64,000 nt of DNA from Luteolibacter rhizosphaerae (GTDB taxonomy: Bacteria > Verrucomicrobiota > Verrucomicrobiia > Verrucomicrobiales > Akkermansiaceae): contig NZ_JAPDDR010000001.1 of the NCBI RefSeq assembly GCF_025950095.1, positions 1-64,000 on the forward strand, read 5' to 3'. Below are positions 1 through 64,000 of this stretch, one piece after another. The notes below the pieces were generated by a model, which searched no databases, was not told the DNA's origin, and saw nothing but the letters and a program-made list of their open reading frames with translations. Positions within the stretch are counted from its first letter, which is position 1; each line of letters begins with the position of its first letter. The position numbers and the translations under genes are program-made.

Positions 1-422
1 TTCCCGCGGCGGACGCTTCCTTTGAAGCGATCCTGGCGATCTATGGCCTGCGGTGGCGCATCGAGGTGATCTTCAAAAGCTGGAAGAGCCATCTGGATTT
101 CGCCACCGTCCACCGCTTGTGCGCGACACAGTTGAGGATCCTGTTGACGGCAAAACTGATGCTGTCGGCAGCATGGGCGCACCACCTTTACGGGCCGTGT
201 GTGAGGCGCGTGCGCGAAAGCCGGGGGCGTGAATTGAGCTTGTTGAAATTCATCCGCTATCTGGCGCACCATCCCCGAATGGCAGGGCCGCTTGCCGCCA
301 TGCTGGCAGGTGACCCGGAGCATGAGCACCGGACGCTGCGAGCCCTGGTCAAATACTGCTGCTACGACAAAAGGAAACGGGCGAACTTCAATCAAACCTG
401 GAACTCCGGAGCCTTAACCTGA
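1..422 (+). CDS. IS4-family transposase, C-terminal part (5' end outside window)
   Basis: The reading frame is open from the window edge (codons start at base 3) and ends in TGA at 420-422. The first visible residues include YGLRWRIEVIFKSWK, which matches the Y-x-x-R-W-x-I-E-x-x-F-K-x-W-K signature around the last catalytic Glu of IS4-type DDE transposases. The E of RIE would be that catalytic residue. About 140 residues are visible, rich in Arg and His as is usual for the C-terminal tail of such enzymes. The protein would catalyse cut-and-paste transposition. The rest of the gene and the left IS end are outside the window. The right end should lie within 423-495, but no terminal inverted repeat can be recognised without the left one. 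It lies tail to tail with the sbp gene. Confidence 0.75.
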   Translation, partial: PAADASFEAILAIYGLRWRIEVIFKSWKSHLDFATVHRLCATQLRILLTAKLMLSAAWAHHLYGPCVRRVRESRGRELSLLKFIRYLAHHPRMAGPLAAMLAGDPEHEHRTLRALVKYCCYDKRKRANFNQTWNSGALT

Positions 423-495
423 CGCGCATGCCCTTTGGGGCTTTAGAGGTAGAGCGCTCTTACTTCTGCGCACGGGCTTGAGTGGACATGCGGCC

Positions 496-1524
496 TTACT
501 TCGGGGCTGGTTCGTAGATGCGGTCGAAGATGCCGCCGTCGGCGAAGTGGGTGGCTTGGGCTTTTTCCCAACCGCCGAAGTGGTCGATGGTGACGAGTTC
601 GATCTTCGGGAAGGTGGAGGAATACTTTGCGAGCGCTTGGGGATCGCGGGGACGGTAGAAGTGTTTGCCAGCGAGGTCTTGGCCTTCAGGGGTGTAGAGG
701 AAGTCGAGGTAGGCCTTGGCGGCGGCGGTGGTGCCGCGTTTCTCCGCGGTCTTCTCGACGACGGCGACGGGAGGCTCGGCGAGGATGCTGATGGAGGGAT
801 AGACGATCTCCGTCTGGCCGGGGAATTCCTTGGCGATGAGATGGGCTTCATTCTCCCATGAGATCAGGACGTCGCCGATGTTCCGCTGGGCGAAGGTGGT
901 GGTGGAGCCGCGCGCGCCGGAGTCGAGGACGGGGACGTTCTTGTAGAGCTTGGCGATGAAGTCCTGGGCGGCGGCTTGGTCGTTGCCGTTGTTTTTCTCG
1001 GCCCATGCCCAGCCGGCGAGGTAGGCCCAGCGTGGTGCACCGCCGGTCTTGGGATTCGGCGTGATGACCTGGGTGCCTTCCTTCACGAGGTCGCCCCAGT
1101 CCTTGATGTCCTTCGGGTTCCCCTTGCGGACGACGAAGACGATGGTGGAGGTGTAGGGCGAGCTGTTGTTAGGGAACTTCGCCTGCCAGTCGGAAGAGAG
1201 CAGGCCCCTTTCCTTCGAGATCATGTCGATGTCCAAGGACAGGGCGAGGGTGACGACGTCGGCGGGTTGGCCATCGATGACGGCGCGGGCTTGCTTGCCG
1301 GAGCCGCCGTGCGATTGCGTGACGGTGATCTTGCCCTTGCCTTCGGCTTCCCACTTCTTGGCGAAGGCGGCGTTGAACTCCTCGTAGAACTCGCGGGTGG
1401 GATCGTAGGAGACGTTCTGGAGTTCGAGGGTGGTCCCGGTGTTGGCTTCCTTCGGCTTGCAAGCGGAGAGGGTCAGCGCAGCGATGAAGGCGGCCGGGAG
1501 GATAAGGTGTGTTTTCATTTTCAA
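496..1524 (-). CDS. sbp: Sulfate-binding lipoprotein of an ABC transporter (Sbp family)
   Basis: The 342-residue protein has the normal length for Sbp/CysP periplasmic binding proteins. A signal peptide ends in a lipobox, LSAC at about residues 19-22, so it is probably a lipoprotein. Family motifs visible are [37 protein letters not shown] and [20 protein letters not shown]. The family binds sulfate or thiosulfate and delivers it to CysTWA. No permease or ATPase gene is in the window, so it may serve a transporter encoded elsewhere. It is the last gene of the tightly packed minus-strand run, 27 nt after the giant exoprotein gene. That placement suggests co-transcription and a link to sulfur supply, which is an inference. 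Confidence 0.9.
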
Positions 1525-1551
1525 AGGTGATGGGTGGACCGGGATTGCGGC

Positions 1552-4500
1552 TTATTGGCTGATCTCTTCTTCTGCCTCCTCTTCGTCATCTTCTTCGTCT
1601 TCATCCTCACCACCGCCGTAGCCGATGAGTTCGACGGAGATCTCGGAGTCGGGCTGGATGAGCTCGGGCTCTGCTTCCTCTTCCTTGGTCGCTGCGGTGT
1701 TGCTGGCTGCGTCTTCCGCGGTGGAGGAGACGGTATTGGCAGTGGTCGTCACGGTGGTGACGCTCGGGGCGGATGGTGCGGCCGGGGTGCCGGCGCTGCT
1801 GCCGGTGACGGCGATGTTGCCGGCGTTCAGCACTTGGTTCGCAGCGATGTTGAGATTGCCGGAGACGCGGATGCCGGCGTCGCCCGCATCGACGGTGCCT
1901 TCGGGCGCGATGAGATCGACGTTGCCGGGCGGCACGCCCTTCACGGTGGCGAGCACACCGATGCCGCCGCCGGTGGCGAGGCCGGAGAGGTCGGTTTCCA
2001 CCGCGGCGCTCTGGGGATCGATGAGCACGCGGGTGGGCGGGGCGGCTTGGACGGTCTTCGAGGATGAGCCGGCGGCGATGTCGCCCTTGGTGGACCAGAT
2101 GATCTCGTTGCCGCCGCGGAGCGTGAAGATGCGGCCGATGCCGATGTTGATGTCGTTGTTGGCGAAGATCGAGATATTGCCGCCGCTCTCCGTGATGATG
2201 CCCGGAGGCGAGAGCGGATTGCCGAGGATGGTGCTGGCAAGTTGAAGCCCGCCGCCGGGGGCGAGGATGGCGATGTCACCGCCATTGGTGGTGCGGATGT
2301 CGCGGGCGCGGGTGAGGATGTCGCCATCCCAGACCGGCTCGGTGCCGAAGAGCACCTTGATGGCGTCGAGCGCGCTGTCGTAGTTGCCATTGATGGCGTA
2401 GTTCCGGCCCGCGTCGCGGAGCAGGCGGAAGAAGACTTCGAGGGCGAGGCGGGCTTGTTCTTCCTCGGGTTGATCGGCGAAGACGATGCCGGGCGCGATT
2501 TCCTTCAGGTATTTCTCACCCTCCGGCGTGAGCACGTAGGCGTCGATGAACTCCGGGATGTTCAGGTTGCTGGCCGAGAGTCCGGCAGAAGCGCCGATGC
2601 CAGCGCCGACCACGAGATCCGCGCCATCGAAGGGCAGGTAGGGGTTGCGGGTATTTCCGATGCTGTTGATGCCGGTGCCGGTGCCATCGGGATTGTTCGG
2701 GCCGGTGCCGAGGTCGAGGTCGCGACCGGCGAGGACCTGAAGCGAGCCGGGGCCGCTGATCTGGATGTCGCCCGCTTGCGGCGCGCTGTCATCGTTGATC
2801 GCATTCGCCCTTTGTTGCGAAGCGACACGGAGCAGGCTGGAGGAGTCGTAGGGCGAGAGATCGCGGCCGGAGGCGACGATGCTGGCATCCGAGGCACGGA
2901 GGTTTTGAATGTAGAGAGCGATGTCCGCGATATCGCGGCCGGCGATCACGCGGGTCTCCTTCGGGGAGAACAGGGTGAGGCCGGAGATGTCGCCGCTGCC
3001 CGCGTAGATGCGGGTGGGCTCCTCGTCATCGCGATGGAGCAGACCGGCGGCATGCAGCGCCTGCTTGGTCTGCAGCACGGTGTTCTGGCCGATGGTGCCG
3101 CCGGATTCCGCGAAGAGGCGGTTCACGAAATCGAGGAAAAGCAGACCACCGGTGGATGCTGCGCTATTCGAGGTCCCGGCGAGGACTTGGTAGGCGAAGG
3201 GCGTGGCGATGCCGGGGATGGCTGCGGGATCGGCATCGGAGAGGTTGATCAGGGAGCGGCCCCACATGGTGGTGGTTACGCCCTTGAGATTGACGACGCC
3301 GTTCGGCTGGAGGGCATTGATCGAACCCGAGGCGAGCAGTTCGAGCGAGCCCTTCGCGGCGGGCGACAGGTTGAAGCTGCCGACAAGCGCGATATCCCCG
3401 CTGAAGGAGGTGGCCTCCAGCGAGCCAGGCCGCAGCGTGAACATCGTTTCGAAGGGCGCGATCGCCGTCTCGTTCAAGCGCAGCCACGGCTTCGCATCCG
3501 AGGCGGAGAGCGTGGGAGCGTAGAGGAGTTTGTTAGAGTACCAGCTCTGGAGCAGAGGCACCGCTTCGGCCTCAGTTTGACCGGGCATGGTGGCGGCGTT
3601 GCGCAGGGTGACATCGCCCCCGAGCGAACTGACGTTCACGTAGGAGTCCTGCGCGTAAGTCGAGAAGTAGCTCTTGTGCCAGAAGCTGTTGAGCAGTCCC
3701 CCGGGAAGAAGGAACGGATTCGAGACCGGGCCCAAAAGCACGTCGCCCCGCGCGCTGATGTCGAAGCCGCCCTTGCCAAGGAAGAGCGTCGTCGGGAGCT
3801 GGGTATAGGTCGTGCCTTGACCCACATTGATGTTGCTCTGGGCGAGGACCGAACGGGTGGCATTGGTGTGGATGCTGCCGCCCGCATCGAGCGAGCCGTG
3901 GCCGCGCTCGACGTAGTAGACGCCGGCATCGATGTCGTTGCCTGCTTGGACGAGCAAGTCGCCGCCGCCGAGTTCAAGCAGCTTGGAAGAATCGGGTCGG
4001 ACGCGGGTCGTCTGGGTGGAGTCGGTGTAGCCGGGCATGCGGGCATTGGTCGGGACGACCGCGTCCACATTGCTGATGTTATTGCCGGCGGTCATCGTGA
4101 CATCCCCGCCACCGAGGGCTCCGACGCCTTGGAAGAAGTTGCTAAAGTCGATCCACCAGGTGGTGGATGCGGATTCGCCGTGGCGGTTGATGCCGAAGGT
4201 GCCGGTGGCCGGATCGACATAGCCGCGGCGGTAGAGCCAGTTCGACGGCATCTGGAACTGTGAATCGGCGACGAGGTTGCCGTTCGTGAGCGTGAGACGC
4301 TCGATGTTGTTGCCCGCATGGATGCGAACATCGCCCCCGGCCATGCTGTAAAGCGCGGCATAGGTCTGCTGTGCATTGCCCAAGGACGAGGGCAGACCGG
4401 TGAGGCTCAAGCTAGGAAGTCGGAAGGTGCCGCCCATGGTGGGGTCCGAGACGCGGGTGCCGGCGGTGTAGATGGTGGCGAATTGATTGAGGAACTGGAC

Positions 4501-7500
4501 GTTCGCCGCGGCATTGATCTCGATATCGCCACTGCCGGTGCGGATGGTCTGGAAGCGATTGGTGATCGCGGAGAGCGTGGTGGCGGTAATGCCGGTAGAG
4601 CTCGCGATGTTGGTTCCGGTTTTGCCGAGTTTCAGCGAGCCGGTGCTGGTCCTGATGGTGTCGGCGAAGTCGGCGCCGGAGAGATCGGCGCCGGCGGTGA
4701 GGCGATAGGACCAGGATTGGGCGTTCGCCGGCAGGGCGGCATTGTAGTTCGCGAGACGGGCGGTCCAGAGCCATGAAGGATCGGAGTTCGCGAGAGTGGG
4801 CGTGAAGCCGTCGCTGAGCGCGTTGAAGAGCACGAGGTCTCCCGCAGCGCGCATGGTAAGGACACCCGCGGCACCTTTGGCTCCGAAGCGGAAGCCGGAG
4901 AGATCCCAATCGGCGCTCTGGTTAGAGGTAGAGGAACCGAGCGTGAGGTTGCCGGTGCGGTTGATGATCTCCGCGCCGGGGGCGAGAACGAGGATCGACT
5001 CGAGGCCGGGATTGTTCGCGAGCAGTCGCTGGGTGATGGCTGCGGAATTCGCGCTCGCAGTGCCATTCACGCCGAAGAAGGCGGCGGCGTCGCTGCGGAT
5101 CTGATTCTGCACCGCGGTGGTGATGTTGCCTCCGCTGGAGGTGAGATCGTAGAGGCGGTAGCCTTCGACGATGACGCTGGAGGCATCGCGAATCGTGCCG
5201 TCGAGGGCGCTCACGCGGATGTCGTTTCCGAGCACGGAGGCACGGAGGTGGAGCTGGCCGCTGAACTGGCCCTGATAGGCGCTGCTGCCGGGGGTGAGGG
5301 CATCGCCCGCAACCTTCGAGGCGACCGAGAGATTGAGGATCGAGCCGGCCTGGATCGAGAGCGAGCCGTCGCCCACGACGCCATCGCGCTGGGCACCGGC
5401 TTCCAGGGTGATCTTGCCGCCCTTGCCTGAATTGCTGAAGACTTGGCCGGCGACGGTAAGCCGCGAGCCGGAAACCGTGGTAAGATCGCCATTCGCGGCG
5501 AGATGGATGGCGCCGCCGGTGCGGCCCGAGGCGTCGATGGTGCCGGTGACCGTGATGTCGCCGCGATCGGCGGAGAGGGTGAAGTCGTTGGCGCGGTGGA
5601 TGCCATCGATCACGACGTCGCCGTTCCGCACGCGGATGGATTGGCTTTCCGTGAGCGATGCGGAAGCGAGCGAGGCGCTGAGGGCGGCGGTGGAGCCAAG
5701 TTCGGAAGCTTCGAGCGAGAAGCTGCCGTTCTTGCCTCCTGTGCCCCCGGACGCGCGGATGCTGCCGTTCGACGCGTAGGAGCCCTCCGGCACCGAGACG
5801 CCAAGCTTGCCGGCATCGCCACCACCGGGACGGGCGGAAACGTCGACGAGCGATCCGTCATTCAGGATCACATCGCCATGGAGCGAGGAGAGCAGGATCT
5901 CGCCGCCGCTGGTGAACTTCGTGACGTCGTGGAAGCGTTGTGAAGTGCCGGAGGCATCGAGGCGACCGTCCACGGTGAGATTCCCACTGGTGGCGGTGAT
6001 GGAAAGAGAGCCGCTCGGAAGAACGATATCCGTGGCGACATTCACCGAGGAGCCGCTCAGGGAGAGCGTGGAGCCCAAACCACCGGAAAGGACTTGGCCC
6101 GAGCTGGCGGCGAGGAGATTGAGGGTGCCGCCTGCGGTGATGCTGCGCTTGGCTCCGGCTTCGCCGGTGATCACGGGTGCAATCGCGGTGAGCGAGCCTT
6201 GGGTGCTGAAGCCGCCGGTGCCCGAACCCGTGATGCCGCGGGAGGCATTGAGGACGGTGTTCGCATAGCCATTGATCGCGAGTTGGCCGGAGCCGAGGCG
6301 GATCGAGCCAGCCTGGAACTCGAGCGAGCCCGGAGCAAGAGTCCCGCTTGAGGCGGAAGCATTGGCGGTGTTCTGGAGGACCAGGTTGTTCGCGGTGATG
6401 CGTGCGGTGCCGCCGTTGGCATTGAAGCCACGAATCTCCCCGGCACTGAGGGCCAAGGTGCCGAGGTTGCTGTTTCCGAATCCGCCGGTGCCGTAGATGT
6501 CGATGGACGAGTAGCTGAGGAAGGAAAGCGAGGATGCCGCGGCGAAGTCATCCAGCGTGCTGCGGGTGAGCACGGTGCCGGCATTCGTAGGCAGGGCACC
6601 TGCATTGTCCAGGGCGATGCTGATACGACCGCTGCCAAAGGTGTAGGCATCCGCAAGCAGGTTCGCGGCGGGGTCCAGCGAGAGCGTGGAGGTTGAGTCG
6701 AGGATAAGCCCCTTGCCCGCGAGCGTGGCTCCCGCGCCGATGCTGAGCAGGGGCGAACCCGCGCCGCTGGCACCGGTGCGGATCGTGGTGGCGTTCACAT
6801 TTGCCGCGACGCGGAGGAGAGCCCCATTGCCGGAGAGACGCAGGGTGTCGGCGTTCGCAAGCGTGCCGGTGGCGCGGATCTCCGCACCTTCCGCGATGGT
6901 GAGGCCGTTTCGCGCAACCAGCACAAGATCGCTGGCGGTGAGCGGCGAGCCTTCGTTGTCCACCGTGATGTTACCGCTGCGGACATCGACGGTGATGCCG
7001 TCCGCAGTGCTGGTGCGGCGACCGCCGATGAGCAGGCTCTCCGCGCCGAAGGCATTGAGTGCGGCGGCATCCAGCGTGATGGCTCCGGCAGGAGCGGTGA
7101 CTCCGGCGGAAGCGATGAAGGTATCGAGCGGGGTGCTGATATCGATGGACGAACCGCGGCCGCCCGAGATCGAGTTCGATGCGACTTCGCCGAGTAGCTC
7201 CATGGCCTGCGTGGCTTGGAAGACCAGATGGCCGGAGTCCGTGGGCAGGCGGGGGACGGTGGTGTTCGCGGATTCGGCGGCCTTCTTGAGGAAGACGTTG
7301 GCGAGGAAATCCTGATACTCGGCGCGCTTGCGGACGACCGATGAGGAAGCCAACTCGAAACGGGTCGCGAGGGTGGGTAGCGTGCGCTCGCTGTTCAGGC
7401 CATTGAAGCGGAAGCCGGAGACCACGCTGGAGCGATCCGGCATCTCGACCGTGCCGAGACCGCTGTCGCCGCCGGCAGCGGAAACGAGCACCGCGCCCGG

Positions 7501-10500
7501 AAGCAGGGCATAACGCGCGGGAAGGAGGGTGTAGTAGCCCTCGGCCAGGGTCTTACTACCCGCGACGTAGATACGATCGCCGACTTGAAGCGAGCTGTTG
7601 GTATAACCATCGCCCGCGCCGCCAATCAGGTTGGAGGCCGAGTCGGAGGGATTGAATTGCGAGACCGGAGCGAAGTCCGCTTGGTAGCCGGGAATGATCG
7701 CGAAGCTAGTGGTGGAAGCGAGAATATCGCTCGGGCCGCCGAGAGCGGGGACCCAGCGGTAGGCGTAGAGATCCCCGCCGCCCCGGAGGTCCACGGTGGA
7801 GCCATCCTCCGTGGTCACACTCTGGCCTGCGATGACGATGCTCTTCTCCGGCACTCCACCGGTGGTGACGTCCACGCCGTGCGGGTCGATCCAGTTCTCG
7901 CCATCGGTGCTGATGCCGTAGGGGATCACGATGCCCTTGCCGGTGAGCGGATCGACCGCGGAGACGGAAGTGACGCTGCCGGCACCCAAGGTGACCTGCG
8001 AGGTTACCGGCATCGGTCGCGAATTCCCCGCGATGATGTCCACAGGAGCGGTGCCAGTGCCGTCCCAGCCGAGATTGATGGTGCCGAAGGGGGCTCGCAG
8101 GGTGCCGCGTTGCTCGATGTGGGAGGCATAGATGCCAAGCGTGCCGCCTGCGGAGAGCGGGAGCTGACGGCGACCGGATTGCTCGATGGTGATGCTACCT
8201 GCGGTTTGCCCGTGATCGTAAGCGATGAAGGAGAGGCTGGAAGCGGTGAGCGGATAGACCTGGCCCGCGCGCAAGGTGAGATCCCCTGCCATGTGGAAGG
8301 TGCCGCTGCCGCGGATGTCGCCATTGACGGCGGAGAGCGTGGCATTGCCGATATTCTGCAGCGAGAGGCTGCCGATATCGATGACCTTGGCGGTGACATT
8401 CAGGCTACCGCTGCCATAGGTGGGAGAGAAGCTGGCGTTCCCGAAGGGGCTCGTGACTTCCGAAGGCAGGGAGGGCGGCTGGAAGGCCTTGCCCAAGGCG
8501 ACATGCGAGGCGGTAAGATTCACCTGCGAGTTCGCATAAAGGAAACCATCGGTCGCGACGCGGAGGGAGCCGCGGGCATTCACATCGACCGCGCCGTCGA
8601 AGGACACGACACCGCCGAGGGTGAGATTGTCGAAGCCGCCTTGGTTAAAGGAATCGATCGAGAAGTGACCGGCATTGCCCAAGGCGGCACCGATGGCAGC
8701 ATTCCCGCCGATGACCGCTCCCGACTGCTGCACGGTCAGATTCACCGAAGAAGCCGGGGGAATGACACCAGGCGGATCGAAGCGGCCCGAGGAAACGGTG
8801 AGCGAGCCGCCGGTTGCGGTGGAGCCACCGGCATTCGCGAGGAGCGTGGCATCCGAGAACAGCATCTGGCCCCCGCGCAGGGTGATGCTGCCGCCATTGC
8901 TGTGGACCTCGACCGGCACGGTGGCGAGGCGATTGATGGGGCGATTGATGCCGCTACCCACCGGCACGTTGGCGCGGCGCGAAGGATTCGCGAGGGCGGG
9001 ATTCACATCGAGGATGCCGCTGGTCCCGGAGACATCGAGAACGGCACCGCCTGAGGCGGCGATATTGCCACCCAGCGTGATATTGCCGCCATTGAGCACT
9101 TGGCCGACCCGGCGGCCGTAAGCATCCGGTAGGAGCACCGTGGTACCTGCCGCGGAGAGCAGGGCATTCGAGCCGATGAAGGTGGTGGCGCGGGCCTGCG
9201 TGATATCGTTGAAGACGAGGGCGGTGGAGCTGCCCCCTGCGACATTGATGGAACCACCGGGCGTGATGATGGACCCGAGAACCGAAACGGTATTGCCGGT
9301 GACGGAAACGGAGCCGCCGGGATCGGTGCGGAGTATGGAACCTTCACCCACCACGACATCGCCACGGACGAAGAGGGAACTGGAGAAGTCGCGAACGCCG
9401 GGGGCGGAAAGATTCAGGCTGACCGGCTGACGCAGGCCGACAACATCCTCGATGATCTCCAAGGAGAGCGGTCCGCCGCCCCCCGGATTGACGCGATAGC
9501 TCTGGACGACCGGTGCGACCTCCGTGCCTTCCGTGACGAGTACGGCGGGCGCCGTACCTCCACCGAGACCGCTGATATTGAAAGTGCCGAAGCCGCCCTG
9601 ATTGAAGAACTCCGGGGATAGCAGGAGAGTCGAGGGATCGGTATTGATTCCGCCGATCTGGACGTGCTGTGCCTGAAGCGAAAGCGTGCCGCCGCGGGCT
9701 CCGGAGTAGCCGCGTAGGGTGGAGCCGAGATTGAGCGTGCCACCGAGGACCGGCGCGACGGCGGGATCCTGACCGGCCCTGATGCTGATGCTGCCGGCAT
9801 TGCCAAAGTGGCTGCTATTCCCGGCGGTCATGAGGTAGCCGCCCGAGACATCGATCACGCTGCCCGCTTGGAGATCGGCATTGTAGGCGGCCACGGAGAC
9901 GCTGCCGCCACGGAGCTGGAGCGGCGATGGATTGCCGGCTGCGAGGGACTGGCGGTCATCCGTCACGAGACCGGCGACATTCAACGTGGCATTTGCGCCC
10001 AGCGTGAAATTGCCTTGGCCCGGCACGGGATTCGGCACGGGAGAGTCCGAATTGAGGAACTGTGCGTCGTAAGGAGAGATGTTGTGAGCCGAGAAGGAAA
10101 GGGTGCCGCCGGGTGCAATGATGTCGCCCTGGATGTCGATGTTAGCAGCCTTCAGGGTGAGACTGCCGCCGACCTGACGCTGGAGCGTGATATCTTCCGG
10201 AAGCAGGATGTTGCCCTCGGCATTCTCGACCGTGAGATTGCCGAAACCATGGGTGGAGAAGAGATCCGGCGAGAGGTAGACGGTCTCGCGGCGGCTCTCG
10301 GCAAGGGCGAAGGGAGCACCGCTTGCATCGGTGGCGAAGTCGGCGACATCTTCCTGATCGGCGTTGCCGAAAATCACATCCGGCTGTTCGGGATGCCAAG
10401 TGAGGATCGAGCCGGCCGAGAGAAGCTGGGCTTGGAAGCGGAGCGCGAGCGATGCCGCGGCGGGCAAGTTGCTGCCGGTGCTGCCGGAGCGGACCTGATT

Positions 10501-12663
10501 CGTACCCTGCACGGTGTTCCCGACGAGATTGCCATCGAGCGCGATGGATGGCGCGCTGATACTGAGGCCCCCGGCATTCGCACCCTGCGTGTAGCCCTGC
10601 TGGTAGCGCTGGCCATTTGGGGCGAGGGCCTGGTGGAAGCCTTCCACGACTCCCCACTTCGAGTGGACGATATTCGAAGTGCCGGTGTAGATGCCGCTGT
10701 AGACCTGATCCGGAGTGGCATTCGCGATATCGATCAACTGGCCATTGCTGATGACCTGGGTGGTGCGGACCACGGCACCGGTGAAGTCGGTCCAGCCGCC
10801 GGAGACATCGATGGTGGAGCCATCCCGGATGACCACGGATCCCCCCGCGGAGATATCGAGGGATCCGCCCGCGGTGGTGAGCTGCGAGACATCGCGCTCG
10901 ATGAGATTCACGAAGCCGCTCACATCGGCCAGCGGGGTGCCGACCCAGTCGCGCCCGTTGTAGGTGCCGGTCTGGGTGATATCGACGGTGATGGTGTCGC
11001 CGCGAAGCTCGCCATCCTGCTGGAGCGGGGCCACGGCCAACTCCGAGCCGCGTAGTACTAGCGTGAGGTAGTTCTGGAGAACGGAGGCGGAAGCACCCGC
11101 GGTGCCTGCGAGATTCACCACCGCGCCGCGGTCGATGTAGACCTGCCCGCCATCGGCGATGAAGGTGGAGTAGGGAGTGGAGGAAAGCCCGACCCAGCGG
11201 CCGGCCTTCATGCTCACGCGGGCGTTCGGCGCGAGGATCTCCGAGCCTTCATCAAGATGGATGGTTTGTCCTTGGAGATTAATCTGGGAACGCAGGGCGA
11301 GCTCGCTGCCGACCGCGCGGTCGGTATCGGCCCATTGCGGCAGGATGCGGGTGACGCTATCCTCGCCGAGAGTGACGCTGCCCGAGGAGGTAAAGAGGAA
11401 GGGCGTTCCTTGGGTGCCGTTCGTGTTGTAGTTCGCATTCGCCACCGCGCCGTAGTTGGCGAGCAGGTCGATCCGCCCGTTCAGGGCGACCGAGGTGGAA
11501 CTCTCGATGAAGCCGAGCTGCTGGACGCTCTTCCCGGTGATGGTGACATTGGCACGAGCAGCTTCGATCAAACCGCTGTTCGTGGCCGTGCCGGCGTAGG
11601 GATCCAAGGCCGAGGCAGGATCGACGACAGCACCGACATAGGTATCGAGTCCACGCAGGCTGGGGTCCGAGGCGAGGTGAGCGGCGACTCCGACTTGGAG
11701 GCCCGCCGCGAGGATCGTCTGGCCTGCCGGTGTGGAGATGGTGCCGGCATTGTGGACATTCGCACCGACCAGCATGACGCGGCCGCCATTGCCATCGGCA
11801 CTGACGGGGCTGTTGATGATGGCGCCCGCCTGCACGGTGACATCGCCGATGCGGCCCTGGCCGAGACCATCGAAGAGGAACTCGCGGTTCGGGTTGTTGA
11901 GGAGGCCGTTCGCAACGAGGGTTTCATTGATCGGCAGTGCGGAGGCCGTGAGCGAATTGACATTCACCTGGCTGCTGCCGCCGAAGATGATGCCGTTGCG
12001 GTTGATGATGTAGACCTGGCCCTCCGCCTTGATCGAGCCGAGGATTTGGGTCGGGTTGCCGGTGGGATCATTGACCCTGTTGAAGGCGATCCAATTGCTG
12101 GCATTCGAGCCGCCCGCGGTCTGGTCGAAGTGAACGGTGGTGTTCCGTCCGACATTGAAGGTCTCCCAATTCAGCAGCGCCTGCTGGGCAGTCTGGCGGA
12201 TGGTGACATTGGTCTGGGTGCCATTGGTGGTTTGGCCGGGGAGCTCGGCTCCCTGCCACCACTGTGGGTCTGTGCCCACGCGGGGATCGAGCTGGAGACC
12301 GCCGCTGCCGAGACCGTCCGGAACATTGGGCAGGGGCTGGCCGGTGACCGGGTGACTGCCGAGATTGTTCGATCCGCCGTTGAGCGCATTCGCACGGGCT
12401 GCCGCTTGCATGGCCCTCACCGCATTAAGCGCCTGTGTGGTGCGTGCCAGCGAGTCCTGCGCATTGACGCGGGCCTGATTGGTGGTGGCGGGAGGCGCGC
12501 CGCCGGCGGGTGATCCATTCGCGGCAGGCGGCGCGGAGCCACCGCTGCCACCACCGCCACGCAGGATATCCGCATGCCCCGGGGTGAACACGACCGCCAT
12601 GCCCAAGGACATGCGGAAGGCGGTGCGGAGAAGGGAGTCTCTGGCGGCGGTGTCGAGGCGCAT
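1552..12663 (-). CDS. Giant filamentous-haemagglutinin-like exoprotein (TpsA)
   Basis: This 3,703-residue secreted protein is the likely cargo of the TpsB transporter in the same run. An N-terminal signal-like segment (about residues 1-32) is followed by a Gly/Ala/Pro linker and a TPS secretion domain at roughly 120-350, with WETFNVG, NRNGIIFGG (the NPNG-type motif) and NNPNREFLFDG. The body is repetitive beta-helix sequence (GGSLTL, GGNITL, GSGDI units). The C-terminal region from about 3370 resembles the DUF3739 segment of FHA-family proteins (YLKEIAPGIVF, NGGDIAILAPGGG). The last 45 residues are strongly acidic. I found no cysteine on reading the whole protein, which is typical of TpsA proteins. 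The product is expected on the surface or released as an adhesin-like fibre. It lies 12 nt after the PPIase gene. Long open frames on the opposite strand are codon-bias shadows. Confidence 0.93.
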   Translation of the reverse strand: MRLDTAARDSLLRTAFRMSLGMAVVFTPGHADILRGGGGSGGSAPPAANGSPAGGAPPATTNQARVNAQDSLARTTQALNAVRAMQAAARANALNGGSNNLGSHPVTGQPLPNVPDGLGSGGLQLDPRVGTDPQWWQGAELPGQTTNGTQTNVTIRQTAQQALLNWETFNVGRNTTVHFDQTAGGSNASNWIAFNRVNDPTGNPTQILGSIKAEGQVYIINRNGIIFGGSSQVNVNSLTASALPINETLVANGLLNNPNREFLFDGLGQGRIGDVTVQAGAIINSPVSADGNGGRVMLVGANVHNAGTISTPAGQTILAAGLQVGVAAHLASDPSLRGLDTYVGAVVDPASALDPYAGTATNSGLIEAARANVTITGKSVQQLGFIESSTSVALNGRIDLLANYGAVANANYNTNGTQGTPFLFTSSGSVTLGEDSVTRILPQWADTDRAVGSELALRSQINLQGQTIHLDEGSEILAPNARVSMKAGRWVGLSSTPYSTFIADGGQVYIDRGAVVNLAGTAGASASVLQNYLTLVLRGSELAVAPLQQDGELRGDTITVDITQTGTYNGRDWVGTPLADVSGFVNLIERDVSQLTTAGGSLDISAGGSVVIRDGSTIDVSGGWTDFTGAVVRTTQVISNGQLIDIANATPDQVYSGIYTGTSNIVHSKWGVVEGFHQALAPNGQRYQQGYTQGANAGGLSISAPSIALDGNLVGNTVQGTNQVRSGSTGSNLPAAASLALRFQAQLLSAGSILTWHPEQPDVIFGNADQEDVADFATDASGAPFALAESRRETVYLSPDLFSTHGFGNLTVENAEGNILLPEDITLQRQVGGSLTLKAANIDIQGDIIAPGGTLSFSAHNISPYDAQFLNSDSPVPNPVPGQGNFTLGANATLNVAGLVTDDRQSLAAGNPSPLQLRGGSVSVAAYNADLQAGSVIDVSGGYLMTAGNSSHFGNAGSISIRAGQDPAVAPVLGGTLNLGSTLRGYSGARGGTLSLQAQHVQIGGINTDPSTLLLSPEFFNQGGFGTFNISGLGGGTAPAVLVTEGTEVAPVVQSYRVNPGGGGPLSLEIIEDVVGLRQPVSLNLSAPGVRDFSSSLFVRGDVVVGEGSILRTDPGGSVSVTGNTVSVLGSIITPGGSINVAGGSSTALVFNDITQARATTFIGSNALLSAAGTTVLLPDAYGRRVGQVLNGGNITLGGNIAASGGAVLDVSGTSGILDVNPALANPSRRANVPVGSGINRPINRLATVPVEVHSNGGSITLRGGQMLFSDATLLANAGGSTATGGSLTVSSGRFDPPGVIPPASSVNLTVQQSGAVIGGNAAIGAALGNAGHFSIDSFNQGGFDNLTLGGVVSFDGAVDVNARGSLRVATDGFLYANSQVNLTASHVALGKAFQPPSLPSEVTSPFGNASFSPTYGSGSLNVTAKVIDIGSLSLQNIGNATLSAVNGDIRGSGTFHMAGDLTLRAGQVYPLTASSLSFIAYDHGQTAGSITIEQSGRRQLPLSAGGTLGIYASHIEQRGTLRAPFGTINLGWDGTGTAPVDIIAGNSRPMPVTSQVTLGAGSVTSVSAVDPLTGKGIVIPYGISTDGENWIDPHGVDVTTGGVPEKSIVIAGQSVTTEDGSTVDLRGGGDLYAYRWVPALGGPSDILASTTSFAIIPGYQADFAPVSQFNPSDSASNLIGGAGDGYTNSSLQVGDRIYVAGSKTLAEGYYTLLPARYALLPGAVLVSAAGGDSGLGTVEMPDRSSVVSGFRFNGLNSERTLPTLATRFELASSSVVRKRAEYQDFLANVFLKKAAESANTTVPRLPTDSGHLVFQATQAMELLGEVASNSISGGRGSSIDISTPLDTFIASAGVTAPAGAITLDAAALNAFGAESLLIGGRRTSTADGITVDVRSGNITVDNEGSPLTASDLVLVARNGLTIAEGAEIRATGTLANADTLRLSGNGALLRVAANVNATTIRTGASGAGSPLLSIGAGATLAGKGLILDSTSTLSLDPAANLLADAYTFGSGRISIALDNAGALPTNAGTVLTRSTLDDFAAASSLSFLSYSSIDIYGTGGFGNSNLGTLALSAGEIRGFNANGGTARITANNLVLQNTANASASSGTLAPGSLEFQAGSIRLGSGQLAINGYANTVLNASRGITGSGTGGFSTQGSLTAIAPVITGEAGAKRSITAGGTLNLLAASSGQVLSGGLGSTLSLSGSSVNVATDIVLPSGSLSITATSGNLTVDGRLDASGTSQRFHDVTKFTSGGEILLSSLHGDVILNDGSLVDVSARPGGGDAGKLGVSVPEGSYASNGSIRASGGTGGKNGSFSLEASELGSTAALSASLASASLTESQSIRVRNGDVVIDGIHRANDFTLSADRGDITVTGTIDASGRTGGAIHLAANGDLTTVSGSRLTVAGQVFSNSGKGGKITLEAGAQRDGVVGDGSLSIQAGSILNLSVASKVAGDALTPGSSAYQGQFSGQLHLRASVLGNDIRVSALDGTIRDASSVIVEGYRLYDLTSSGGNITTAVQNQIRSDAAAFFGVNGTASANSAAITQRLLANNPGLESILVLAPGAEIINRTGNLTLGSSTSNQSADWDLSGFRFGAKGAAGVLTMRAAGDLVLFNALSDGFTPTLANSDPSWLWTARLANYNAALPANAQSWSYRLTAGADLSGADFADTIRTSTGSLKLGKTGTNIASSTGITATTLSAITNRFQTIRTGSGDIEINAAANVQFLNQFATIYTAGTRVSDPTMGGTFRLPSLSLTGLPSSLGNAQQTYAALYSMAGGDVRIHAGNNIERLTLTNGNLVADSQFQMPSNWLYRRGYVDPATGTFGINRHGESASTTWWIDFSNFFQGVGALGGGDVTMTAGNNISNVDAVVPTNARMPGYTDSTQTTRVRPDSSKLLELGGGDLLVQAGNDIDAGVYYVERGHGSLDAGGSIHTNATRSVLAQSNINVGQGTTYTQLPTTLFLGKGGFDISARGDVLLGPVSNPFLLPGGLLNSFWHKSYFSTYAQDSYVNVSSLGGDVTLRNAATMPGQTEAEAVPLLQSWYSNKLLYAPTLSASDAKPWLRLNETAIAPFETMFTLRPGSLEATSFSGDIALVGSFNLSPAAKGSLELLASGSINALQPNGVVNLKGVTTTMWGRSLINLSDADPAAIPGIATPFAYQVLAGTSNSAASTGGLLFLDFVNRLFAESGGTIGQNTVLQTKQALHAAGLLHRDDEEPTRIYAGSGDISGLTLFSPKETRVIAGRDIADIALYIQNLRASDASIVASGRDLSPYDSSSLLRVASQQRANAINDDSAPQAGDIQISGPGSLQVLAGRDLDLGTGPNNPDGTGTGINSIGNTRNPYLPFDGADLVVGAGIGASAGLSASNLNIPEFIDAYVLTPEGEKYLKEIAPGIVFADQPEEEQARLALEVFFRLLRDAGRNYAINGNYDSALDAIKVLFGTEPVWDGDILTRARDIRTTNGGDIAILAPGGGLQLASTILGNPLSPPGIITESGGNISIFANNDINIGIGRIFTLRGGNEIIWSTKGDIAAGSSSKTVQAAPPTRVLIDPQSAAVETDLSGLATGGGIGVLATVKGVPPGNVDLIAPEGTVDAGDAGIRVSGNLNIAANQVLNAGNIAVTGSSAGTPAAPSAPSVTTVTTTANTVSSTAEDAASNTAATKEEEAEPELIQPDSEISVELIGYGGGEDEDEEDDEEEAEEEISQ

Positions 12664-12675
12664 GGCGGTAGGATG

Positions 12676-13557
12676 TTAGGGCTTGGTGCTGCCGATGATC
12701 TTCGCGAGCTCGATTTCGTTGATGGCGAGCGGATTGGTCTTCAGCAATCGGGCGAGGTATTCCTGGCGGTTGAGGCGGGCGCGTTCGGCGCGGAGCTGGA
12801 TCGCGAGCTGGTCCTTGACCTCATCAAGGGTGGGCGTGCGGGCTTCCTTCGCTTCGAGCACCTTGAGGATGTGCCAGCCATCATCGAGTTTCACGGGCTC
12901 GGTGATGGCACCGGCGGCGAGCTTGGGAAGGCGATCGCGGATCTCCGGTTGGATCTGGGCTTCGGCCAGCCAGCCGATCTCACCGCCGCGATCCTTGCTG
13001 GCGGCCTCCTCGCTCTCGGCCTTCGCGATGGCGGAGAAGTCGGAGCTCTTTTCCTTCAGCTTCTTGGCGACGGCGTCGATCTTGGCCTTGGCTTTGTCCG
13101 CGGTGGCCTTGTCGGCATCCTTCGGTGCGGCCACGAAGACCTGTGCGAGGTGGTAGGACTTTGGCACCAGAAGCGAAGCCTTCGCGGCTTGATAGGCTGC
13201 TTCGAGATCGGCTTGGGCGGGGAAGTCCGCAGGAACCTTCGAGACGGATTCAAGGTAGCTCTCGGTCAGGGCGGATTCGCGGGCGCGAACGAGCTTCGCG
13301 ACTACCTCGGGTTCCTGGTCCCACTTCTTGGCAAGAGCTTCCTGGAGAACGAGACGCTGGATAAGGAGGGCGCGGACGTATTGGCCGAGCGCGGCGGGAT
13401 CCTTGGCCAGCTCGGTATCCTGACCGGCTTCAAGTCCGGCGAGGGCCTCCCGGATCTCCTCGGTCTTGATCTCAAGATCGCCGATCTTCCCTAGGGTGGA
13501 GGAGTCGGCGTGGACCGCGGTGATCGCGGCGATGAAAGCGATGATGGTGGACTTCAT
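12676..13557 (-). CDS. Parvulin-type peptidyl-prolyl cis-trans isomerase (PpiC/SurA-like)
   Basis: The 293-residue protein would assist folding of exported proteins in the periplasm. Residues 1-17 are a signal peptide. An alpha-helical SurA/PrsA-like N-domain follows, then a parvulin domain at about 132-237 with the family's VPKSYHLAQVFV start, DRGGEIGWLAEAQIQPEI and TEPVKLDDGWHILKVLE. The C-terminal helix is charged. The frame is open further upstream to 13866, but that part overlaps the previous gene, so the ATG at 13557, 5 nt after the stop of the coiled-coil gene, was chosen. Its position just before the exoprotein gene suggests a dedicated chaperone for the exoprotein, the porin or TpsB (inference). 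Confidence 0.9.
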   Translation of the reverse strand: MKSTIIAFIAAITAVHADSSTLGKIGDLEIKTEEIREALAGLEAGQDTELAKDPAALGQYVRALLIQRLVLQEALAKKWDQEPEVVAKLVRARESALTESYLESVSKVPADFPAQADLEAAYQAAKASLLVPKSYHLAQVFVAAPKDADKATADKAKAKIDAVAKKLKEKSSDFSAIAKAESEEAASKDRGGEIGWLAEAQIQPEIRDRLPKLAAGAITEPVKLDDGWHILKVLEAKEARTPTLDEVKDQLAIQLRAERARLNRQEYLARLLKTNPLAINEIELAKIIGSTKP

Positions 13558-13562
13558 AAGGT

Positions 13563-14207
13563 TCAGGGTTTGGTGCTTGGGGCGCTGAGACGATGGTCGA
13601 TGATCTTGTCGCGATAGCCGTCGACGAGGTTCTCGACCTTGACGCGGGCGTTGCCGATGAAGGGCTCCTTGGCGGCAAGCGACTTGCCGAGGGCATAGTC
13701 CCGGTAGCGGTCGAGGATCTCGTTCGAGAGGGAGAAAAGGGCGAGGTTCTTGCGCTCGCGATCGGAGACGGTGCGCTTGAGGGCGGCCACCTCGCTGCCG
13801 AGCTTCGCGCTCTCGGCATCCTTGGTCCGGGCGATCCCGGCGACGCTTTCGTAGCCGACCTTCCATTTGTCGATGGCGGCGATGTACTCGGCGAGTCGCT
13901 TGTCGCGATCAGCGAGCTTGTTGCTCAAGGTCGCGATGGTCTTCTCGCTGTCGGTCTTGTCCGCGTTGGCTTGCTTCGCGAGGGAGTCGTTCCGCTTCTC
14001 GAGATCGGTGACCTTGGTTTCGAGAGCACTGGCCTTCTGCTCGGCGGCGATGGCGGCGGCTTGGGCCGTGGCGGTTTCGCCTTGGGCGGTGCGGAGCTGG
14101 AGCGTCAGGTTCTTGAGCGCTTCGCGGAGACGGGCGCTGTCATCCTCCTGGGCCTGCGTCGAGGCGGGCAGAAGCAGGAGCAAGACTGCGGGAATGATGC
14201 GGTTCAT
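13563..14207 (-). CDS. Periplasmic coiled-coil protein of unknown function
   Basis: The protein has 214 residues with a signal peptide at 1-19 (hydrophobic, ending STQAQ). Residues about 20-110 are almost pure coiled coil, rich in Ala, Lys, Glu and Gln (LREALKNLTLQLRTAQGE, EQKASALETKVTDLEKRND). The C-terminal half is charged and helical. It has no recognised catalytic motif. The pattern resembles YbgF/CpoB-like or tail-fibre-like trimerising helices, but I cannot assign it. It sits 5 nt from both the porin and PPIase genes, so it is almost certainly co-translated with them and could act as a periplasmic spacer or scaffold for the secretion and porin components. Confidence 0.8.
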   Translation of the reverse strand: MNRIIPAVLLLLLPASTQAQEDDSARLREALKNLTLQLRTAQGETATAQAAAIAAEQKASALETKVTDLEKRNDSLAKQANADKTDSEKTIATLSNKLADRDKRLAEYIAAIDKWKVGYESVAGIARTKDAESAKLGSEVAALKRTVSDRERKNLALFSLSNEILDRYRDYALGKSLAAKEPFIGNARVKVENLVDGYRDKIIDHRLSAPSTKP

Positions 14208-14212
14208 GGCCT

Positions 14213-16018
14213 TTAGAATTTCGCGTTGATGTCGAACTGCAGGGTGTCCGTGCTGAGCGGCGGGCCGGTGACTTCATCGGAGGTCATCCACTTGAGTCCC
14301 ACGCGGACGCTGGGGGAGACGGCGAGCGCGCCGCCGAGGGTGAAGCCCTGCAGGTTGGTGCCGCCGCCGCCGAAGTCGGAATCGGTGAAGCCATCCACCA
14401 CCGCATCGGACTCGACGTAGCGGTAGCCGATGCCCGCGATCCAATCGCCCTTCTTGTCCATGGCGGTGCGGCCGAAGAGGAAGTTCATGTTCCAGGCAGT
14501 GTCACCGCCGTCGAAGGTGCCGGTCCCGGCGCCCACGCGGTTGTTCACCGCCTTCGCGCCGATCTCGCCGGCATCGAAGGCGAGGTTCTTCATGTATTCG
14601 CCCGCAAGGGTGAAGTTGACCGGATCGTAGGCGGCGTAATCGAGGCGGCCGGTGGCGGCGAGCACTTGGAAGGGGGTCGCGAGGCCGTAGTATTGGTACT
14701 GGTACTTCGTGCCGAAGTCGTTCGCCGCGGTCGGGATGATGTTGCGCAGCGCCATGTAAGTATTGCCGCGCTGGGCGAAGGAGGGGCGGGTCGCGTCCGT
14801 GCTGCCGGCATCGTTCGGATTCAGCGGGACGAAGGGGGTGGAGAGTTCGCCCTCGATGTTACTGAAGTCGTAGTAGGCGGTGGCAAACTTGGCGGTCAGG
14901 TCCTTGTTGATCTTCCACTCGATGCCTGCCTGAGCGCCGTAGAGCCACTTATCTTGGCTCTCGAACTTCGAGGGCTGGTTCGTGGCGAAGTTGAAGTCGG
15001 TGTTGTAGACCGGGAAGAGGCCGCCTGCCCCGAAGAGGGTGACCTTCTCATTCACCTTGAAGCGACCGCGGGCAGCGATGCCGTCGAAGCCGAGGTCGTC
15101 GTCCCACATCACCTCGCTGGAGAAGAAGGGATTGTCGAAGCGGCCCACGACGACGGAGAGCTCGTTGTCCTCGCCCTCGATCATGTCGTAGGCGAGGAAG
15201 GCGCGGTCGAGCCAGAGCGAGTACTTCGAGAAGTTGCCGCCGGAGCCGCCGAGCGACTGGTTCGGGGAGACGGGAGAGTTGCTATCGCCGGTGGCGATGC
15301 GCAGGCCGCCGGTGAAGCCTTCGCCGAGCATGATGTCCGCACCGAAGCGGGCGCGCAGGCGGGCGCGGTTGCGGTCTTGGTCGACGTTGTATTGCGGCGA
15401 GAAGAGTGTGCCCGCGGTGTCGAAGGGAGCGCCGGTGTTAATCGCGTTGAAGTTCGGGAATGAGCCGGTGTTGTCGTTGCCGTCGCCAAAGAAGATGCCT
15501 TCGTAGCGTCCGCGGAAATCGCCGAAGAAGCGAAAGTTCTCGCCCTCATGGGTGATGGTGTAGTCGCCGGACTTGCCGTCGTTGCTGCGGGATTCCGCGA
15601 GAAGCTCCTGTTTGATTTCGTCGCGGATGCTGTTCCGCACGGTTTGCGGCACGTAGTTCACGCTGACTTCATCCTCCGTGCGCGGCGGAGCTGGTGTCGC
15701 TGCTTGGGCGCGGGCTGTCTGCGCCTCGGCCTCGGCTTGTTCGATCAGAGCGAGTCCTTCCTCCTGGGTGAGCTGGCCTTTCTTCACCAGCAGAGCCACG
15801 AGATTCACCGCCATGTTCTGCGATGGAGTTGCGGCCTGTTGCGGTTGGGGCGGAGGCTCGGGCTGGGGCACGCCCAGCGCGGGATCGAGCATTTCCTCGA
15901 GAGTGGGCGGCTGGTCAGGGGCGGCCAGCGGGGCGAGATCGGGAGATTCCTGCGCGGCCGCCAGCGCGGTGCCGGCGAGGAGCAAGGTAAGGGAGCGATG
16001 GGCGTGCATGGTGTGCAT
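14213..16018 (-). CDS. Putative outer-membrane porin with N-terminal coiled/linker region
   Basis: The 601-residue protein has a signal peptide (about 1-22, ending ALAAAQ), then a Pro/Gln-rich linker and a short helical segment (DEVSVNYVPQTVRNSIRDEIKQELL). A beta-barrel follows that begins FRFFGDFRGRYEGIFFGDGN. The barrel has alternating aromatic/polar strands (FTGGLRIATGDSN, LWLDRAFLAYD, ELSVVVGRFDNPFF, LTAKFATAYYDF, WIAGIGYRYVESDAV) and ends in an outer-membrane terminal strand, LQFDINAKF, with C-terminal Phe. This matches the 'putative porin' family common in the PVC group and Bacteroidota. A passive channel for a substrate, perhaps an anion such as sulfate given the co-transcribed sbp, is possible but not shown. 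A second ATG lies three codons in, at 16009. Confidence 0.88.
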   Translation of the reverse strand: MHTMHAHRSLTLLLAGTALAAAQESPDLAPLAAPDQPPTLEEMLDPALGVPQPEPPPQPQQAATPSQNMAVNLVALLVKKGQLTQEEGLALIEQAEAEAQTARAQAATPAPPRTEDEVSVNYVPQTVRNSIRDEIKQELLAESRSNDGKSGDYTITHEGENFRFFGDFRGRYEGIFFGDGNDNTGSFPNFNAINTGAPFDTAGTLFSPQYNVDQDRNRARLRARFGADIMLGEGFTGGLRIATGDSNSPVSPNQSLGGSGGNFSKYSLWLDRAFLAYDMIEGEDNELSVVVGRFDNPFFSSEVMWDDDLGFDGIAARGRFKVNEKVTLFGAGGLFPVYNTDFNFATNQPSKFESQDKWLYGAQAGIEWKINKDLTAKFATAYYDFSNIEGELSTPFVPLNPNDAGSTDATRPSFAQRGNTYMALRNIIPTAANDFGTKYQYQYYGLATPFQVLAATGRLDYAAYDPVNFTLAGEYMKNLAFDAGEIGAKAVNNRVGAGTGTFDGGDTAWNMNFLFGRTAMDKKGDWIAGIGYRYVESDAVVDGFTDSDFGGGGTNLQGFTLGGALAVSPSVRVGLKWMTSDEVTGPPLSTDTLQFDINAKF

Positions 16019-16036
16019 GGCTTCTTCAGGAGAGGT

Positions 16037-16726
16037 TTAGCGGGGGGAGCGGATGTTGATCTGGAGGCGCACCGGGAGGGGCATGTCGGCGGGAGCACTG
16101 CCGGGGATCTGGAGGTCCATCGCGGCGCGGCGGGCTTCCTCGATCAGCTCGGAGCTGGCGTTGCTGTTGATCAGTTTGGCGCGCACGGTGCGGCCGGTGC
16201 TGCGGTCCACCCAGACGAGCAGGGTGCCGCGGAGGCTGGCTTTGCGGAGCTTGGCGTTGGAGCGGAAGGCGGCGAGGACGGTGCCTTCGATGGACTTGCC
16301 ATAGCTACGGAAGCGGGTGCCGGCAGGACCGCCACCACCGGGGCCACCCTTGCCGCCGCCATCGCCGGCGGTACCGAGTCCGAAAGAATTCGGCCCATCT
16401 CCGGTAAGTCCCGTACCAAGCGCGGGCGGCTCGGCGGGAGAGGGTGGCTCGGGCGACTCATCGACCACGGCTTCTTCCTCCACCATCTCCTCCTGCTGCT
16501 CCGGCTCCTGAGGTGGTTCGGGAGGCGGTGGCGGTGCCGGGGGGGGAGGAGGCGGAGGTGGTGGGATCGAGACCACGACCATCTCCTTCGCCTTTGGCTT
16601 CACCGGACCCGGCTTGTGATCGATCGTGAAGAAGGCGACCAGTCCGCCGATGAGAAGCGCCGCTACCGCGGCACCGATCACGCGGCGCTTGGTGCGACCT
16701 TCCGATTCGAAATCTTCCGCCTTCAT
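16037..16726 (-). CDS. TonB-family energy transducer
   Basis: The 229-residue protein has a short cytoplasmic N-terminus, one membrane anchor at about 15-34 and a Pro-rich stretch (about 50-72). An acidic Glu/Pro region and a Gly-rich linker come next. The last 90 residues resemble a TonB/TolA C-terminal domain (GKSIEGTVLAAFRSNAKLR, GTLLVWVDRSTGRTVRAKL, LPVRLQINIRS). The architecture is that of TonB, which passes proton-motive force from ExbB-ExbD to outer-membrane receptors. It follows exbD by 7 nt. No TonB-dependent receptor is encoded in this run, so its outer-membrane partner is unclear. The nearest receptor in the window is the BtuB-like protein at 29283. Confidence 0.88.
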   Translation of the reverse strand: MKAEDFESEGRTKRRVIGAAVAALLIGGLVAFFTIDHKPGPVKPKAKEMVVVSIPPPPPPPPPAPPPPPEPPQEPEQQEEMVEEEAVVDESPEPPSPAEPPALGTGLTGDGPNSFGLGTAGDGGGKGGPGGGGPAGTRFRSYGKSIEGTVLAAFRSNAKLRKASLRGTLLVWVDRSTGRTVRAKLINSNASSELIEEARRAAMDLQIPGSAPADMPLPVRLQINIRSPR

Positions 16727-16733
16727 GCTCGTC

Positions 16734-17138
16734 TTATTTCGCGGGGTGGGTGGCCAGGCCGATCTTGTCGATCTGCAGGCGGCCGAGGATGTCGAGCACG
16801 TTCATGATACCCTCGTATTGGGTCTGGCGGTCGCCGCGCACGACGACCGGCACGTCCGGGGTGGCGGCCTTGATCGCGCCCAGTTTGTTTTCGAGTTCGG
16901 CCAGCGTGACCGGGATGGTATTGAGCGCGATCTTGCCCTCGTTGTTGATGGTGATCGCCTGCATCTTGGGCGCGCCCAGATCCGCGGCGGCGCTTTTGCT
17001 GGCGCGCGGTAGATCCACCTTCATTCCCTGCACGCCGGCGGTGGTCATGATGATGAAGATCAGCAGCAGCACGAGGTAGAGGTCCACCATCGGCGTGACG
17101 TTGATATCGTCGTAGCTCTTGTCGTCGGCAGAGGCCAT
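16734..17138 (-). CDS. exbD: ExbD biopolymer transport protein
   Basis: The 134-residue length is normal for ExbD/TolR. The N-terminus carries the family signature INVTPMVDLYLVLLLIFIIMTT, where the Asp of MVD is the proton-pathway residue in the single membrane helix (about 14-36). The periplasmic domain follows (MKVDLPRASKSAAADLG, VPVVVRGDRQTQYEGIMNVLDILGRLQIDKIGL). It works with the ExbB fusion encoded 5 nt upstream and the TonB protein encoded 7 nt downstream. Confidence 0.95.
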   Translation of the reverse strand: MASADDKSYDDINVTPMVDLYLVLLLIFIIMTTAGVQGMKVDLPRASKSAAADLGAPKMQAITINNEGKIALNTIPVTLAELENKLGAIKAATPDVPVVVRGDRQTQYEGIMNVLDILGRLQIDKIGLATHPAK

Positions 17139-17143
17139 GGCGC

Positions 17144-18979
17144 TTACTCCTTCGGGGTGGTGTTGGCGGCGTAGGGCGATGCCTCACCGGCGGGTGGATA
17201 GAACTCGGCCATCTTGGCGACGAACTCATCGATGAAGACCTGCATGCCGCTGGTGGTCTCTTTGATCCGGCTATTCAGGTAGCTGTAGATGAAGAGTGCA
17301 GGGATCGCGACGATCAGGCCGGCGACCGTGGCGAGCAGCGCGCTGGCGATGCCGGGGGCGATCGAGTTCACATCCACCTCCCCGCTCTTCGCGATGATCG
17401 CGAAGGTGATCATCACGCCGACCACGGTGCCAAGCAGGCCGACGTAGGGGCCTCCTGCGATGCTGATGGTGAGGAAGACGAGGCCTTTGGTCAGACGGTG
17501 GGTCTCCTGCACGAGTCCGCCATCGAGCGCGGCGCGGATCGCTTGGATCGAACGACCGGACAAGCCCTTGGTCCGGTCCTTGTCGCGGGCGAGACGATGC
17601 CGGATCTCATCCGAGCCGATGTGGTAGATCTGATAGAGCGGCGACTTCTTGATCAGACTCTGAGCCCGCGCATCCGCAAGGCCGCCGAAGCTGCCGATGC
17701 TCGATTCATCCGAGTGGTCGATCGCGGTAAGGTCGGAGGACAGTTCTTTCCAGCGGCGCAGGAACTCGCGCGAAGCCTTCTGGATCGAGTTCAGGTAGTT
17801 GAACTTCTGGATCGCGACGGTCCAGCCGACCACGATCATGATGATGCAGACCCCGATGGCGATCCAACCGTCGAACATCATGTTCTTGGCGATATCACCG
17901 AAGAGCATCACGTGCTCCAAGGCTTGGCTGTGGCCGCCGCCGCCTTCGCCTCCTTCCACTTCACCGAGAGCGATGGTGCGCTGGGCGGCATCGGTGCTGC
18001 CTTGGCTCAGTGCGGCGAACTTCACCCAGGCGGCACTGCGCGGAGCCTTCGAGAGGTTGAGCTCGTCAATCTCGCCGACAAAGCGCGAGGCGCTGGCGAA
18101 GCCGCCGAGAACGATCGGTCCCGGCAGGGCGGGAAGTGTGGCGGAGAGCTGTGCGTAAGGCTCGCCATTCACGAAGAGTGAGAGCTTGTCCGCCTCGGCG
18201 CTCACCGCGAGGTGGGTCCATGTCGCGGCGGTCACCGGTTGCCCCGGGGAGCTCCGCAAGGCCCCGACTTCGATCAGCGGGATTCCCTGGTCGAGCACCA
18301 GCTTGAACGACTGCGCTCCTTCGCCACGGCTCAGGACGACCGCTCCCGATTGCAAGGCTGAGGGGCGGATCCATGCGGAGAGGGTGAAGCCGTTGTTCCA
18401 CTCCAAGGATGAGGAGGCGGCGATGGTCACGGGATCTGCTCCGAGCAAACGTGCGCCGCTGCCGATGATGGCTCCCTCCGAGGCGGTGAGCGGTCCTGAA
18501 GCATTGTTGCCATTGGTCGTGGCATCAGCAGGGGCGCCGCCCTTGTCGGCAAAGTGATAGACCAGGGCCGAGTCATAGACATCGGCAGGCTTCAAAGCCG
18601 GAGCGGCAGCGGGATTCGCGGACCCGTAGTAGAGATGAAGCGAGGTCTTGGCATTTGCCGCGATGGTTGGCACCTCCACCCACACAAAGGCCTCGTTCAC
18701 GATGCTGTCGTACTTCTCGATGTGATGGGGAAGCAGGGTGCCGTCCGAGCCGATGAAGCGCAGATCGCTGCCATCCGCGGCGGCCGAGCTGAATTGGAAA
18801 TTGCCATCGTGCAAGCGGACCAGCACCGCGCTACCTTGGAGCGCGTCGCCGATGTTGGCCGCGTCCGAGCCGGTGTTGACAGTGAGTTCCTGACGCTGGG
18901 TCCAGTCCTTGTTCCACCAATCGGCGGCATGCAGCTGGGCGGCGAGAAGCAGTGTGAAGGCGAGTTGTCTCGTGATCAT
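17144..18979 (-). CDS. DUF2341-LamG-ExbB fusion: proton channel with periplasmic lectin-like domain
   Basis: The 611-residue protein has a signal peptide (1-18), then a DUF2341 segment (WWNKDWTQRQELTVN, DLRFIGSDGTLLPHHIEKYD, VWVEVPTIAANAKTSLHLYYG). A LamG/concanavalin-like domain lies at about 150-310 (GFTLSAWIRPS, WTHLAVSAEADKLSLFVNG, GEIDELNLSKAPRS). From about 350 to 600 it is a complete MotA/TolQ/ExbB channel: one helix near 365-390 and the conserved pair of helices with GLLGTVVGVMITF and GIASALLATVAGLIVAIPALFIY. It should form the inner-membrane motor with ExbD. The large sensor-like periplasmic module is not part of ordinary ExbB. It lies 12 nt after tpsB. I recall similar fusions in other genomes but cannot verify how widespread they are. 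Confidence 0.9.
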   Translation of the reverse strand: MITRQLAFTLLLAAQLHAADWWNKDWTQRQELTVNTGSDAANIGDALQGSAVLVRLHDGNFQFSSAAADGSDLRFIGSDGTLLPHHIEKYDSIVNEAFVWVEVPTIAANAKTSLHLYYGSANPAAAPALKPADVYDSALVYHFADKGGAPADATTNGNNASGPLTASEGAIIGSGARLLGADPVTIAASSSLEWNNGFTLSAWIRPSALQSGAVVLSRGEGAQSFKLVLDQGIPLIEVGALRSSPGQPVTAATWTHLAVSAEADKLSLFVNGEPYAQLSATLPALPGPIVLGGFASASRFVGEIDELNLSKAPRSAAWVKFAALSQGSTDAAQRTIALGEVEGGEGGGGHSQALEHVMLFGDIAKNMMFDGWIAIGVCIIMIVVGWTVAIQKFNYLNSIQKASREFLRRWKELSSDLTAIDHSDESSIGSFGGLADARAQSLIKKSPLYQIYHIGSDEIRHRLARDKDRTKGLSGRSIQAIRAALDGGLVQETHRLTKGLVFLTISIAGGPYVGLLGTVVGVMITFAIIAKSGEVDVNSIAPGIASALLATVAGLIVAIPALFIYSYLNSRIKETTSGMQVFIDEFVAKMAEFYPPAGEASPYAANTTPKE

Positions 18980-18991
18980 ACGGGAGAGGTG

Positions 18992-20569
18992 TTAGAATTC
19001 CGCCCAGCCGCGGAAGGTGATGCGGATATCGCCGGACTCGGCTTCCGCTTGCGTGGTGAAGGGCATCGCCACGTCCAGCGAGCCATTGTAGTGTTGCCGG
19101 TAGCGGAAGCGGGTGCCTGCTCCGGCGCTCAAGAAGTTGTAGAAGGACTTCTGCGAGGGCAGGGCATCCAGCACCGTGACCGTGCCGCCGTCGATGAAGG
19201 CATGCACGCGCCACTCATCGGCTCGCTTGGCGGTGCTGCTTTTCTCCCCGGTGAAGGAAGGGCTGCGGTATTCGGCGGTGGCGAAGAGCCCGTTGTCACC
19301 GAGCGCGGTCGCCTCGAGGTAGCCGCGGGCATTGCCCAAGCCGCCGCCGGCAATCTGTTCGCTGTTTATCAGCGGCTGGCTGGAGACCTGGCCTTGGATC
19401 TTGCCGAAGAGTTGCGAGCCGTCGGTCAGATCGCGGGTGTGCGAGACATCCCCGCGCAGGAAAATGAAGCTACCATCCGCCTGGTAGCGCTTGGCATCGA
19501 ATTCCGCCTGATCGCTGCCCATGCCGCGGAGGTGGAAGTTCAGCGAGAGATTCGCTTCGGTGAAGGAGTTCGGCTTGGTCCAGGAAGCACCGTAGTTGGC
19601 GCTGATCGGGTAGTAGGTGATCGGCGTCTTGCCGACCGTGTTGCCGATGCGCAGGTCCTGATCGAAGGACTTGTAGTCGATGCCGAGGCTGAGGGTCTGG
19701 TAGAATCCCTCCTTCGAGGGAAGATCGTAGAGGGCGCGCAGACCGATGGTCTCGCCGGGAGCCACCACGGCCGCGCCGCCGAGGGTGGAGATATCGCTAT
19801 GCTGCTTGGTTCCCTGCAGCATGAGTGTCACGCTGTCCGAGACCCGGGCCATGTAGTAGCCGGAGTAGACCAGCGCATCGTCCGGGCGTTCGGGAGCGAT
19901 CTGGAGGTTCCCCCCGATGGTATGCCCGAGTTGAAAGAGGTTCGAGTAGCTCAGCGCCGCATTCACACGCAGCGGCGTGGTATTCGCGTTGTAGCGGTTG
20001 TTCAGCTCCAGCGAGCCGTGGAGCGGCAGTTCATCTTCCACCTTCAGGTCGATATCGACCGTGCCCGGCAAGGCGCCGGGTGAGAGCGAAGGCGTCACTC
20101 GGCGATCAGCCTGGCGGTTCAGCGCCATGATCTCCTTCTTCACGGCATTGAAGTTCGGGACCTCGCCTTCGGCCAGGGACGGCACCTCGGACTTGATGCG
20201 GCTCGGCAGGAAGTAGCGGGAACCATTCACCCGGAGACGGGCCACCTTGCCTTCCGTGACCTCAAGACGGATCACTCCGCTCTTGGGATCCTGCACGGGA
20301 ATGGACACGGAGACGGTCGCATAGCCTTTGTCACGGAAGGCCTTCTCGAGCGCGGCGCGCGCTTGATCGACATCGCCGGTCGTGCGGCCCGGACCGAGGA
20401 AGGGATAGACCGCCTCTTCAATTTCCAGCGGGGTGAGCTTGGTCGAGCCCTGCACGCGATACTCGCGGATGAAGTATAGGGGCGCTTCTTCAGCGGCGCC
20501 CACGGAGCCCGCCGCTAGTACGAACCAAAGCGCGGCCCTGCCCGCAACGGCGGTCAGGGTTTCGCGCAT
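18992..20569 (-). CDS. TpsB/FhaC/ShlB-type two-partner secretion transporter
   Basis: This outer-membrane protein exports the TpsA partner. After a signal peptide (ending GSVGAAEE) there are two POTRA domains, the first with IREYRVQGSTKLTPLEIEEAVYPFLGPGR and DKGYATVSVSIPVQ, the second with RRVTPSLSPGALPGTVDIDLKVED. A 16-strand barrel follows, with the family motifs GQVSSQPLINSEQIAGGGLGNARGY (the RGY motif region) and a C-terminal strand ending WAEF with terminal Phe. The length, about 525 residues, fits FhaC. The ATG at 20569 gives a compact signal peptide; an in-frame GTG at 20596 would add nine residues. It is the first gene of the nine-gene run that ends with sbp. Confidence 0.93.
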   Translation of the reverse strand: MRETLTAVAGRAALWFVLAAGSVGAAEEAPLYFIREYRVQGSTKLTPLEIEEAVYPFLGPGRTTGDVDQARAALEKAFRDKGYATVSVSIPVQDPKSGVIRLEVTEGKVARLRVNGSRYFLPSRIKSEVPSLAEGEVPNFNAVKKEIMALNRQADRRVTPSLSPGALPGTVDIDLKVEDELPLHGSLELNNRYNANTTPLRVNAALSYSNLFQLGHTIGGNLQIAPERPDDALVYSGYYMARVSDSVTLMLQGTKQHSDISTLGGAAVVAPGETIGLRALYDLPSKEGFYQTLSLGIDYKSFDQDLRIGNTVGKTPITYYPISANYGASWTKPNSFTEANLSLNFHLRGMGSDQAEFDAKRYQADGSFIFLRGDVSHTRDLTDGSQLFGKIQGQVSSQPLINSEQIAGGGLGNARGYLEATALGDNGLFATAEYRSPSFTGEKSSTAKRADEWRVHAFIDGGTVTVLDALPSQKSFYNFLSAGAGTRFRYRQHYNGSLDVAMPFTTQAEAESGDIRITFRGWAEF

Positions 20570-20596
20570 GTTCTTACGATGAATCTGGTATTTCAC

Positions 20597-20777
20597 GAAG
20601 GTCGCCGGTTATCCGCCCCTTGCTCGGAGACCGCAACGGTGCTGCGGCGGAGATCCTGCTGGAGGTAGGCTTTCGGACTTGGTGTTTCGCAGCGTTGCTG
20701 CGGAGGTCCTGAGGAAAGAGGCCCGGGCGATGGGAGTGGCGTGCCCGGGATGAATGGGAGGCTTTCGGACTGCTGTT
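20597..20777 (-). promoter_or_regulatory. Spacer upstream of the secretion operon
   Basis: This spacer separates the PstS-like gene from tpsB on the same strand and is the natural place for the operon promoter. The 13-mer aggctttcggact occurs at 20667-20679 and again at 20759-20771, 92 bp apart. A related cccggg pair brackets 20730-20750. No convincing -35/-10 pair could be assigned. The repeats could be regulator sites or decayed mobile sequence. Confidence 0.35.
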
Positions 20778-20803
20778 CCGCCCGGCACTCACGTGCCGGG
20801 CGG
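20778..20803. terminator. Perfect hairpin after the PstS-like gene (possible terminator)
   Basis: Arms ccgcccggcac (20778-20788) and gtgccgggcgg (20793-20803) pair perfectly over 11 bp around a 4-nt loop. It lies 28 nt past the stop codon of the minus-strand gene ending at 20831, where a terminator is expected. There is no T-run on either side, so a Rho-independent role is uncertain. It could also be a processing or mRNA-stabilising element between two parts of one transcript. Confidence 0.5.
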
Positions 20804-20830
20804 GTCACAAGCGATATTCAAGGAAGAATC

Positions 20831-22171
20831 TTACTTCGGCACCACGAGACCGCCGTCGGTGAAGCGTTGGACCTTGAAGCTAGCATCATCGAAAAGTCCG
20901 CCGCCGGACGGAGCGTCGACGTTCTTGATTTGGTCGCGCAGGGCATCCGCGAAGGTCGCCTTGAGACCGGAGAGACCGCTTTGCGGCTTCACGATGCGGT
21001 TGTAGAGCCAGGCGGTGTATTTGCCGTTCCGAACGTTTTCGTTGGTCAGTTCGACGCCGTTATACTTCAGGGCGATGCCGCGGTTGGCCACCGGGAGCAC
21101 GCCGTTCAGGCCGAGGATGCGGTTGTTCGCATCGCCGGGAGTCACGTAGCCGACGTAGTAGCCATCGACCGCGTCCTCATACAGGTATTCTGTCTGCTGA
21201 GTGTCGGGGTTGAAGAAGGCGCCACGGTAGGCATCGGGGCCGAGGTCGGCAGTGAGCGTCTGTGCGACCAGAGCTCCCGAGCTGTAGCCACCGCTACCCA
21301 GGCTGCTGAAGATTCCGCTGATGGTCTCGGCGGGCCAGAGGGCTTGCTTGCCCACCACGCCACCGTAGACGAGTCCGTTTGCCGAGGTTTGCGGAGTGCC
21401 TCCGTCAAGGGCGGCGAAGCTCGGCTGCCAGACCTTCACCGCGGTGGAGGTGCCCAGGCCGACTTCGGTGTAGGCACCGAATCGCTGACCGGCATCGGTG
21501 TTTCTTCCGATGGCCCAAACCGTCTTGTTGTTGTCGTTGGTGTAGTCACCCGTGAACTGGGAGAGACGGACCGAACCGGTGGTGTAGAGCAGCTGTGCCA
21601 GCTGCGTGGTGATGTTCGCACCGGTGGCCGGGAAGCCCGGGCTGGCATAGAAGCCGAGCGGGGAGACGCCCACCACTTCCTCGATCACGGGACTGTAGGT
21701 GACATTCTCGTAGAAGCCGTTGAAGGGTGAGGTGGACTGGAAGTTCGTGGAGAAGCCGAAGTCGGCCTTCGCGAGTTGGTAGTCGGTCCCCTCCGTGGTG
21801 CCGGTGAGCGGGTTCGGCACCGCGCCCGTGCCGGTACCATTGCTCACCACGAAGCGTTGGTCGGTGTTACCCGCCACGGCCGCGATGCCGGCGAGCGCAC
21901 CGGCGTAGGAGACCTTGATGGTCACCGCATTGCCGGCGTAGGTACCGCTCCAGGCACCGAAGTTCGCGCCGGTCGCAACGCCGAGATCCCCCGTGGAGGA
22001 CGTATTCCCGTTGATGCCTTGGAAGGTCCAGCCGGAGGCGAGCAGCTTGGAGATCGCGGTTTGGGTCGCGGTGCGGTCGCCGTTCGAGGCGACGATGCGA
22101 ATGGTCGTCTGGGCGTGCGCGGCACCGCCAAGCGCGAGAACGGTGAGAAGCAGGGAAGGAAGAAGTTTCAT
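20831..22171 (-). CDS. Secreted PstS-like (periplasmic-binding-superfamily) protein
   Basis: The 446-residue protein has a clear signal peptide (1-21, ending AHAQ). The mature start TTIRIVASNGDRTATQTAISKLL and the later KVSYAGALAGIAAVAGN resemble secreted PstS-like substrate-binding proteins common in Verrucomicrobiota, which begin 'IRITGSTAFR' and carry a 'SGSxxGI' motif. The remaining sequence is Gly/Thr-rich with aromatic residues. No transporter genes are adjacent, so a true solute-transport role is unproven; it may instead bind phosphate or another anion outside the cell. It is 42 nt downstream of the calcium-repeat protein gene and probably co-transcribed with it. Confidence 0.75.
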   Translation of the reverse strand: MKLLPSLLLTVLALGGAAHAQTTIRIVASNGDRTATQTAISKLLASGWTFQGINGNTSSTGDLGVATGANFGAWSGTYAGNAVTIKVSYAGALAGIAAVAGNTDQRFVVSNGTGTGAVPNPLTGTTEGTDYQLAKADFGFSTNFQSTSPFNGFYENVTYSPVIEEVVGVSPLGFYASPGFPATGANITTQLAQLLYTTGSVRLSQFTGDYTNDNNKTVWAIGRNTDAGQRFGAYTEVGLGTSTAVKVWQPSFAALDGGTPQTSANGLVYGGVVGKQALWPAETISGIFSSLGSGGYSSGALVAQTLTADLGPDAYRGAFFNPDTQQTEYLYEDAVDGYYVGYVTPGDANNRILGLNGVLPVANRGIALKYNGVELTNENVRNGKYTAWLYNRIVKPQSGLSGLKATFADALRDQIKNVDAPSGGGLFDDASFKVQRFTDGGLVVPK

Positions 22172-22213
22172 AGGAGTATGGAAATTGAATCGGTTAGATA
22201 AAGGGGGAGGGGA

Positions 22214-23257
22214 TCACTGGCTGACATTCACGCGGTAGAAGCCGGTGGCGCGGCTGCGGCGCTCGGTGTTCGTATCGACGTATTCCTCAAGAGCCGTGGT
22301 GGCGCCGATGTTTAGCGTGGCAATGGTTTGCCAACCCGAGAGATCCTCGGAGTACTGGACGGTGTAGGTGCGGTTCGCAGCCGATTGGAAGCGGATGGCA
22401 GGGCCGTTGGCGGTCTGCACCACTTCCTTGACGTTGAAGAAGCTCGACCCGTTGTTCGGATCGGTTCCCGCCACGGCTTCTTCGGCATCGGTCCAGCCAT
22501 CGCCGTCGGTATCGAGATTCGGTTGGGTCGCGCTTGCCGCCGTGAAGGTTACGAGGCCGGATCCGCTGATCGTAAAGCGGCCGAGATTTTGCACCGGCGT
22601 GGTGGTGCTGCTCGAAATGCGGTAGAAGTCGAGAACCGTGCCACTGACCCCCCCACCGAAGTCGCCCTCGATGCTTCCCCACTGGCTGAGATTGCCGAAG
22701 TCCGTGGTTCCCGGTGTTGCGACTTGGAAGTTGTAGCTGGCACCACCGGAGAAGTTGCTCTGGAGGGTCGCCACCGGGCTGTTCGTCGTGGCATTGCGCC
22801 CGCGATAACCGTTGATGCCCTCCAAGACGCTGAGGACCTGACTGGTCACGCTATTGCGGCCTGCCAGGTTAAGGTCGGACCAAGGTGCCGAAGCGGTGGC
22901 GGGCACCGGGCGTTCCCTTGATCCGTAGACCGCTGGGCTGGCACTGTTCCGGGTGCCGAAGACACCCCAGAAGAGATCGGTCCGGGAAGCCCAGTTGGCA
23001 CCATACTGAGTTTGGAGGTCCGCCCCAAGATCACCAAGGGCGCTCAGCGTGAAAGTTGAACCGGGGCTCGCGTTCCGGAAGGCGGTATCCTGACCCAGAT
23101 TTACCAGGTAGGAAGAGTCGGAGCCCTGACCGCCGCTGGCGCGGAAGCCGAGAAACACGTCTCCATTGGCGGGATTCGGAACCGGCGCGGCGCTTGCAGC
23201 AGCAAACCCCGCCACGACAATGGAGGAGAATTTTACATTAAAAGGTATGAATTTCAT
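22214..23257 (-). CDS. Secreted protein with a calcium-repeat and C-terminal FYRV module
   Basis: The 347-residue protein has a signal peptide (about 1-23). The N-terminal domain (NGDVFLGFRASGGQGSDSSYLVNLGQD, LFWGVFGTRN) is a type often found in verrucomicrobial secreted proteins, but no function is known to me. A single thrombospondin type-3-like calcium repeat follows (DTDGDGWTDAEEAVAGTDPNN, about residues 254-274). The C-terminal 60 residues (RTYTVQYSEDLSGWQTIATLN ... FYRVNVSQ) form a module also seen at the ends of two other proteins in this window. It is preceded by the structured leader and followed closely by the PstS-like gene. Confidence 0.8.
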   Translation of the reverse strand: MKFIPFNVKFSSIVVAGFAAASAAPVPNPANGDVFLGFRASGGQGSDSSYLVNLGQDTAFRNASPGSTFTLSALGDLGADLQTQYGANWASRTDLFWGVFGTRNSASPAVYGSRERPVPATASAPWSDLNLAGRNSVTSQVLSVLEGINGYRGRNATTNSPVATLQSNFSGGASYNFQVATPGTTDFGNLSQWGSIEGDFGGGVSGTVLDFYRISSSTTTPVQNLGRFTISGSGLVTFTAASATQPNLDTDGDGWTDAEEAVAGTDPNNGSSFFNVKEVVQTANGPAIRFQSAANRTYTVQYSEDLSGWQTIATLNIGATTALEEYVDTNTERRSRATGFYRVNVSQ

Positions 23258-23620
23258 CTAGGGAGAATCTGGAGGATCGGTATTGGGAGACGACGTGACG
23301 CCGGGAGATAGAAATGAAAAGGTCTGCCGACGCCACGTCGTGGTCACCGAGCAGCCGCATCAGCCCGGAGTGCAGCACCGAGATGCACCCGTGGATGACG
23401 TGACACGTCGACTGGTTAGTACATGGCGAGGACTTGTCCCCTGATCTGGACCGATCCGCTTCAGAATTCCTGATCGCCGATCGGCAAACCGGGCTTTCAC
23501 CCGACTTCAATCGCTTGGACTCCACATTTGATGGTCGTCCTCACCTTGTTGGCTCCCTGTCGTGAGGGTCGCCAGCCATGGCCCTTTGTAGGTTACCAAG
23601 GGCGGCTTTCTGGCCGCGGG
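23258..23620 (-). promoter_or_regulatory. Long hairpin-rich leader, unidentified (candidate riboswitch or leader RNA)
   Basis: About 350 nt precede the secreted-protein gene on its own strand and contain no credible gene. Several stems are visible. 23602-23617 is gcggc/gccgc around 6 nt. 23581-23603 is gccctt/aagggc around 11 nt and overlaps the first stem by two bases. 23539-23567 is cctcac/gtgagg around 17 nt. 23490-23503 reads CGGGT-GAAA-GCCCG on the minus strand, a GNRA tetraloop. 23476-23485 is the palindrome gccgatcggc. GNRA loops and clustered stems are typical of structured RNA. I compared it by eye with cobalamin, SAM, TPP, FMN, glycine, c-di-GMP-I and other known classes and found no match. 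Confidence 0.45.
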
Positions 23621-23625
23621 CGGAA

Positions 23626-23652
23626 TTCATACTCCTTGGGAGGGTTTTGCAA
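23626..23652 (-). promoter_or_regulatory. Candidate promoter for the leader and secreted-protein genes
   Basis: On the minus strand TTGCAA (23652-23647) and TATGAA (23631-23626) are separated by 15 nt. They stand directly before the first hairpin of the leader, which would place the transcript start near 23620. The spacing is two bases short of the sigma-70 optimum, so the call is weak. Confidence 0.3.
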
Positions 23653-23839
23653 GAGTTTTTTACGCGAGGCTTGGTAGGTGAAGGAGTTGGGCTCGATTTC
23701 CCCCACTGTTTGGCCCTCCGATCAATCGGGTTTCCTTGTAAGGATCTTTTTAAGAAAAGTCCGGTTTTGAGGCGAAATTCGGCTGAAATCCATAGAACTT
23801 GCTCTGGTCAAAGGCTTTCCCGGATGTTACCTGATATTC

Positions 23840-24856
23840 ATGTTCGCTTTACGAATTGCTGCCGGAACCCTGCTTCTTGCGGGGGTTCTTGTGTCGGCGT
23901 CGTGTGACAAGGCCAAGCTGGCGGTGGATGCGGCGCGTGAAAAATTTCGGGGCGCGGCTGATCCCAATGCTCCTGCCGCGCCTGGTGGCGATGTAGCCCC
24001 GGATCTTGCCTCGCAGGTAGACAGCGGCGCGGAGGGTGTCCGCTTCCGGCGGGATCTTCCTTTTCCTATGAACCTGCGCGTGAGGCTTACGGACACCCGC
24101 AGTGTTCAGAATGCCCGCATGAGCAGCACCTCCGCCTTGGGCAGCGAGTCGTCTTCGGTGACTGTGGATATGGAGAGCGTCAGCGTTCTGGATCGTCGGG
24201 GGCCGGTGGTCGGCATTGCAGTCGAACGTTCCGGCGTGGTGGTGCCTCTTGTAGATGGCGAGAAGAAGCAGGAGACGAAGACCCCGGATCAAGGGACTTC
24301 GGGCGCACTTCCGCGGATCGCCTTTGAACAAGGACCCCGAGGATGGCGATTGGTCAGAAATCAGGGCCCGATGGACTTCCGGACAAAGCTCCAGGAGCAG
24401 GCCATCCTGCCGAGAATGGATGAGTTGCTATCCGCGGCGGGCTTGGCGCCGCGGCGGCAGTGGTTCTCTGCTTCCCGGCGCTGGGCCGCGGGTGACCGTC
24501 TGGTTCTTGAAGGAGATTCGCTTCAGATGATCTTCCCACCACGGACCAAGGGCAAGGTCACGCTGGTGTATGAAGTTGCGGAACCGATCAACGGGCACCC
24601 CTGCGGGCGCTTCTCTGTCAGCGGTGAGTACTCGCTCAAAGGTGAGCTGCGTCCGACTGGTGAGATCATCGACCGGGACGCCACGATCAAGTCGGGTAAG
24701 ATCTGGTGCTCACTTTTGTATCCACTCGTGCTGCGGACGGAGGGGGAGCTGGTCTTGACCGAATCCGAAGGCTCCGATGGTGGTCCGAAGCGTAAGCTTC
24801 AAGGTAGTGTGAAAAGCGTGTCCGCCATGAACTGGGACAAGGTTTCCGAAGGTTGA
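23840..24856 (+). CDS. Probable lipoprotein of unknown function
   Basis: The 338-residue protein has a hydrophobic signal (1-21) followed by Cys22 in SASCDKAK. This resembles a lipobox, although the -3 residue is Ser rather than Leu. The mature part has an Ala/Pro-rich linker and then a mixed alpha/beta region with GEYSLKGELRPTGEIIDRDATIKSGKIWCSLLYPLVLRTEGELVLTE, which suggests a beta-sandwich. No catalytic motif is evident and I do not recognise the family. The gene stands alone, divergent from the leader RNA, and a strong terminator follows at 24941. Confidence 0.8.
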   Translation: MFALRIAAGTLLLAGVLVSASCDKAKLAVDAAREKFRGAADPNAPAAPGGDVAPDLASQVDSGAEGVRFRRDLPFPMNLRVRLTDTRSVQNARMSSTSALGSESSSVTVDMESVSVLDRRGPVVGIAVERSGVVVPLVDGEKKQETKTPDQGTSGALPRIAFEQGPRGWRLVRNQGPMDFRTKLQEQAILPRMDELLSAAGLAPRRQWFSASRRWAAGDRLVLEGDSLQMIFPPRTKGKVTLVYEVAEPINGHPCGRFSVSGEYSLKGELRPTGEIIDRDATIKSGKIWCSLLYPLVLRTEGELVLTESEGSDGGPKRKLQGSVKSVSAMNWDKVSEG

Positions 24857-25173
24857 TAAGCTTCGTGGGGACTTCGGGTGCCGCGCGCTACTGCGCTCGT
24901 TGGCAGTTGTTGGAGATCCCGGAAGCAAGGGCCTTAAAACAAAAGTCCCCGGACACTAGAGGGGGGAACCGTTCCAGTGTCCGGGGGCCCTTTTGGGGGG
25001 CTGTGCAACTATCCCTTACGAGAAAAATGCTGTCCGATTTTGCCCCTGATGGCCAGCGGCGAATCGTGAGAAATGCATTTTCTTTGAAACTCCCTTACGT
25101 TGAGCAGTTCTATCCGTGATCTAACAAAGATGACGCGAGAGTTGTGCGGAGAGTTGAATCGCGGAAGCCGATT
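24857..25173. other. Spacer between convergent genes
   Basis: Apart from the terminator at 24941-24994, nothing coding is seen. The rest is AT-richer than the genes around it and holds a repeated 9-mer tcccttacg (near 25012 and 25090) and a loose inverted pair (agaaaaatgc / gcattttct) of unknown meaning. Confidence 0.4.
24941..24994. terminator. Strong bidirectional Rho-independent terminator
   Basis: Arms ccccggacact (24947-24957) and agtgtccgggg (24976-24986) form an 11-bp stem. A-rich sequence precedes it (aaaag) and a T-run follows (cttttg), so it can terminate from either side. It serves the lipoprotein gene, and rimO converges from the other side. Confidence 0.85.
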
Positions 25174-26577
25174 TCAGCGTGCCGCGACCAGATCGTAGCC
25201 GCGCCAGTCGGAGATGGTGACGTCCGCGAAGCTGCCGACCGGGATGCTTTCATCCACGTGGACGGAGCCGTCGATCTCCGGAGCATCCCACTCCGTGCGG
25301 CCGACGCCCTTTTCTTCCACCAGCACGCGCACTTGCTTGCCGATCTGCTCTTGATTGACCTCACCGGCCACCTTCTGGAGTTCGGCCATGGCGCGGCTCC
25401 AGCGGCTCTTGCGGGTCTTGTGGTGAAGTTGTCCCTCCATCTTGTAGGCACGGGTACCTTCTTCCTTGGAGTATTGGAACACGCCGGCGCGCTCGAAGCG
25501 GAACTCGCGGATGAACTCGAGGAGTTCCTGGAAGTCCTCTTCCGTTTCGCCCGGGAAACCGACGATGAAGGTCGTGCGTATGCCTAGGCCCGGGATTCCG
25601 GCGCGCATGCGGCGGAGCAGGTCGCGGATGTAGTCGCCGCTAGTCACGCGCTTCATCGCGGTGAGCATGCGGTCGGAGATGTGCTGCAGGGGGATGTCGA
25701 CGTACTTCGCCACCTTGTCGCACTCGGCGATCGTCTGGATCAGCTCGTCCGACCAGTGGGCCGGGTGGGTGTAGAGCAGCCGCACCCAGAACTCGCCTTC
25801 GATCTTGTTGATCTCCCGCAGCAGGGTGGAGAGGGATTCGCCGCGCTGGGAGTTCACCGGCGAGTTCGGTTTCGGCCGCTCGCCTTCCCACTGGTCCATG
25901 CCGAAATAGGTGGTGTCTTGCGAGATCAGGTTGATCTCTTTCACACCCGACTTCACCAGGGCCTCGACCTCGCGGACGACGGACTCCTGCGTGCGCGAGC
26001 GGTGCATGCCGCGGATCTTCGGGATGATGCAGAAGGTGCAGGTGTGGTTGCAGCCTTCCGCGATCTTCACGTAGGCGAAGTGCTCGGGCGTCAGTCGGAA
26101 GCGCGGCGTGGTGTAGTCCGGCACGTACTTCGGCTTCAGCGTCACGTAGTCGCGCGGATCATCCGTGGCGGACGGGCCTTCGGTCTTGGCCACTTCCGCG
26201 GCGTTCTTCTTGCCGAGGAGATTTTCGATGATCGGGGCGACCTTGGTGATCTGGTCCAGTCCGATGAAGGCGTCCACCTCCGGCATGATGCCCGGCAGCT
26301 CCTTGGCGAAACGCTGGGAAAGACATCCGGCCACGATGATCTTCTGGCGGGCGCGCTCCGGGTCATCGCCGCGGGCGTTCACCGCGCCGAAGACGGCATC
26401 GATCGACTCCTGCTTCGCCATGTCGATGAAGGAGCAGGTATTCACGATCAGCACATCGGCCAGTTCGGCTTCAGAGGTGAGCGCCATACCAGCTTCCGCG
26501 AGGTGGCCCATCATGACTTCCGAGTCGATGAGGTTCTTCGCGCAGCCGAGGGAAATGAGACCGACGGTGGTGGACAT
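25174..26577 (-). CDS. rimO: Ribosomal protein S12 methylthiotransferase RimO
   Basis: RimO adds a methylthio group to an Asp near residue 88 of ribosomal protein S12, using two [4Fe-4S] clusters and SAM. Counted from MSTT, the N-terminal UPF0004 domain holds Cys12 (SLGCAKN), Cys48 (NTCSFID) and Cys85 (AGCLSQR). The radical-SAM triad is Cys176, Cys180 and Cys183 in EGCNHTCTFC. A C-terminal TRAM domain follows (QIGKQVRVLVEEKGVGRTEWDAPEIDG), typical of RimO rather than MiaB. The length of about 467 is normal. The ATG at 26577 was chosen over an in-frame TTG at 26586. It stands alone on its strand. Confidence 0.97.
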   Translation of the reverse strand: MSTTVGLISLGCAKNLIDSEVMMGHLAEAGMALTSEAELADVLIVNTCSFIDMAKQESIDAVFGAVNARGDDPERARQKIIVAGCLSQRFAKELPGIMPEVDAFIGLDQITKVAPIIENLLGKKNAAEVAKTEGPSATDDPRDYVTLKPKYVPDYTTPRFRLTPEHFAYVKIAEGCNHTCTFCIIPKIRGMHRSRTQESVVREVEALVKSGVKEINLISQDTTYFGMDQWEGERPKPNSPVNSQRGESLSTLLREINKIEGEFWVRLLYTHPAHWSDELIQTIAECDKVAKYVDIPLQHISDRMLTAMKRVTSGDYIRDLLRRMRAGIPGLGIRTTFIVGFPGETEEDFQELLEFIREFRFERAGVFQYSKEEGTRAYKMEGQLHHKTRKSRWSRAMAELQKVAGEVNQEQIGKQVRVLVEEKGVGRTEWDAPEIDGSVHVDESIPVGSFADVTISDWRGYDLVAAR

Positions 26578-26685
26578 GGAATGCAATGCGGAGTGTGAGA
26601 TGCGGAAAGCGGTGAGGAAAGAAGAGGCCCGCCCTGTGAATCAGGCGGGCCGGGAAGATCGGGTGATGTGAGCGAGACAGCGCGT

Positions 26686-27351
26686 TTACATCGGGTCGAG
26701 GATCAGCTCGTCGCCCGGCTGGGGCTTGGCCTCGGGAAAGGCACCCATGGGGGTGGCGATCGCGCCTTCGATGCTCATCTCACCCACCTTCAGGCGACCG
26801 AGGATACCGGAGTTGCGACGCACGCAGAGCACGGTTTCGGGCTGTACGTTCTCCGGCATGAGGATCTCGATCGTGGCGAAGCCGCCGAGCTGCGGGTCAT
26901 CCACCCACTCCTTCACCCGGGCGATCAGCATCGCATCGCGGACCATGCGGGCGCGGCGACCTTCATTGTCGCGTTGCTCGAGTACGTGGCCGGCCACGTA
27001 GGCGGCTTCGTTGTTGGCGGTTTCGGCATTGCGCTCGGCCTTTGCCTTCTCGGCTTCCAGCTTGGCGAGTTGCTCTTCAAGAGCCGCGACTTCCGCGGGT
27101 GCGGGCGCAGCCGGGGCGGGCGCAGCCGCTTTCTCGGCGGCAGCTTTTGCGGTGGCTTCTTCGAGAATCCGCTTCTGGCGCTCGGTCTCGAGCCGGTCCT
27201 GCTCGATCTGGAGCTGCTGGATCTGGGCCTTCAGCTCGGCCACCTCGTCCTTGCTGGCGCTCTTTTCGGCCGGGCCGTCCTTATATGCAACGGCCAGAGC
27301 CCCGATCAGCAGCGCGACCGTGGCTCCGAGTAGAATCTTCAGCGTGTCCAT
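26686..27351 (-). CDS. Membrane-anchored coiled-coil protein of unknown function
   Basis: The 221-residue protein has an N-terminal membrane segment (about 5-23, LKILLGATVALLIGALAVAY) and a long Ala/Glu/Lys coiled coil (about 30-125, interrupted by an Ala-Pro linker near 76-86). The C-terminal domain (about 135-221) looks like a small beta-rich fold: GFATIEILMPENVQPETVLCVRRNSGILGRLKVGEMSIEGAIATPMGAFPEAKPQPGDELIL. The pattern VQPETVLCVRRNSGILGRLKV suggests a barrel resembling the 'periplasmic adaptor-like' domains of PVC proteins, but I cannot name the family. It stands alone between rimO and the methyltransferase gene. Confidence 0.8.
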   Translation of the reverse strand: MDTLKILLGATVALLIGALAVAYKDGPAEKSASKDEVAELKAQIQQLQIEQDRLETERQKRILEEATAKAAAEKAAAPAPAAPAPAEVAALEEQLAKLEAEKAKAERNAETANNEAAYVAGHVLEQRDNEGRRARMVRDAMLIARVKEWVDDPQLGGFATIEILMPENVQPETVLCVRRNSGILGRLKVGEMSIEGAIATPMGAFPEAKPQPGDELILDPM

Positions 27352-27442
27352 GGGGGCGGAGATTGCGCGGCCCCCGGCGGCTTGTCAACGCGGTGACACG
27401 GGGGTTAGAAAGCCCCCTGCCATACGGAAAATCAGGATCTTC

Positions 27443-28204
27443 TCAGGATTTCGGGGCTGAAGTCAGGCGGCGGACCCGGATCTTCTTCCAGAGCTTGCGG
27501 TCGCTGCTTTCCGGGAGAACCGCTTCCCAGCCCGCAAGCGCCGAGGGTGGGAGCACCTCCGCCCCACCCGCCAAGGTTTCATTCAGGCTCGCCGGGGTGG
27601 TGACCGAGCGAACGACCGGGAAGCCCTCCCGGAAGGCAGCCCGGGTCCGGATCTGCATCGCCCGGTGGCCGGAGCCATTGACCAAATTTGCCAGCAGGAT
27701 GCCGCCGGGTTTCAGCAGGCGCTTGAGCGCGTTGATCTGCTTGGCGTCCGATTTGCCGGGGCGGAAGACGTCGTCGCGGCCTGCCAGATAGACATCGTCG
27801 ATCACCACGTCGAAGCGTTCCTTGCACCTCGCGATCCACTCGTAGGCATCGGCCAGGTGAACTTCGATTCCCAGCTTGTCGAGGTGCATGTTCAGCTCGG
27901 CCAAGGCGACGATCTCGGAATCGATGTCCACCGCCACCAAACGGCAATCCGGCAGCAACTGGCGCAGGATCCGCATCGCCGTGCCGCCTGCCAGGCCGAG
28001 CATCAGGATCGACTGCGGTGGTCCGCCGGGGCGCAGCAGGGCCGCGGCCGCCAGATTGTCCCACGCGAGCCCGGTGAGGAATTTCTTCTCGTGCCACCAG
28101 GCATGGATGGCACCGGCGACGCGGAACTCGCACTGCTTCTCGGACTTCCAGATCTGCACCTGCTGGTGAGCGGTATCGACGATAGCGTGGCAACGGAGCG
28201 GCAT
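27443..28204 (-). CDS. Spermidine-synthase-like SAM-dependent methyltransferase
   Basis: The 253-residue protein has the Rossmann-type core of the spermidine synthase superfamily: SILMLGLAGGTAMRILRQLLPDCRLVAVDIDSEIVALAE (nucleotide-binding loop and acidic ribose-binding residue), then FDVVIDDVYLAGRDDVFR and LLKPGGILLANLVNGS. These resemble SpeE motifs and the fused 'spermine synthase' proteins. Whether it transfers aminopropyl or methyl groups cannot be decided, because the diagnostic gatekeeper positions are not clear by eye. A short GC stem (27400-27417, ggggg/ccccc) lies 26 nt past the stop and may terminate it. It is divergent from the cobalamin-riboswitch operon. Confidence 0.85.
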   Translation of the reverse strand: MPLRCHAIVDTAHQQVQIWKSEKQCEFRVAGAIHAWWHEKKFLTGLAWDNLAAAALLRPGGPPQSILMLGLAGGTAMRILRQLLPDCRLVAVDIDSEIVALAELNMHLDKLGIEVHLADAYEWIARCKERFDVVIDDVYLAGRDDVFRPGKSDAKQINALKRLLKPGGILLANLVNGSGHRAMQIRTRAAFREGFPVVRSVTTPASLNETLAGGAEVLPPSALAGWEAVLPESSDRKLWKKIRVRRLTSAPKS

Positions 28205-28314
28205 TGGAGCAAAAAGGATCGGGATGGATCGGCGTCTTCAATCAAAATCCCATGGATCGGAACGATGATGACCCAAAGCTCTTGCCATGCCCGCGCCGCC
28301 TGTTTTGACTCCGC
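28205..28314. promoter_or_regulatory. Divergent spacer before the riboswitch
   Basis: About 110 nt between the methyltransferase start and the cobalamin riboswitch. It must hold both divergent promoters, but none could be assigned with confidence. Confidence 0.35.
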
Positions 28315-28490
28315 GCCGATGACCCGATGCGGGCGCATGGAATCCGGTGAGAATCCGGAGCAGTCGCGCTGCGGTATCCGATGAACGAATTCCCACACAG
28401 CCAATCCGGGCGCGAGTCCGGGTGAAGGCGGGAAGGAGGCGGAGGGGCGGTGCGAGCCGCGTCTTCAGAATCGGGAGCCCGAATACTTCG
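28315..28490 (+). promoter_or_regulatory. Cobalamin (B12) riboswitch
   Basis: The core at 28339-28376 reads GGAATCCGGTGAGAATCCGG followed by AGCAGTCGCGCTGCGGTA. It carries the class-defining GGTGAGAATCC segment and the downstream G-C-rich paired element. A B12-box-like 3' strand is at 28466-28485 (AGAATCGGGAGCCCGAATAC), the equivalent of the AGxCxGGAGACC box. Spacing and orientation fit the adenosyl/methylcobalamin class. It precedes a PEP-CTERM gene, a BtuB-type receptor and a secreted protein, which is the expected setting. High cobalamin should lower expression of these genes. The exact outer helix ends are estimates. Confidence 0.85.
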
Positions 28491-28594
28491 TCCCGCCTCG
28501 CTCGTCCCGGTGCCGCTCCTCCGAATGCGGCATCGTGAAGGCCTTTCCGCGAAAGGAAGGCGACGGGAGCGGAGCACGATCGCCGGTGGACCCA

Positions 28595-28632
28595 TGTTCC
28601 CCGGCCCGGGCTTCTCTTCTCTTCCGGGAACA
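28595..28632 (+). promoter_or_regulatory. Hairpin before the start codon, likely riboswitch expression platform
   Basis: Arms TGTTCCCCGG (28595-28604) and CCGGGAACA (28624-28632) pair with a one-base bulge. The second arm ends 6 nt before the gaagag ribosome-binding region (28639-28644) of the ATG at 28650. There is no T-run, so translational control is more likely than termination. Confidence 0.45.
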
Positions 28633-28649
28633 CCAATTGAAGAGATTAG

Positions 28650-29234
28650 ATGAAATTGAAAACACTCGCGGCGCTTGCCCTCGCAAGCGTCCTCTCCCTC
28701 ATGGGGGCGGCGGAAGCGGCCACCATCGTGCTCGGGTCCGGCTCCGATAGCGCCTTCTACGTGCTGGAATCGCCGAACATCGGCACCCGCACTTACGAGA
28801 TCCGCTTCACCCATAACGAAGCCGATCCCTTGGACGGCTGGGATCTCTTGCAGGTCGTGGATAGCTACGAAAGCGATCTGAGCGTGCAGGCCTTCAACTT
28901 CGGTTCGGAAGAGGCTCCGAACTGGTTCGTGAATGCCATCACCTGGATGGGGATCACGGAAACTTCCAACTCGGACGAGCCTTACGTTCCATCTTGGACG
29001 CAGTGGGTGTCCGGCGGTGAAGCGGGTTGGCCGAGCGCCTCTCCCATCGCCAGCGGAACTTGGACTTCCGGTAGCGGCTTGTCCTCTCCCTTCCGAGTGA
29101 TCGAGCCCGGTTCATGGGAAGCGCTCAAGTTCAGCGATTTCACCACCGTGCCGACAGTGACACCGGTGCCCGAACCGTCCGCGCTGATGCTGGCATTCTG
29201 CGGCATGGCTTTCTTCATCCGCCGCCGGCGGTAA
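28650..29234 (+). CDS. PEP-CTERM anchored surface protein in a B12-regulated operon
   Basis: The 194-residue protein has a signal peptide (about 1-23, ending AEAA) and a Trp/Tyr-rich central domain (about 25-165) with no cysteines. It ends in VPEPSALMLAFCGMAFFIRRRR: a PEP motif, a hydrophobic helix and an Arg cluster, which is the exosortase sorting signal. Such proteins are exported, processed and anchored or released by exosortase; no exosortase gene is in this window. It is the first gene after the cobalamin riboswitch, and btuB follows 48 nt later. A role in capturing or presenting cobalamin at the surface is an inference from context only; I do not recognise the domain. Confidence 0.85.
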   Translation: MKLKTLAALALASVLSLMGAAEAATIVLGSGSDSAFYVLESPNIGTRTYEIRFTHNEADPLDGWDLLQVVDSYESDLSVQAFNFGSEEAPNWFVNAITWMGITETSNSDEPYVPSWTQWVSGGEAGWPSASPIASGTWTSGSGLSSPFRVIEPGSWEALKFSDFTTVPTVTPVPEPSALMLAFCGMAFFIRRRR

Positions 29235-29282
29235 ACGAATCTCTGCGGGTGGAATGCCCGTGCATCCGGGGGAGCCAGACAC

Positions 29283-31265
29283 GTGAACCCTTGTCGATCC
29301 ATCCACGCTTGCATCGGAGTGCTGCTTTTAGGCGGTGCCCTGCCATTGCGTGCGGAGGAACTCAAGGAGATCATCGTGGAGGCGGATGCCGAGGAGACTG
29401 TGGTGCCGCCGCATTTCGCGGGCAGCACCACGGTAATCGAGGGGAAGACGATCGCCGAGTCGGGAGCTCGGTCGGTAGCTGAACTGTTGGCGACTCGGGG
29501 AGGGGTCCGCCTCAGCAGTAGCTCCGGTAACAGCTCCGGCTCGGCGGTTCATCTCCGCGGTTTCGGCGAGAACTCATCGTCGCGCGTTCTCGTGCTGGTC
29601 GATGGGAGGCCGCTTAACCGGCCGGACATGGGCGGGGTTTCTTGGCTTGAGGTGCCGCTGGCACGTATCGAGCGGGTCGAAATCCTGCGAGGGAGCCAGA
29701 CCGCGCGATTCGGTGACAACGCCGCCGGCGGAGTGATCAATCTGGTGACCAAGGAGGGCGGAAAGCGCTCAACGGTGATCGAGGCGGCGGGGGGGAGCGA
29801 TTGCTACACGCTGGCGAGGCTGAGTTACCAAGATACTTTCGCTGGCAAACGCATCGCGCTCGATCTGGAGCGTAACTACACGGACGGCTGGCGACAGAAT
29901 GCGGAGAGCGAGCTGGAATCCGCGGCGCTGCGGTGGAGCAGGGACTTGGAGAGCCGCGCCGAACTTGAGTTCGGAGTGTCGTGGGCGAACGAGAGGAACG
30001 GCTTTCCGGGGCCGCTGAGCAAGGAGCAGTACCTGCTTTCCCCACGTGAATCGATCTACGAACTCGCCGGAGTGGCGGACCAGTACTTCAGCGAGCAATC
30101 ACGCTGGGGATTCGATGGGAATCTGATCTTGGGCAAGAAGGGCGAGCTCGCCTTCGAGATGCCGATCGCGTTCACACGGCGTGATCAGGAATGGAATTTC
30201 GGTGCGGGGATGCACGCGGACAATCTGCTGCAGACTTTCTCCGCAGCCCCGCGCTTGGGTGCGGCGGGCGAACGCTGGGAGCTGGAGGCGGGATTGCAGT
30301 ATCGCCGCGATTCTCTGGATGTGTCGCAGTTCGCGGAGATCCAGCGGGTCAACCGAACGGCTCAAGCGGAGCTGGGGCGGGAAACGCTTGGTGTTTTTGC
30401 CTCGGGTGAGTGGGAACCGTGGAAGAATTGGCATCTCGGGGTCTCCGCGCGCTGGGAGACCACGCAGGTGGATGCGTCCGCCCGTAACTTCGCTTCGCCG
30501 GCGAATCCGAATCTTAACTTCGACCGCGAGAATGATGAGGCCAACCGTGCGTGGCAGATCGGGTTGCGCTGGGAGCCGCGGGAGGATCTTTCGAGCTGGG
30601 TGCGTTACGACCGGCTTTATCGTCTGCCCTCCACGGACGAGATCGCGTCCTATCAGGGCTATCCGCTGACGAGACCTTTCAACGATCAGCTCCGGGCGGA
30701 AACGGGCCATAACCTGGAACTCGGTAGCGAGTGGAGTCCTGGCGACTGGCGTTTCCGTCTGAACGGATTCGCCCAGTGGTTGGAAGGAGAGATTGCTTTC
30801 GACTACCTCCAGAACCTCAACGTGAACCTCGCCGACACGCGGCGGCTAGGGGTGGAGAGTTCGATCGGCTACAGCCGGGGCATCTGGGAGGCGGATCTTC
30901 ATTACACGAACCTGATCGCGGAGTATGAGGGCGGGGTCTATGCGGGGAAGCAGGTTTACCTCGTGCCGCGCCATGAACTCACCGCGCGGCTGGCCTGCCG
31001 TCCGGTCGAGAAGGTGATGATTCAAGGCGAGTATCAGTACATCGGCGATGCCTTCGAGGGGAACGATTTCCAGAACACCCGCGAGAAGTTGCCGTCCTAT
31101 GGAGTGGCGAATCTGCTGCTCCGCTACGAGCCAAAACCAGGGCTATCCGTGTATCTGCGGGTGAATAACCTGCTGGACGAGCATTACGCCACGGTGAAGT
31201 ACAGCGGCGTGTGGTATCCCGCTTCCGGCCGCCAATTCCAACTCGGCATCCGCCGCGAACTCTGA
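29283..31265 (+). CDS. btuB: TonB-dependent outer-membrane receptor, BtuB-type
   Basis: The 660-residue protein has a signal peptide (ending ALPLRAEE). A TonB-box-like KEIIVEA lies just after the mature start, and the plug domain contains GVRLSSSSGNSSGSAVHLRGFGENSSSRVLVLVDGRPLNRPD and RIERVEILRGSQTARFGDNAAGGVINLVTK. A 22-strand barrel follows and ends in RQFQLGIRREL. The length fits BtuB. The start is GTG at 29283, with gggggag as ribosome-binding site about 12 nt upstream. Regulation by the cobalamin riboswitch supports B12 or corrinoid uptake. The stop TGA overlaps the ATG of the next gene (TGATG). TonB/ExbBD could be supplied by the module at 16037-18979 or from elsewhere. Confidence 0.93.
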   Translation: MNPCRSIHACIGVLLLGGALPLRAEELKEIIVEADAEETVVPPHFAGSTTVIEGKTIAESGARSVAELLATRGGVRLSSSSGNSSGSAVHLRGFGENSSSRVLVLVDGRPLNRPDMGGVSWLEVPLARIERVEILRGSQTARFGDNAAGGVINLVTKEGGKRSTVIEAAGGSDCYTLARLSYQDTFAGKRIALDLERNYTDGWRQNAESELESAALRWSRDLESRAELEFGVSWANERNGFPGPLSKEQYLLSPRESIYELAGVADQYFSEQSRWGFDGNLILGKKGELAFEMPIAFTRRDQEWNFGAGMHADNLLQTFSAAPRLGAAGERWELEAGLQYRRDSLDVSQFAEIQRVNRTAQAELGRETLGVFASGEWEPWKNWHLGVSARWETTQVDASARNFASPANPNLNFDRENDEANRAWQIGLRWEPREDLSSWVRYDRLYRLPSTDEIASYQGYPLTRPFNDQLRAETGHNLELGSEWSPGDWRFRLNGFAQWLEGEIAFDYLQNLNVNLADTRRLGVESSIGYSRGIWEADLHYTNLIAEYEGGVYAGKQVYLVPRHELTARLACRPVEKVMIQGEYQYIGDAFEGNDFQNTREKLPSYGVANLLLRYEPKPGLSVYLRVNNLLDEHYATVKYSGVWYPASGRQFQLGIRREL

Positions 31266-32185
31266 TGATGATGCGTTTCACGATCGCCTTGCTTGCCACG
31301 ACTGCCGCGGCCCTTGCGGGACCCTATCCTGGGGCTCCGAACACGCAGGGTGTGACAACGGATGCGATCGGCAAGGATAGCCCCTTGTTCGTCTCTTGGG
31401 CGAAGGGCCACGTGGACTACGTCTGGGGAACCAATGTTTCCTCAAGCTGGCGCACGCCGGCAAAGGCCTACGGCAAGGCGACGGAGGATGTGATGGATAT
31501 CGTCTGCCTGGGAGACAACGGGAAGATCACGATGTACTTCCCACATCCGATCAAGGACGGGGCGGGGGTTGACTTCGCGGTCTTCGAGAATTCGTTCAGC
31601 ATCACCCCCACGGGCTTCTTCGAGTTGGCATTCGTGGAGGTTTCGAGCGACGGGGTGAACTTCTTCCGATTTCCGTCCGATTCGCTCACGCAGGCTGTGA
31701 CCAATTCGATCGATCCGACCAATGTGAGCGGTCTGGCGGGGAAGTATCCGGCGGGTTATGGCACTCCCTTCGATCTGGCGGTGCTGGCGGCATCGCCGCT
31801 CTTGGACAAGGGGAACATCCGCTTCGTGCGGCTGATCGACATCCTGGGGAACGGATCGGCGAAGGATAGCAGCGGGGATCCGATCTACGATCCCTATCCC
31901 AATACCGGCTCCGCGGGATTCGATCTCGATGCAATCGGGGTGATCCACCAGAACGATGGGGACTTCCGGATGCTGGAGTCGGTGGTGGCGGGAGCGAGCA
32001 TCCAGCTCATATGGGAAAGCAATCCCGGGACGAGCTACCGGGTCGAGCGCTCGCTCGGGTCCTTGAGCAACTGGCAGCCGGTGCAGGTGGTGCCGGGTGT
32101 CACGACGGGTGGCAGCACGGCACTGAGCGCGCCTGTGCCGGCAGGAGAAAGCGCCTGCTTCTGGCGGGTGGTGGGGGTGGAGTAG
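31265..32185 (+). CDS. Secreted putative cobalamin-capture surface protein
   Basis: The start was taken as the first ATG at 31265, which overlaps the btuB stop as TGATG; three ATGs stand in a row. The product has about 306 residues with a signal peptide (ending AALAGP). The body shows DGAGVDFAVFENSFS, AFVEVSSDGVNFFRFPSD, LLDKGNIRFVRLIDILG and YPNTGSAGFDLDAIGVIHQN. These resemble the 'cell surface protein' family found beside BtuB in other phyla, where genes of the BtuG/BtuH type serve as B12-binding lipoproteins. The C-terminus (YRVERSLGSLSNWQPVQVV ... FWRVVGVE) is the shared C-terminal module. Cobalamin binding is inferred from position, not shown. Confidence 0.8.
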   Translation: MMMRFTIALLATTAAALAGPYPGAPNTQGVTTDAIGKDSPLFVSWAKGHVDYVWGTNVSSSWRTPAKAYGKATEDVMDIVCLGDNGKITMYFPHPIKDGAGVDFAVFENSFSITPTGFFELAFVEVSSDGVNFFRFPSDSLTQAVTNSIDPTNVSGLAGKYPAGYGTPFDLAVLAASPLLDKGNIRFVRLIDILGNGSAKDSSGDPIYDPYPNTGSAGFDLDAIGVIHQNDGDFRMLESVVAGASIQLIWESNPGTSYRVERSLGSLSNWQPVQVVPGVTTGGSTALSAPVPAGESACFWRVVGVE

Positions 32186-32468
32186 GAGGTTTTTCACAGG
32201 GTTGTTCACACCTACGCGATCGCGTGGGGAGGTCATGAAATGTCTGTGGATCGGACATTTTCAAAGGGTGTGAACAGGCAGGAAGGGTGAAATTCGGACT
32301 TAGGGTCCCTTGCAGTGGTGCGGTTTGCATGGCATATGCCTAACAATGCCGAAGTGTCAGCTAGTGTGTTTGGTCCTGATCGCTTGCATGTTCACCCTTC
32401 TTGGAAGTCGGGTTGTCCGATCTAGTAAGCTCTTGCTCAATGACTTATGCTCATGCCAATCTAACGGC
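32186..32468. other. AT-richer spacer with DnaA-box-like 9-mers and palindromes
   Basis: No gene is credible here. Within 90 bp are four 9-mers close to the DnaA box TTATNCACA: tttttcaca (32190-32198) and ttgttcaca (32202-32210), each 8 of 9; and, on the other strand, tgtggatcg (32245-32253) and tgtgaacag (32269-32277), each 7 of 9. The palindrome acgcgatcgcgt is at 32214-32225, and gttcacacc (32204-32212) is repeated inverted at 32267-32275. The right half is AT-richer. Low-complexity chance or an operator are alternatives. Confidence 0.35.
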
Positions 32469-32882
32469 ATGAGCTTCCTCCCCCCTGTCCTGCTGCTGGC
32501 GTCGATTGGCGCGATGCGGCCGGTGTTCATGATCATCATGGGCGTGTTCCTGCTGCTGACGGTGTGGCGGATCACGCGGGGGACCTCCGGCTGGGCGCCG
32601 CGGGTCCTGATGGCGGGAGCGCTGATGCTGGCCTTCGGCTACGCCGTGGTAATGCCGCTCTACCAAGGGGGCATGATCGTCCCGGTATCTCCGGACGGCG
32701 GTGCCTTATTCGAACACACGGCCAGCCAGATCGGTTGGCACCTTGCCAAGATGGTTTCCATGAACTGCGGCTGGTTGCTGCTGGGCTTGGGTGCCGCGAT
32801 GCACGCCGGCCTGTTCGAAACCGAGAAGTCCACCGCCCCGATCCAAGTCCCGATTTCTTCTTCCCATGAGCCAGTTCGTTGA
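32469..32882 (+). CDS. Small integral membrane protein of unknown function
   Basis: Starting at ATG 32469 it has 137 residues and about four membrane segments: LPPVLLLASIG, FMIIMGVFLLLTVWRI, VLMAGALMLAFGYAVVMPLY and CGWLLLGLGAAMH. The longer frame to 32310 adds a Cys-rich tail that looks like spacer, so the inner ATG was preferred. No family is recognised. Its end overlaps the next gene by 17 nt, so the two are very likely translated together and may form a complex. Confidence 0.7.
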   Translation: MSFLPPVLLLASIGAMRPVFMIIMGVFLLLTVWRITRGTSGWAPRVLMAGALMLAFGYAVVMPLYQGGMIVPVSPDGGALFEHTASQIGWHLAKMVSMNCGWLLLGLGAAMHAGLFETEKSTAPIQVPISSSHEPVR

Positions 32883-33204
32883 GTTTGTCGTCGAGAGAGG
32901 CTTCGTGATGGATGCCTTCGGTGTGATCGGCTTGGGCTTGCTAGGCTTGGCTGCGGTGCGGCTTTCGCAGCGCTACCGCTCCTGGGGCGGCTCGCTGCTG
33001 GCCTGTGGAGCCTTGCTCTTGCTCTTGGGGCGCCTGTGGGTGCTGGCATTGCCGCACCTGCTGGCCTCTCCGGTGAGAAACGATCTCGGTCCCACCTTGG
33101 TGGAGATCGTCTCGCTTGCGCCTTTCGCCCTCCTGACTGCAGGTCTGGCGGGTGTCGTCTGGGGACTCTGGGGTCACGAGCAGTGGCTCCGGTCTGAACG
33201 CTAA
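32866..33204 (+). CDS. Small integral membrane protein, partner of the upstream gene
   Basis: From ATG 32866 it has 112 residues with three predicted membrane helices (AFGVIGLGLLGLAAVRL, GGSLLACGALLLLLGRLWVLAL, APFALLTAGLAGVVWGLWG) and a short charged C-terminus. It overlaps the preceding gene by 17 nt in another frame. The function is unknown. The pair resembles two-subunit small membrane complexes, but nothing in the sequence names one. A terminator follows at 33225. Confidence 0.7.
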   Translation: MSQFVEFVVERGFVMDAFGVIGLGLLGLAAVRLSQRYRSWGGSLLACGALLLLLGRLWVLALPHLLASPVRNDLGPTLVEIVSLAPFALLTAGLAGVVWGLWGHEQWLRSER

Positions 33205-33224
33205 TACGGCTTTTCCCCCGGATA

Positions 33225-33269
33225 GGGCGGTATCCCTTCCTGTAAGGGGGTGCCGCCCGCTTCTTTTTT
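33225..33269 (+). terminator. Rho-independent terminator
   Basis: gggcgg (33225-33230) pairs with ccgccc (33253-33258) in a larger imperfect stem, followed by cttcttttttc. It lies 20 nt past the stop of the second small membrane-protein gene. Confidence 0.75.
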
Positions 33270-33336
33270 CCGGACCCGAACTGGTTGCCAGAACCAACCG
33301 GCAAGCGGTGGGTAGCCGGAGTCGTAGAATGTCCGG

Positions 33337-34842
33337 ATGATGGATCCGATGCTCCGCTTTTCGTTCCTGCTTGCCGCGGCGCCCTTGGCCGCGGCTCCGC
33401 TTCATGTCGTTTCGGTCGAAACGGTGCAGCCCATTTGTCCGGCATTCGTGCGTGAGGATTTCAATCCCGTACTGGGTTTGAAGGTGGAGGTTGGGGGTGA
33501 GGAGGGGGTGCTCGAACTGGAGGAGATCGAATTGGGTTTCGGAGGGACGACGCGACTGAAGGACATCGCGAGTTTCGAGGTTCGCGCCGGCGGGGCTGAC
33601 CCGGGTGCGGAGCCTGGTGCCGTGATCGCCGGAGACAGGAAGGCAGGGGAGCGGCAACGCGTGGCGCCAAAGCATCGCTTGGAGCGGGGGACGCATTGGT
33701 TCTGGATCTCGCCAAAGATCAGGGAAGACGCTTCGCTTGACGGGGTGGTGGATGCCTCGGTCTTCGGGGTCAAGGCGGGGGGGAAGACCCATCAAACGCC
33801 GGTAAGCTCCCCACCCGGCGCACAGCGGATCGGCTACGCGGTGAGGCTGCCGGGCGATGATGGTTCGAAGTCGTACCGCATCCCCGGACTAGCCCGAACC
33901 AAGGGAGGCGCCCTGCTCGCGGTATACGATATCCGCTACGATCATGCCGGGGATCTGCCGGCGAACATCGATGTAGGCGTATCGCGATCCACCGACGAGG
34001 GACAGTCGTGGGAGAAAATGCGGGTAGCGATCGACATGGGAAACGATCCGGAGCATGGCCATGACGGGGTGGGGGATCCGGCGATCGCGGTGGACCCGAA
34101 GACCGGACGGATTTGGATTGCGGCGCTATGGAGCCATGGCAACCGCGGATGGAATGGATCGGGCCCGGGGATGAGCCCGGAGGAGACCGGGCAGCTCGTG
34201 CTCGTTCATAGCGACGACGAGGGCAAGAGCTGGTCGAAGCCGGAGAACATTACCGGGCAGACGAAAGATCCGGCGTGGCGCTTATTCTTCAACGGGCCGG
34301 GCGCGGGGATCGTGCTGCGGGACGGGACGATCGTTTTCGCCGCGCAGTACCGGGCGGCGGACGGGAAGCCATGGTCGACCCTGATCCGTTCGAAGGATGG
34401 CGGGAAGACTTGGGAAACCGGGAGTGGAGTGAAGAGCGACACCACGGAGGCCCAAGTGGTAGAGCTGGCGGACGGATCGATCATGATCAACTGCCGGGAC
34501 AATCGGGGAGGAGCGCGGACGATCGCGGTGAGCAAGGATCTGGGGGAGACTTGGGAGCTGCATGCGACGGACCGCAAGGCACTGCGGGAACCGGTATGCA
34601 TGGGAAGCCTGCTCGCCCGGGATGAAGCGCTGTGGTTCTCCAATCCCGATAGCGTGAAGGCGCGGGATCGCATGACTCTGAAGCAATCGAAGGATCAGGG
34701 AGTGACCTGGCCAGAGGAGACGCAGTGGCTCTACGATTCGCGCGGGGGCTTCGGCTATTCGTGCTTGGCACCGCTGGATCAAGGGCGGGTGGGAGTGATC
34801 TACGAGGGGAAGGGGAGTTTGTACTTTCTGCGGCTGCCTTGA
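33337..34842 (+). CDS. Secreted exo-alpha-sialidase (neuraminidase)
   Basis: The 501-residue protein has a signal peptide (hydrophobic LRFSFLLAAAPLAAA after the start) and an N-terminal beta-sandwich (about 25-165). The six-bladed sialidase propeller has the YRIP motif (about 180-183) and five Asp boxes of the S-x-D-x-G-x-(T/S)-W type: STDEGQSW (218), SDDEGKSW (292), SKDGGKTW (352), SKDLGETW (399) and SKDQGVTW (451). The family removes terminal sialic acids from glycans. Downstream catalytic Arg and Tyr residues are likely (NCRDNRGGAR, VGVIYEGK). No sialate catabolism genes are adjacent, so its role is probably glycan scavenging. MLRF at 33349 is an alternative start. Confidence 0.93.
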   Translation: MMDPMLRFSFLLAAAPLAAAPLHVVSVETVQPICPAFVREDFNPVLGLKVEVGGEEGVLELEEIELGFGGTTRLKDIASFEVRAGGADPGAEPGAVIAGDRKAGERQRVAPKHRLERGTHWFWISPKIREDASLDGVVDASVFGVKAGGKTHQTPVSSPPGAQRIGYAVRLPGDDGSKSYRIPGLARTKGGALLAVYDIRYDHAGDLPANIDVGVSRSTDEGQSWEKMRVAIDMGNDPEHGHDGVGDPAIAVDPKTGRIWIAALWSHGNRGWNGSGPGMSPEETGQLVLVHSDDEGKSWSKPENITGQTKDPAWRLFFNGPGAGIVLRDGTIVFAAQYRAADGKPWSTLIRSKDGGKTWETGSGVKSDTTEAQVVELADGSIMINCRDNRGGARTIAVSKDLGETWELHATDRKALREPVCMGSLLARDEALWFSNPDSVKARDRMTLKQSKDQGVTWPEETQWLYDSRGGFGYSCLAPLDQGRVGVIYEGKGSLYFLRLP

Positions 34843-35197
34843 GGGCAATGCCGTTAAGGACTCATTTTTGGAGGGCGGTCCGTAGGTAGCTTCGGACAAA
34901 TTGACTACGGATTGTGCGGATTTAACGGATTACACGGATGTGGCTGTGCTGGGTCCGCGCAGAGAGATTCCGATTCGAGATCGTTCAAATCCTGTCTTTG
35001 AATCCGTCCAATCCTCTAAATGGTATAATCCGTGGTGAATGGGTTTCCCGGTCCTTAAGGGTATTGGCCTAAAGGAGCACGGATGGACGGAGATGAAGAG
35101 CAAGGGATGCTGCAGCAGCCCGTTGCTTTCATGCCTTCCTCGGAAAGAGACACGCGATTATCTTGACCGCCCGGAGGTCGTCCCTGCCTTAATTCGC
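34843..35197. other. Spacer with degenerate short tandem repeats
   Basis: Between convergent genes. It contains several imperfect acggat-type units (ggatttaacggattacacggat near 34918-34940; gcacggatggacggagatg near 35078-35096). No gene or clear terminator is seen. Confidence 0.5.
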
Positions 35198-35941
35198 TCA
35201 GCGCGCGGCGGCCCATGCGACAGCGTCGGGGCCGGCGGGTAGGAAGGAGGGGGCCGCGGGGTCCGTGACCACGGACCAAACGGCCTCGGCGACATCGCGT
35301 GACTTGGTCTTTGGGTCGGTGGACTCCGCCCATCCGGTGAAGACCTTTTGAGCCAAGTCGTCGTAGGCTTCGGGAATGCCAAGCATGAGGGCGCGGGCAT
35401 TGTCGGCGAAGCGGGTGTCGGGGGCTTGGCCGGGCAGGACGAGAGCGGCGCGGATATTGAAGGGAGCGAGCTCCAAGGCGAGCGACTCGGTGAATGCATT
35501 CACGGCCGCTTTGCTGGCGGTGTAGATGGAGAGCAGGAGGAGCGGCTTGAGCGTGACGCTGGAGGTGACGTTCACGATGACGCCTGCCCGGCGTTCGCGG
35601 AACTGGGGCAACACTGCCTGAGTCACGGCCATCGTGCCGAAAGTATTGGTCTCGAAGATCTCGCGGATCTTCCCGATGGGCGTGCCTTCGAGGGCGTTGA
35701 GCAGACCGATGCCGGCGTTGTTGACCAAGGCGTCGATAGGGCCTGCTTCGCGGATGGCGGCGGCGATGCTCGCGGCATCGGTGACATCAAGGGGGAGGAT
35801 GCGGAGGTTTTCCGAGGACGGGAGGACTTCGGGATCCGGCGTGCGCATGGTGGCGACGACTTTCCAGTCGCGGTCGAGGAAGTGCTTGGCGATTTCGAGA
35901 CCGAAGCCGGAGGAGCAGCCGGTGATGAGGATGGTTTTCAT
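35198..35941 (-). CDS. Short-chain dehydrogenase/reductase (SDR)
   Basis: The start at ATG 35941 gives 247 residues and begins directly with the cofactor motif MKTILITGCSSGFGLEIA (TGxxxGxG). The NNAG motif (VNNAGIGLLN) and the catalytic Y-x-x-x-K (YTASK) with upstream Ser (NVTSSVT) are present, so it is a classical NAD(P)-dependent oxidoreductase. Substrate unknown. The frame is open to 35983, but the added N-terminus (MSPEPTNP...) is not typical for an SDR. It is divergent from the TetR regulator, with an 18-bp palindrome between them, so TetR control is likely. Confidence 0.92.
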   Translation of the reverse strand: MKTILITGCSSGFGLEIAKHFLDRDWKVVATMRTPDPEVLPSSENLRILPLDVTDAASIAAAIREAGPIDALVNNAGIGLLNALEGTPIGKIREIFETNTFGTMAVTQAVLPQFRERRAGVIVNVTSSVTLKPLLLLSIYTASKAAVNAFTESLALELAPFNIRAALVLPGQAPDTRFADNARALMLGIPEAYDDLAQKVFTGWAESTDPKTKSRDVAEAVWSVVTDPAAPSFLPAGPDAVAWAAAR

Positions 35942-36013
35942 GTTGGTGTTGATCGGAACCGGGTTGGTGGGTTCCGGGCTCAAGAAAACATGAAAAACGG
36001 AACCGGCAAGTTT

Positions 36014-36031
36014 CGAAACTAAATAGTTTCG
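36014..36031. promoter_or_regulatory. 18-bp palindrome, probable TetR operator
   Basis: cgaaactaaatagtttcg has 8-bp arms (cgaaacta / tagtttcg) that are perfect inverted complements around a 2-bp centre. It lies between the divergent SDR and TetR genes. Size and position are those of TetR-family operators and suggest that the regulator controls both genes. Confidence 0.65.
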
Positions 36032-36135
36032 TAAATAACGCTAGGCCTTTAGGATGAGTCATGAGTTCAAGGAACTGGATTTTTGGGCTCCCTTTCGGCG
36101 GGTTTCCTCCGCAGCGTGCGGACTGGAGCGAAGCG

Positions 36136-36780
36136 ATGGGTGAAGCCAAGAAATCAGGAGAAAAGAAGGCCGCCGGAGAGGTGAGGGCGGCAAAGCCGCT
36201 CGGGCGGAAGCGGGCCCAAGGGCGCGATCAGGAGTTGCTGGAGGCGACGGTCGAGATTTTGGCCGAAGTCGGTTTCGACAGCATGACGATGGATCTGGTC
36301 GCTGCGCGGGCGAAGGCGGGGAAGGCGACGCTGTATCGCCGCTGGTCATCGAAAGAGGAACTGGTGCGCGATGCTTTGATCGGGATGAGCCGGGCTTCGA
36401 TCGAGTTGGGTCGCCTGCCGGATACGGGAAGCCTACGCGGGGATTTGTTGGCCTTGATGAAGCCGTATTCGCTGGAGCATAGCGAACGGAAGCTACGGGT
36501 ACTGGCAGGGCTGGGATCGTTTTCGACGCAACACCCGAAGTACTATGACGAGGCGCTGGCGGGGATCTTCGAGCCGTGGACGGAGGTAAACCGCAAGCTG
36601 ATGGAGCGGGCGGTAGAGAGGAAAGAACTGCCGGCCGGTGCGGAAATCGAAGCGGTTTGCGAACTGATCGTGGCGATGACGGCATTCAGGACGAGCGTGC
36701 AGAGGAAGCAGTTCGACCGGGAGGTTTATGAAGGGCTCTTGGATCGGGTGTTGTTGCCGGCTCTGAAGGGTGGGGGGTGA
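36136..36780 (+). CDS. TetR/AcrR-family transcriptional regulator
   Basis: From ATG 36136 the protein has 214 residues, normal for the family. The N-terminal HTH reads LLEATVEILAEVGFDSMTMDLVAARAKAGKATLYRRWSSKEELVRDAL, with the conserved GxxxxTMxxVAxxAxxxxxTLYRxWxxKxxL pattern. The C-terminal ligand domain is helical and unassigned. A longer start at 36061 exists and also has a Shine-Dalgarno-like aggatga; the inner ATG has GGAG 7 nt upstream. It is divergent from the SDR and very likely binds the palindrome at 36014 as a ligand-responsive repressor. Confidence 0.9.
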   Translation: MGEAKKSGEKKAAGEVRAAKPLGRKRAQGRDQELLEATVEILAEVGFDSMTMDLVAARAKAGKATLYRRWSSKEELVRDALIGMSRASIELGRLPDTGSLRGDLLALMKPYSLEHSERKLRVLAGLGSFSTQHPKYYDEALAGIFEPWTEVNRKLMERAVERKELPAGAEIEAVCELIVAMTAFRTSVQRKQFDREVYEGLLDRVLLPALKGGG

Positions 36781-37066
36781 GATTCGAAGAGAAGAGGTTT
36801 TAACCGCGAATGGACGCCAATGGACGCGAATAGGATGAGGACTCTGTTCGCGGGAGTGGCACCAGGAGCGGGGTAGTCGCGAGGTTGCGCGGAAGGGGGT
36901 TGGTGAGCTTTGGCCTGATGATGGGTGTGCGAGGCCTGTGCCCCGCAGCAGGCTGCACGCAGTCCAAGGCGGCTGCGCCGCGATTTCTTTCGGGGGCGTC
37001 ATCATCCCGTCATGGAAGGGGGGTAGATGTGTCGCATCACGATTGATGAACCAAGTGAACAACAAC
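36781..37066. other. Spacer with a degenerate repeat
   Basis: Contains accgcgaatggacgccaa followed by tggacgcgaatagg (36803-36834), a dispersed repeat unit also found at 52878-52910. A weak hairpin gcggc/gccgc is at 36969-36981. No gene is credible; a short frame here is the upstream extension of the PepSY-like gene. Confidence 0.5.
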
Positions 37067-37537
37067 ATGAAGACCATCCCGACCCTGATCGCTCTCGCCT
37101 GCACGACCGCCTTTGCCTCCGCCCAAGTGGAGCGCCGTGAAGTCCGCCTCGCGGATTGCCCTCCAGCCGTGCAGACGACGGTGAACGACAACGCCCGTGG
37201 CGGCCGCATCGATGAAGTCGATGTGATCGGAATCGAAGGCAAGACGATCTACATCGCCGAAGTGGAACTGCCGCGCGATCGCGACCTGAAGATCTATGTG
37301 TCCGGCAACGGTGCACTGGTGAAGACGCTGGAGGACATCGTGCTGCGCGAGGCGCCGGAAGCGGTGCGTAACGCGGTGCAAGGCCTGGGTGGTTCGGTCG
37401 ACGACGTGGACAAGGAAACCAACGGCGAGACCGTGACCTATCACGTGGAGATCGACCGGACCGGCGAGCCGGACCTGGACGTGGTGCTGGCGGTGAACGG
37501 TGCGATTCTGAGCCAGACCGAGGAGGCTGACGACTGA
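37067..37537 (+). CDS. Periplasmic PepSY-like protein
   Basis: From ATG 37067 (alternative 37046) the protein has 156 residues with a signal peptide (ending AFASAQ). Two related repeats of about 60 residues follow: PAVQTTVNDNARGGRIDEVD ... GKTIYIAEVELPRDRDLKIYVSGNGALV, and EAVRNAVQGLGGSVDDVDKE ... VTYHVEIDRTGEPDLDVVLAVNGAIL. This is the pattern of the PepSY-like (putative beta-lactamase-inhibitor-like) family. Such proteins often sit beside two-component systems. A terminator separates it from the response regulator gene, so it may be a target of that system rather than in the same transcript. Confidence 0.82.
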   Translation: MKTIPTLIALACTTAFASAQVERREVRLADCPPAVQTTVNDNARGGRIDEVDVIGIEGKTIYIAEVELPRDRDLKIYVSGNGALVKTLEDIVLREAPEAVRNAVQGLGGSVDDVDKETNGETVTYHVEIDRTGEPDLDVVLAVNGAILSQTEEADD

Positions 37538-37563
37538 GGGCTGCCTGCCAAATCTGCTCGAAC

Positions 37564-37598
37564 GATGCCGGAGGTGGACGAATGCCGCCTCCGGCATC
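37564..37598 (+). terminator. Terminator hairpin after the PepSY-like gene
   Basis: gatgccggagg (37564-37574) and cctccggcatc (37588-37598) form a perfect 11-bp stem with a 13-nt loop, followed by atgctctttct. It lies 26 nt after the stop codon and 18 nt before the regulator's ATG, so it could also limit read-through into the regulator gene. Confidence 0.75.
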
Positions 37599-37616
37599 AT
37601 GCTCTTTCTACCGACG

Positions 37617-38285
37617 ATGAAACTCTTGATCGTGGAAGATGCGCCCCGGCTGCGCGCGACGCTGACCCAAGCGCTGACGCGCATGGGGCATGCCGTGGAT
37701 TTCGCCGAGGATGGCGAGGAAGGCGACCTGATGGGGCGCGCGACGAACTATGATGCCGTGGTGCTCGACCGGATGATGCCGGGCAAAGACGGGCTGGAGG
37801 TGCTGCGCGGCTGGAGGCGCGACGGGATCGACACGCCGGTGCTGCTCCTCACCGCGCTGGATGGCGTGGAAGAGAAAGTGAGGGGGCTCGGTGACGGGGC
37901 GGACGACTACATGACGAAGCCCTTCGCGCTGGCCGAACTGGTGGCACGTCTGGAAGCCTTGGCGCGGCGCCGCTATGCGCAGCCCGATCCGAAGCTGATG
38001 GTGGGGCCGCTGGAGATCGATACCGCGGCGAAGTCCGTGCGCCGCGAGGGCGAGGACATCGTGCTGACCGCGCGCGAATTCGCGTTGCTCGAATGCCTGG
38101 CGCGCCGCCCGGGGCAGGTGATGAGCCGCGAACAGATCGAGACGCGGCTTTATGCGGAACTGGAAGGGCCGCTGAGCAACGCGGTTGATTCCGCGATCTG
38201 TTCGCTACGGCGCAAGGTGTGTCCGCCCGGAACCCCGCCGCTGATTCATACCCGCCGGGGGCTGGGCTACGTGCTGGAAGCATGA
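37617..38285 (+). CDS. OmpR-family response regulator
   Basis: The 222-residue regulator starts at MKLLIVEDAPRLRATL (ATG 37617). The receiver domain has Asp51 in AVVLDRMMPGKDG, the conserved Thr/Ser (LLLTALD) and Lys (YMTKPF). The C-terminal winged helix (EGEDIVLTAREFALLECLARRPGQVMSREQIETRLY ... VDSAICSLRRKV ... IHTRRGLGYVLEA) is that of OmpR/PhoB. Its TGA overlaps the kinase ATG (ATGA), so the two form an obligate pair. The nearby PepSY-like gene is a plausible target. Confidence 0.95.
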   Translation: MKLLIVEDAPRLRATLTQALTRMGHAVDFAEDGEEGDLMGRATNYDAVVLDRMMPGKDGLEVLRGWRRDGIDTPVLLLTALDGVEEKVRGLGDGADDYMTKPFALAELVARLEALARRRYAQPDPKLMVGPLEIDTAAKSVRREGEDIVLTAREFALLECLARRPGQVMSREQIETRLYAELEGPLSNAVDSAICSLRRKVCPPGTPPLIHTRRGLGYVLEA

Positions 38286-39661
38286 TCTCGATCCGCTGGC
38301 GTCTCACGATCCTCCTCTGCCTGGCCATGGGCGCGCTGCTCGTGGCCACGGGCGTGGGCGTCTTCGTGGGGATGCGGCACGTCCTGCGCGAGCAATTCGA
38401 CGCGACCCTGACGGCGAAGGCGACGGCGCTGATCACAGCCTCCGAGATCGATGACGGGGACTTCGAGATCGACATGACGGTGCAAGACTTCGCGGGCTTC
38501 GGCGCGGGAGGAGGCGACTACTTCGAGATCCGGCGGATGAACGGAACGGTCTTCCAGCGCTCCCCCTCGCTGCAGTCCGCGAGCATCCAGATCGGCAAGT
38601 CCGGCAAGCCCCCGCAGAATGACGAGGCACGGATCCGCGAGGCGAAGCTCGGCGACGAGCGGCCGGCCCGATTCTATATCCAGCGCTTCTACCCGAAGGA
38701 CGACAAGAAGGGGCGCTTCCAGGATCTCTATCTGGTGGTGGCGAGTCCGATCCGCGGGCTACAGATCCAGCTGGCGCTGCTGGCCACGGTGCTGGCGGTG
38801 GCGGGCGGTCTGGCGCTGCTGCTGATGGTGCCGGTGATCCGGATCGGGTTGGGCCGCGGCTTGAAGCCGCTCGACAAGCTTTCGGCGGAGGTGCAATCGA
38901 TCCGGCCCGAGAGCTTGCACCAACGGCTGGAGACGGGGAGGCTGCCGGCCGAGCTGGTGCCGGTGGCGGCGAGCTTGAACGATTGGCTGGCGCGGCTGGA
39001 GGCCTCCTTCGACCGGGAGCGGCGCTTCAGCAGCCACGCCGCGCACGAACTGCGGACGCCGCTGGCGGAGATCAAGAGCATGGCGGAGCTGGGCGCGATG
39101 TGGCCGGAGGAAGCGACGCCCGAGCGCTGTGGGGAGATCGTGACGGTGGCAAACGAACTGGAGGCGCTGCTCGACAAGCTGGCGCTGCTAGCGCGGGCGG
39201 ATGCCGGGCGACAACCGCTGGCGATCGAAGAGGTCGACCCGGTGGCGACGATCGCGACGGCGCTGGGGCGGGTGGAAGCGAAGGCGACGGCGCGGAAGAT
39301 CCGCTTCGACACGCAGGTGGACGACAAGCCGCTGCGCACCGATCCGGTGCTGTGGGGGACGATCCTGCAGAACCTACTGGGGAATGCGGTATCGCATGCG
39401 CCGGAGGGATCCGAGGTGAGGCTGGAGTATGGCTCGGGAGTGCTGGCGATCAGCAACGATGCGCCGGAGCTGGAGCGGGAGGATCTGGAGCGATTGTTCG
39501 AGCGTTTCTGGCGGAAGGATGAGTCGCACAGCGGCTACGGGCACTCGGGGCTAGGGATGTCGATCGTGAAGGCGTGCTCGGGTTTGCTGGGCGGAAAGTG
39601 CACGGCGACGCTTTCGGAGGAGGGGGTTCTTCGCATTGAGGTGATCCTGGCAGATCGCTAA
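38282..39661 (+). CDS. Sensor histidine kinase partner of the OmpR regulator
   Basis: The 459-residue protein has membrane helices at about 10-30 and 160-185 that flank a periplasmic sensor of about 130 residues. HAMP-like sequence (GLGRGLKPLDKLSAEVQSI) comes next. The phosphoacceptor is His255 in SSHAAHELRTPLAEIKSM, and the ATPase motifs are NLLGNAVSHAPEGS (N box) and GHSGLGMSIVKA (G2). Classical type-I kinase. It is translationally coupled to the regulator by a 4-nt overlap. The signal is unknown; the PepSY-like protein upstream might modulate it. Confidence 0.95.
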   Translation: MISIRWRLTILLCLAMGALLVATGVGVFVGMRHVLREQFDATLTAKATALITASEIDDGDFEIDMTVQDFAGFGAGGGDYFEIRRMNGTVFQRSPSLQSASIQIGKSGKPPQNDEARIREAKLGDERPARFYIQRFYPKDDKKGRFQDLYLVVASPIRGLQIQLALLATVLAVAGGLALLLMVPVIRIGLGRGLKPLDKLSAEVQSIRPESLHQRLETGRLPAELVPVAASLNDWLARLEASFDRERRFSSHAAHELRTPLAEIKSMAELGAMWPEEATPERCGEIVTVANELEALLDKLALLARADAGRQPLAIEEVDPVATIATALGRVEAKATARKIRFDTQVDDKPLRTDPVLWGTILQNLLGNAVSHAPEGSEVRLEYGSGVLAISNDAPELEREDLERLFERFWRKDESHSGYGHSGLGMSIVKACSGLLGGKCTATLSEEGVLRIEVILADR

Positions 39662-39724
39662 GCAGCAGATGCGAACTTCAGTCGCCGGGCCGAATCCACT
39701 GGTCATCGGGGGGTAGGGCTGGAA

Positions 39725-40987
39725 ATGATCCCTTTGCGCCGTGCTTCGCCCGATGTGAAGTGGAGCGTTCTTCTTGGCCAAGCTTCCCTTGACGTGGACG
39801 ATTTTCAGAAAGACCTCTCGCTTATCTCCGGCATTGCCGCGGTCCCCCGCATCCTCGATGTGGTGTGCCGTGTCACAGGAATGGGTTTCGCCGCCGTTGC
39901 CCGTGTCACCGAGGATCGCTGGATTGCTTGCAGCGTGAGGGACGACATCGGATTCGGCCTGAAGGCTGGGGGTGAGTTGGAGTTGGGAACCACGATATGC
40001 AACGAAATCCGCTGCCACCGTAGCTTGGTGGCGATCGATCACGTGGCGGAGAGCGGCGTGTATCGCGATCATCACACTCCGCTGAAGTACGGATTCCAGA
40101 GCTATATCTCGGTGCCGATCGTCTTGAGCGACGGGCGATTTTTCGGTACGCTCTGCGCGATCGATCCGAAGCCGGCCAGCGTCGAATCGGAGCAGATCGT
40201 CAACATGTTCGTGCTCTTGGCGGAGCTCATCGCGATTCATATCGAGTCCGCCGAGCGTTTGGCGATGAGCGAGTCCGATCTGCGTGCGGAGCGTGTCCAT
40301 GCGGAGCTTCGCGAGCAATTCATCGCCGTGCTGGGGCATGATCTCCGGAATCCGCTGGGCGCCTTATCCACGGGTACCGAGATCCTGAAGATGTGCGCGC
40401 TGGATGTGCGGGCGGAGCGTGTGGTCGCGATGATGGAACAGAGCGTGCGGCGGATGTCCGGCTTGATCGAGGATGTCATGGACTTCGCCCGCGGCCGCCT
40501 CGGTGGTGGCATCAGCTTGGAGGGACGCTCGCTTGCGCCGGTGGAGCCGCTCCTGGTGCAGGTGGTGGAGGAACTGCAACTGTCCCACCCCGGGAGACGG
40601 GTCGAACGGCGCCTGGCTCTGGAGGAGCCCGTGCTGCACGACCGCAAGCGCTTGGCCCAGCTTTTCACCAACTTGCTGGGGAATGCGTTCACTCACGGCA
40701 AGGAAGGAACCCCGGTAAGGGTGGAGGCGGAAAGCCGGGACGGAATGTTCGAGTTCTCCGTGGCAAACTCAGCGGAGCCGATTGCTCCGGAGATTCTCGC
40801 ACGGATGTTCCACCCCTTTGCGCGAGGGAAGGTATCGCCCTCTCAGGAAGGTTTGGGCTTGGGCCTCTATATCGCGGCGGAGATTGCCAAATCGCACGGA
40901 GGAAACATCCGGGTCCAGTCGAACGAGGTGGAAACCCGCTTCACCTTCGTGATGGGCACGCGTGGGTCTGAGGGGGAAGGTGCCTGA
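39725..40987 (+). CDS. Cytoplasmic GAF-domain histidine kinase (orphan)
   Basis: The 420-residue protein has no membrane helix. A GAF domain lies at about 25-175 (ILDVVCRVTGMGFAAVARVTEDRWIAC, ICNEIRCHRSLVAIDHV, GFQSYISVPIVLSDGRFFGTLCAIDPKP). A HisKA segment follows, with His205 in IAVLGHDLRNPLGALSTG, then ATPase motifs LLGNAFTHGKEGT and GLGLGLYIAAEIAKSHGG. It is 63 nt after the previous kinase gene but has no regulator of its own, so its partner is unknown. GAF kinases may bind small molecules or sense light or redox; nothing here decides which. Confidence 0.92.
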   Translation: MIPLRRASPDVKWSVLLGQASLDVDDFQKDLSLISGIAAVPRILDVVCRVTGMGFAAVARVTEDRWIACSVRDDIGFGLKAGGELELGTTICNEIRCHRSLVAIDHVAESGVYRDHHTPLKYGFQSYISVPIVLSDGRFFGTLCAIDPKPASVESEQIVNMFVLLAELIAIHIESAERLAMSESDLRAERVHAELREQFIAVLGHDLRNPLGALSTGTEILKMCALDVRAERVVAMMEQSVRRMSGLIEDVMDFARGRLGGGISLEGRSLAPVEPLLVQVVEELQLSHPGRRVERRLALEEPVLHDRKRLAQLFTNLLGNAFTHGKEGTPVRVEAESRDGMFEFSVANSAEPIAPEILARMFHPFARGKVSPSQEGLGLGLYIAAEIAKSHGGNIRVQSNEVETRFTFVMGTRGSEGEGA

Positions 40988-40993
40988 ATCCGC

Positions 40994-41938
40994 TCACACG
41001 AGGTTGATCAAGCTCTTGCGCATTTGCTCCGCGACGGCGGCGGGGGTGTCGCCGAAGAAGCGCTTGAACTCGCGGTTGAACTGGGAGGCGCTTTCGTAGC
41101 CGACGAGGCGGCAAGCGCTGCCGGCGGTTTCGCCTTGGTTCACCATGAGGAGGCGGGCTTTGTGGAGGCGGATCGACTTGAGGTATTGGAGCGGGGGCGA
41201 GCTGGTGACGGCCTTGAAGTGGGCGTGGAAGGTGGAGACGCTCATGCCAGCCTCGTTGGCGAGCGTGGCCATGTCCATGGGTTGGGCATACTCCGCGTGC
41301 ATGCGATGGAGGGCGCGGCTGATCTGACCGAAGTGGGTGTGAGGGGCGGCGAGGGCACGGAGGGTGCCTGCTTCCTCATGACGGAGGACGCGATAGATGA
41401 TCTCGCGCACGCACTGGGGGCCGAGGATGCGGGCTTCCTCGGGATCGCCGAGTGCTTCGACAAGGCGCACGACGGTGTCGTACATGCGGTCGTCGAGCGG
41501 ATTGGCACGAATGGCCTGAGGCTTGCCCATCGGGATCGGAAGCGCGTTCTCCAGCTCCATCATGATCTCCGCGACAACGGCGGGCGTGATGCCGATGGAG
41601 ATGCCTAACAGAGGTCCTTCCGGCGAGGCGACGGTCTCGCACTCGAAGGGCAGGGGGACGGAGAGTACGAGATAATGGTTCGCATCGTAGGTGAACATCT
41701 GCTCGCCGAGGTAGCCGCGTTTACGGCCCTGAGCGACGATGACGATGCTGGGCTCATAGGAGACCTGCGTGCGCACGATCGCGGCGGTGGAGCGCATGAA
41801 CTTGAGGCCGGGCAAACGCGAGGGGCTGAAGCCCTCGCCTTGGGCAAGTCCGGCTAACAGATCGACGAGGCGTGTGTCACGCGGCGAGGCGATCGAATCC
41901 GGTCGAGTGGCGGTCTTCCGGGTGCTATTGTTGCTCAT
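40994..41938 (-). CDS. AraC-family transcriptional regulator
   Basis: The 314-residue regulator has an N-terminal cupin-like ligand domain of the AraC type (PSIVIVAQGRKRGYLGEQMFTYDANHYLVLSVPLPFECE). The C-terminal pair of helix-turn-helices is clear (MDMATLANEAGMSVSTFHAHFKAVTSSPPLQYLKSIRLHKARLLM ... ACRLVGYESASQFNREFKRFFGDTPAAVAEQ). The start was set at ATG 41938; the frame is open to 41953. It is divergent from an SDR gene cluster, and three spaced ggcaat repeats lie in between, so it probably controls that cluster in response to an unknown ligand. Confidence 0.93.
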   Translation of the reverse strand: MSNNSTRKTATRPDSIASPRDTRLVDLLAGLAQGEGFSPSRLPGLKFMRSTAAIVRTQVSYEPSIVIVAQGRKRGYLGEQMFTYDANHYLVLSVPLPFECETVASPEGPLLGISIGITPAVVAEIMMELENALPIPMGKPQAIRANPLDDRMYDTVVRLVEALGDPEEARILGPQCVREIIYRVLRHEEAGTLRALAAPHTHFGQISRALHRMHAEYAQPMDMATLANEAGMSVSTFHAHFKAVTSSPPLQYLKSIRLHKARLLMVNQGETAGSACRLVGYESASQFNREFKRFFGDTPAAVAEQMRKSLINLV

Positions 41939-41948
41939 GAGAGGAATA

Positions 41949-42006
41949 GGCAATCAGGCGGGACGATTTGGCAATGGGAATCTGGGTGATCGTAGGATCA
42001 GGCAAT
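41949..42006. promoter_or_regulatory. Direct repeats between AraC regulator and SDR genes (possible operator half-sites)
   Basis: ggcaat occurs at 41949-41954, 41970-41975 and 42001-42006, with spacings of 21 and 31 bp (about two and three helical turns). AraC-family proteins typically bind direct repeats on one DNA face at 21-bp spacing. The context suits them, but a 6-mer may repeat by chance. Confidence 0.4.
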
Positions 42007-42102
42007 GATTCCGGGCCATCGGGTCTATCGTGAAAGCGAGGAGAGGGATACGGTTTGATCGTGGACAGGCGATAAAGCTTCTCCGCCAAACCAATCAGAA
42101 AC

Positions 42103-42840
42103 ATGAAGACCAACTCCGAATCGAAAGTCGTTCTCATCACCGGTGCCAGCAGCGGAATCGGCGAAGCCACCGCCCGGGTGCTGGCCCGCAAGGGACACCG
42201 CCTGGTGATCGGCGCGCGCCGCACCGAGCGGCTGGAAGCACTGGCCAAGCAGCTCAACGAAGAAGGCGGCGCGGTGGAATTCACCACGCTGGACGTGACC
42301 GACCTGGATGACGTGCAAGCCTTCGTGGGCTTCGCGATCGAGAAGTTCGGCCGCGTGGATGTGATCGTGAACAATGCGGGGGTGATGCCGCTCTCGCCGC
42401 TGGAAGCGCTGAAGATCGACGAATGGAACCAGATGATCGACGTGAACATCCGCGGGGTGCTGCACGGCATCGCGGCGACGCTGCCGCTGATGAAGAAGCA
42501 GGGCCACGGGCAGGTGATCAACGTGTCCTCCATCGGCGGACACGCGACCTTCCCGACGGCTGCGGTCTATTGCGCGACGAAGTATGCGGTGATCGCGATC
42601 TCCGAGGGATTGCGCCAGGAGAACACCGATATTCGCGTCACCGTGATTTCTCCGGGAGTAACTACCTCCGAACTCGCTCATACGATCACTCATGAGAGCA
42701 CGATCGAAGCGATGGATGCCTTCCGCGAGGTCGCGATCCCGGCGGAGGCGATCGGTCGCGCGATCGGCTTCGCGATCGAGCAGCCCGGGGATGTGGATGT
42801 GAGCGAGATCATCGTCCGCCCGACCGCGAGCCCCTATTGA
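42103..42840 (+). CDS. Short-chain dehydrogenase/reductase (SDR)
   Basis: The 245-residue enzyme is a classical SDR: VVLITGASSGIGEATARVLARKGHRL (TGASSGIG), VIVNNAGVMP, INVSSIGGH and the active-site YCATKYAV (Y-x-x-x-K). The pattern of basic residues after the first strand (GARRTERLEALA) favours NADP(H). The substrate is unknown. It is the first gene to the right of the AraC regulator and is probably induced by it. A small membrane-protein gene and a second SDR follow within 35 nt. Confidence 0.93.
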   Translation: MKTNSESKVVLITGASSGIGEATARVLARKGHRLVIGARRTERLEALAKQLNEEGGAVEFTTLDVTDLDDVQAFVGFAIEKFGRVDVIVNNAGVMPLSPLEALKIDEWNQMIDVNIRGVLHGIAATLPLMKKQGHGQVINVSSIGGHATFPTAAVYCATKYAVIAISEGLRQENTDIRVTVISPGVTTSELAHTITHESTIEAMDAFREVAIPAEAIGRAIGFAIEQPGDVDVSEIIVRPTASPY

Positions 42841-42872
42841 GCTGCAACCTTGAAACCTTATTCCAAACCACC

Positions 42873-43106
42873 ATGAATGCTCCGATCCTGAATCTCAGCG
42901 CCTACCGCAGCCTGCGGGAGCGCATGGACCAGCCATTGCGGCAGACCTTTATCCTCGTTTCGCTCGTCCTCTTCGTGCTGGCCGCCGCCTTCCCGGCGGA
43001 AGGAGCGAAGCGGCTCAGCGCGGAACCTTTCCATCCGCTGTGCGCGGATGAGGCATTCCACCTGGAACAAGCACCGACCGAATCCCATACCCATGAATCT
43101 CTCTAA
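42873..43106 (+). CDS. Small membrane protein between two dehydrogenases
   Basis: ATG 42873 gives a 77-residue protein with one membrane helix (TFILVSLVLFVLAAAFPAEG, about 22-41) and a short C-terminal tail. It overlaps the next SDR by 14 nt in another frame. The frame is open to 42837 via TTG, but the ATG is preferred. The coding status rests on position and composition only; I do not recognise the family. If real, it may tether the two dehydrogenases to the membrane, or it may be a leader peptide. Confidence 0.5.
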   Translation: MNAPILNLSAYRSLRERMDQPLRQTFILVSLVLFVLAAAFPAEGAKRLSAEPFHPLCADEAFHLEQAPTESHTHESL

Positions 43107-43854
43107 CAAAATTGCCTTGGTCACCGGCGCGAGCCGCGGATTGGGCCGAAACATCGCCCTGGCGCTGGCCGCGCGGGGCGCGGATGTCATCCTCACCTAC
43201 CGCGAGCGGCGGCAGGAAGGTGAAGAAGTGGCGGCGGAAATCGCGGCGCTCGGGCGCAAGGCCGCGGTGCTGCAACTGGATGTATCCTCCACTGCCGGCT
43301 TCCCGGTCTTCGCCGATGCGGTGCGCGAGGTGCTCGCGGCGGAATGGCAGCGGGAGAGCTTCGACTTCTTGGTGAACAATGCCGGGGTGGAATCGTCCGC
43401 GCCCTTCGCGGAGATGAGCGAGGAGAACTTCGACCATCTCTACAACGTGCACCTGAAGGGTGTGTATTTCCTGACGCAGCGGCTGCTGCCCGTGATCGCG
43501 GATGGCGGGCGGATCGTGTGCACCTCGACCGGATTGGCGCGCTTCACGATTCCCGGATACTCTGCCTACGCGGCGATGAAGGGGGCGATCGAGGTGCTCT
43601 CGCGCTACCTGGCGAAGGAGCTGGGCCCGCGGAAGATCGGGGTGAACGTGGTGGCACCCGGTGCGATCGAGACGGACTTCACGGCGGCGCATCTCGGCAG
43701 GCCGGGGGTGAGGGAGATGATCTCGTCATCGACCGCGCTCGGCCGCGTGGGTGTGCCGGATGACATCGGCGGGGTGGTGGCCTTCCTGTGCTCCGAAGAA
43801 GGGCGCTGGGTGAATGCGCAGCGGGTGGAAGCCTCCGGCGGGGTATTTCTCTGA
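43093..43854 (+). CDS. Short-chain dehydrogenase/reductase (SDR, FabG-like)
   Basis: The 253-residue enzyme begins MNLSNKIALVTGASRGLGRNIALAL. It has the VNNAGVESS motif, catalytic Ser (CTSTGLAR), Y-x-x-x-K (YSAYAAMKGAIE) and a C-terminal DIGGVVAFLCSEEGRWVNAQRVEASGG typical of FabG-like enzymes. It is NAD(P)-dependent; the substrate is unknown. ATG 43093 was chosen because it gives the normal N-terminus. A strong terminator follows at 43874. Confidence 0.93.
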   Translation: MNLSNKIALVTGASRGLGRNIALALAARGADVILTYRERRQEGEEVAAEIAALGRKAAVLQLDVSSTAGFPVFADAVREVLAAEWQRESFDFLVNNAGVESSAPFAEMSEENFDHLYNVHLKGVYFLTQRLLPVIADGGRIVCTSTGLARFTIPGYSAYAAMKGAIEVLSRYLAKELGPRKIGVNVVAPGAIETDFTAAHLGRPGVREMISSSTALGRVGVPDDIGGVVAFLCSEEGRWVNAQRVEASGGVFL

Positions 43855-43873
43855 GAGGTTCCGGATAAACGAT

Positions 43874-43905
43874 AAGCGGCCATCCCGGTGAAGGGATGGC
43901 CGCTT
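43874..43905. terminator. Bidirectional terminator between convergent genes
   Basis: aagcggccatccc (43874-43886) and gggatggccgctt (43893-43905) pair perfectly over 13 bp around a 6-nt loop (GGTGAA). It is 19 nt after the SDR stop and 30 nt from the convergent gene's stop at 43936. Confidence 0.8.
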
Positions 43906-43935
43906 CCGTATTTACAGACCTCTAACCCAGGAAAA

Positions 43936-46386
43936 TCAGGGCGTCTCTTGCACGCGATAGAAGGCCCGGCCCGGAGGCGGGGTGGTATCGATGAAGGTGT
44001 GCGTGGTGCCGCCCGTGAAGGTAGTGCCGATGGGGGTGAAGCCACCGAGATTCAGGCCGCGGGCCAAAGTGTAGGTCTTGGCTGCATCGAGGCTTCCCAC
44101 GGTGACTTCGAAGGCGGTGCCATTGAAGCCGCTCGAGATGATGGAGGGCTCGACGACGACCGGGGTGCTGCCGGCGAAGTCCGGATCGCTACCGGCGGCG
44201 AGTTCCTCGGCATTGGTGAAGCCGTCGCCATCGGGATCGCCGGTGGCTCCGTTATCGCCGGTGGCGCTGCGGGGATCGAGACGGTTGGCGAGTTCCCATG
44301 CGTCCGGGAGGTCGTCGTTGTCGACATCGGTGGAATTCGGGATGGCGAGGATGCGGACGTTGTCCACGAGCTCGCGACCGCCACCGTCCTGACGGACGAA
44401 GACGACGATATTCCCCGGCGGCGGTGTGGCACCGGTGACGAAGGCGTAGGCACGGCCGAGAGCGCCGGAACCGATGGTCGCTAGCGCGCTGGCATCGCGG
44501 AACTTGTTGTAGATGCCATCTGCATCCGGATTGCCGGAGGTGGTGATCACGCCGTTGATATCCATCCAGCCGGGGTAGCCGAGATCGGTGCCGACGGCGG
44601 TGCTGGAGAAGAGGCCTAGCTCAACCCGGCTGGTGCCGTAGCCGACGCGATAGCCGCTGGCGAGATCGACGATGTAGGTCGTATTCGGGCTGAAGGCGAC
44701 ACCGGTATCCTGGTGGAGGTAAGCGGTGTCCTGCTCGATGCCGACGAACTGGGTGCCATCGCCACCACTCATGCCGACCGAGGCGGTATTCTCGACGAAG
44801 GCATCTTCGGGGGCCGGGCCATTGGCCAAGGTCCAATTGGTCGGGACGCCTTGGATGAAGGTGGCGGTGGCGGGGAGTTCGAAGCTGTGGTTCGTCACGG
44901 CGACCTTCGGAACATTCGAGGTGTCCGAGGCCGGGTTCGTGCCAAGTAGGAATTCCCAGCGATCGTTGGTGCCGTCACCATCGCTGTCGCTTAGGTTCGG
45001 GTCGGTGCCCGGAGTGATGCCGGCGACGTAGGCGGCCTCGGGATTTTCGAGGTTATCGGCGAGGCCGTCGGCATCGGAGTCGACCTTGACGGGGTCGGTG
45101 CCGGTGGCGACTTCGCCGCCCCAGAAGCCGGTCTTGCTTTCGACGCCGTCGCTCAGGGTATCGTCGTCGGTATCGCCATCGTTTGGATCGGCGCCGAACT
45201 CGAATTCGAGGATGTTGACCAGCCCGTCAGAGTCCGGATCGCCGTCGGGACCGTTGTTGATGTTGGTAGTGCCGTCGTCGAGCGGGTTGAGATTGTTAGC
45301 GACTTCCCAACCATCCGGCAGGAGGTCGTTGTCGGAATCCGTGTTGTTGGGGTTGGTTCCTGCGGTGAATTCCGCGCCGTCTTCGAGTCCATCGCTGTCA
45401 GTGTCCGGGTTGTTAGGATTGGTGCTGTTGTTGCCGGAGTTGTACTCCTGGATGTTGGTGCGGCCATCGCCGTCGGGGTCGCCGGAGGGGCCGTTGTCGG
45501 GATTGACCGAGCCGTTGTCGTTGGGGTTGAGGCCGAAGTTGCTTTCCCAGACATCGGGCATGCCGTCGTTATCGGTATCGGCGAGATTGACCTGATTGGT
45601 GCCGATGATCTGGATGGCATTGACAGGGCAGCGGAGGGGGACGCTGCCCGCTTCATCGACGCGGATGTAGAAGGCGTCGGCGGTTTGGCCGCTGAAGACG
45701 ACGTAGTTGCCGGTGCCGGAGGTGCCTGTGACGCGGGTGAAGGTGGGGGTGGTGCCCCAGTTCGAGTTGTCGATGACATCCACTCGGCTGGTGAGGTCCC
45801 CGCCGAGGCCGGGGTCGCCAGCGACGGGGCTGCCGGGATTTGCGGCGGCGAGCCAGATGCGCGAGGCGCGGTTGCCGGTGCCGTCGTCGCCATCGCTATA
45901 GATGACGACGCTGTAGGAGGTGAGGCCCTTGGCGGTCATCCAGGCGTTCATGCCGGTGAGGAGCATGATCGGCTTGTCATCGCTGTTGCCGAAGACGCCG
46001 TCGAAGGGAGCGGTGATGGCGGTACCGTTCGAATCGAGGTAGCCCTTCATCATCTTGTGGTTTCCGCCGAGGGTCTCGTTGGCGTTGTTCGCCCAGAGAT
46101 TGGTGGAGTCCCACTTGAGATTCACCGCGGTGGCGGTGCCGGTGTTGTCGTTGAGCGGGCCGGCGTTTCCCCAGCGGCCGCGGTTGTTCCAGTTGGTGTG
46201 CTCGAAGCCGGGGGCGCCCGCGGTTTCTCCCGCATCTAACATATGGGACGCGGTCTCGGTGAAGTTCACGCCGATGGGGAAGTCCGCGGCTAGGATGGCT
46301 CCGGCGCAGATGGGAAAGCAGAGGCCCGTCGCGACGATGATTCGCCGCGTGCGGGGCCGTGGGTTGAGATGGGTTTCATTCATCAT
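43936..46386 (-). CDS. Secreted protein with multiple thrombospondin type-3 calcium repeats
   Basis: The protein has about 816 residues. The signal sequence (RRIIVATGLCFPICAGAILAADF) follows ATG 46386; an upstream in-frame GTG at 46392 is possible. The first domain (about 40-280) resembles extracellular PEP-CTERM-type domains. Eight or more type-3 repeats follow (DTDNDGMPDVWE, DPDGDGRTNIQEYN, DTDSDGLEDGAEF, DSDNDLLPDGWE, DPDSDGLVNILE, DSDADGLADNLE, DSDGDGTNDRWE), which bind calcium, and then a jelly-roll-like domain (NHSFELPATATFIQGVPTNWTLANG). After two more repeats the C-terminus is the shared Y-x-x-FYRVQETP module. It is divergent from the PA14 sensor kinase. Confidence 0.88.
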   Translation of the reverse strand: MMNETHLNPRPRTRRIIVATGLCFPICAGAILAADFPIGVNFTETASHMLDAGETAGAPGFEHTNWNNRGRWGNAGPLNDNTGTATAVNLKWDSTNLWANNANETLGGNHKMMKGYLDSNGTAITAPFDGVFGNSDDKPIMLLTGMNAWMTAKGLTSYSVVIYSDGDDGTGNRASRIWLAAANPGSPVAGDPGLGGDLTSRVDVIDNSNWGTTPTFTRVTGTSGTGNYVVFSGQTADAFYIRVDEAGSVPLRCPVNAIQIIGTNQVNLADTDNDGMPDVWESNFGLNPNDNGSVNPDNGPSGDPDGDGRTNIQEYNSGNNSTNPNNPDTDSDGLEDGAEFTAGTNPNNTDSDNDLLPDGWEVANNLNPLDDGTTNINNGPDGDPDSDGLVNILEFEFGADPNDGDTDDDTLSDGVESKTGFWGGEVATGTDPVKVDSDADGLADNLENPEAAYVAGITPGTDPNLSDSDGDGTNDRWEFLLGTNPASDTSNVPKVAVTNHSFELPATATFIQGVPTNWTLANGPAPEDAFVENTASVGMSGGDGTQFVGIEQDTAYLHQDTGVAFSPNTTYIVDLASGYRVGYGTSRVELGLFSSTAVGTDLGYPGWMDINGVITTSGNPDADGIYNKFRDASALATIGSGALGRAYAFVTGATPPPGNIVVFVRQDGGGRELVDNVRILAIPNSTDVDNDDLPDAWELANRLDPRSATGDNGATGDPDGDGFTNAEELAAGSDPDFAGSTPVVVEPSIISSGFNGTAFEVTVGSLDAAKTYTLARGLNLGGFTPIGTTFTGGTTHTFIDTTPPPGRAFYRVQETP

Positions 46387-46665
46387 CGTCACGGGTCAAT
46401 GGTACGAGGCCGCTAAAAGATGCGGCCCTTGGTTGGGTTTATGGGTTAGGCCATTCCCGGGATGGGTTATTACGAGGGAACCCGGAGATAGCATTGATAC
46501 CCTATGCCGATCTTTGGAGAAGAGGCCACTACCCGAGGTGGTAGAAATCCGTTCGGCCGCGCGGCGCTGCCTTGCCCGGCAGGTGAAGGATTTCATTTTC
46601 TGAGCGGGCCGTGTATTGCTGAGTCACGGCACGCCGCGAAAATGCGGTGCGCGATAGAACCCAAG
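46387..46665. promoter_or_regulatory. Divergent spacer
   Basis: Between the secreted calcium-repeat gene and the kinase gene. It holds an inverted pair gggtt/aaccc (46463-46482) within cccgggatgggttattacga and the likely promoters, which cannot be pinned down. Two further in-frame start codons for the kinase (46504, 46642) lie here. Confidence 0.35.
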
Positions 46666-49600
46666 ATGGCTGCCAATTCCTTTCTCCGTGTGATCCGCCG
46701 TGTCGGCGGGGGATTGGCATTGCTGTGCTTGCTGGGAACCGGGCGAGGGGAAGAGGCGCCGATCTACACGCCGAAGTTCCTGTCACTGGCGGAGATGCGG
46801 CTGGCGGTGGCGGGGAGCGGTCGTGCGAATGCGAGCTATCGTTTGGAGGGAATCGTCTGCGGGGTTTCGAGCGATGGGCGGCTGGTGGCGCTGCAGGATG
46901 AATCGGACACGCTGCTGCTGGATTGTCCTTCGCTGCCGAAGGGGATCAGTCCGGGGAAGAGGATTTTGTTGGAAGGTGACCAATGTCCCTTGGCGCGGGG
47001 GCGCTATGCGATTCACCTTGGAACGGCACCGCTGATCGAGATCGAGGGGCACCATGCGGAGCTGGCGCGGGCGAACACGATCTACCTGCGCAAGGGCGAG
47101 CAGCCGCTGCGGGTGGATTGGTTCAACGGGCTGAATCTCTCCGGGCTCTCGCTGGAATACGAGGGGCCGGGTATCCCGATGCAGAAGGTGCCGGCGGGCG
47201 TGCTCTTCCATGATGGCAAGGACGGCAAGCTCGAGCCCGGGCTACGATATGAGTCGTACTTGCGGGACCGCTGGATCGAGGTGGGCGAGATCGACACCAC
47301 GGAGCCGGCAAGCGAGGGGGTGAGCCCGGTGATCGACATCGGGGTGGCACCGCGCACGAGCAATGTCGGATTGAGTTTCACGGGGAGGATCCGGATCGAG
47401 ACCGCGGGGATCTACAATTTCCGGATGAGCTCGGATGACGGATCGCGGCTGTTCGTCGGGGATCCGCGTTTTTCCGCTTCGATTATCCCGGACGAGTTTG
47501 CGAATCCGCCGCGGCCGGATGACTGGCGGGGTGCTTCCTCGACGACGCGGGGATCGTGGGTGGAGGGTGAGGGCAACGTGACCTTCGCGACGCTCTCGCG
47601 CGGGTTGCTCGAGCTTGAGTTGGCGGGGGAGGATTCGAGCTTCCGGGTCACGGTGATGGATCCCGGCAAGTTGAAGCCGGATGATCTGGAACACCGGCGG
47701 GTGAAGCTGCTGGGAGTCGGGCGGAGCGAGGGCGTCATCGTTCCGGACTCGAGCCAGCTCCAGATCACCGGGGATTCGATCGGGCATGAGGAGCTGTTGA
47801 CGCGCGCAGGACAGGTAAGGCGGCTGAAGCCGGAGGAGGCGAAGAAGGCGTATCGAGCGCGTATCCGCGGGGTGGTGACGATGGCGGGGGAGCATTTCCT
47901 AGTGATCCAGGATTCGACCGGCGGGATCTATGTCCGCTACACGCCCTCACCTTCGGGCGTGGCACCGCGTGCGGGGGAGCTGTGGGAACTGGAAGGGGTG
48001 ACCGACCCGGGTGATTTCTCGCCGATGCTGTATGCGGACCGAGCGTCTTATCTGGGAAGTGCGCCGATGCCGGAGGCGGTGCGGCCGACTTGGGAGCAGA
48101 TTGCCAGTGGTAGCTTGGATGCGGAGTGGGTGGAGCTCGAGGGTGTAGTGGTGTCCTTGCAAGCGACTCACCTGATCCTGCTGACCCGGGACGGTCAGGT
48201 GCGGATCAACGACAACACGGTCTACTCGCTACCCTATCGCGAGATGAGCGAAGCCGAGCGGCAAGCGCTGCCCGGCAGCGTGGTGCGCTTGCGTGGCGTA
48301 TTCACGGCGAACTGGGATAGTAACAGCCGGGTGAATGCCGGGGTATGCCAGATGGGAAATGCCATCATGGCGGTGGATTCGCCGGCACCCGCGGATCCCT
48401 TCGCCACCGATTCGCTCCCTGCTGCGGACCTGCTGCTTTTCACTTCGCATACCGGTCTCTTCAAGCGGGTGAGGACGAGCGGGACCTTGCTGCATGCGCG
48501 TCCGCCGGAATTCTTCCTGTGGGATGGCAGCCGGGGTTTCCGAGTGGTGAGCCGGGATTCGCCGGTGCTGATTCCGGGTGAAAAGGTGGAGGCGGCGGGC
48601 TTCCCGCGGGTAGGCGGACCTTCGCCGATGCTGCTGGAGGCTTACTTGCGGCGGGCCGGTCTGGCCCCCTTGCCCGCGCCGGTCAAAGTGGCTGCGGAGG
48701 CACTGCCGAATCCGCGGCTGGATGCGACGCGGGTGACGATCGAGGCCCGGCTCCTGAGCGATTCCATGCGCGAGGAAGAGCGGGTGCTGGAGATGCAGGC
48801 GGGGGAGACCCGCTTTATTGCGCGGGTCGCGGCCACGACGGATCGGGAGCGCAAGCCCTTCCAGCGCGGCAGCTTGCTCCAGCTGGCGGGGACTTACGTG
48901 ACTTCTGCGGCGGATAGCCCCGGCAGCGCGGCGGAACCTTTCGAGCTTTTGCTTAACGGGGCGCAGGACCTCGTCGTGCTGCAACGCGGACCATGGTGGA
49001 CGCGGCGTCATACGATCGCCACCATTGCGATCCTGGCCGGTGGCTTGTGCATGGCCTTGATCTGGGTGCTGCTGCTGCGGCGCACGGTGAACTTGCGAAC
49101 CCGCCAGCTTGAGGCGGAAATCGGTGAGCGCCAGTTGGTCGAACGGCATCGTGCCCTTGAGCAGGAGCGGACGCGGGTGGCGCAGGATCTCCATGATGAA
49201 CTCGGCTCGGGCCTGACCGAAGCGGGGATCCTGACCTCGCTGGTGAAAAATCCGGCGGTGCCTTCCGAAAAGAAGGAGGGCTACCTCGAACAACTCGGGG
49301 ACGTGTGCAGCGCTCTGGTCACCGGGCTGGATGAAATCGTCTGGGCAGTGAATCCGCGCTACGACTCGGTGGCTGACCTCGCCGGTTACTTTTCGCTCTT
49401 TGCGCAACGATTCTTGGAGATCGCGGGCATCACTTGTCGCCTGCAAATCGCGGACAGCGTGGCGGAGCATCCGCTGGGATCGCACCAGCGGCACGATATC
49501 TTCCTCGCCTTCAAGGAGGCCTTGAATAACATTGTCCGCCACTCCGGAGCCCGCGAAGTGCGATTGATCATCGAAGTCGCGGGCGGAGACCTGCAAGTCC

Positions 49601-49776
49601 TCCTCGCGGATGACGGTAAAGGCTTCGCCCCCGGAGCGGCCGCCCCCGGTAGCGACGGGCTCACGGGTATGAAGCAGAGAATGGAAAAACTTGGCGGCGC
49701 CTGCCGCATCAGCAGCACTCCCGGCCGCGGCACCACGGTCGGATTCAGTCTCCCCTTGGAAAGGAGCCACGCATGA
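46666..49776 (+). CDS. PA14-containing sensor histidine kinase (NarL-system type)
   Basis: From ATG 46666 the protein has 1,036 residues. A signal peptide (1-29) is followed by a beta-rich domain. A PA14-like segment lies at about 148-310 (VDWFNGLNLSGLSLEYEGPGIPMQKVPAGVLFH; IETAGIYNFRMSSDDGSRLFVGD), and a long OB-fold-like region runs to about 775 (RIRGVVTMAGEHFLVIQDSTGGIYVRY, VWVELEGVVVS). One membrane helix is at about 781-803. The HisKA_3 motif is ERTRVAQDLHDELGSGLTEAG with His843, and the ATPase has FKEALNNIVRHSGARE and GLTGMKQRMEKLGG. The gene ends by overlapping the regulator's ATG (ATGA). PA14 suggests sensing of a glycan. Confidence 0.92.
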   Translation: MAANSFLRVIRRVGGGLALLCLLGTGRGEEAPIYTPKFLSLAEMRLAVAGSGRANASYRLEGIVCGVSSDGRLVALQDESDTLLLDCPSLPKGISPGKRILLEGDQCPLARGRYAIHLGTAPLIEIEGHHAELARANTIYLRKGEQPLRVDWFNGLNLSGLSLEYEGPGIPMQKVPAGVLFHDGKDGKLEPGLRYESYLRDRWIEVGEIDTTEPASEGVSPVIDIGVAPRTSNVGLSFTGRIRIETAGIYNFRMSSDDGSRLFVGDPRFSASIIPDEFANPPRPDDWRGASSTTRGSWVEGEGNVTFATLSRGLLELELAGEDSSFRVTVMDPGKLKPDDLEHRRVKLLGVGRSEGVIVPDSSQLQITGDSIGHEELLTRAGQVRRLKPEEAKKAYRARIRGVVTMAGEHFLVIQDSTGGIYVRYTPSPSGVAPRAGELWELEGVTDPGDFSPMLYADRASYLGSAPMPEAVRPTWEQIASGSLDAEWVELEGVVVSLQATHLILLTRDGQVRINDNTVYSLPYREMSEAERQALPGSVVRLRGVFTANWDSNSRVNAGVCQMGNAIMAVDSPAPADPFATDSLPAADLLLFTSHTGLFKRVRTSGTLLHARPPEFFLWDGSRGFRVVSRDSPVLIPGEKVEAAGFPRVGGPSPMLLEAYLRRAGLAPLPAPVKVAAEALPNPRLDATRVTIEARLLSDSMREEERVLEMQAGETRFIARVAATTDRERKPFQRGSLLQLAGTYVTSAADSPGSAAEPFELLLNGAQDLVVLQRGPWWTRRHTIATIAILAGGLCMALIWVLLLRRTVNLRTRQLEAEIGERQLVERHRALEQERTRVAQDLHDELGSGLTEAGILTSLVKNPAVPSEKKEGYLEQLGDVCSALVTGLDEIVWAVNPRYDSVADLAGYFSLFAQRFLEIAGITCRLQIADSVAEHPLGSHQRHDIFLAFKEALNNIVRHSGAREVRLIIEVAGGDLQVLLADDGKGFAPGAAAPGSDGLTGMKQRMEKLGGACRISSTPGRGTTVGFSLPLERSHA

Positions 49777-50399
49777 CCAAAGTTGGAATCGTCGAAGACA
49801 GCAAAACCACCCGCGAAGGGCTGGCGACCATCATTGATCTCTCGCCGGATTTCCGCTGCGTGTGCTCCTGCGATACTGCGGAGAAGGCGCTGGCGCAGCT
49901 ACCGAAGCACGCGCCCGAGGTGGTGCTGATGGACATCCAGCTCCCGGGGATGTCGGGGATCGAGTGTGCGGGGCGTTTGAAGAAGCTGCTGCCGGACGTG
50001 CAGATCATCATGGTGACGGTGTATGAGGATCCCGACCGGATCTTCAGCGCGCTGCGCAACGGGGCTTCCGGATATCTTTTGAAGCGGTCCGCGCCGGACC
50101 AGGTGCTGGCGGCGATCCGCGACGTGCAGCAGGGCGGGGCTCCGATGAGCGGCGAGATCGCGCGCAAGGTGATCCATCACTTCCGCGAGCAGTCAACGAC
50201 GGCGGCAGAGGTGGACAACCTGACCGTGCGGGAGCGTGAAGTGCTCGAGCTGGTGGCGAACGGCTTCATCAACAAGGAGATCGCCGAGCGTCTCGGGGTG
50301 TCCGTGGAAGCGGTGCGCTGGCACCTGAAGCGGATCTACGCGAAGCTGCATGTGCGGACGCGGACCGAGGCGGCGCTGAAGTTGCGCGGGCCGAAGTGA
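49773..50399 (+). CDS. NarL/LuxR-family response regulator
   Basis: The 208-residue regulator has a receiver domain with Asp54 in VVLMDIQLPGMSG, a conserved Thr (MVTVYE) and Lys (YLLKRS). The LuxR-type HTH is LTVREREVLELVANGFINKEIAERLGVSVEAVRWHLKRIYAKLHVRTRTEA. It overlaps the kinase gene by 4 nt and is its cognate partner. Its targets are unknown, but the divergent calcium-repeat secreted protein is a natural candidate. Confidence 0.95.
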   Translation: MTKVGIVEDSKTTREGLATIIDLSPDFRCVCSCDTAEKALAQLPKHAPEVVLMDIQLPGMSGIECAGRLKKLLPDVQIIMVTVYEDPDRIFSALRNGASGYLLKRSAPDQVLAAIRDVQQGGAPMSGEIARKVIHHFREQSTTAAEVDNLTVREREVLELVANGFINKEIAERLGVSVEAVRWHLKRIYAKLHVRTRTEAALKLRGPK

Positions 50400-50475
50400 G
50401 GCGGGCAGGGCTCCGCGGAATTAAGGATTTCACCGGCGGGAGAGTTATGCTATCTGACCGGTAGTTAGATCTCCC

Positions 50476-51114
50476 ATGAATGTAGAACCCTTGCAGTCGG
50501 TTCAGGCTGTTTCGCGCGGGCACGGAACCTCGTGGCGCTTCGTGCTGGCCGTTTTCCTTGCGGCGGTGGCTGCGTTGGCGGCGCTACCGCTGATCGTGGT
50601 GAACCTATGGGTGATGCTGATGGCGGGGATGGCTTCCGCGCTAGATCCGGAGCTTTTCGGGCCGAACAATCATCCCTACTGGCGGGTGTTCTGGGCGCCG
50701 CCGGTTCTTGCGCTGGTGGCGGTTTTGATCGCGCCGCGTTATCGGAGCCGGGGGATAGTGCTGGGGATGGCCCTGCTGCCCTTGCTGCTGGCGGTGGTGA
50801 ATTCGCTCTTCTTCTTTAAGCCCACAGGCCCCGTTTTTGCGAGCGGGGGGATGGTCCATGTGGTGAAGGCGGACGGTAGTCCGGCGGGAGGAGCCGAGAT
50901 CTGGGTAACGAGTTCCAAGGAGGCGCCCACGCTGGCAGGGAAGACGGAGGAGAACGGGAGTTTCTGGCTGAGAGGGGTCAACTTGAAGGGCGGGGAGAGA
51001 CACTCGATTCTCGCGAGCTGGCGGGAGCGGGGGATGAATGAGACGCAGCGGGGACTGAGCCAGGAGGAGCGGCCGGTGTTTCCGGTGACGATCCGTCTGT
51101 CCGAGGAGGAATGA
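50476..51114 (+). CDS. Membrane protein with a carboxypeptidase-regulatory-like domain
   Basis: The 212-residue protein has about three membrane helices in the first half (FVLAVFLAAVAALAALPLIVVNLWVMLMAGM, VFWAPPVLALVAVLIAP, GIVLGMALLPLLLAVVNSLFFF). The last 90 residues look like a carboxypeptidase-regulatory-like (transthyretin) fold: MVHVVKADGSPAGGAEIWVTSSKEAPTLAGKTEENGSFWLRGVNLKGGERHSI. It stands 76 nt after the NarL regulator and may be in its operon. The function is unknown. Confidence 0.8.
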   Translation: MNVEPLQSVQAVSRGHGTSWRFVLAVFLAAVAALAALPLIVVNLWVMLMAGMASALDPELFGPNNHPYWRVFWAPPVLALVAVLIAPRYRSRGIVLGMALLPLLLAVVNSLFFFKPTGPVFASGGMVHVVKADGSPAGGAEIWVTSSKEAPTLAGKTEENGSFWLRGVNLKGGERHSILASWRERGMNETQRGLSQEERPVFPVTIRLSEEE

Positions 51115-51223
51115 GGGTGAGGATGATCTGAGATCTCAGAGGGGGATGCCTGCGGATCTGTGGCTCCGGGCGAGAAGGCGTGAGAGCATAGGGGATGGCG
51201 CCTTGAAGCCGGAGGCGCGAGCA

Positions 51224-51249
51224 GCCGGAAGGACGAGAGTCCTTCCGCT
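51224..51249. repeat. Hairpin repeat, copy 1
   Basis: cggaaggac-gaga-gtccttccg forms a 9-bp perfect stem around 4 nt. The same 26-nt unit (gccggaagg...ccttccgct) recurs at 51373-51398. It is a non-coding, REP-like element in the spacer 51115-51406, which also holds gcggactgaagatccgcgg (51299-51317) with a 5-bp stem. No gene is seen in this spacer. Confidence 0.75.
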
Positions 51250-51372
51250 ACAGCGAGGGTGTGATGGGGAGTGAGAGGTGCTTCGCTCGACCGTCCAAGC
51301 GGACTGAAGATCCGCGGTCCCGGGGGGGGCGAGAACTCAGGGGACGGCGGTGATGGGGAGCGGAGGCGAGAA

Positions 51373-51398
51373 GCCGGAAGGACGAGAGTCCTTCCGCT
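51373..51398. repeat. Hairpin repeat, copy 2
   Basis: An identical copy of the 26-nt unit at 51224-51249, again preceded by a gaggcg-type segment. It ends 9 nt before the stop codon of the convergent dehydrogenase-like gene and may act as its terminator. Confidence 0.75.
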
Positions 51399-51406
51399 GC
51401 GCGAGG

Positions 51407-52921
51407 TTACTGCGGGAGTTCGTTGGCGGTGTAGAAGGCGAGGCGGTTCTGGAGGGGGGATTTGTCGTCCTTCGATTTGAGATCCTTCGGAAGTTCCAGC
51501 TTGTAGATCTTACCGGCGGAGAAATCGTCGAGTTCGACTTCGATGCCGCGCTTGCCGATGGCTTTGATCGACTTCACGCCGTGGTCGCGCTGGTTCTCGG
51601 GATCGCTGCCGTAGGTCCACTTGGGTTGGACGGTGAAGGATGAGAACTTCCATGCGTCCTTGTCCTCGAGCTTGTCCGGAATGTCCTTGGTGAAGGTGAG
51701 GGTGAAGCCCTTCTTCGTGATCTTGAAGCTCTCGATATCGAAGGGGATGCCGCCTTTCCAGGTGATGCGCTGGAGGCCTTCGGCGGGTGTGCCCCAGCCG
51801 CGGACGGTCTGGCCGACGTAGAGCTGCTTGCCATCGGGCGAGAAGCGGAGGCGGTGGTTGCCGGAGCGCAGGCCGTGGTTCTGGATGAAGTGGGTGACGG
51901 CGCCTTGAAACTTGCCGTTCACCTTCTCCAGCATCACGCGGGAGATGCGTTCGCCGTTGTTGTCGGGGACGAGCAGTTGCCCGGCGAAGGGACCGAAGGA
52001 CTCATCGCGGGGAAGTTCCATCGGCTCCCCGGCGGAGCGGTTGATTTCCTGGTTCGGCATCTCCACGGCGGCCTTGGTGCGAGCCTTGTTGTAGGCGTCG
52101 AGATCCTTGCGGTAGGTCGCGAGCGGATCCTTGTCTTTCCATGCCTCATCCCAAACGAGGCTGCTGGGATGGCCATAGAACTTGCCCTTCTCGACATGAT
52201 AGAGCGGGGTGATCGCCTTCCAATCGCCCTGGTTGTCACCGGCCCAGAGGTTGCCATCGGGGTCTTGGTAAATGCCATTGGCCATGCGGAAGCCGCTGGC
52301 GACCGGAGTGACGGTGCCCTTGGCATCGGAATGGAGGATCCAGCCCTTCCACTTCACGGACGCGTAATTGCGGCCGCGACGTCCCGCAGCGGAGTAGTCG
52401 CCCAGCACATGCTGGAAGGTGGGGCCGGCGTGCGAGGCGGTGCCGATGGAGATGAAGTAGCCGCCCTTGCCGTCCTTCGCCAGGGTATTGGTCTCGTGGT
52501 AGTTGCCACTCAGGCCCCAGCCGGCGGCAAAGCGGGTGAAGCGATCGGCCTTGCCGTCCTTGTCGGTATCCTCCACCTCGGTCATCTCCGCCATCTGTGT
52601 GATGCGGATCTTGTCGGCGGTCACGGCATCCACTCCGCAGCCGTTGTGAAAGCCGGAGGCGAAGAGCTGCCACTGGAAGCCGTTCGCATCGGAGCTTGGT
52701 TTGGCGCGCAGGACATCGCCGCGACGAAGCACGACGTAGAGCGTACCATCCGGGGCGAAGTCGATGCCGCCGACTTCCGGCGGCACGCCGGAGGGGAGGT
52801 CGATGTTCTCGACCTTGTAACAATCGTCGAAGCTTGCTGCCGGTGAAGCGGTGGTCGCGATGAGGGCGAGAAGAAGAAACCGCGAACGGGCGCGAATGGA
52901 CGCGAATGGCTTGTGAGTCAT
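51407..52921 (-). CDS. Secreted sorbosone/glucose-dehydrogenase-like beta-propeller protein
   Basis: The protein has about 504 residues with a signal peptide (FLLLALIATTASPAAS). The propeller has PEVGGIDFAPDGTLYVVLRRGDVLRAK, AEMTEVEDTDKDGKADRFTRFA, RMANGIYQDPDGNLWAGDNQGDW and PDGKQLYVGQTVRGWG, which resemble PQQ-dependent sugar dehydrogenases and the PVC 'membrane-bound dehydrogenase' proteins. It probably oxidises a sugar or polyol in the periplasm and passes electrons to the cytochrome c encoded just upstream. An in-frame GTG at 52936 overlaps that gene's stop (GTGA); the ATG at 52921 is used here. The n-region of its signal is encoded by a dispersed repeat. Confidence 0.82.
   Translation of the reverse strand: MTHKPFASIRARSRFLLLALIATTASPAASFDDCYKVENIDLPSGVPPEVGGIDFAPDGTLYVVLRRGDVLRAKPSSDANGFQWQLFASGFHNGCGVDAVTADKIRITQMAEMTEVEDTDKDGKADRFTRFAAGWGLSGNYHETNTLAKDGKGGYFISIGTASHAGPTFQHVLGDYSAAGRRGRNYASVKWKGWILHSDAKGTVTPVASGFRMANGIYQDPDGNLWAGDNQGDWKAITPLYHVEKGKFYGHPSSLVWDEAWKDKDPLATYRKDLDAYNKARTKAAVEMPNQEINRSAGEPMELPRDESFGPFAGQLLVPDNNGERISRVMLEKVNGKFQGAVTHFIQNHGLRSGNHRLRFSPDGKQLYVGQTVRGWGTPAEGLQRITWKGGIPFDIESFKITKKGFTLTFTKDIPDKLEDKDAWKFSSFTVQPKWTYGSDPENQRDHGVKSIKAIGKRGIEVELDDFSAGKIYKLELPKDLKSKDDKSPLQNRLAFYTANELPQ
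52878..52910. repeat. Dispersed tandem repeat copy within the 5' end of a gene
   Basis: aaccgcgaacgggcgcgaatggacgcgaatggc is a copy of the unit at 36803-36834. Here it encodes residues KPFASIRARSRF of the dehydrogenase-like protein on the minus strand. Confidence 0.65.
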
Positions 52922-52932
52922 GGTTTCGGGTT

Positions 52933-53976
52933 TCACTCGGGCTTGGAGAGGGATTGGATGAAGAGAACGAGGGAATCGTATTCCACCTCGGGCAGGCCGA
53001 AGGGGGGCATGTAGTTGGGCGGGTAGCCCTTCACGATCTTCGCGTTCGGGTTCTTGATCGATTCGAGCAGATACTCGCGATCCGCCTTCACGGAGTCCGC
53101 GCCTTCAAGTTCGACCATGTGATCGGCGAGCCCGCCGACGGAGGGGCCGTGGCCCTTCGAGCCATCAAGGGAGTGGCAGCCGATGCAGCCGTAGTTGTTG
53201 AAGAGGGTTTCGCCGGCCTGGACGTTCGGCTTCCGCAGGTCGATCTGCACCTTGTAGCCTTGGTGGGTGCTCAGCGACTTGCCGCTATAAGTGAAGGCGA
53301 GCTTGCCCTCACCTTCCGCGACGAAACCACCCTCACGCCACGCGAGCGGTGCCGGAGGATCGCAGGTCACTTCCGCCTCGTAGGAGAGTTCCTTGGCGGA
53401 GGGCTTCATCAGCACGGTGACAGTGTGTGCCCCCGCCTTGAACTCCCAGCGAGGAGTGCCCTTTACCAAGCTATAGCCGACATAGGTCGGACCGCCGAGT
53501 TCATCGACGCCCTTGCCATCGATCGAGAGCGGGTGCTTGCCCTCCGCCTTGTAGAAGAGGGTGCCGACGAGGCGCGGGATGTAGTCGAAGGAGACGCGGG
53601 AGCCGCGCTTCTGGTCGCCCCAGTAGGCGGTCATGTCGAGGAAGCCACCCTGCCAGGCGTAGAGCGGCCGACACTCCGTGGTGTCGAAGGTGTAAGCGAG
53701 ACCGGGGCCGAAGCTGACCGCGTAGGCAGCGATGATGGCGGGAATGGGCTTCTCTTCGCCGGGAACGTCCTCGCCCTTGCCGGGGTTATATTTCGGAGCC
53801 GGGGCGCTGTCGTGGTGCTGGGAGAAGACCGCGGCATCGAGCCCGACATCCGGCAGGTAGGTGCTCAGCACCAAGGGCTCGTCGGCCTTGCCAAGCGGGC
53901 GGTTGTCGTAAGTCAGAAGCTGTTCGCCCCATGCGGGCAAGAGGCCTAGGCCGAGAAGGAGCAGGGTTTTACTCAT
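52933..53976 (-). CDS. Secreted protein with C-terminal monohaem cytochrome c domain
   Basis: The 347-residue protein has a signal peptide (1-17). Its large N-terminal part (about 20-240) is a beta-rich domain (YAWQGGFLDMTAYWGDQKRGSRVSFDYIPRLVGTLFY, EFKAGAHTVTVLMKPS) of the kind fused to cytochromes in PVC bacteria. The cytochrome c domain has haem-binding CIGCH at about 262-266 and a probable Met ligand in PPNYMPPFG. Only one CXXCH is seen. It should carry electrons for the dehydrogenase encoded downstream, whose possible GTG start overlaps this gene's TGA. Confidence 0.88.
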   Translation of the reverse strand: MSKTLLLLGLGLLPAWGEQLLTYDNRPLGKADEPLVLSTYLPDVGLDAAVFSQHHDSAPAPKYNPGKGEDVPGEEKPIPAIIAAYAVSFGPGLAYTFDTTECRPLYAWQGGFLDMTAYWGDQKRGSRVSFDYIPRLVGTLFYKAEGKHPLSIDGKGVDELGGPTYVGYSLVKGTPRWEFKAGAHTVTVLMKPSAKELSYEAEVTCDPPAPLAWREGGFVAEGEGKLAFTYSGKSLSTHQGYKVQIDLRKPNVQAGETLFNNYGCIGCHSLDGSKGHGPSVGGLADHMVELEGADSVKADREYLLESIKNPNAKIVKGYPPNYMPPFGLPEVEYDSLVLFIQSLSKPE

Positions 53977-54285
53977 GAGGAAGTCAGCAATGAGGACGGG
54001 GCATGATGGCAGAATTTGTCAGACAACGCACCTACCCGAATGAGTCAGCAAGGAGAGATGGAAGATTGTGGACGGTGGATAGGGCTACCGCGGAGGCGCA
54101 GAGGTCGCGGAGGAGCGCGGAGTTCTTGAGGGGGAGACCGCGGATGGCGCGGATTTCGCGGATAGGAAAGGCATGTGCGTCGGGAGAATGGTGTGCTTCC
54201 GGGTGGAAGCGAGCATGCGGAGGTGGGGAAGTCGTTCGTTCTTCGGGCTTGGCCGCGTGCGAATCCGCGCTGAGACTTGCCCGCG
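53977..54285. other. Spacer with degenerate repeats
   Basis: Contains accgcggaggcgcagagg followed by tcgcggaggagcgcggag (54087-54122) and accgcggatggcgcgg followed by atttcgcggatagg (54137-54166), related to the dispersed GC-rich repeats elsewhere. No gene is credible; a long open frame here continues as a shadow of the next gene. Confidence 0.5.
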
Positions 54286-55617
54286 ATGCGCGGCTCCGGC
54301 GGGCGGTGGAAATTGGACGAACTGATCGACTTCGAAGTCGCCTTGGCGGCTTGGGACGGAAGTTCGCGTCCGGAGGGGCTGAGCGAGGGCGAATCCCGAA
54401 GCGCTACCTTCAAGGCTTGGCAGGAGTCTGCGGAGCCGGGGCCGGGGAGATCGTGGGTGTCCGCGCTGAATTGGGCGAGCCGCCTGCTGGCGATCGCCGC
54501 GACGATGGCGGGCTTCGGTGCGGCATGGGGGTGCTACGACATGGAGCGGGAGGGGATCCACGTGGTGGTCTTCCTCTGCGTCACGCTCTTCATCCCGTGG
54601 CTAATCCTGCTGGCCGGGCTGCTGGCGTGGATTTTCCGCCCGTCCAGCGGCGGGATGGCGGGGCCGCTGCTGAAGAAGCTGGCGAACCGGTTCTCCGGCG
54701 AGAAGGGGCGCGAGGTGATGGCGCGGATCGAGGGAAACCCCGAGCTGGCCCGGGCGCTGGGCTGGCGAATCGCATCCCGCACGCAGAAGGCGGCGGCGGA
54801 CTACCACTTCGGCGCCTTCATCGCGCTCTCCGTGCTCTATTTCTTCCGGCGTGTGGGCTTCTTCTGGGAGACCACGACCGAGACCGCGATGCAGGAATTC
54901 CTGAGCACGGCGGTGAAGGTCCTCTCGGCCCCATGGGCATGGTTCGAGCCGCGCGCGGTGCCGAACATCGCTGCCAGCCGCCGTGAGGCGGGCTGGGAAG
55001 GCGGCGGGGCGGACTGGATGTATTTCCTGCTGCTGGCGCTGATGGTGTGGGGGATCCTGCCGCGCTGGGTGCTGGCGAATTTCGCGGTCTTCAAGGAACG
55101 GCGGACCCTGCGCGATCCCGCCTTCCAAGCGCCGTTGCACCGCAAGCTGTGGCGGGTGCTCACCGGGGTGCGACGCGGGAGCGAGCCGGAAAGACCGGCG
55201 GATGGCGCGCTGGTGATTGATCTGGGAGGCATCTCGCCGGACCGCGGGGCTCTGCGACCTTTCTTCCTGCGCCACCTGCGGATGAATCCGGTGGCTTGGG
55301 AGACGCTCGATGTGCTCGACACGGGGCGCGAGGAGTCCGCGCGGACCGCACTGGGCAAGGCCCCGGCGGGAATCGTGCTGGTAGCCGAAGGTTGGTCGCT
55401 GGCGCCACGGCGGATGGAAGAGACCCTGAAGCGCGTGCTGGAGGCGGCGGGAGGCCGCCGGCTGGTGATCCACATCGCCGATTTCGACAAGCAGGGGCGG
55501 CCCCGTGAGGTGAAGGCGGACGAGCGCGCCGCCTGGGAAGCTTTCCTGGACGGACAGAAGGGCCTTGATGTCGAGCTAAGCATCCACGAAGAGGACCGCA
55601 CATGGGCACCTGGCTGA
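54286..55617 (+). CDS. DUF2868 membrane protein, partner of the GTPase
   Basis: From ATG 54286 the protein has 443 residues. Membrane helices lie near 70-90, 95-120 and 180-200, with another after 245 (WMYFLLLALMVWGILPRWVLANF). The C-terminal third is soluble (GALVIDLGGISPDRGALRPFF, AGIVLVAEGWSLAPRRMEETLKRVLE). This matches the DUF2868 family, whose genes sit next to DUF3482 GTPases in many bacteria. It overlaps the GTPase gene by 16 nt, so the two are probably a membrane-bound GTPase unit. The role is unknown; membrane stress or transport has been speculated. Confidence 0.85.
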   Translation: MRGSGGRWKLDELIDFEVALAAWDGSSRPEGLSEGESRSATFKAWQESAEPGPGRSWVSALNWASRLLAIAATMAGFGAAWGCYDMEREGIHVVVFLCVTLFIPWLILLAGLLAWIFRPSSGGMAGPLLKKLANRFSGEKGREVMARIEGNPELARALGWRIASRTQKAAADYHFGAFIALSVLYFFRRVGFFWETTTETAMQEFLSTAVKVLSAPWAWFEPRAVPNIAASRREAGWEGGGADWMYFLLLALMVWGILPRWVLANFAVFKERRTLRDPAFQAPLHRKLWRVLTGVRRGSEPERPADGALVIDLGGISPDRGALRPFFLRHLRMNPVAWETLDVLDTGREESARTALGKAPAGIVLVAEGWSLAPRRMEETLKRVLEAAGGRRLVIHIADFDKQGRPREVKADERAAWEAFLDGQKGLDVELSIHEEDRTWAPG

Positions 55618-57053
55618 GCGACGAGATCCCCGCATTTGCCGTGGTGGGCCGTGTGAACGCGGGCAAATCCGCCACGCTGGCGACGCTGCTGGAGATCGAT
55701 GACGACGAGCTCCTGCGGGTGAGCGCGACCCCGGGTGAGACGACCAACGTGCTGCCGCTGCCGGTGAGCTACGATGGGGAGGAGCTGATGCGCTTCCTGG
55801 ATACTCCCGGCTTCCAACAGCCGGTGGAGGCGATGCGCGAGATCCAGAAGCTGGCCGGGAGCGGGGTGCCGGGGCCGGCGGAGATCGCGCGTTTCACCCG
55901 CGAGTGCCGCCAGCGTTTCCCCGATGAGGTGCGCCTGCTGGAGCCGCTGGTGGAGGGGGCGGGCGTGATCTACGTGGTGGATCCCTGTCGGCCGCTACGG
56001 GATACCTTCCTGGCGGAGATCGAGATCCTGCGTTGGACCGGTCGGCCGCGTCTGGCACTGCTGAATCCGCAGTCCGAACCCAGCCCCGAGCTGGAACGCG
56101 AGTGGCGCGAGCGACTGGGAACGGCCTTCAACCTGGTGCGCAGCTTCGATGCACACCGGGCGCGCTATGACGAGCGCCGCCGCCTGCTGGAGTCCCTGCT
56201 GCAAATCGAAGAACACCACGCGAAGCACATCCAGCGGGTGATCGACGCGATGGCAAACGAGATGGACGAGCGCCGCGAAGAAGCGGCGGAAGCGATTTTG
56301 GATTTCCTGGAGAAGTCACTGACCCTGCGGGTGAGCGAGCCGATCGACGTGCGCGACCGCAGCGTGCCCTCCCGCGGGGAAAAGAAGCGGGCGGAGCTGG
56401 AAGAGCGGTACTTCAAGAAGCTGGCCGATCTGGAGCAGGCCTGCCTGAAGCGCTTGCTGAAGACCTACCGCCACCACTTGCTGAAGGCGGAAGTGGACCC
56501 GGAGCGCCATAGCGGGCTGAACCTGGCGATGGCGGAAACCTGGCGGAAGTGGGGCCTGAACCGCTGGCAACTGGCGGCTGCCGGAGCGGTGGCCGGCGGT
56601 GCCGCGGGTGCGGTCTTCGATCTGGGGGTGGGCGTGCACAGTCTCGGCGCGGGCACGGTGATCGGGGCGATCGGTGGTGGAACAGCGGCGTTCTTCAAGG
56701 GCGGCGCGCTGCCGGAGCTGCGGATCAAGGGCGTGGGTCTGGGCAAGATCCAGAGCGACGGGCAAGCGCTGGAAGCAGGTCCGCCGGAGAGCCCGAATTT
56801 CGCGTGGGTGCTGCTGGACTCGATGCTGCTGCGACACCGGGGAATTCTTGCGCGGGCGCACGGCAGGCGGGATGAGGCCGCGTTGGATCTGGAGGATGAG
56901 GAGAGCCTGGTGCGCAATTTCCCCGCAGCTCGACGTGCGCTTTTGCAGAAGTGGTTCGCGAGTTGCCTGAAGGGTTCGCCCGACCGGGGCAAGGAGCCGG
57001 AGGTCTTCGCCGAACTGGTGAAGGCGCTGGAGGAGGCGGAGGGCGAGGTCTAA
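55602..57053 (+). CDS. Dynamin-like/Era-type GTPase with DUF3482 C-terminus
   Basis: The 483-residue protein carries the P-loop GRVNAGKS (16-23), switch threonines (ATPGETTN, 42-49) and the G3 motif DTPG (67-70). G4 is not obvious. A helical region (EEHHAKHIQRVIDAMANEMDERREEAAEAILDFLEKS) is followed by a Gly-rich hydrophobic stretch (LAAAGAVAGGAAGAVFDLGVGVHSLGAGTVIGAIGG), typical of DUF3482, that may insert in the membrane. It is paired with the DUF2868 gene. The function is unproven in any organism I know of. Confidence 0.88.
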   Translation: MGTWLSDEIPAFAVVGRVNAGKSATLATLLEIDDDELLRVSATPGETTNVLPLPVSYDGEELMRFLDTPGFQQPVEAMREIQKLAGSGVPGPAEIARFTRECRQRFPDEVRLLEPLVEGAGVIYVVDPCRPLRDTFLAEIEILRWTGRPRLALLNPQSEPSPELEREWRERLGTAFNLVRSFDAHRARYDERRRLLESLLQIEEHHAKHIQRVIDAMANEMDERREEAAEAILDFLEKSLTLRVSEPIDVRDRSVPSRGEKKRAELEERYFKKLADLEQACLKRLLKTYRHHLLKAEVDPERHSGLNLAMAETWRKWGLNRWQLAAAGAVAGGAAGAVFDLGVGVHSLGAGTVIGAIGGGTAAFFKGGALPELRIKGVGLGKIQSDGQALEAGPPESPNFAWVLLDSMLLRHRGILARAHGRRDEAALDLEDEESLVRNFPAARRALLQKWFASCLKGSPDRGKEPEVFAELVKALEEAEGEV

Positions 57054-57105
57054 CGATTGTCCCGTCCTTGCGGAGCGCCGGGGGCCGTGTTACCCCCTGC
57101 GGCGG

Positions 57106-57993
57106 ATGGGAAGCTCTGACAGGGATTACTTTCGCGACGAAGAGGCACGCTACGCCAGGCAAGGGCCGGGCATGCCGCCGGTGACGAAGTTCCTTCTGTG
57201 GGCGATCATCGTGATCTTCGTGGTGGACTGGTTGATCCTGCAGGAGGCGATCTCGCGGATTCTCGCGTTCCAAGTCGCCACGGCCTTTGGCCAAGGAAAG
57301 ATCTGGGAGCTGGTGACCTTCCAGTTCTTGCACGGGAGTCCGGGGCACTTGGTCTTCAATTGCTTTGCCCTCTATACCTTCGGCCCTTGGCTGGAGCGTT
57401 GGTGGGGGAGCCGCCGCTTCACCGCCTACTACCTGATCTGCGGAGCAGGGGGAGCGCTGCTCTACACGCTGCTGGGCGGGCTGGGGATTGTGATGCCGGG
57501 CGGGAGCCTGGTCGGGGCTTCGGCTGGTATCTACGGCTGCCTCGTGGGTGCGGCGGTGATCGATCCAAAGGTGCAGCTCCAGCTCTTCCTGATCCCCTTC
57601 ACGCTCACGGTCAGAAAGCTGGCGCTGATTCTCTTGGGCATTTCGGTGCTGGTGATCATCGGCGGCTTGCTCTCGGGGGATGCGATGTTTGACAACGCGG
57701 GCGGCGAGGCCGGGCATCTGGGCGGCGCGATCCTAGGATTCCTGCTGGTGAAGTATCCCTTCCTGCTGCGGAAGGGGGAGAGAGCGAAAGGATCGAAGAT
57801 CCTGCATCCCCCGGAATTCAAGCGGAAGCCGAAGACGAGGTCGAAGCTCGCGCCGCGCACGAAATTGGAGATCGCGACAGCGAGCGAGGTGGACCGCATC
57901 CTCGACAAGATCAACCGCGAGGGAATCCAGAGCCTGACCGCGAAGGAGAAAGAGATCCTGAACGAAGCTGGGAAATCCAAGAAAGACCGATGA
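57106..57993 (+). CDS. Rhomboid-family intramembrane serine protease
   Basis: The 295-residue protein has six membrane helices. The catalytic Ser139 is in GASAG (SLVGASAGIYG) and His204 in EAGHLGGAILG. The FLHGSPGHLVFNCFALYTFGPWLERWWG segment has the HxxxHxxxN-like pattern of L1/TM2. The charged C-terminal tail (about 220-295) resembles the extension seen in many PVC rhomboids. It cleaves single-pass membrane proteins within the bilayer; targets are unknown. It overlaps the mazG start (ATGA). Confidence 0.95.
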   Translation: MGSSDRDYFRDEEARYARQGPGMPPVTKFLLWAIIVIFVVDWLILQEAISRILAFQVATAFGQGKIWELVTFQFLHGSPGHLVFNCFALYTFGPWLERWWGSRRFTAYYLICGAGGALLYTLLGGLGIVMPGGSLVGASAGIYGCLVGAAVIDPKVQLQLFLIPFTLTVRKLALILLGISVLVIIGGLLSGDAMFDNAGGEAGHLGGAILGFLLVKYPFLLRKGERAKGSKILHPPEFKRKPKTRSKLAPRTKLEIATASEVDRILDKINREGIQSLTAKEKEILNEAGKSKKDR

Positions 57994-58796
57994 CTGACGC
58001 CGAGATGATCGAATGCCGCGAGCCGGGCCGCCAGATGGAACGGCTGCGCGCCATCATGCACCGCTTGCGCGCGCCCGGAGGTTGTCCTTGGGATGCAGAG
58101 CAGACTCACGGGAGCCTGGTGACGAACCTGATCGAGGAAGCCTACGAAACGGTGGATGCGATCCAGCGCTGCGACATGGAGCATCTAGAAGAGGAACTCG
58201 GTGACCTGCTGCTGCAGGTGATCTTCCACAGCGAACTGGCGGAGGAGGCGAAACGCTTCAATCTGGACGATGTGGCGCGGGGGATCTCGGAGAAGCTGGT
58301 GAGGCGTCATCCGCATGTATTCGGGGAGTCCAGTGCCGGTACGTCGGACGCCGTACTTCAGCAGTGGGACGAGATCAAACGGGGCGAGAAAGGGACGACG
58401 GATCAGCCTTATCTCCACGGGGTGGGCAAAGGATTGCCCGCGCTGCTGCGGGCCTCGAAGCTGCAGAAGAAGGCGGCGAAGGTGGGATTCGATTGGCCGA
58501 CGCAGACGGGCGTGCTGGCGAAGATCCGCGAGGAGATTCTCGAACTTGAAGCCGCGGTGGACGAGCAGGACCTGGCTGCGGTGGATGAGGAACTGGGTGA
58601 CCTTCTGTTCTCGGTGGTGAATCTGGCGCGCTTCCGGAAGCTGGATCCGGAGGTGGTGATGGCGGCGGCGAACGAGAAGTTCGAGCGACGCTTCAACGAG
58701 ATGGAGAGCCGGCTCAAAGCGAAGGGGAAGACTCTGGAGCAGGCGAGCGAGTCCGAGATGGACGATGCCTGGGAGGCAGCGAAGAAGGCGCGATAG
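57990..58796 (+). CDS. mazG: Nucleoside triphosphate pyrophosphohydrolase MazG
   Basis: The 268-residue length is typical of two-domain MazG. The N-terminal domain has LRAPGGCPWDAEQTHGSL and metal-binding EEAYE (49-53) with EELGD (E69, D72). A second domain has EEILELEAAVDEQDLAAVDEELGDLLFSVVNLARF. MazG hydrolyses NTPs to NMP and PPi, removing aberrant nucleotides. It overlaps the rhomboid gene by 4 nt and is convergent with the next gene, 1 nt away. Confidence 0.97.
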   Translation: MTDAEMIECREPGRQMERLRAIMHRLRAPGGCPWDAEQTHGSLVTNLIEEAYETVDAIQRCDMEHLEEELGDLLLQVIFHSELAEEAKRFNLDDVARGISEKLVRRHPHVFGESSAGTSDAVLQQWDEIKRGEKGTTDQPYLHGVGKGLPALLRASKLQKKAAKVGFDWPTQTGVLAKIREEILELEAAVDEQDLAAVDEELGDLLFSVVNLARFRKLDPEVVMAAANEKFERRFNEMESRLKAKGKTLEQASESEMDDAWEAAKKAR

Positions 58797-58797
58797 A

Positions 58798-59541
58798 TCA
58801 GGCGGCGGGCAGGGCGATCTGATCGGCGAGCGGGAGGATTTCCGCGCGGATCTTCAGGTGGCCAGGAGCAAGGCTCATCCAGCGGAAGCCGGGGGCCGCG
58901 GCGTCCGCGAAGACGACATTCTTCCGCTGTGAATCCGCGATGCGGAGGACCGCGCCTTCCGAATCGAGGAAGGCGGGACGGAAGGCGGCGGTGGCGCGGT
59001 GCAGGCCGGAGCAGACCTCGACTTCGAGGCAGCGGCAGGCATCGAGCGCGGAGAGGATCTCCCAAGGGATGCCGGTGCTGGCCGGCGAGGTGTGATGCCA
59101 GTCATCGAGCCAGGCACCGGCGTGGAGGCGGCGGCCTTCGCGGGCCTCGATGGGGATGCCTCGGAAACCTTCGATGATCGAGCGCATGAGGCGGGAGTCC
59201 CAGCGCTGGTGTTCGAGACGGATGGAGAGGTCGATCTCCCCGCCGGGGCGGGCGGTGGCGAGGAGGGGAACGAAGTCATCAGGATCGGGCAGGAGATAGA
59301 CGTGGTGCGCTTGCTGGAGATCGCTTTCCAAGCCGCTGATGGCATCGCGCAGTAGATTCCATCCGCCGCGGCCATCGGCGACGCAGAGGCCGAAGCTGCA
59401 GGTTTTCGCGAGGCTGAGGCCCTGTTGCTTCAGGACGAGGGTGCCCTCGCCGAGTTGGCAGAGGAGATTCAGCAAGTGCGGGGTGGGGCCTTGCAGGCGG
59501 TAGGCGGGGCCGGCGGACTTGGCGTGAATGGTTCCGGACAT
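58798..59541 (-). CDS. Conserved-looking protein of unknown function
   Basis: The 247-residue protein has no signal peptide or membrane helix. Segments such as ESDLQQAHHVYLLPDPDDFVPLLATARPGGEIDLSIRLEHQRWDSRLM and LHAGAWLDDWHHTSPASTGIPWEIL suggest a soluble enzyme or binding domain, but no family is recognised. Its frame is long, well ordered and 1 nt from the stop of mazG, which supports it as real. No operon partner is apparent. Confidence 0.75.
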   Translation of the reverse strand: MSGTIHAKSAGPAYRLQGPTPHLLNLLCQLGEGTLVLKQQGLSLAKTCSFGLCVADGRGGWNLLRDAISGLESDLQQAHHVYLLPDPDDFVPLLATARPGGEIDLSIRLEHQRWDSRLMRSIIEGFRGIPIEAREGRRLHAGAWLDDWHHTSPASTGIPWEILSALDACRCLEVEVCSGLHRATAAFRPAFLDSEGAVLRIADSQRKNVVFADAAAPGFRWMSLAPGHLKIRAEILPLADQIALPAA

Positions 59542-59688
59542 GGTGCGACTTTAGGCAGCGCCCGCGTGTCGCGCTTCCGCGGGCTTGCGAAAGACTGGCG
59601 CTGGATTGTCTTGCAGCGCGTCTCTGGAAAATGAGCGCCAAGCGGTGTAAGGCTAACGCTTGTCGGCGCGTTGAAGCCATCCCTTGCC

Positions 59689-60471
59689 ATGAAACGGATA
59701 TTGATCGTCTTGCTTGTGTTCTTCTCCGTGGTGTTGCCCGTACGTGCCGCGGACTTCGCCTCGGAGATGGTGGAGGCGACCTTCAAGTTCTTCCACGACG
59801 ATTCGACCTCGACCTGCTTCCTAGTGAAGCGTGCGGCTCCGGATAAGGCGTTGTACTTGGTAACGACGGCGCACACGGTGGAGCGGACGAAAGGGGAGAC
59901 GGCGATCCTGGTGCTGCGGGAGGCGCAGGAGGACGGCTCGTATCTGCGGCGGGATCACACGCTGAAGATTCGCGAGGGAGAAAAGCCGCTATGGGTGAGG
60001 CACAAGGACCAGGATGTGGCGGTGCTGAAGATCGAGGGTGCGCTGCCGGTGTCGGTGACGCCGCTGGCGGAAGGAGCTTTGTTAGATGAGGCGGCCTTGA
60101 AGGCGGCGGGAGTGCACATTTGCAGTCCACTGTTCCTGCTGACCTATCCGCAGCGGTTCGAGGCGAACGGCGCGGGCTTTCCGGTGGCGCGGCAGGGGAT
60201 CTTCGCGAGTCCGCCGCTGCTGCCGGTGAAGACGCATCCGACCTTCCTCGGTGACTTCACCACCTTTGCGGGGGATAGCGGCGGGCCGGTATTCATCCCG
60301 GGCGCTGACGGGCATCCGCGGGTGGCGGGAATCGTGATCGCGCAGCATCACCATGAGGACAAGGTGAAGAGCGAGTTCGAGGAGCGCATGGTGCGGCATC
60401 CGCTCGGGATGGGGATCATCCTGCATGCCAGCTATGTGCGGGAAGCGCTCGCTCTGGCGGCGGAGAAGTAG
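59689..60471 (+). CDS. Secreted trypsin-like serine protease
   Basis: From ATG 59689 the protein has 260 residues: a signal peptide (1-20, VVLPVRAAD) and a chymotrypsin fold. The catalytic triad is His62 (LVTTAHTVE), Asp109 (HKDQDVAVLK) and Ser197 (FAGDSGGPVF). The DSGGP motif is complete and there is no PDZ domain. It is probably a periplasmic or secreted protease. The adjacent gene on the other strand is 2 nt away. Confidence 0.9.
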   Translation: MKRILIVLLVFFSVVLPVRAADFASEMVEATFKFFHDDSTSTCFLVKRAAPDKALYLVTTAHTVERTKGETAILVLREAQEDGSYLRRDHTLKIREGEKPLWVRHKDQDVAVLKIEGALPVSVTPLAEGALLDEAALKAAGVHICSPLFLLTYPQRFEANGAGFPVARQGIFASPPLLPVKTHPTFLGDFTTFAGDSGGPVFIPGADGHPRVAGIVIAQHHHEDKVKSEFEERMVRHPLGMGIILHASYVREALALAAEK

Positions 60472-60473
60472 TG

Positions 60474-61010
60474 CTAGCGGGCGGGTTGCTGGACGCCGGA
60501 AGGGCTGAGGACGAGATCGTCCGCCGTGTAAGGCGAGCGGTCCGGGCCGGATGAGCGCAGGGCGAGCTGGCGGTAGGCCTCCGGGTGGACGACGACGGCC
60601 GAACCCCAGCGGTCGATGATCGAGCCATCCTTGCCGAAGATGGGGTGGTCTTCTCTAACAAAGATTTCGCGGTTTGGGTTGTCCCCGCGGAGGGCGGCGG
60701 CGAGATCGGGATTGCCGCCGATGGGGTGGCGGCTGCCGTCCTTCACCACCGAGAAGTAGCCGGTGACCACGCGGTGGATCTTGCGGAGATCCTCGATGGG
60801 AGGTGAGGCGGGGTCGCCGTAGCCATCGAGGATGGACTCGGCGGCGCTGGGCTGCGGCGGCACGGGGAACTCAATCCGGTTTGTCGGGCGGATAGCCACG
60901 GGCGGCGGCGGGGATGCGGGCATGGCGGCATCCTCCCGCCAGGCGAGCCAGAGCAAGGCGCCGACTGCCGCGAGCAGAACGAGAAAGAGAAGGACGCGAA
61001 TCCGCTTCAT
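60474..61010 (-). CDS. Membrane-anchored protein with GspG-like C-terminus
   Basis: From ATG 61010 the protein has 178 residues: an N-terminal membrane helix (VLLFLVLLAAVGALLWLAW), a Pro-rich linker, and a C-terminal segment (FGKDGSIIDRWGSAVVVHPEAYRQLALRSSGPDRSPYTADDLVLS) that resembles the calcium-loop region of type-II secretion pseudopilins (DPWGNPY ... SAGPDG ... TADDI). It lacks the pseudopilin N-terminal methylation motif. The function is unknown. It is convergent with the protease gene. Confidence 0.75.
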   Translation of the reverse strand: MKRIRVLLFLVLLAAVGALLWLAWREDAAMPASPPPPVAIRPTNRIEFPVPPQPSAAESILDGYGDPASPPIEDLRKIHRVVTGYFSVVKDGSRHPIGGNPDLAAALRGDNPNREIFVREDHPIFGKDGSIIDRWGSAVVVHPEAYRQLALRSSGPDRSPYTADDLVLSPSGVQQPAR

Positions 61011-61227
61011 GGGCACCGTAGCTCGGGAAGACGGCACAGTGATCCCGCCATCCGGGGTGGGAAGGGCACGGAGCAACCGGTGGGTTTGGTCCGCAGGGCA
61101 GCGGTTTTCTCCCTCACGGAGAGCATGCCGGGTTTTGCAGCACTCATGGGTACCGGCAGGCTAACGGACCGGGCGGGGCTTGCCAGCCGATTCTTGAGTG
61201 ACGCATGCGCCGCCCGGGGCCGGGCTG

Positions 61228-62682
61228 CTAGGCGAGGAAGCCAACCGGATGCGTGGAGCTGGCGGGATCGTAGAAGTTCCGGATATTCGGCAGCACGCTG
61301 TCCATGTCTCCAGCGGTGACACCGAACCAGCGGAGCAGCTCGCAGAAGTATTCGTCGGCGGAGAGCTTCGGGAAGATGCGTCCGCCGCGACCGATGTCGT
61401 CGGGCCCGTCGATGACGAGCGAGGGGTAGCTGCCGCGGACCTGGCCGCCGGTCAGCGGGCCGCCCATGACGATCTGGTTGCCGGACCAGGCGTGGTCGGT
61501 GCCTTGGCCGTTCGAGCGCAGGGTGCGGCCGAAGTCGGAGGCGGTGAAGGTGATCACGTCGTTCGCCAGGCCGAGGGTTTCGAGGCAGGTCTGGAAGGCG
61601 TAGAGGGCACCGTCCAGCACCGCGAGCATGTTGCCGTGATTTTCTAACAGCTCGGCGTGGTGGTCCCAGCCGCCAAATTCGATGAAGAGGGTCTGGCGGG
61701 CGAGCTTGAGCTGCTGGCGAATCGCGATAGTTTTCACCGCTGCGCGAAATTGCCCGGAGATGTAGTGATTCGGGAAGGGGGCGTTCGCGATCACGGTGGC
61801 CACGTTCTGGCCGTTCAAGGTGCCCGGCGCCGCGTAGTGCTGCTGGAACTCGGCACCGCGCTCGATGCTGTTCGAGGTGATGCGGCCGTGGGTGCGGTGG
61901 AAGAGATTGCTGTAATGGTCCTCAAGCGGGCTGGCGATGATGTCGCGCATCGCCTGGTCCTTGGCATTGTGCAGCGGGGAATTGCCATCGGCGCCGGTGA
62001 AGCCGAGCGCGCCCTCGCCGGTGATGACGAACTGGCCCTCGCTCTGGCCGATCTGGAAGGCGGAATTCCCTGCGACGGAGAAGTTCATCGGCATGTAGTA
62101 GCCGGCGGTCTGCTCGGTATTGAGCGTGGAGTGGATCACGTCCGCGGCGCGACCGCCCCAACCGCTGAGCACCTGCATGCCCTGCGGCACGGAGGTCTGC
62201 CATTGTTCGATCTGGTCGCGATGGGAGAAGAGGGCCTTGGGCAGGGCGACGCTGCCATTGAGGTAGGCTTGCTTGCTGGTGATCGGCTCGATGAGGGTGC
62301 CGACGTTGGCGAGGAAGGAGACGCGCTTCTTTCCGGCGAGGATGCCCGGGCCGGTGCCGTTGAACATCTCCGCCAGCCGCTGGCAGGAGGGATGCAGGCC
62401 GTAGTTGGTGTTAGTGAGAGTCCGGAGCTGGGCTTGAGGAATCGCGAGATTCGAGCGCGAGGCCGCATACTCGGCGTAGTTGCCGGTGCGGGGAATCAGC
62501 ATGTTGAAGGTATCGCAGCCGCCGGCGAGGAAGACGCAAACGAGCGACTTGCGCTGGCCGCCGAAGCCGCCCTGTGCCGCGGCGTGATTCGCCATGGTGA
62601 GGTTCAGCAGGGTGGAGAGCACCGAGGTCGAACCGATGGCGGCGCAACTGGCTTCTCCAAGGAATTGGCGGCGGGAACGCAT
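61228..62682 (-). CDS. DUF1501 secreted protein with Tat signal
   Basis: The 484-residue protein has a Tat signal (SRRQFLGEAS) and belongs to the DUF1501 family (SLVCVFLAGGCDTFNMLIPR, GLHPSCQRLAEMF, LFIEFGGWDHHAELLENHGNMLAVLDGAL, DVITFTASDFGRTLRSNGQGTDHAWSGNQIVMGGPLTGGQVRG). Members are alkaline-phosphatase/sulfatase-superfamily-like and are encoded beside DUF1800 in PVC genomes. The metal-site residues appear in GGWDHH and GTDHAW. Substrate unknown. It is 27 nt after the DUF1800 gene on the same strand. Confidence 0.92.
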   Translation of the reverse strand: MRSRRQFLGEASCAAIGSTSVLSTLLNLTMANHAAAQGGFGGQRKSLVCVFLAGGCDTFNMLIPRTGNYAEYAASRSNLAIPQAQLRTLTNTNYGLHPSCQRLAEMFNGTGPGILAGKKRVSFLANVGTLIEPITSKQAYLNGSVALPKALFSHRDQIEQWQTSVPQGMQVLSGWGGRAADVIHSTLNTEQTAGYYMPMNFSVAGNSAFQIGQSEGQFVITGEGALGFTGADGNSPLHNAKDQAMRDIIASPLEDHYSNLFHRTHGRITSNSIERGAEFQQHYAAPGTLNGQNVATVIANAPFPNHYISGQFRAAVKTIAIRQQLKLARQTLFIEFGGWDHHAELLENHGNMLAVLDGALYAFQTCLETLGLANDVITFTASDFGRTLRSNGQGTDHAWSGNQIVMGGPLTGGQVRGSYPSLVIDGPDDIGRGGRIFPKLSADEYFCELLRWFGVTAGDMDSVLPNIRNFYDPASSTHPVGFLA

Positions 62683-62709
62683 GAAGATGTGAGAGAGATG
62701 TGGAGAAGA

Positions 62710-64000
62710 TCAGCGCTGGACCGTGCCCTCCGGCGAGCACATGGCGAGCCACACGGCGAGGGCGACGCGGTCCTTCGTGGTGAGCTGAGAGCTTGAGATG
62801 GCGGCGAGGATGATGCCGCGGGTGCGGGTGGTCATGGAACCCGCGCAAACGAGTAGATTCACGTGATCGACCAAGGTGGCGGGGTTGTCCGCGAGCAGGA
62901 GGGAATCGCCGTAGTCGAGCGTGTAGTTCCACTCCCAAGCCGAGGTGAAGCCCTGGTGGAGGTATTTCCACATCAGGTTCGGAAAGGACACGGAAGAGTA
63001 GGTATCGATGATCTGGAAGCCGGGGCTGACCATGCCGCCATTGCGGATCTCACCGGGGGCTTGGTAGACCGGGGTGTAGAAGTTGAAGACGCTCGGTGAA
63101 TTGAGCGGCTCCTGCTTGGCGAAGCCGTAGAAGTTCTCCTGCCAGTTCCACCACACGAAGTCGGGGTGGGCTTCGGCGAGCTTGAAGAGGCGGCCGAGGT
63201 GCATGGTGCGGACGACCGGTTCGCGGACCTTCCCGGAGCCGGGGGCAAGCGGTTGCGAGCGCGCCTCCGGGTCGAGCAGGATGGCCTTCACCACCGCGGC
63301 GAGATTGCCGCGGGTGCCGCTGCCATCGTTCACGAAGACATCCTGCACGCGCTTGATGTAGGCGGGCGAGGGATTGTCGGTGACGAGGAACTGGATGAGC
63401 TGGCGACTAACGAAGACGGGGGTGTTCGGATGGCGGAAGATGGCGTCCACCGCGTCGCGGACGTCTTGCATGCCATTGGCTTCGTTCTCTTCGCGGGCGG
63501 GCACGACGAAGCCACCGGGCAAGGTTTTCGTGCCGAAGTCATGGCGATCGGCATGCATGACCATCGGCTGGGTCAGATGGGTATCGTCCCAACCGCCGCC
63601 GCCCCAACCATAAGGGGAGACGAAGTAGAGGCCGGTGAAGACGCGGGCGAGCTCGGTGATGTCGCCGTTGTCGTAAGTCGGGATCGGTTCGCCGTGGCTG
63701 TCGAGCTTGCGGCTGCCATCGGGGTTGAGTTCCCAGAGGCCGATGCTGAAGAGCTGCATCAGCTCGCGGGCGAAGTTCTCGTCGGGATAGCGCGGGATGG
63801 AGGGGTCGGGCTTCTGGTTGCCCGCGTGGCTGAGGTACCAGCCCATGGCGGGATGGAGGGCGACGTCGAAGAGCAGGTCGCCGTAGTTGCCCAGCGCGTT
63901 CCGGGAAAGCATGTCGTAGTAGTTCGCCATGCCCTCGGGCTTTTCCTCCAAGTTCGCATCGCGGCGCGAGACGACGAGGATCTGGGAGAGGGCGAAGGCA
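62710..64000 (-). CDS. DUF1800 secreted protein (5' end outside window)
   Basis: About 430 residues of a DUF1800 protein are visible and the frame is open to the window edge, starting AFALSQILVVSRRDANLEEKPEGM. Family features are NALGNYGDLLFDVALHPAMGWYLSH, PDENFARELMQLFSIGLWELN, DITELARVFTGLYF and DIRRV-like sequence. The partner DUF1501 gene follows by 27 nt, the usual arrangement in this phylum. Function unknown; the pair is often inferred to act on the cell surface. Confidence 0.93.
   Translation of the reverse strand, partial: AFALSQILVVSRRDANLEEKPEGMANYYDMLSRNALGNYGDLLFDVALHPAMGWYLSHAGNQKPDPSIPRYPDENFARELMQLFSIGLWELNPDGSRKLDSHGEPIPTYDNGDITELARVFTGLYFVSPYGWGGGGWDDTHLTQPMVMHADRHDFGTKTLPGGFVVPAREENEANGMQDVRDAVDAIFRHPNTPVFVSRQLIQFLVTDNPSPAYIKRVQDVFVNDGSGTRGNLAAVVKAILLDPEARSQPLAPGSGKVREPVVRTMHLGRLFKLAEAHPDFVWWNWQENFYGFAKQEPLNSPSVFNFYTPVYQAPGEIRNGGMVSPGFQIIDTYSSVSFPNLMWKYLHQGFTSAWEWNYTLDYGDSLLLADNPATLVDHVNLLVCAGSMTTRTRGIILAAISSSQLTTKDRVALAVWLAMCSPEGTVQR

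Follow-up and report, generated by a model that had tools for sequence, protein, structure and literature searches.

A two-partner secretion module with its own TonB, ExbB and ExbD genes in Luteolibacter rhizosphaerae and a conserved motif in the tail of its exoprotein

Gene content and layout of the locus

We analyzed a window of 64,000 nt (the whole stretch of DNA under study, at the start of contig NZ_JAPDDR010000001.1 of Luteolibacter rhizosphaerae), in which nine genes follow one another on the minus strand, from tpsB as the first to sbp as the last. Their coordinates and intergenic gaps, which measure 12, 5, 7, 18, 5, 5, 12 and 27 nt in operon order, bear out the original prediction of nine closely packed same-strand genes spaced by 5-27 nt, and from this spacing we infer that a single transcript would span all nine. 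Two further predicted secreted genes, up1 and up2, lie upstream on the same strand, with a gap of 234 nt to tpsB. The features are as follows.

22214..23257, minus strand: up2, predicted secreted protein, 347 aa; one TSP3_bac repeat, often beside up1
20831..22171, minus strand: up1, predicted secreted protein, 446 aa; without a Pfam family, co-occurs with the module
20791..20811, minus strand: Pho-box-like site 5' of tpsB with a marginal score (10.6 against a 1%-shuffle threshold of 10.2)
18992..20596, minus strand: tpsB, outer-membrane TPS transporter, 534 aa; ShlB-type POTRA and ShlB barrel (Pfam)
17144..18979, minus strand: exbB fusion, 611 aa; signal peptide, DUF2341, laminin-G/ConA-like domain and MotA/ExbB proton channel (Pfam)
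16734..17138, minus strand: exbD, 134 aa (TolR/ExbD NCBIfam models)
16037..16726, minus strand: tonB, 229 aa; TM helix, proline-rich spacer and divergent TonB-type C-terminal domain (hhalign of the family profile)
14213..16018, minus strand: porin of the Porin_5 family, outer membrane, 601 aa (Pfam E 7e-187)
13563..14207, minus strand: periplasmic coiled-coil protein, 214 aa (homologues in proteobacterial modules)
12676..13557, minus strand: PpiC/parvulin-type peptidyl-prolyl isomerase, 293 aa (Rotamase Pfam)
1552..12663, minus strand: tpsA, exoprotein, 3,703 aa; TPS domain near 11536-12228 and DUF3739 at 1783-2115
1615..1641, minus strand: TpsA C-terminal linear motif, here ISVELIGYG, family consensus PSIITVEVLGYGG, inside the predicted disordered tail
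496..1524, minus strand: sbp, sulfate-binding protein, a neighbour gene (domain match)

The start of PpiC was taken as ~13557 because it precedes a signal-peptide-like sequence there; the start at 13866, which gives a long ORF, is an over-call. The conserved module comprises eight of the nine genes, namely tpsB, the ExbB fusion, exbD, tonB, the porin, the coiled coil, PpiC and tpsA. We report up1 and up2 as new, as unclassified secreted proteins that accompany this module.

TpsB carries both the POTRA (PF08479) and the barrel (PF03865) families, and its sole sequence match to solved structures at E <= 0.01 is CdiB (6wim, E 1e-15). TpsA has an N-terminal TPS domain (PF05860, E 1.6e-19), and its sequence matches to structures include EtpA, an adhesin (2odl) and a heme/hemopexin-binding protein. 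The TPS domain, the POTRA-barrel TpsB and the giant exoprotein are shared with the type Vb systems FhaB/FhaC, CdiA/CdiB and HMW; unlike these, the window has a dedicated TonB-ExbB-ExbD set, a porin and a coiled-coil protein, together with a conserved motif in the C-terminal tail of TpsA and a short TpsB linker.

The proton-channel part of the ExbB fusion belongs to PF01618 and its N-terminal domains are DUF2341 and Laminin_G_3, while ExbD matches TolR/ExbD models with E values of 3e-26 to 1e-10, all below the curated cut-offs. The window TonB on its own gave no Pfam match; the profile of its family (A4) aligns by hhalign (99%) with a TonB_C-positive protein of the same genome, partly over the proline-rich region, and matches to HasB/TonB structures were weak (E 0.5-1.1). 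As in TonB-ExbB-ExbD and TolQR motors, ExbB, ExbD and a TonB-like protein are found together, but the window differs from these in the DUF2341 and laminin-G-like N-terminus on ExbB and in a TonB whose C-terminal domain has diverged too far to be matched by Pfam.

Conservation across genomes and the Pdt locus of Pseudomonas aeruginosa

The gene order on which the original prediction depended is conserved in relatives and largely kept across phyla. The order tpsB-exbB-exbD-tonB-porin-cc-(ppi)-tpsA is complete in 50 of the 80 named verrucomicrobial loci; another 18 are consistent with it up to a locus or contig end, and 12 hold tpsA alone. Three genomes with detached TpsA genes were checked (G043, G036 and G371), and each has the module elsewhere. 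Genome G050, which resembled a case of the module without TpsA, does have a tpsA start, though no DUF3739 was found. Full-length fusion ExbB occurs in 10 of 387 genomes and DUF3739 TpsA in 12, all 10 lying within the 12, and in a 57-genome set each occurs in 12 with an overlap of 11 (co-occurrence was assessed by Fisher test). Among 72,556 plasmid records, 11 hold a match over 80% or more of the length of fusion ExbB, and all 11 are among the 16 with the TpsA C-terminus. Plasmids of Methylosinus, Klebsiella, Cupriavidus and Aquabacterium carry homologous module components, including the coiled coil and TonB (Aquabacterium entered this comparison without PpiC and Cupriavidus without ExbD), and coiled-coil homologues are present in all four proteobacterial modules compared. 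The module is thus common to two phyla, Verrucomicrobiota and Proteobacteria. A chance meeting of a TPS pair with a Ton operon is contradicted by the conserved order, the co-occurrence and the cross-phylum homology, with nothing in its favour, and its probability is negligible. The original prediction had also combined the energy module, the porin and the chaperone into one machine; the data support that the Ton genes, the porin and the coiled coil belong with the TPS system, as does PpiC in half of the complete clusters (recognised in 25 of the 50).

Sbp fared differently. The original prediction had offered, as one alternative, a nine-gene unit with Sbp as a working part, in which an anion caught on the fibre would pass through the porin to Sbp. 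The position of sbp 27 nt behind tpsA favours such a relay, as does the closest relative, in which two sbp genes and a sulfate-uptake-like run (by size and order) lie ~2-8 kb downstream in convergent orientation. However, sbp adjoins tpsA (within 1 kb) at only 1 of 47 distinct tpsA 3' ends, the window genome has a second Sbp, 72% identical, beside a run that resembles cysTWA by size and order, paired sbp genes occur elsewhere in several relatives (in a survey given 44 of the 80 loci, from 42 genomes), and a transposase remnant adjoins sbp in the window. Synteny leads us to reject Sbp as a module member and largely refutes the relay, which we regard as very improbable.

The suspicion that clusters of this kind might already be described proved right. 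Locus PA0690-PA0699 of P. aeruginosa encodes PdtA/PdtB-ExbB2-ExbD2-TonB4-PA0696-PA0697-PA0698-PA0699 within the PUMA3/VreI phosphate-starvation regulon, and an association of TPS, ExbBD and PA0696 homologues in several Proteobacteria was noted in 2009 (PMC7035377, PMC2729926). It shares with the window TpsA, TpsB, ExbB, ExbD, TonB, a putative porin, PA0697 and PpiC. The window differs in forming a predicted single operon with tpsA last and up2-up1 upstream, and its nine genes come without VreAIR, the Hxc type II system, LapA and YbjN; moreover, the Pdt locus is controlled by phosphate starvation, whereas the Pho-type site at the tpsB promoter of the window is only marginal. The match was drawn from gene order, annotation and proteobacterial relatives. 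The module is apparently the verrucomicrobial counterpart of the Pdt/TonB4 set, and we hold its identity with high confidence. The literature search returned no publication on the verrucomicrobial copies or the TpsA tail motif and no paper on DUF3739; PMC4104836 mentions Verrucomicrobi once and TonB not at all. The kind of module is already known, and the new points are the tail motif, the pstS-type repeat at many tpsB promoters, and up1 and up2 as companions of the module.

Exoprotein tail, transporter and porin

Past the last folded domain of TpsA, the tail consists of a predicted disordered linker and the motif, often with an acidic end in Verrucomicrobiota. The motif, PSIITVEVLGYGG, is strand-like and conserved in Verrucomicrobiota and Proteobacteria, and AF2 places it within a low-confidence, presumably disordered region. 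Among 64 distinct DUF3739-type tails (excluded if they had fewer than 100 residues past the last TGGG[IV]G or lacked an upstream [RK]IFTLRGG), 57 match the motif, six are ended by the fetched stretch and one is a variant. An earlier, narrower pattern matched 38 of the 64, its 26 misses being nine that are not true 3' ends (including L139, whose frame stops before DUF3739) and 17 forms that the pattern disallowed. The R/K form of the pattern occurred in the last 130 aa of none of 437 non-TpsA proteins. Detached TpsAs with a tail retained the motif where examined; it was absent from the fetched TpsA end of L258 in the frames read. A Foldseek search with the TpsA C-terminus gave no match at E <= 0.001. 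By eye, we take the motif to resemble TonB boxes, and it may be a candidate contact through which TonB gates or energises TpsA.

The transporter may bear on another role of this motif. The window TpsB has just a short stretch from the signal peptide to POTRA, and in 54 module TpsBs the distance from the signal core to POTRA had a median of 17.5 residues (range 5-93), with 33 linkers of at most 25 residues and 11 of at least 40, compared with 51 and 49 residues for the two control TpsBs; these lengths come from a hydropathy heuristic, and some starts were over-called. The module linkers sampled were short and often proline/alanine-rich, whereas in both controls this stretch is longer and charged. 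This is only suggestive of a missing plug helix in module TpsBs, and because their linkers are short, the pore may be plugged or held by another component. The tail motif could then be an outer-membrane anchor or an export stop, read by TpsB, the coiled coil or a VreA-like STN sensor (the last in Proteobacteria), with TonB-ExbBD doing no more than reporting the state of the envelope. Besides the linkers, this reading draws on the sigma-factor, FecR or DUF4880 and STN genes that proteobacterial tpsA loci additionally hold, and on the modelling of VreA with a TonB/TolA-like C-terminal domain (PMC2729926). Yet no STN, FecI or FecR was among the first 25 of 64 and 25 of 43 verrucomicrobial neighbour families listed, in loci where the motif is present, and we consider this role distinctly unlikely.

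The AF2 model of the porin has 16 long barrel strands and N-terminal helices (mean pLDDT 77.7). Its sequence gave nothing significant against the PDB (best E 0.15 and 0.2), while Foldseek returned OmpM1 as the best match along with general porins, OprP included but below the top, for which reason we claim no phosphate selectivity. Of the features of a TonB-dependent receptor, neither a plug domain nor a 22-strand barrel was found (Porin_5 alone; 16 strands predicted). This weighs on the possibility that the target energised by the Ton module is the Porin_5 barrel, or else an unlinked receptor, with TpsA as an ordinary TPS adhesin that draws the cell or a substrate near for scavenging and is secreted without energy. 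The porin does follow tonB in clusters, phosphate genes are found among the neighbours, and HxuA/HxuB of Haemophilus influenzae, with the TonB-dependent transporter HxuC, provides a precedent for TPS with Ton-driven uptake (PMC5422565). HxuCBA resembles the window in encoding a TPS pair with a TonB-dependent component, but its Ton-dependent part is a heme transporter, and the passage on it mentions no TonB/ExbBD of its own (PMC5422565). The predicted porin fold, an ordinary barrel of 16 strands plus helices that is closest to OmpM1 and not a 22-strand plugged receptor, speaks against an energised porin, which would also leave the tail motif unexplained; we judge it to be fairly unlikely.

Phosphate link and a candidate mechanism

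A direct repeat found upstream of pstS-type genes is also present at 27 of 51 tpsB promoters (among loci with 700 nt or more of upstream sequence, those of one genome under two names being counted once). The TGTNAC-N5-TGTNAC form was strong and was then sought at pstS-type genes, for which the PstS Pfam family was used, as a query with the G466 protein had found PstS in just 4 of 38 genomes. The repeat shared by tpsB and pstS is a candidate Pho box for Verrucomicrobiota, and some sites may follow an inverted reading, TGTGAC-N6-GTCACA, instead of the direct repeat. The strict E. coli-type Pho box consists of CTGTCAT repeats; it was rejected here, with 16 of 60 at >=10/14 against ~9 expected, little above shuffles. 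Phosphate genes also occur among the neighbours of the module in relatives. Of the 57 downstream neighbours listed, 50 entered one set (A2), four were scanned separately and three were left out, while five genes beyond the 57, from L183 and L196, were included by eye; upstream, 43 of 45 entered a second set (A3) and two (from L211) were added by eye. The list is therefore not an enrichment test, as genes were partly left out and partly added by eye. In many relatives, phosphate starvation probably activates the module. In the window, the site upstream of tpsB, at 10.6 against a threshold of 10.2, is probably not functional, and no site scoring >=12 was found within ~9.4 kb 5' of tpsB. Anion capture, as originally suggested, is not supported for Sbp and survives only in an altered form, in that phosphate rather than sulfate marks the promoters and some neighbourhoods of relatives.

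The explanation that we slightly favour is two-partner secretion coupled to TonB, which would grip TpsA by a tail left in the periplasm. By analogy with known TPS systems, TpsA would enter the periplasm by Sec, the parvulin, where present, would keep it unfolded, and its TPS domain would dock on TpsB. It would be exported N-terminus first and, once outside, fold into a very long beta helix, while the tail would stay periplasmic, where the dedicated TonB could grip the motif as TonB grips TonB boxes. ExbB and ExbD, with the fused periplasmic lectin-like domain, would couple the proton gradient to this grip, thereby holding, pulling or releasing the fibre, and the conserved porin and coiled coil would complete the envelope assembly. 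Because relatives probably switch the module on under phosphate starvation, the use of the fibre there would be in attachment or scavenging while phosphate is in short supply.

Several points argue against this explanation. The likeness of the motif to TonB boxes was drawn by eye, and the porin might be what TonB acts on; the tpsB site in the window is marginal, PpiC is recognised in only half of the complete clusters, and the L258 end showed no motif in the frames read. In addition, an insertion in tonB4 (PA0695), like those in PA0690, PA0692 and PA0696, caused no virulence phenotype in zebrafish (PMC2729926), and TPS translocation reportedly proceeds in vitro with no outside supply of energy (PMC5422565). 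Taken by itself, action of TonB on the TpsA tail is plausible, although we lean mildly against it. The wider proposal of a PMF-coupled TPS, in which a TonB-box-like motif near the end of the giant exoprotein lets an inner-membrane Ton motor grip the periplasmic tail of a fibre threaded through TpsB, and so power or control its export, retention or retraction in at least two phyla, is a little more tentative. The motif bears both on type V secretion, which has been described as needing no energy source (PMC5422565), and on the Ton genes at the Pdt locus, termed uncharacterised in 2020 (PMC7035377). Its nine-residue core near the TpsA end is a small, single target for testing whether TonB acts on an exoprotein.

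The operon and its published counterpart

The predicted nine-gene, same-strand run was confirmed on the minus strand of the window, with gaps of 12, 5, 7, 18, 5, 5, 12 and 27 nt; the window is the start (64 kb) of contig 1 in a genome of 6.2 Mb. Domain models recognize POTRA_2 and ShlB in TpsB, DUF2341 and Laminin_G_3 ahead of the proton channel in the fusion ExbB, Porin_5 in the porin, Rotamase in PpiC, TPS and DUF3739 in TpsA, and a sulfate-binding protein in the sbp product. ExbD matches the TolR/ExbD models with scores under their cut-offs. The window TonB has no Pfam match, and its family profile aligns with a TonB_C-positive TonB of the same genome at 99% probability, partly over the proline-rich part. 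Among the named loci of the best 80 of 341 relatives, the TpsA N-terminal part is nearest to that of a Luteolibacter MAG (82%), which makes a Verrucomicrobiota of the Luteolibacter/Haloferula type the very likely host.

The original prediction had allowed that such clusters might already be described, and two reports bear this out (PMC7035377, PMC2729926). According to one, a Pseudomonas aeruginosa vreR mutant shows raised expression of PA0690 (pdtA), PA0692 (pdtB), PA0693 (exbB2), PA0694 (exbD2) and PA0695 (tonB4), and likewise of PA0696, a putative outer-membrane porin, PA0697, PA0698 (YbjN) and PA0699 (PpiC); there, exbB2-exbD2-tonB4 is termed a putative, still uncharacterised TonB system, and PA0696-PA0700 are given as of unknown function (PMC7035377). 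The likeness of PA0690-PA0699 to the window module is drawn from this published gene list. The 2009 report links the cluster with two-partner secretion, ExbBD and PA0696 homologues in Pseudomonas, Burkholderia, Rhodopseudomonas and Janthinobacterium, two of which carry several detached tpsA genes per genome, and describes zebrafish virulence as unchanged by insertions in PA0690, PA0692, PA0695 or PA0696 (PMC2729926). A third paper states that PdtAB is controlled by PhoBR and PUMA3 and describes type V translocation as needing no energy source (PMC5422565); in a fourth, the FhaC-type TpsB group is confined almost entirely to Proteobacteria (PMC4104836). Given the Pdt locus and the 2009 associations, this kind of system was already known; here it is seen in a different phylum, organised as one operon. 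How TonB acts within the module is inferred.

Conservation within and beyond Verrucomicrobiota

In 57 relatives, DUF3739 and full-length fusion ExbB were each found in 12 genomes and together in 11, the Fisher tests of this co-occurrence ignoring relatedness and the ExbB counts leaving out shorter, channel-part-only matches in further genomes. Two genomes depart from this: in G029 the match to ExbB is a frame of 254 aa that begins at the edge of a contig, and in G050 the module and the start of tpsA are present and DUF3739 was not found. Across 387 genomes sampled from the phylum, DUF3739 occurred in 12 and full-length ExbB in 10, with an overlap of 10; DUF3739 stood without full-length ExbB in G029 and, as a weak match, in G336.

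A contig scan with 15 aligned TpsA N-terminal parts gave 341 confirmed relatives, and the best 80, all Verrucomicrobiota by title, were used to look for the conserved gene order that the original prediction had proposed seeking. The order is kept: by profile matches, tpsB-exbB-exbD-tonB-porin-coiled coil-tpsA is complete in 50 of these 80 loci, one of which lists the porin ahead of tonB via an over-long frame, and PpiC was recognized in 25 of the 50. A partial cluster ending at the locus edge accounts for 18 of the 80, and tpsA alone for 12. Six of the latter (L081, L089, L098, L101, L109, L129) lack the module over more than 7 kb of upstream sequence, and the remaining six have less than 3.1 kb upstream. 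All three detached-tpsA genomes checked carry the module elsewhere (G043 at L163, G036 at L164, G371 at L168).

Two observations on individual tpsA copies were also made. In G029, two tpsA contigs (L027, L056) start mid-gene with the same TPS-domain stretch, which suggests that sequence was recently copied between paralogues or that a repeat collapsed in assembly. In G465 (L139), the tpsA frame ends ahead of DUF3739, and an open frame of its own, 394 aa long, encodes that domain; either the gene is broken or the assembly is in error.

Outside the phylum, a tblastn search of 72,556 plasmid records with the fusion ExbB as query returned 11 with at least 80% coverage. The TpsA C-terminus finds 16, including all 11; in the five TpsA-only records, the module may lie on another replicon. 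Methylosinus sp. C49 has the window gene order plus YbjN, with STN, sigma factor and FecR genes upstream. In Klebsiella quasipneumoniae the module is accompanied by two tpsA genes, next to each of which lie genes for a sigma factor and for a FecR or DUF4880 protein. In Cupriavidus the module is separated from tpsA by a type II secretion cluster, and in Aquabacterium tpsA precedes exbB and PpiC is not annotated at the locus. The gene set is thus common to these layouts, and the placement of tpsA and PpiC is variable. Verrucomicrobial profiles match the proteobacterial TpsB, ExbB, ExbD, TonB, porin, coiled coil, PpiC and TpsA supplied (Aquabacterium PpiC and Cupriavidus ExbD excepted), the weakest match being the Aquabacterium coiled coil (E 5e-14). 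At the level of sequence, both sets form one homologous module. In Methylomagnum (L263), a gene annotated as the Cys-every-fifth RiPP peptide CefA lies 3' of the DUF3739 exoprotein.

Companions, neighbours and a possible phosphate link

Two genes for predicted secreted proteins 5' of tpsB, up1 and up2, are added to the first observation as companions of the module. Up1 was found in 13 of the 57 relatives: 11 of the 12 DUF3739 genomes, G008, and G050, where the module is present. Identity is just 28-37% for some of these matches. The up2-up1 pair lies 5' of tpsB, 5' of a detached tpsA (G043b) or 3' of tpsA, and no Pfam family was found in either protein except one TSP3_bac repeat in up2. The sulfate-binding gene sbp, originally counted in the system, is dropped: of 47 distinct tpsA 3' ends followed by 300 nt or more of sequence, the window's alone has sbp within 1 kb, and the nearest relative has two sbp genes 5-7 kb off on the opposite strand. 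Other features of the window are:

3-422 (+), remnant of the C-terminal part of a DDE transposase, next to sbp at the edge of the contig (E 1e-4, slightly below the Pfam cut-off)
29283-31265 (+), TonB-dependent receptor
33337-34842 (+), BNR-repeat neuraminidase-type protein

The repeat TGTCAC-N5-TGTCAC matches at 10 or more of 12 positions in 30 of 60 tpsB regions (shuffles predict about 1) and upstream of 18 of 30 PstS-type genes, two instances being in the window's own genome, compared with 21/181 other unit-starting and 4/142 non-starting genes; these promoter counts are not corrected for relatedness. An earlier PstS search had found it at 2 of 4. A pstS-site matrix, not independent because its sites were chosen using the repeat first found at tpsB, matches 33 of 60 tpsB regions against 0.6 expected, and 15/21 unit-starting versus 0/6 non-starting tpsB genes (controls: 23/181 other unit-starting and 2/142 internal genes). 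Counting one entry per genome locus, the site is present in 26 of 34 tpsB loci without up1/up2 directly upstream and in 1 of 17 with them, the one being the window, at a marginal score. From this split, tpsB promoters seem to fall into two types, the window belonging to that without a clear site.

At one locus (G466, L187, contig C11), Porin_O_P, PstS-type, pstCAB-like (recognized by size and order) and PhoU genes lie 3' of tpsA on its strand. Among 55 downstream and 45 upstream neighbours scanned, the families include Sel1 (4), metallophosphoesterase (3), response regulators with Trans_reg_C (3), and PHO4, PPK2, PBP_like_2, PhoU, DUF3419 and CHAD (one each). This list is only a hint: there are many unrelated genes among the neighbours, seven of the genes were picked by eye, and the scan had no background set. 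Sel1-type proteins lie near the module at L198, L193, L173, L194, G029b, G011b, G056a, G047, L183 and L103 (L103 and G047 being the same contig), in several loci directly 3' of tpsA.

The window's genome also holds a second Ton cluster (L161, C1:335000-353000), comprising a 1151-aa ORF (no Pfam match), DUF3450, ExbB, ExbD, TonB, a TPR protein and a weak Porin_O_P; a pstS-type repeat (11/12) lies 115 nt ahead of the ORF, and its ExbB shares 74% identity with that of the module over the channel part.

A conserved motif in the TpsA tail

In 25 aligned TpsA C-termini, S-x-x-x-V-E-V-x-G-Y-G is nearly invariant and follows a variable low-complexity linker. AF2 models the C-terminal 330 residues, at a mean pLDDT of 72.3, as helices and then a strand-rich domain to about residue 246, which we read as a beta helix; pLDDT falls below 50 at residues 255-317, where the motif lies (about 302-310). 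The DUF3739 signature marks 64 distinct tails, of which 57 fit the pattern, six stop at the end of the fetched stretch and one is a variant (PSIITVTVEGYG). Proteobacterial tails read PSIITVEVLGYGG in Methylosinus C49, PSTISVEILGYG in Klebsiella, PSIVSVQVLGFGG in Cupriavidus, PSIVTVEVIGYGG in OB3b, PSVFTVRVLGFG in V. boronicumulans and, in variant form, GILTVELLSLG in Aquabacterium. Of ten further plasmid TpsA pieces, six fit once the acidic position may also be R or K, and three, from C. campinensis and two Burkholderia, are close variants; in the tenth (L258), the frames read contained no such tail. This relaxed pattern occurs once in the window TpsA and in none of 437 non-TpsA proteins over the last 130 residues scanned; such a tail was not seen in other-type exoproteins of Pannonibacter and Salmonella. 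The motif, which we take to resemble TonB boxes, is a new, testable element of a known kind of system. In six proteobacterial TpsAs (L145, L254, L255, L259, L261, L264), a similar stretch of the type VQVLGAG...LT..ER recurs at the extreme end.
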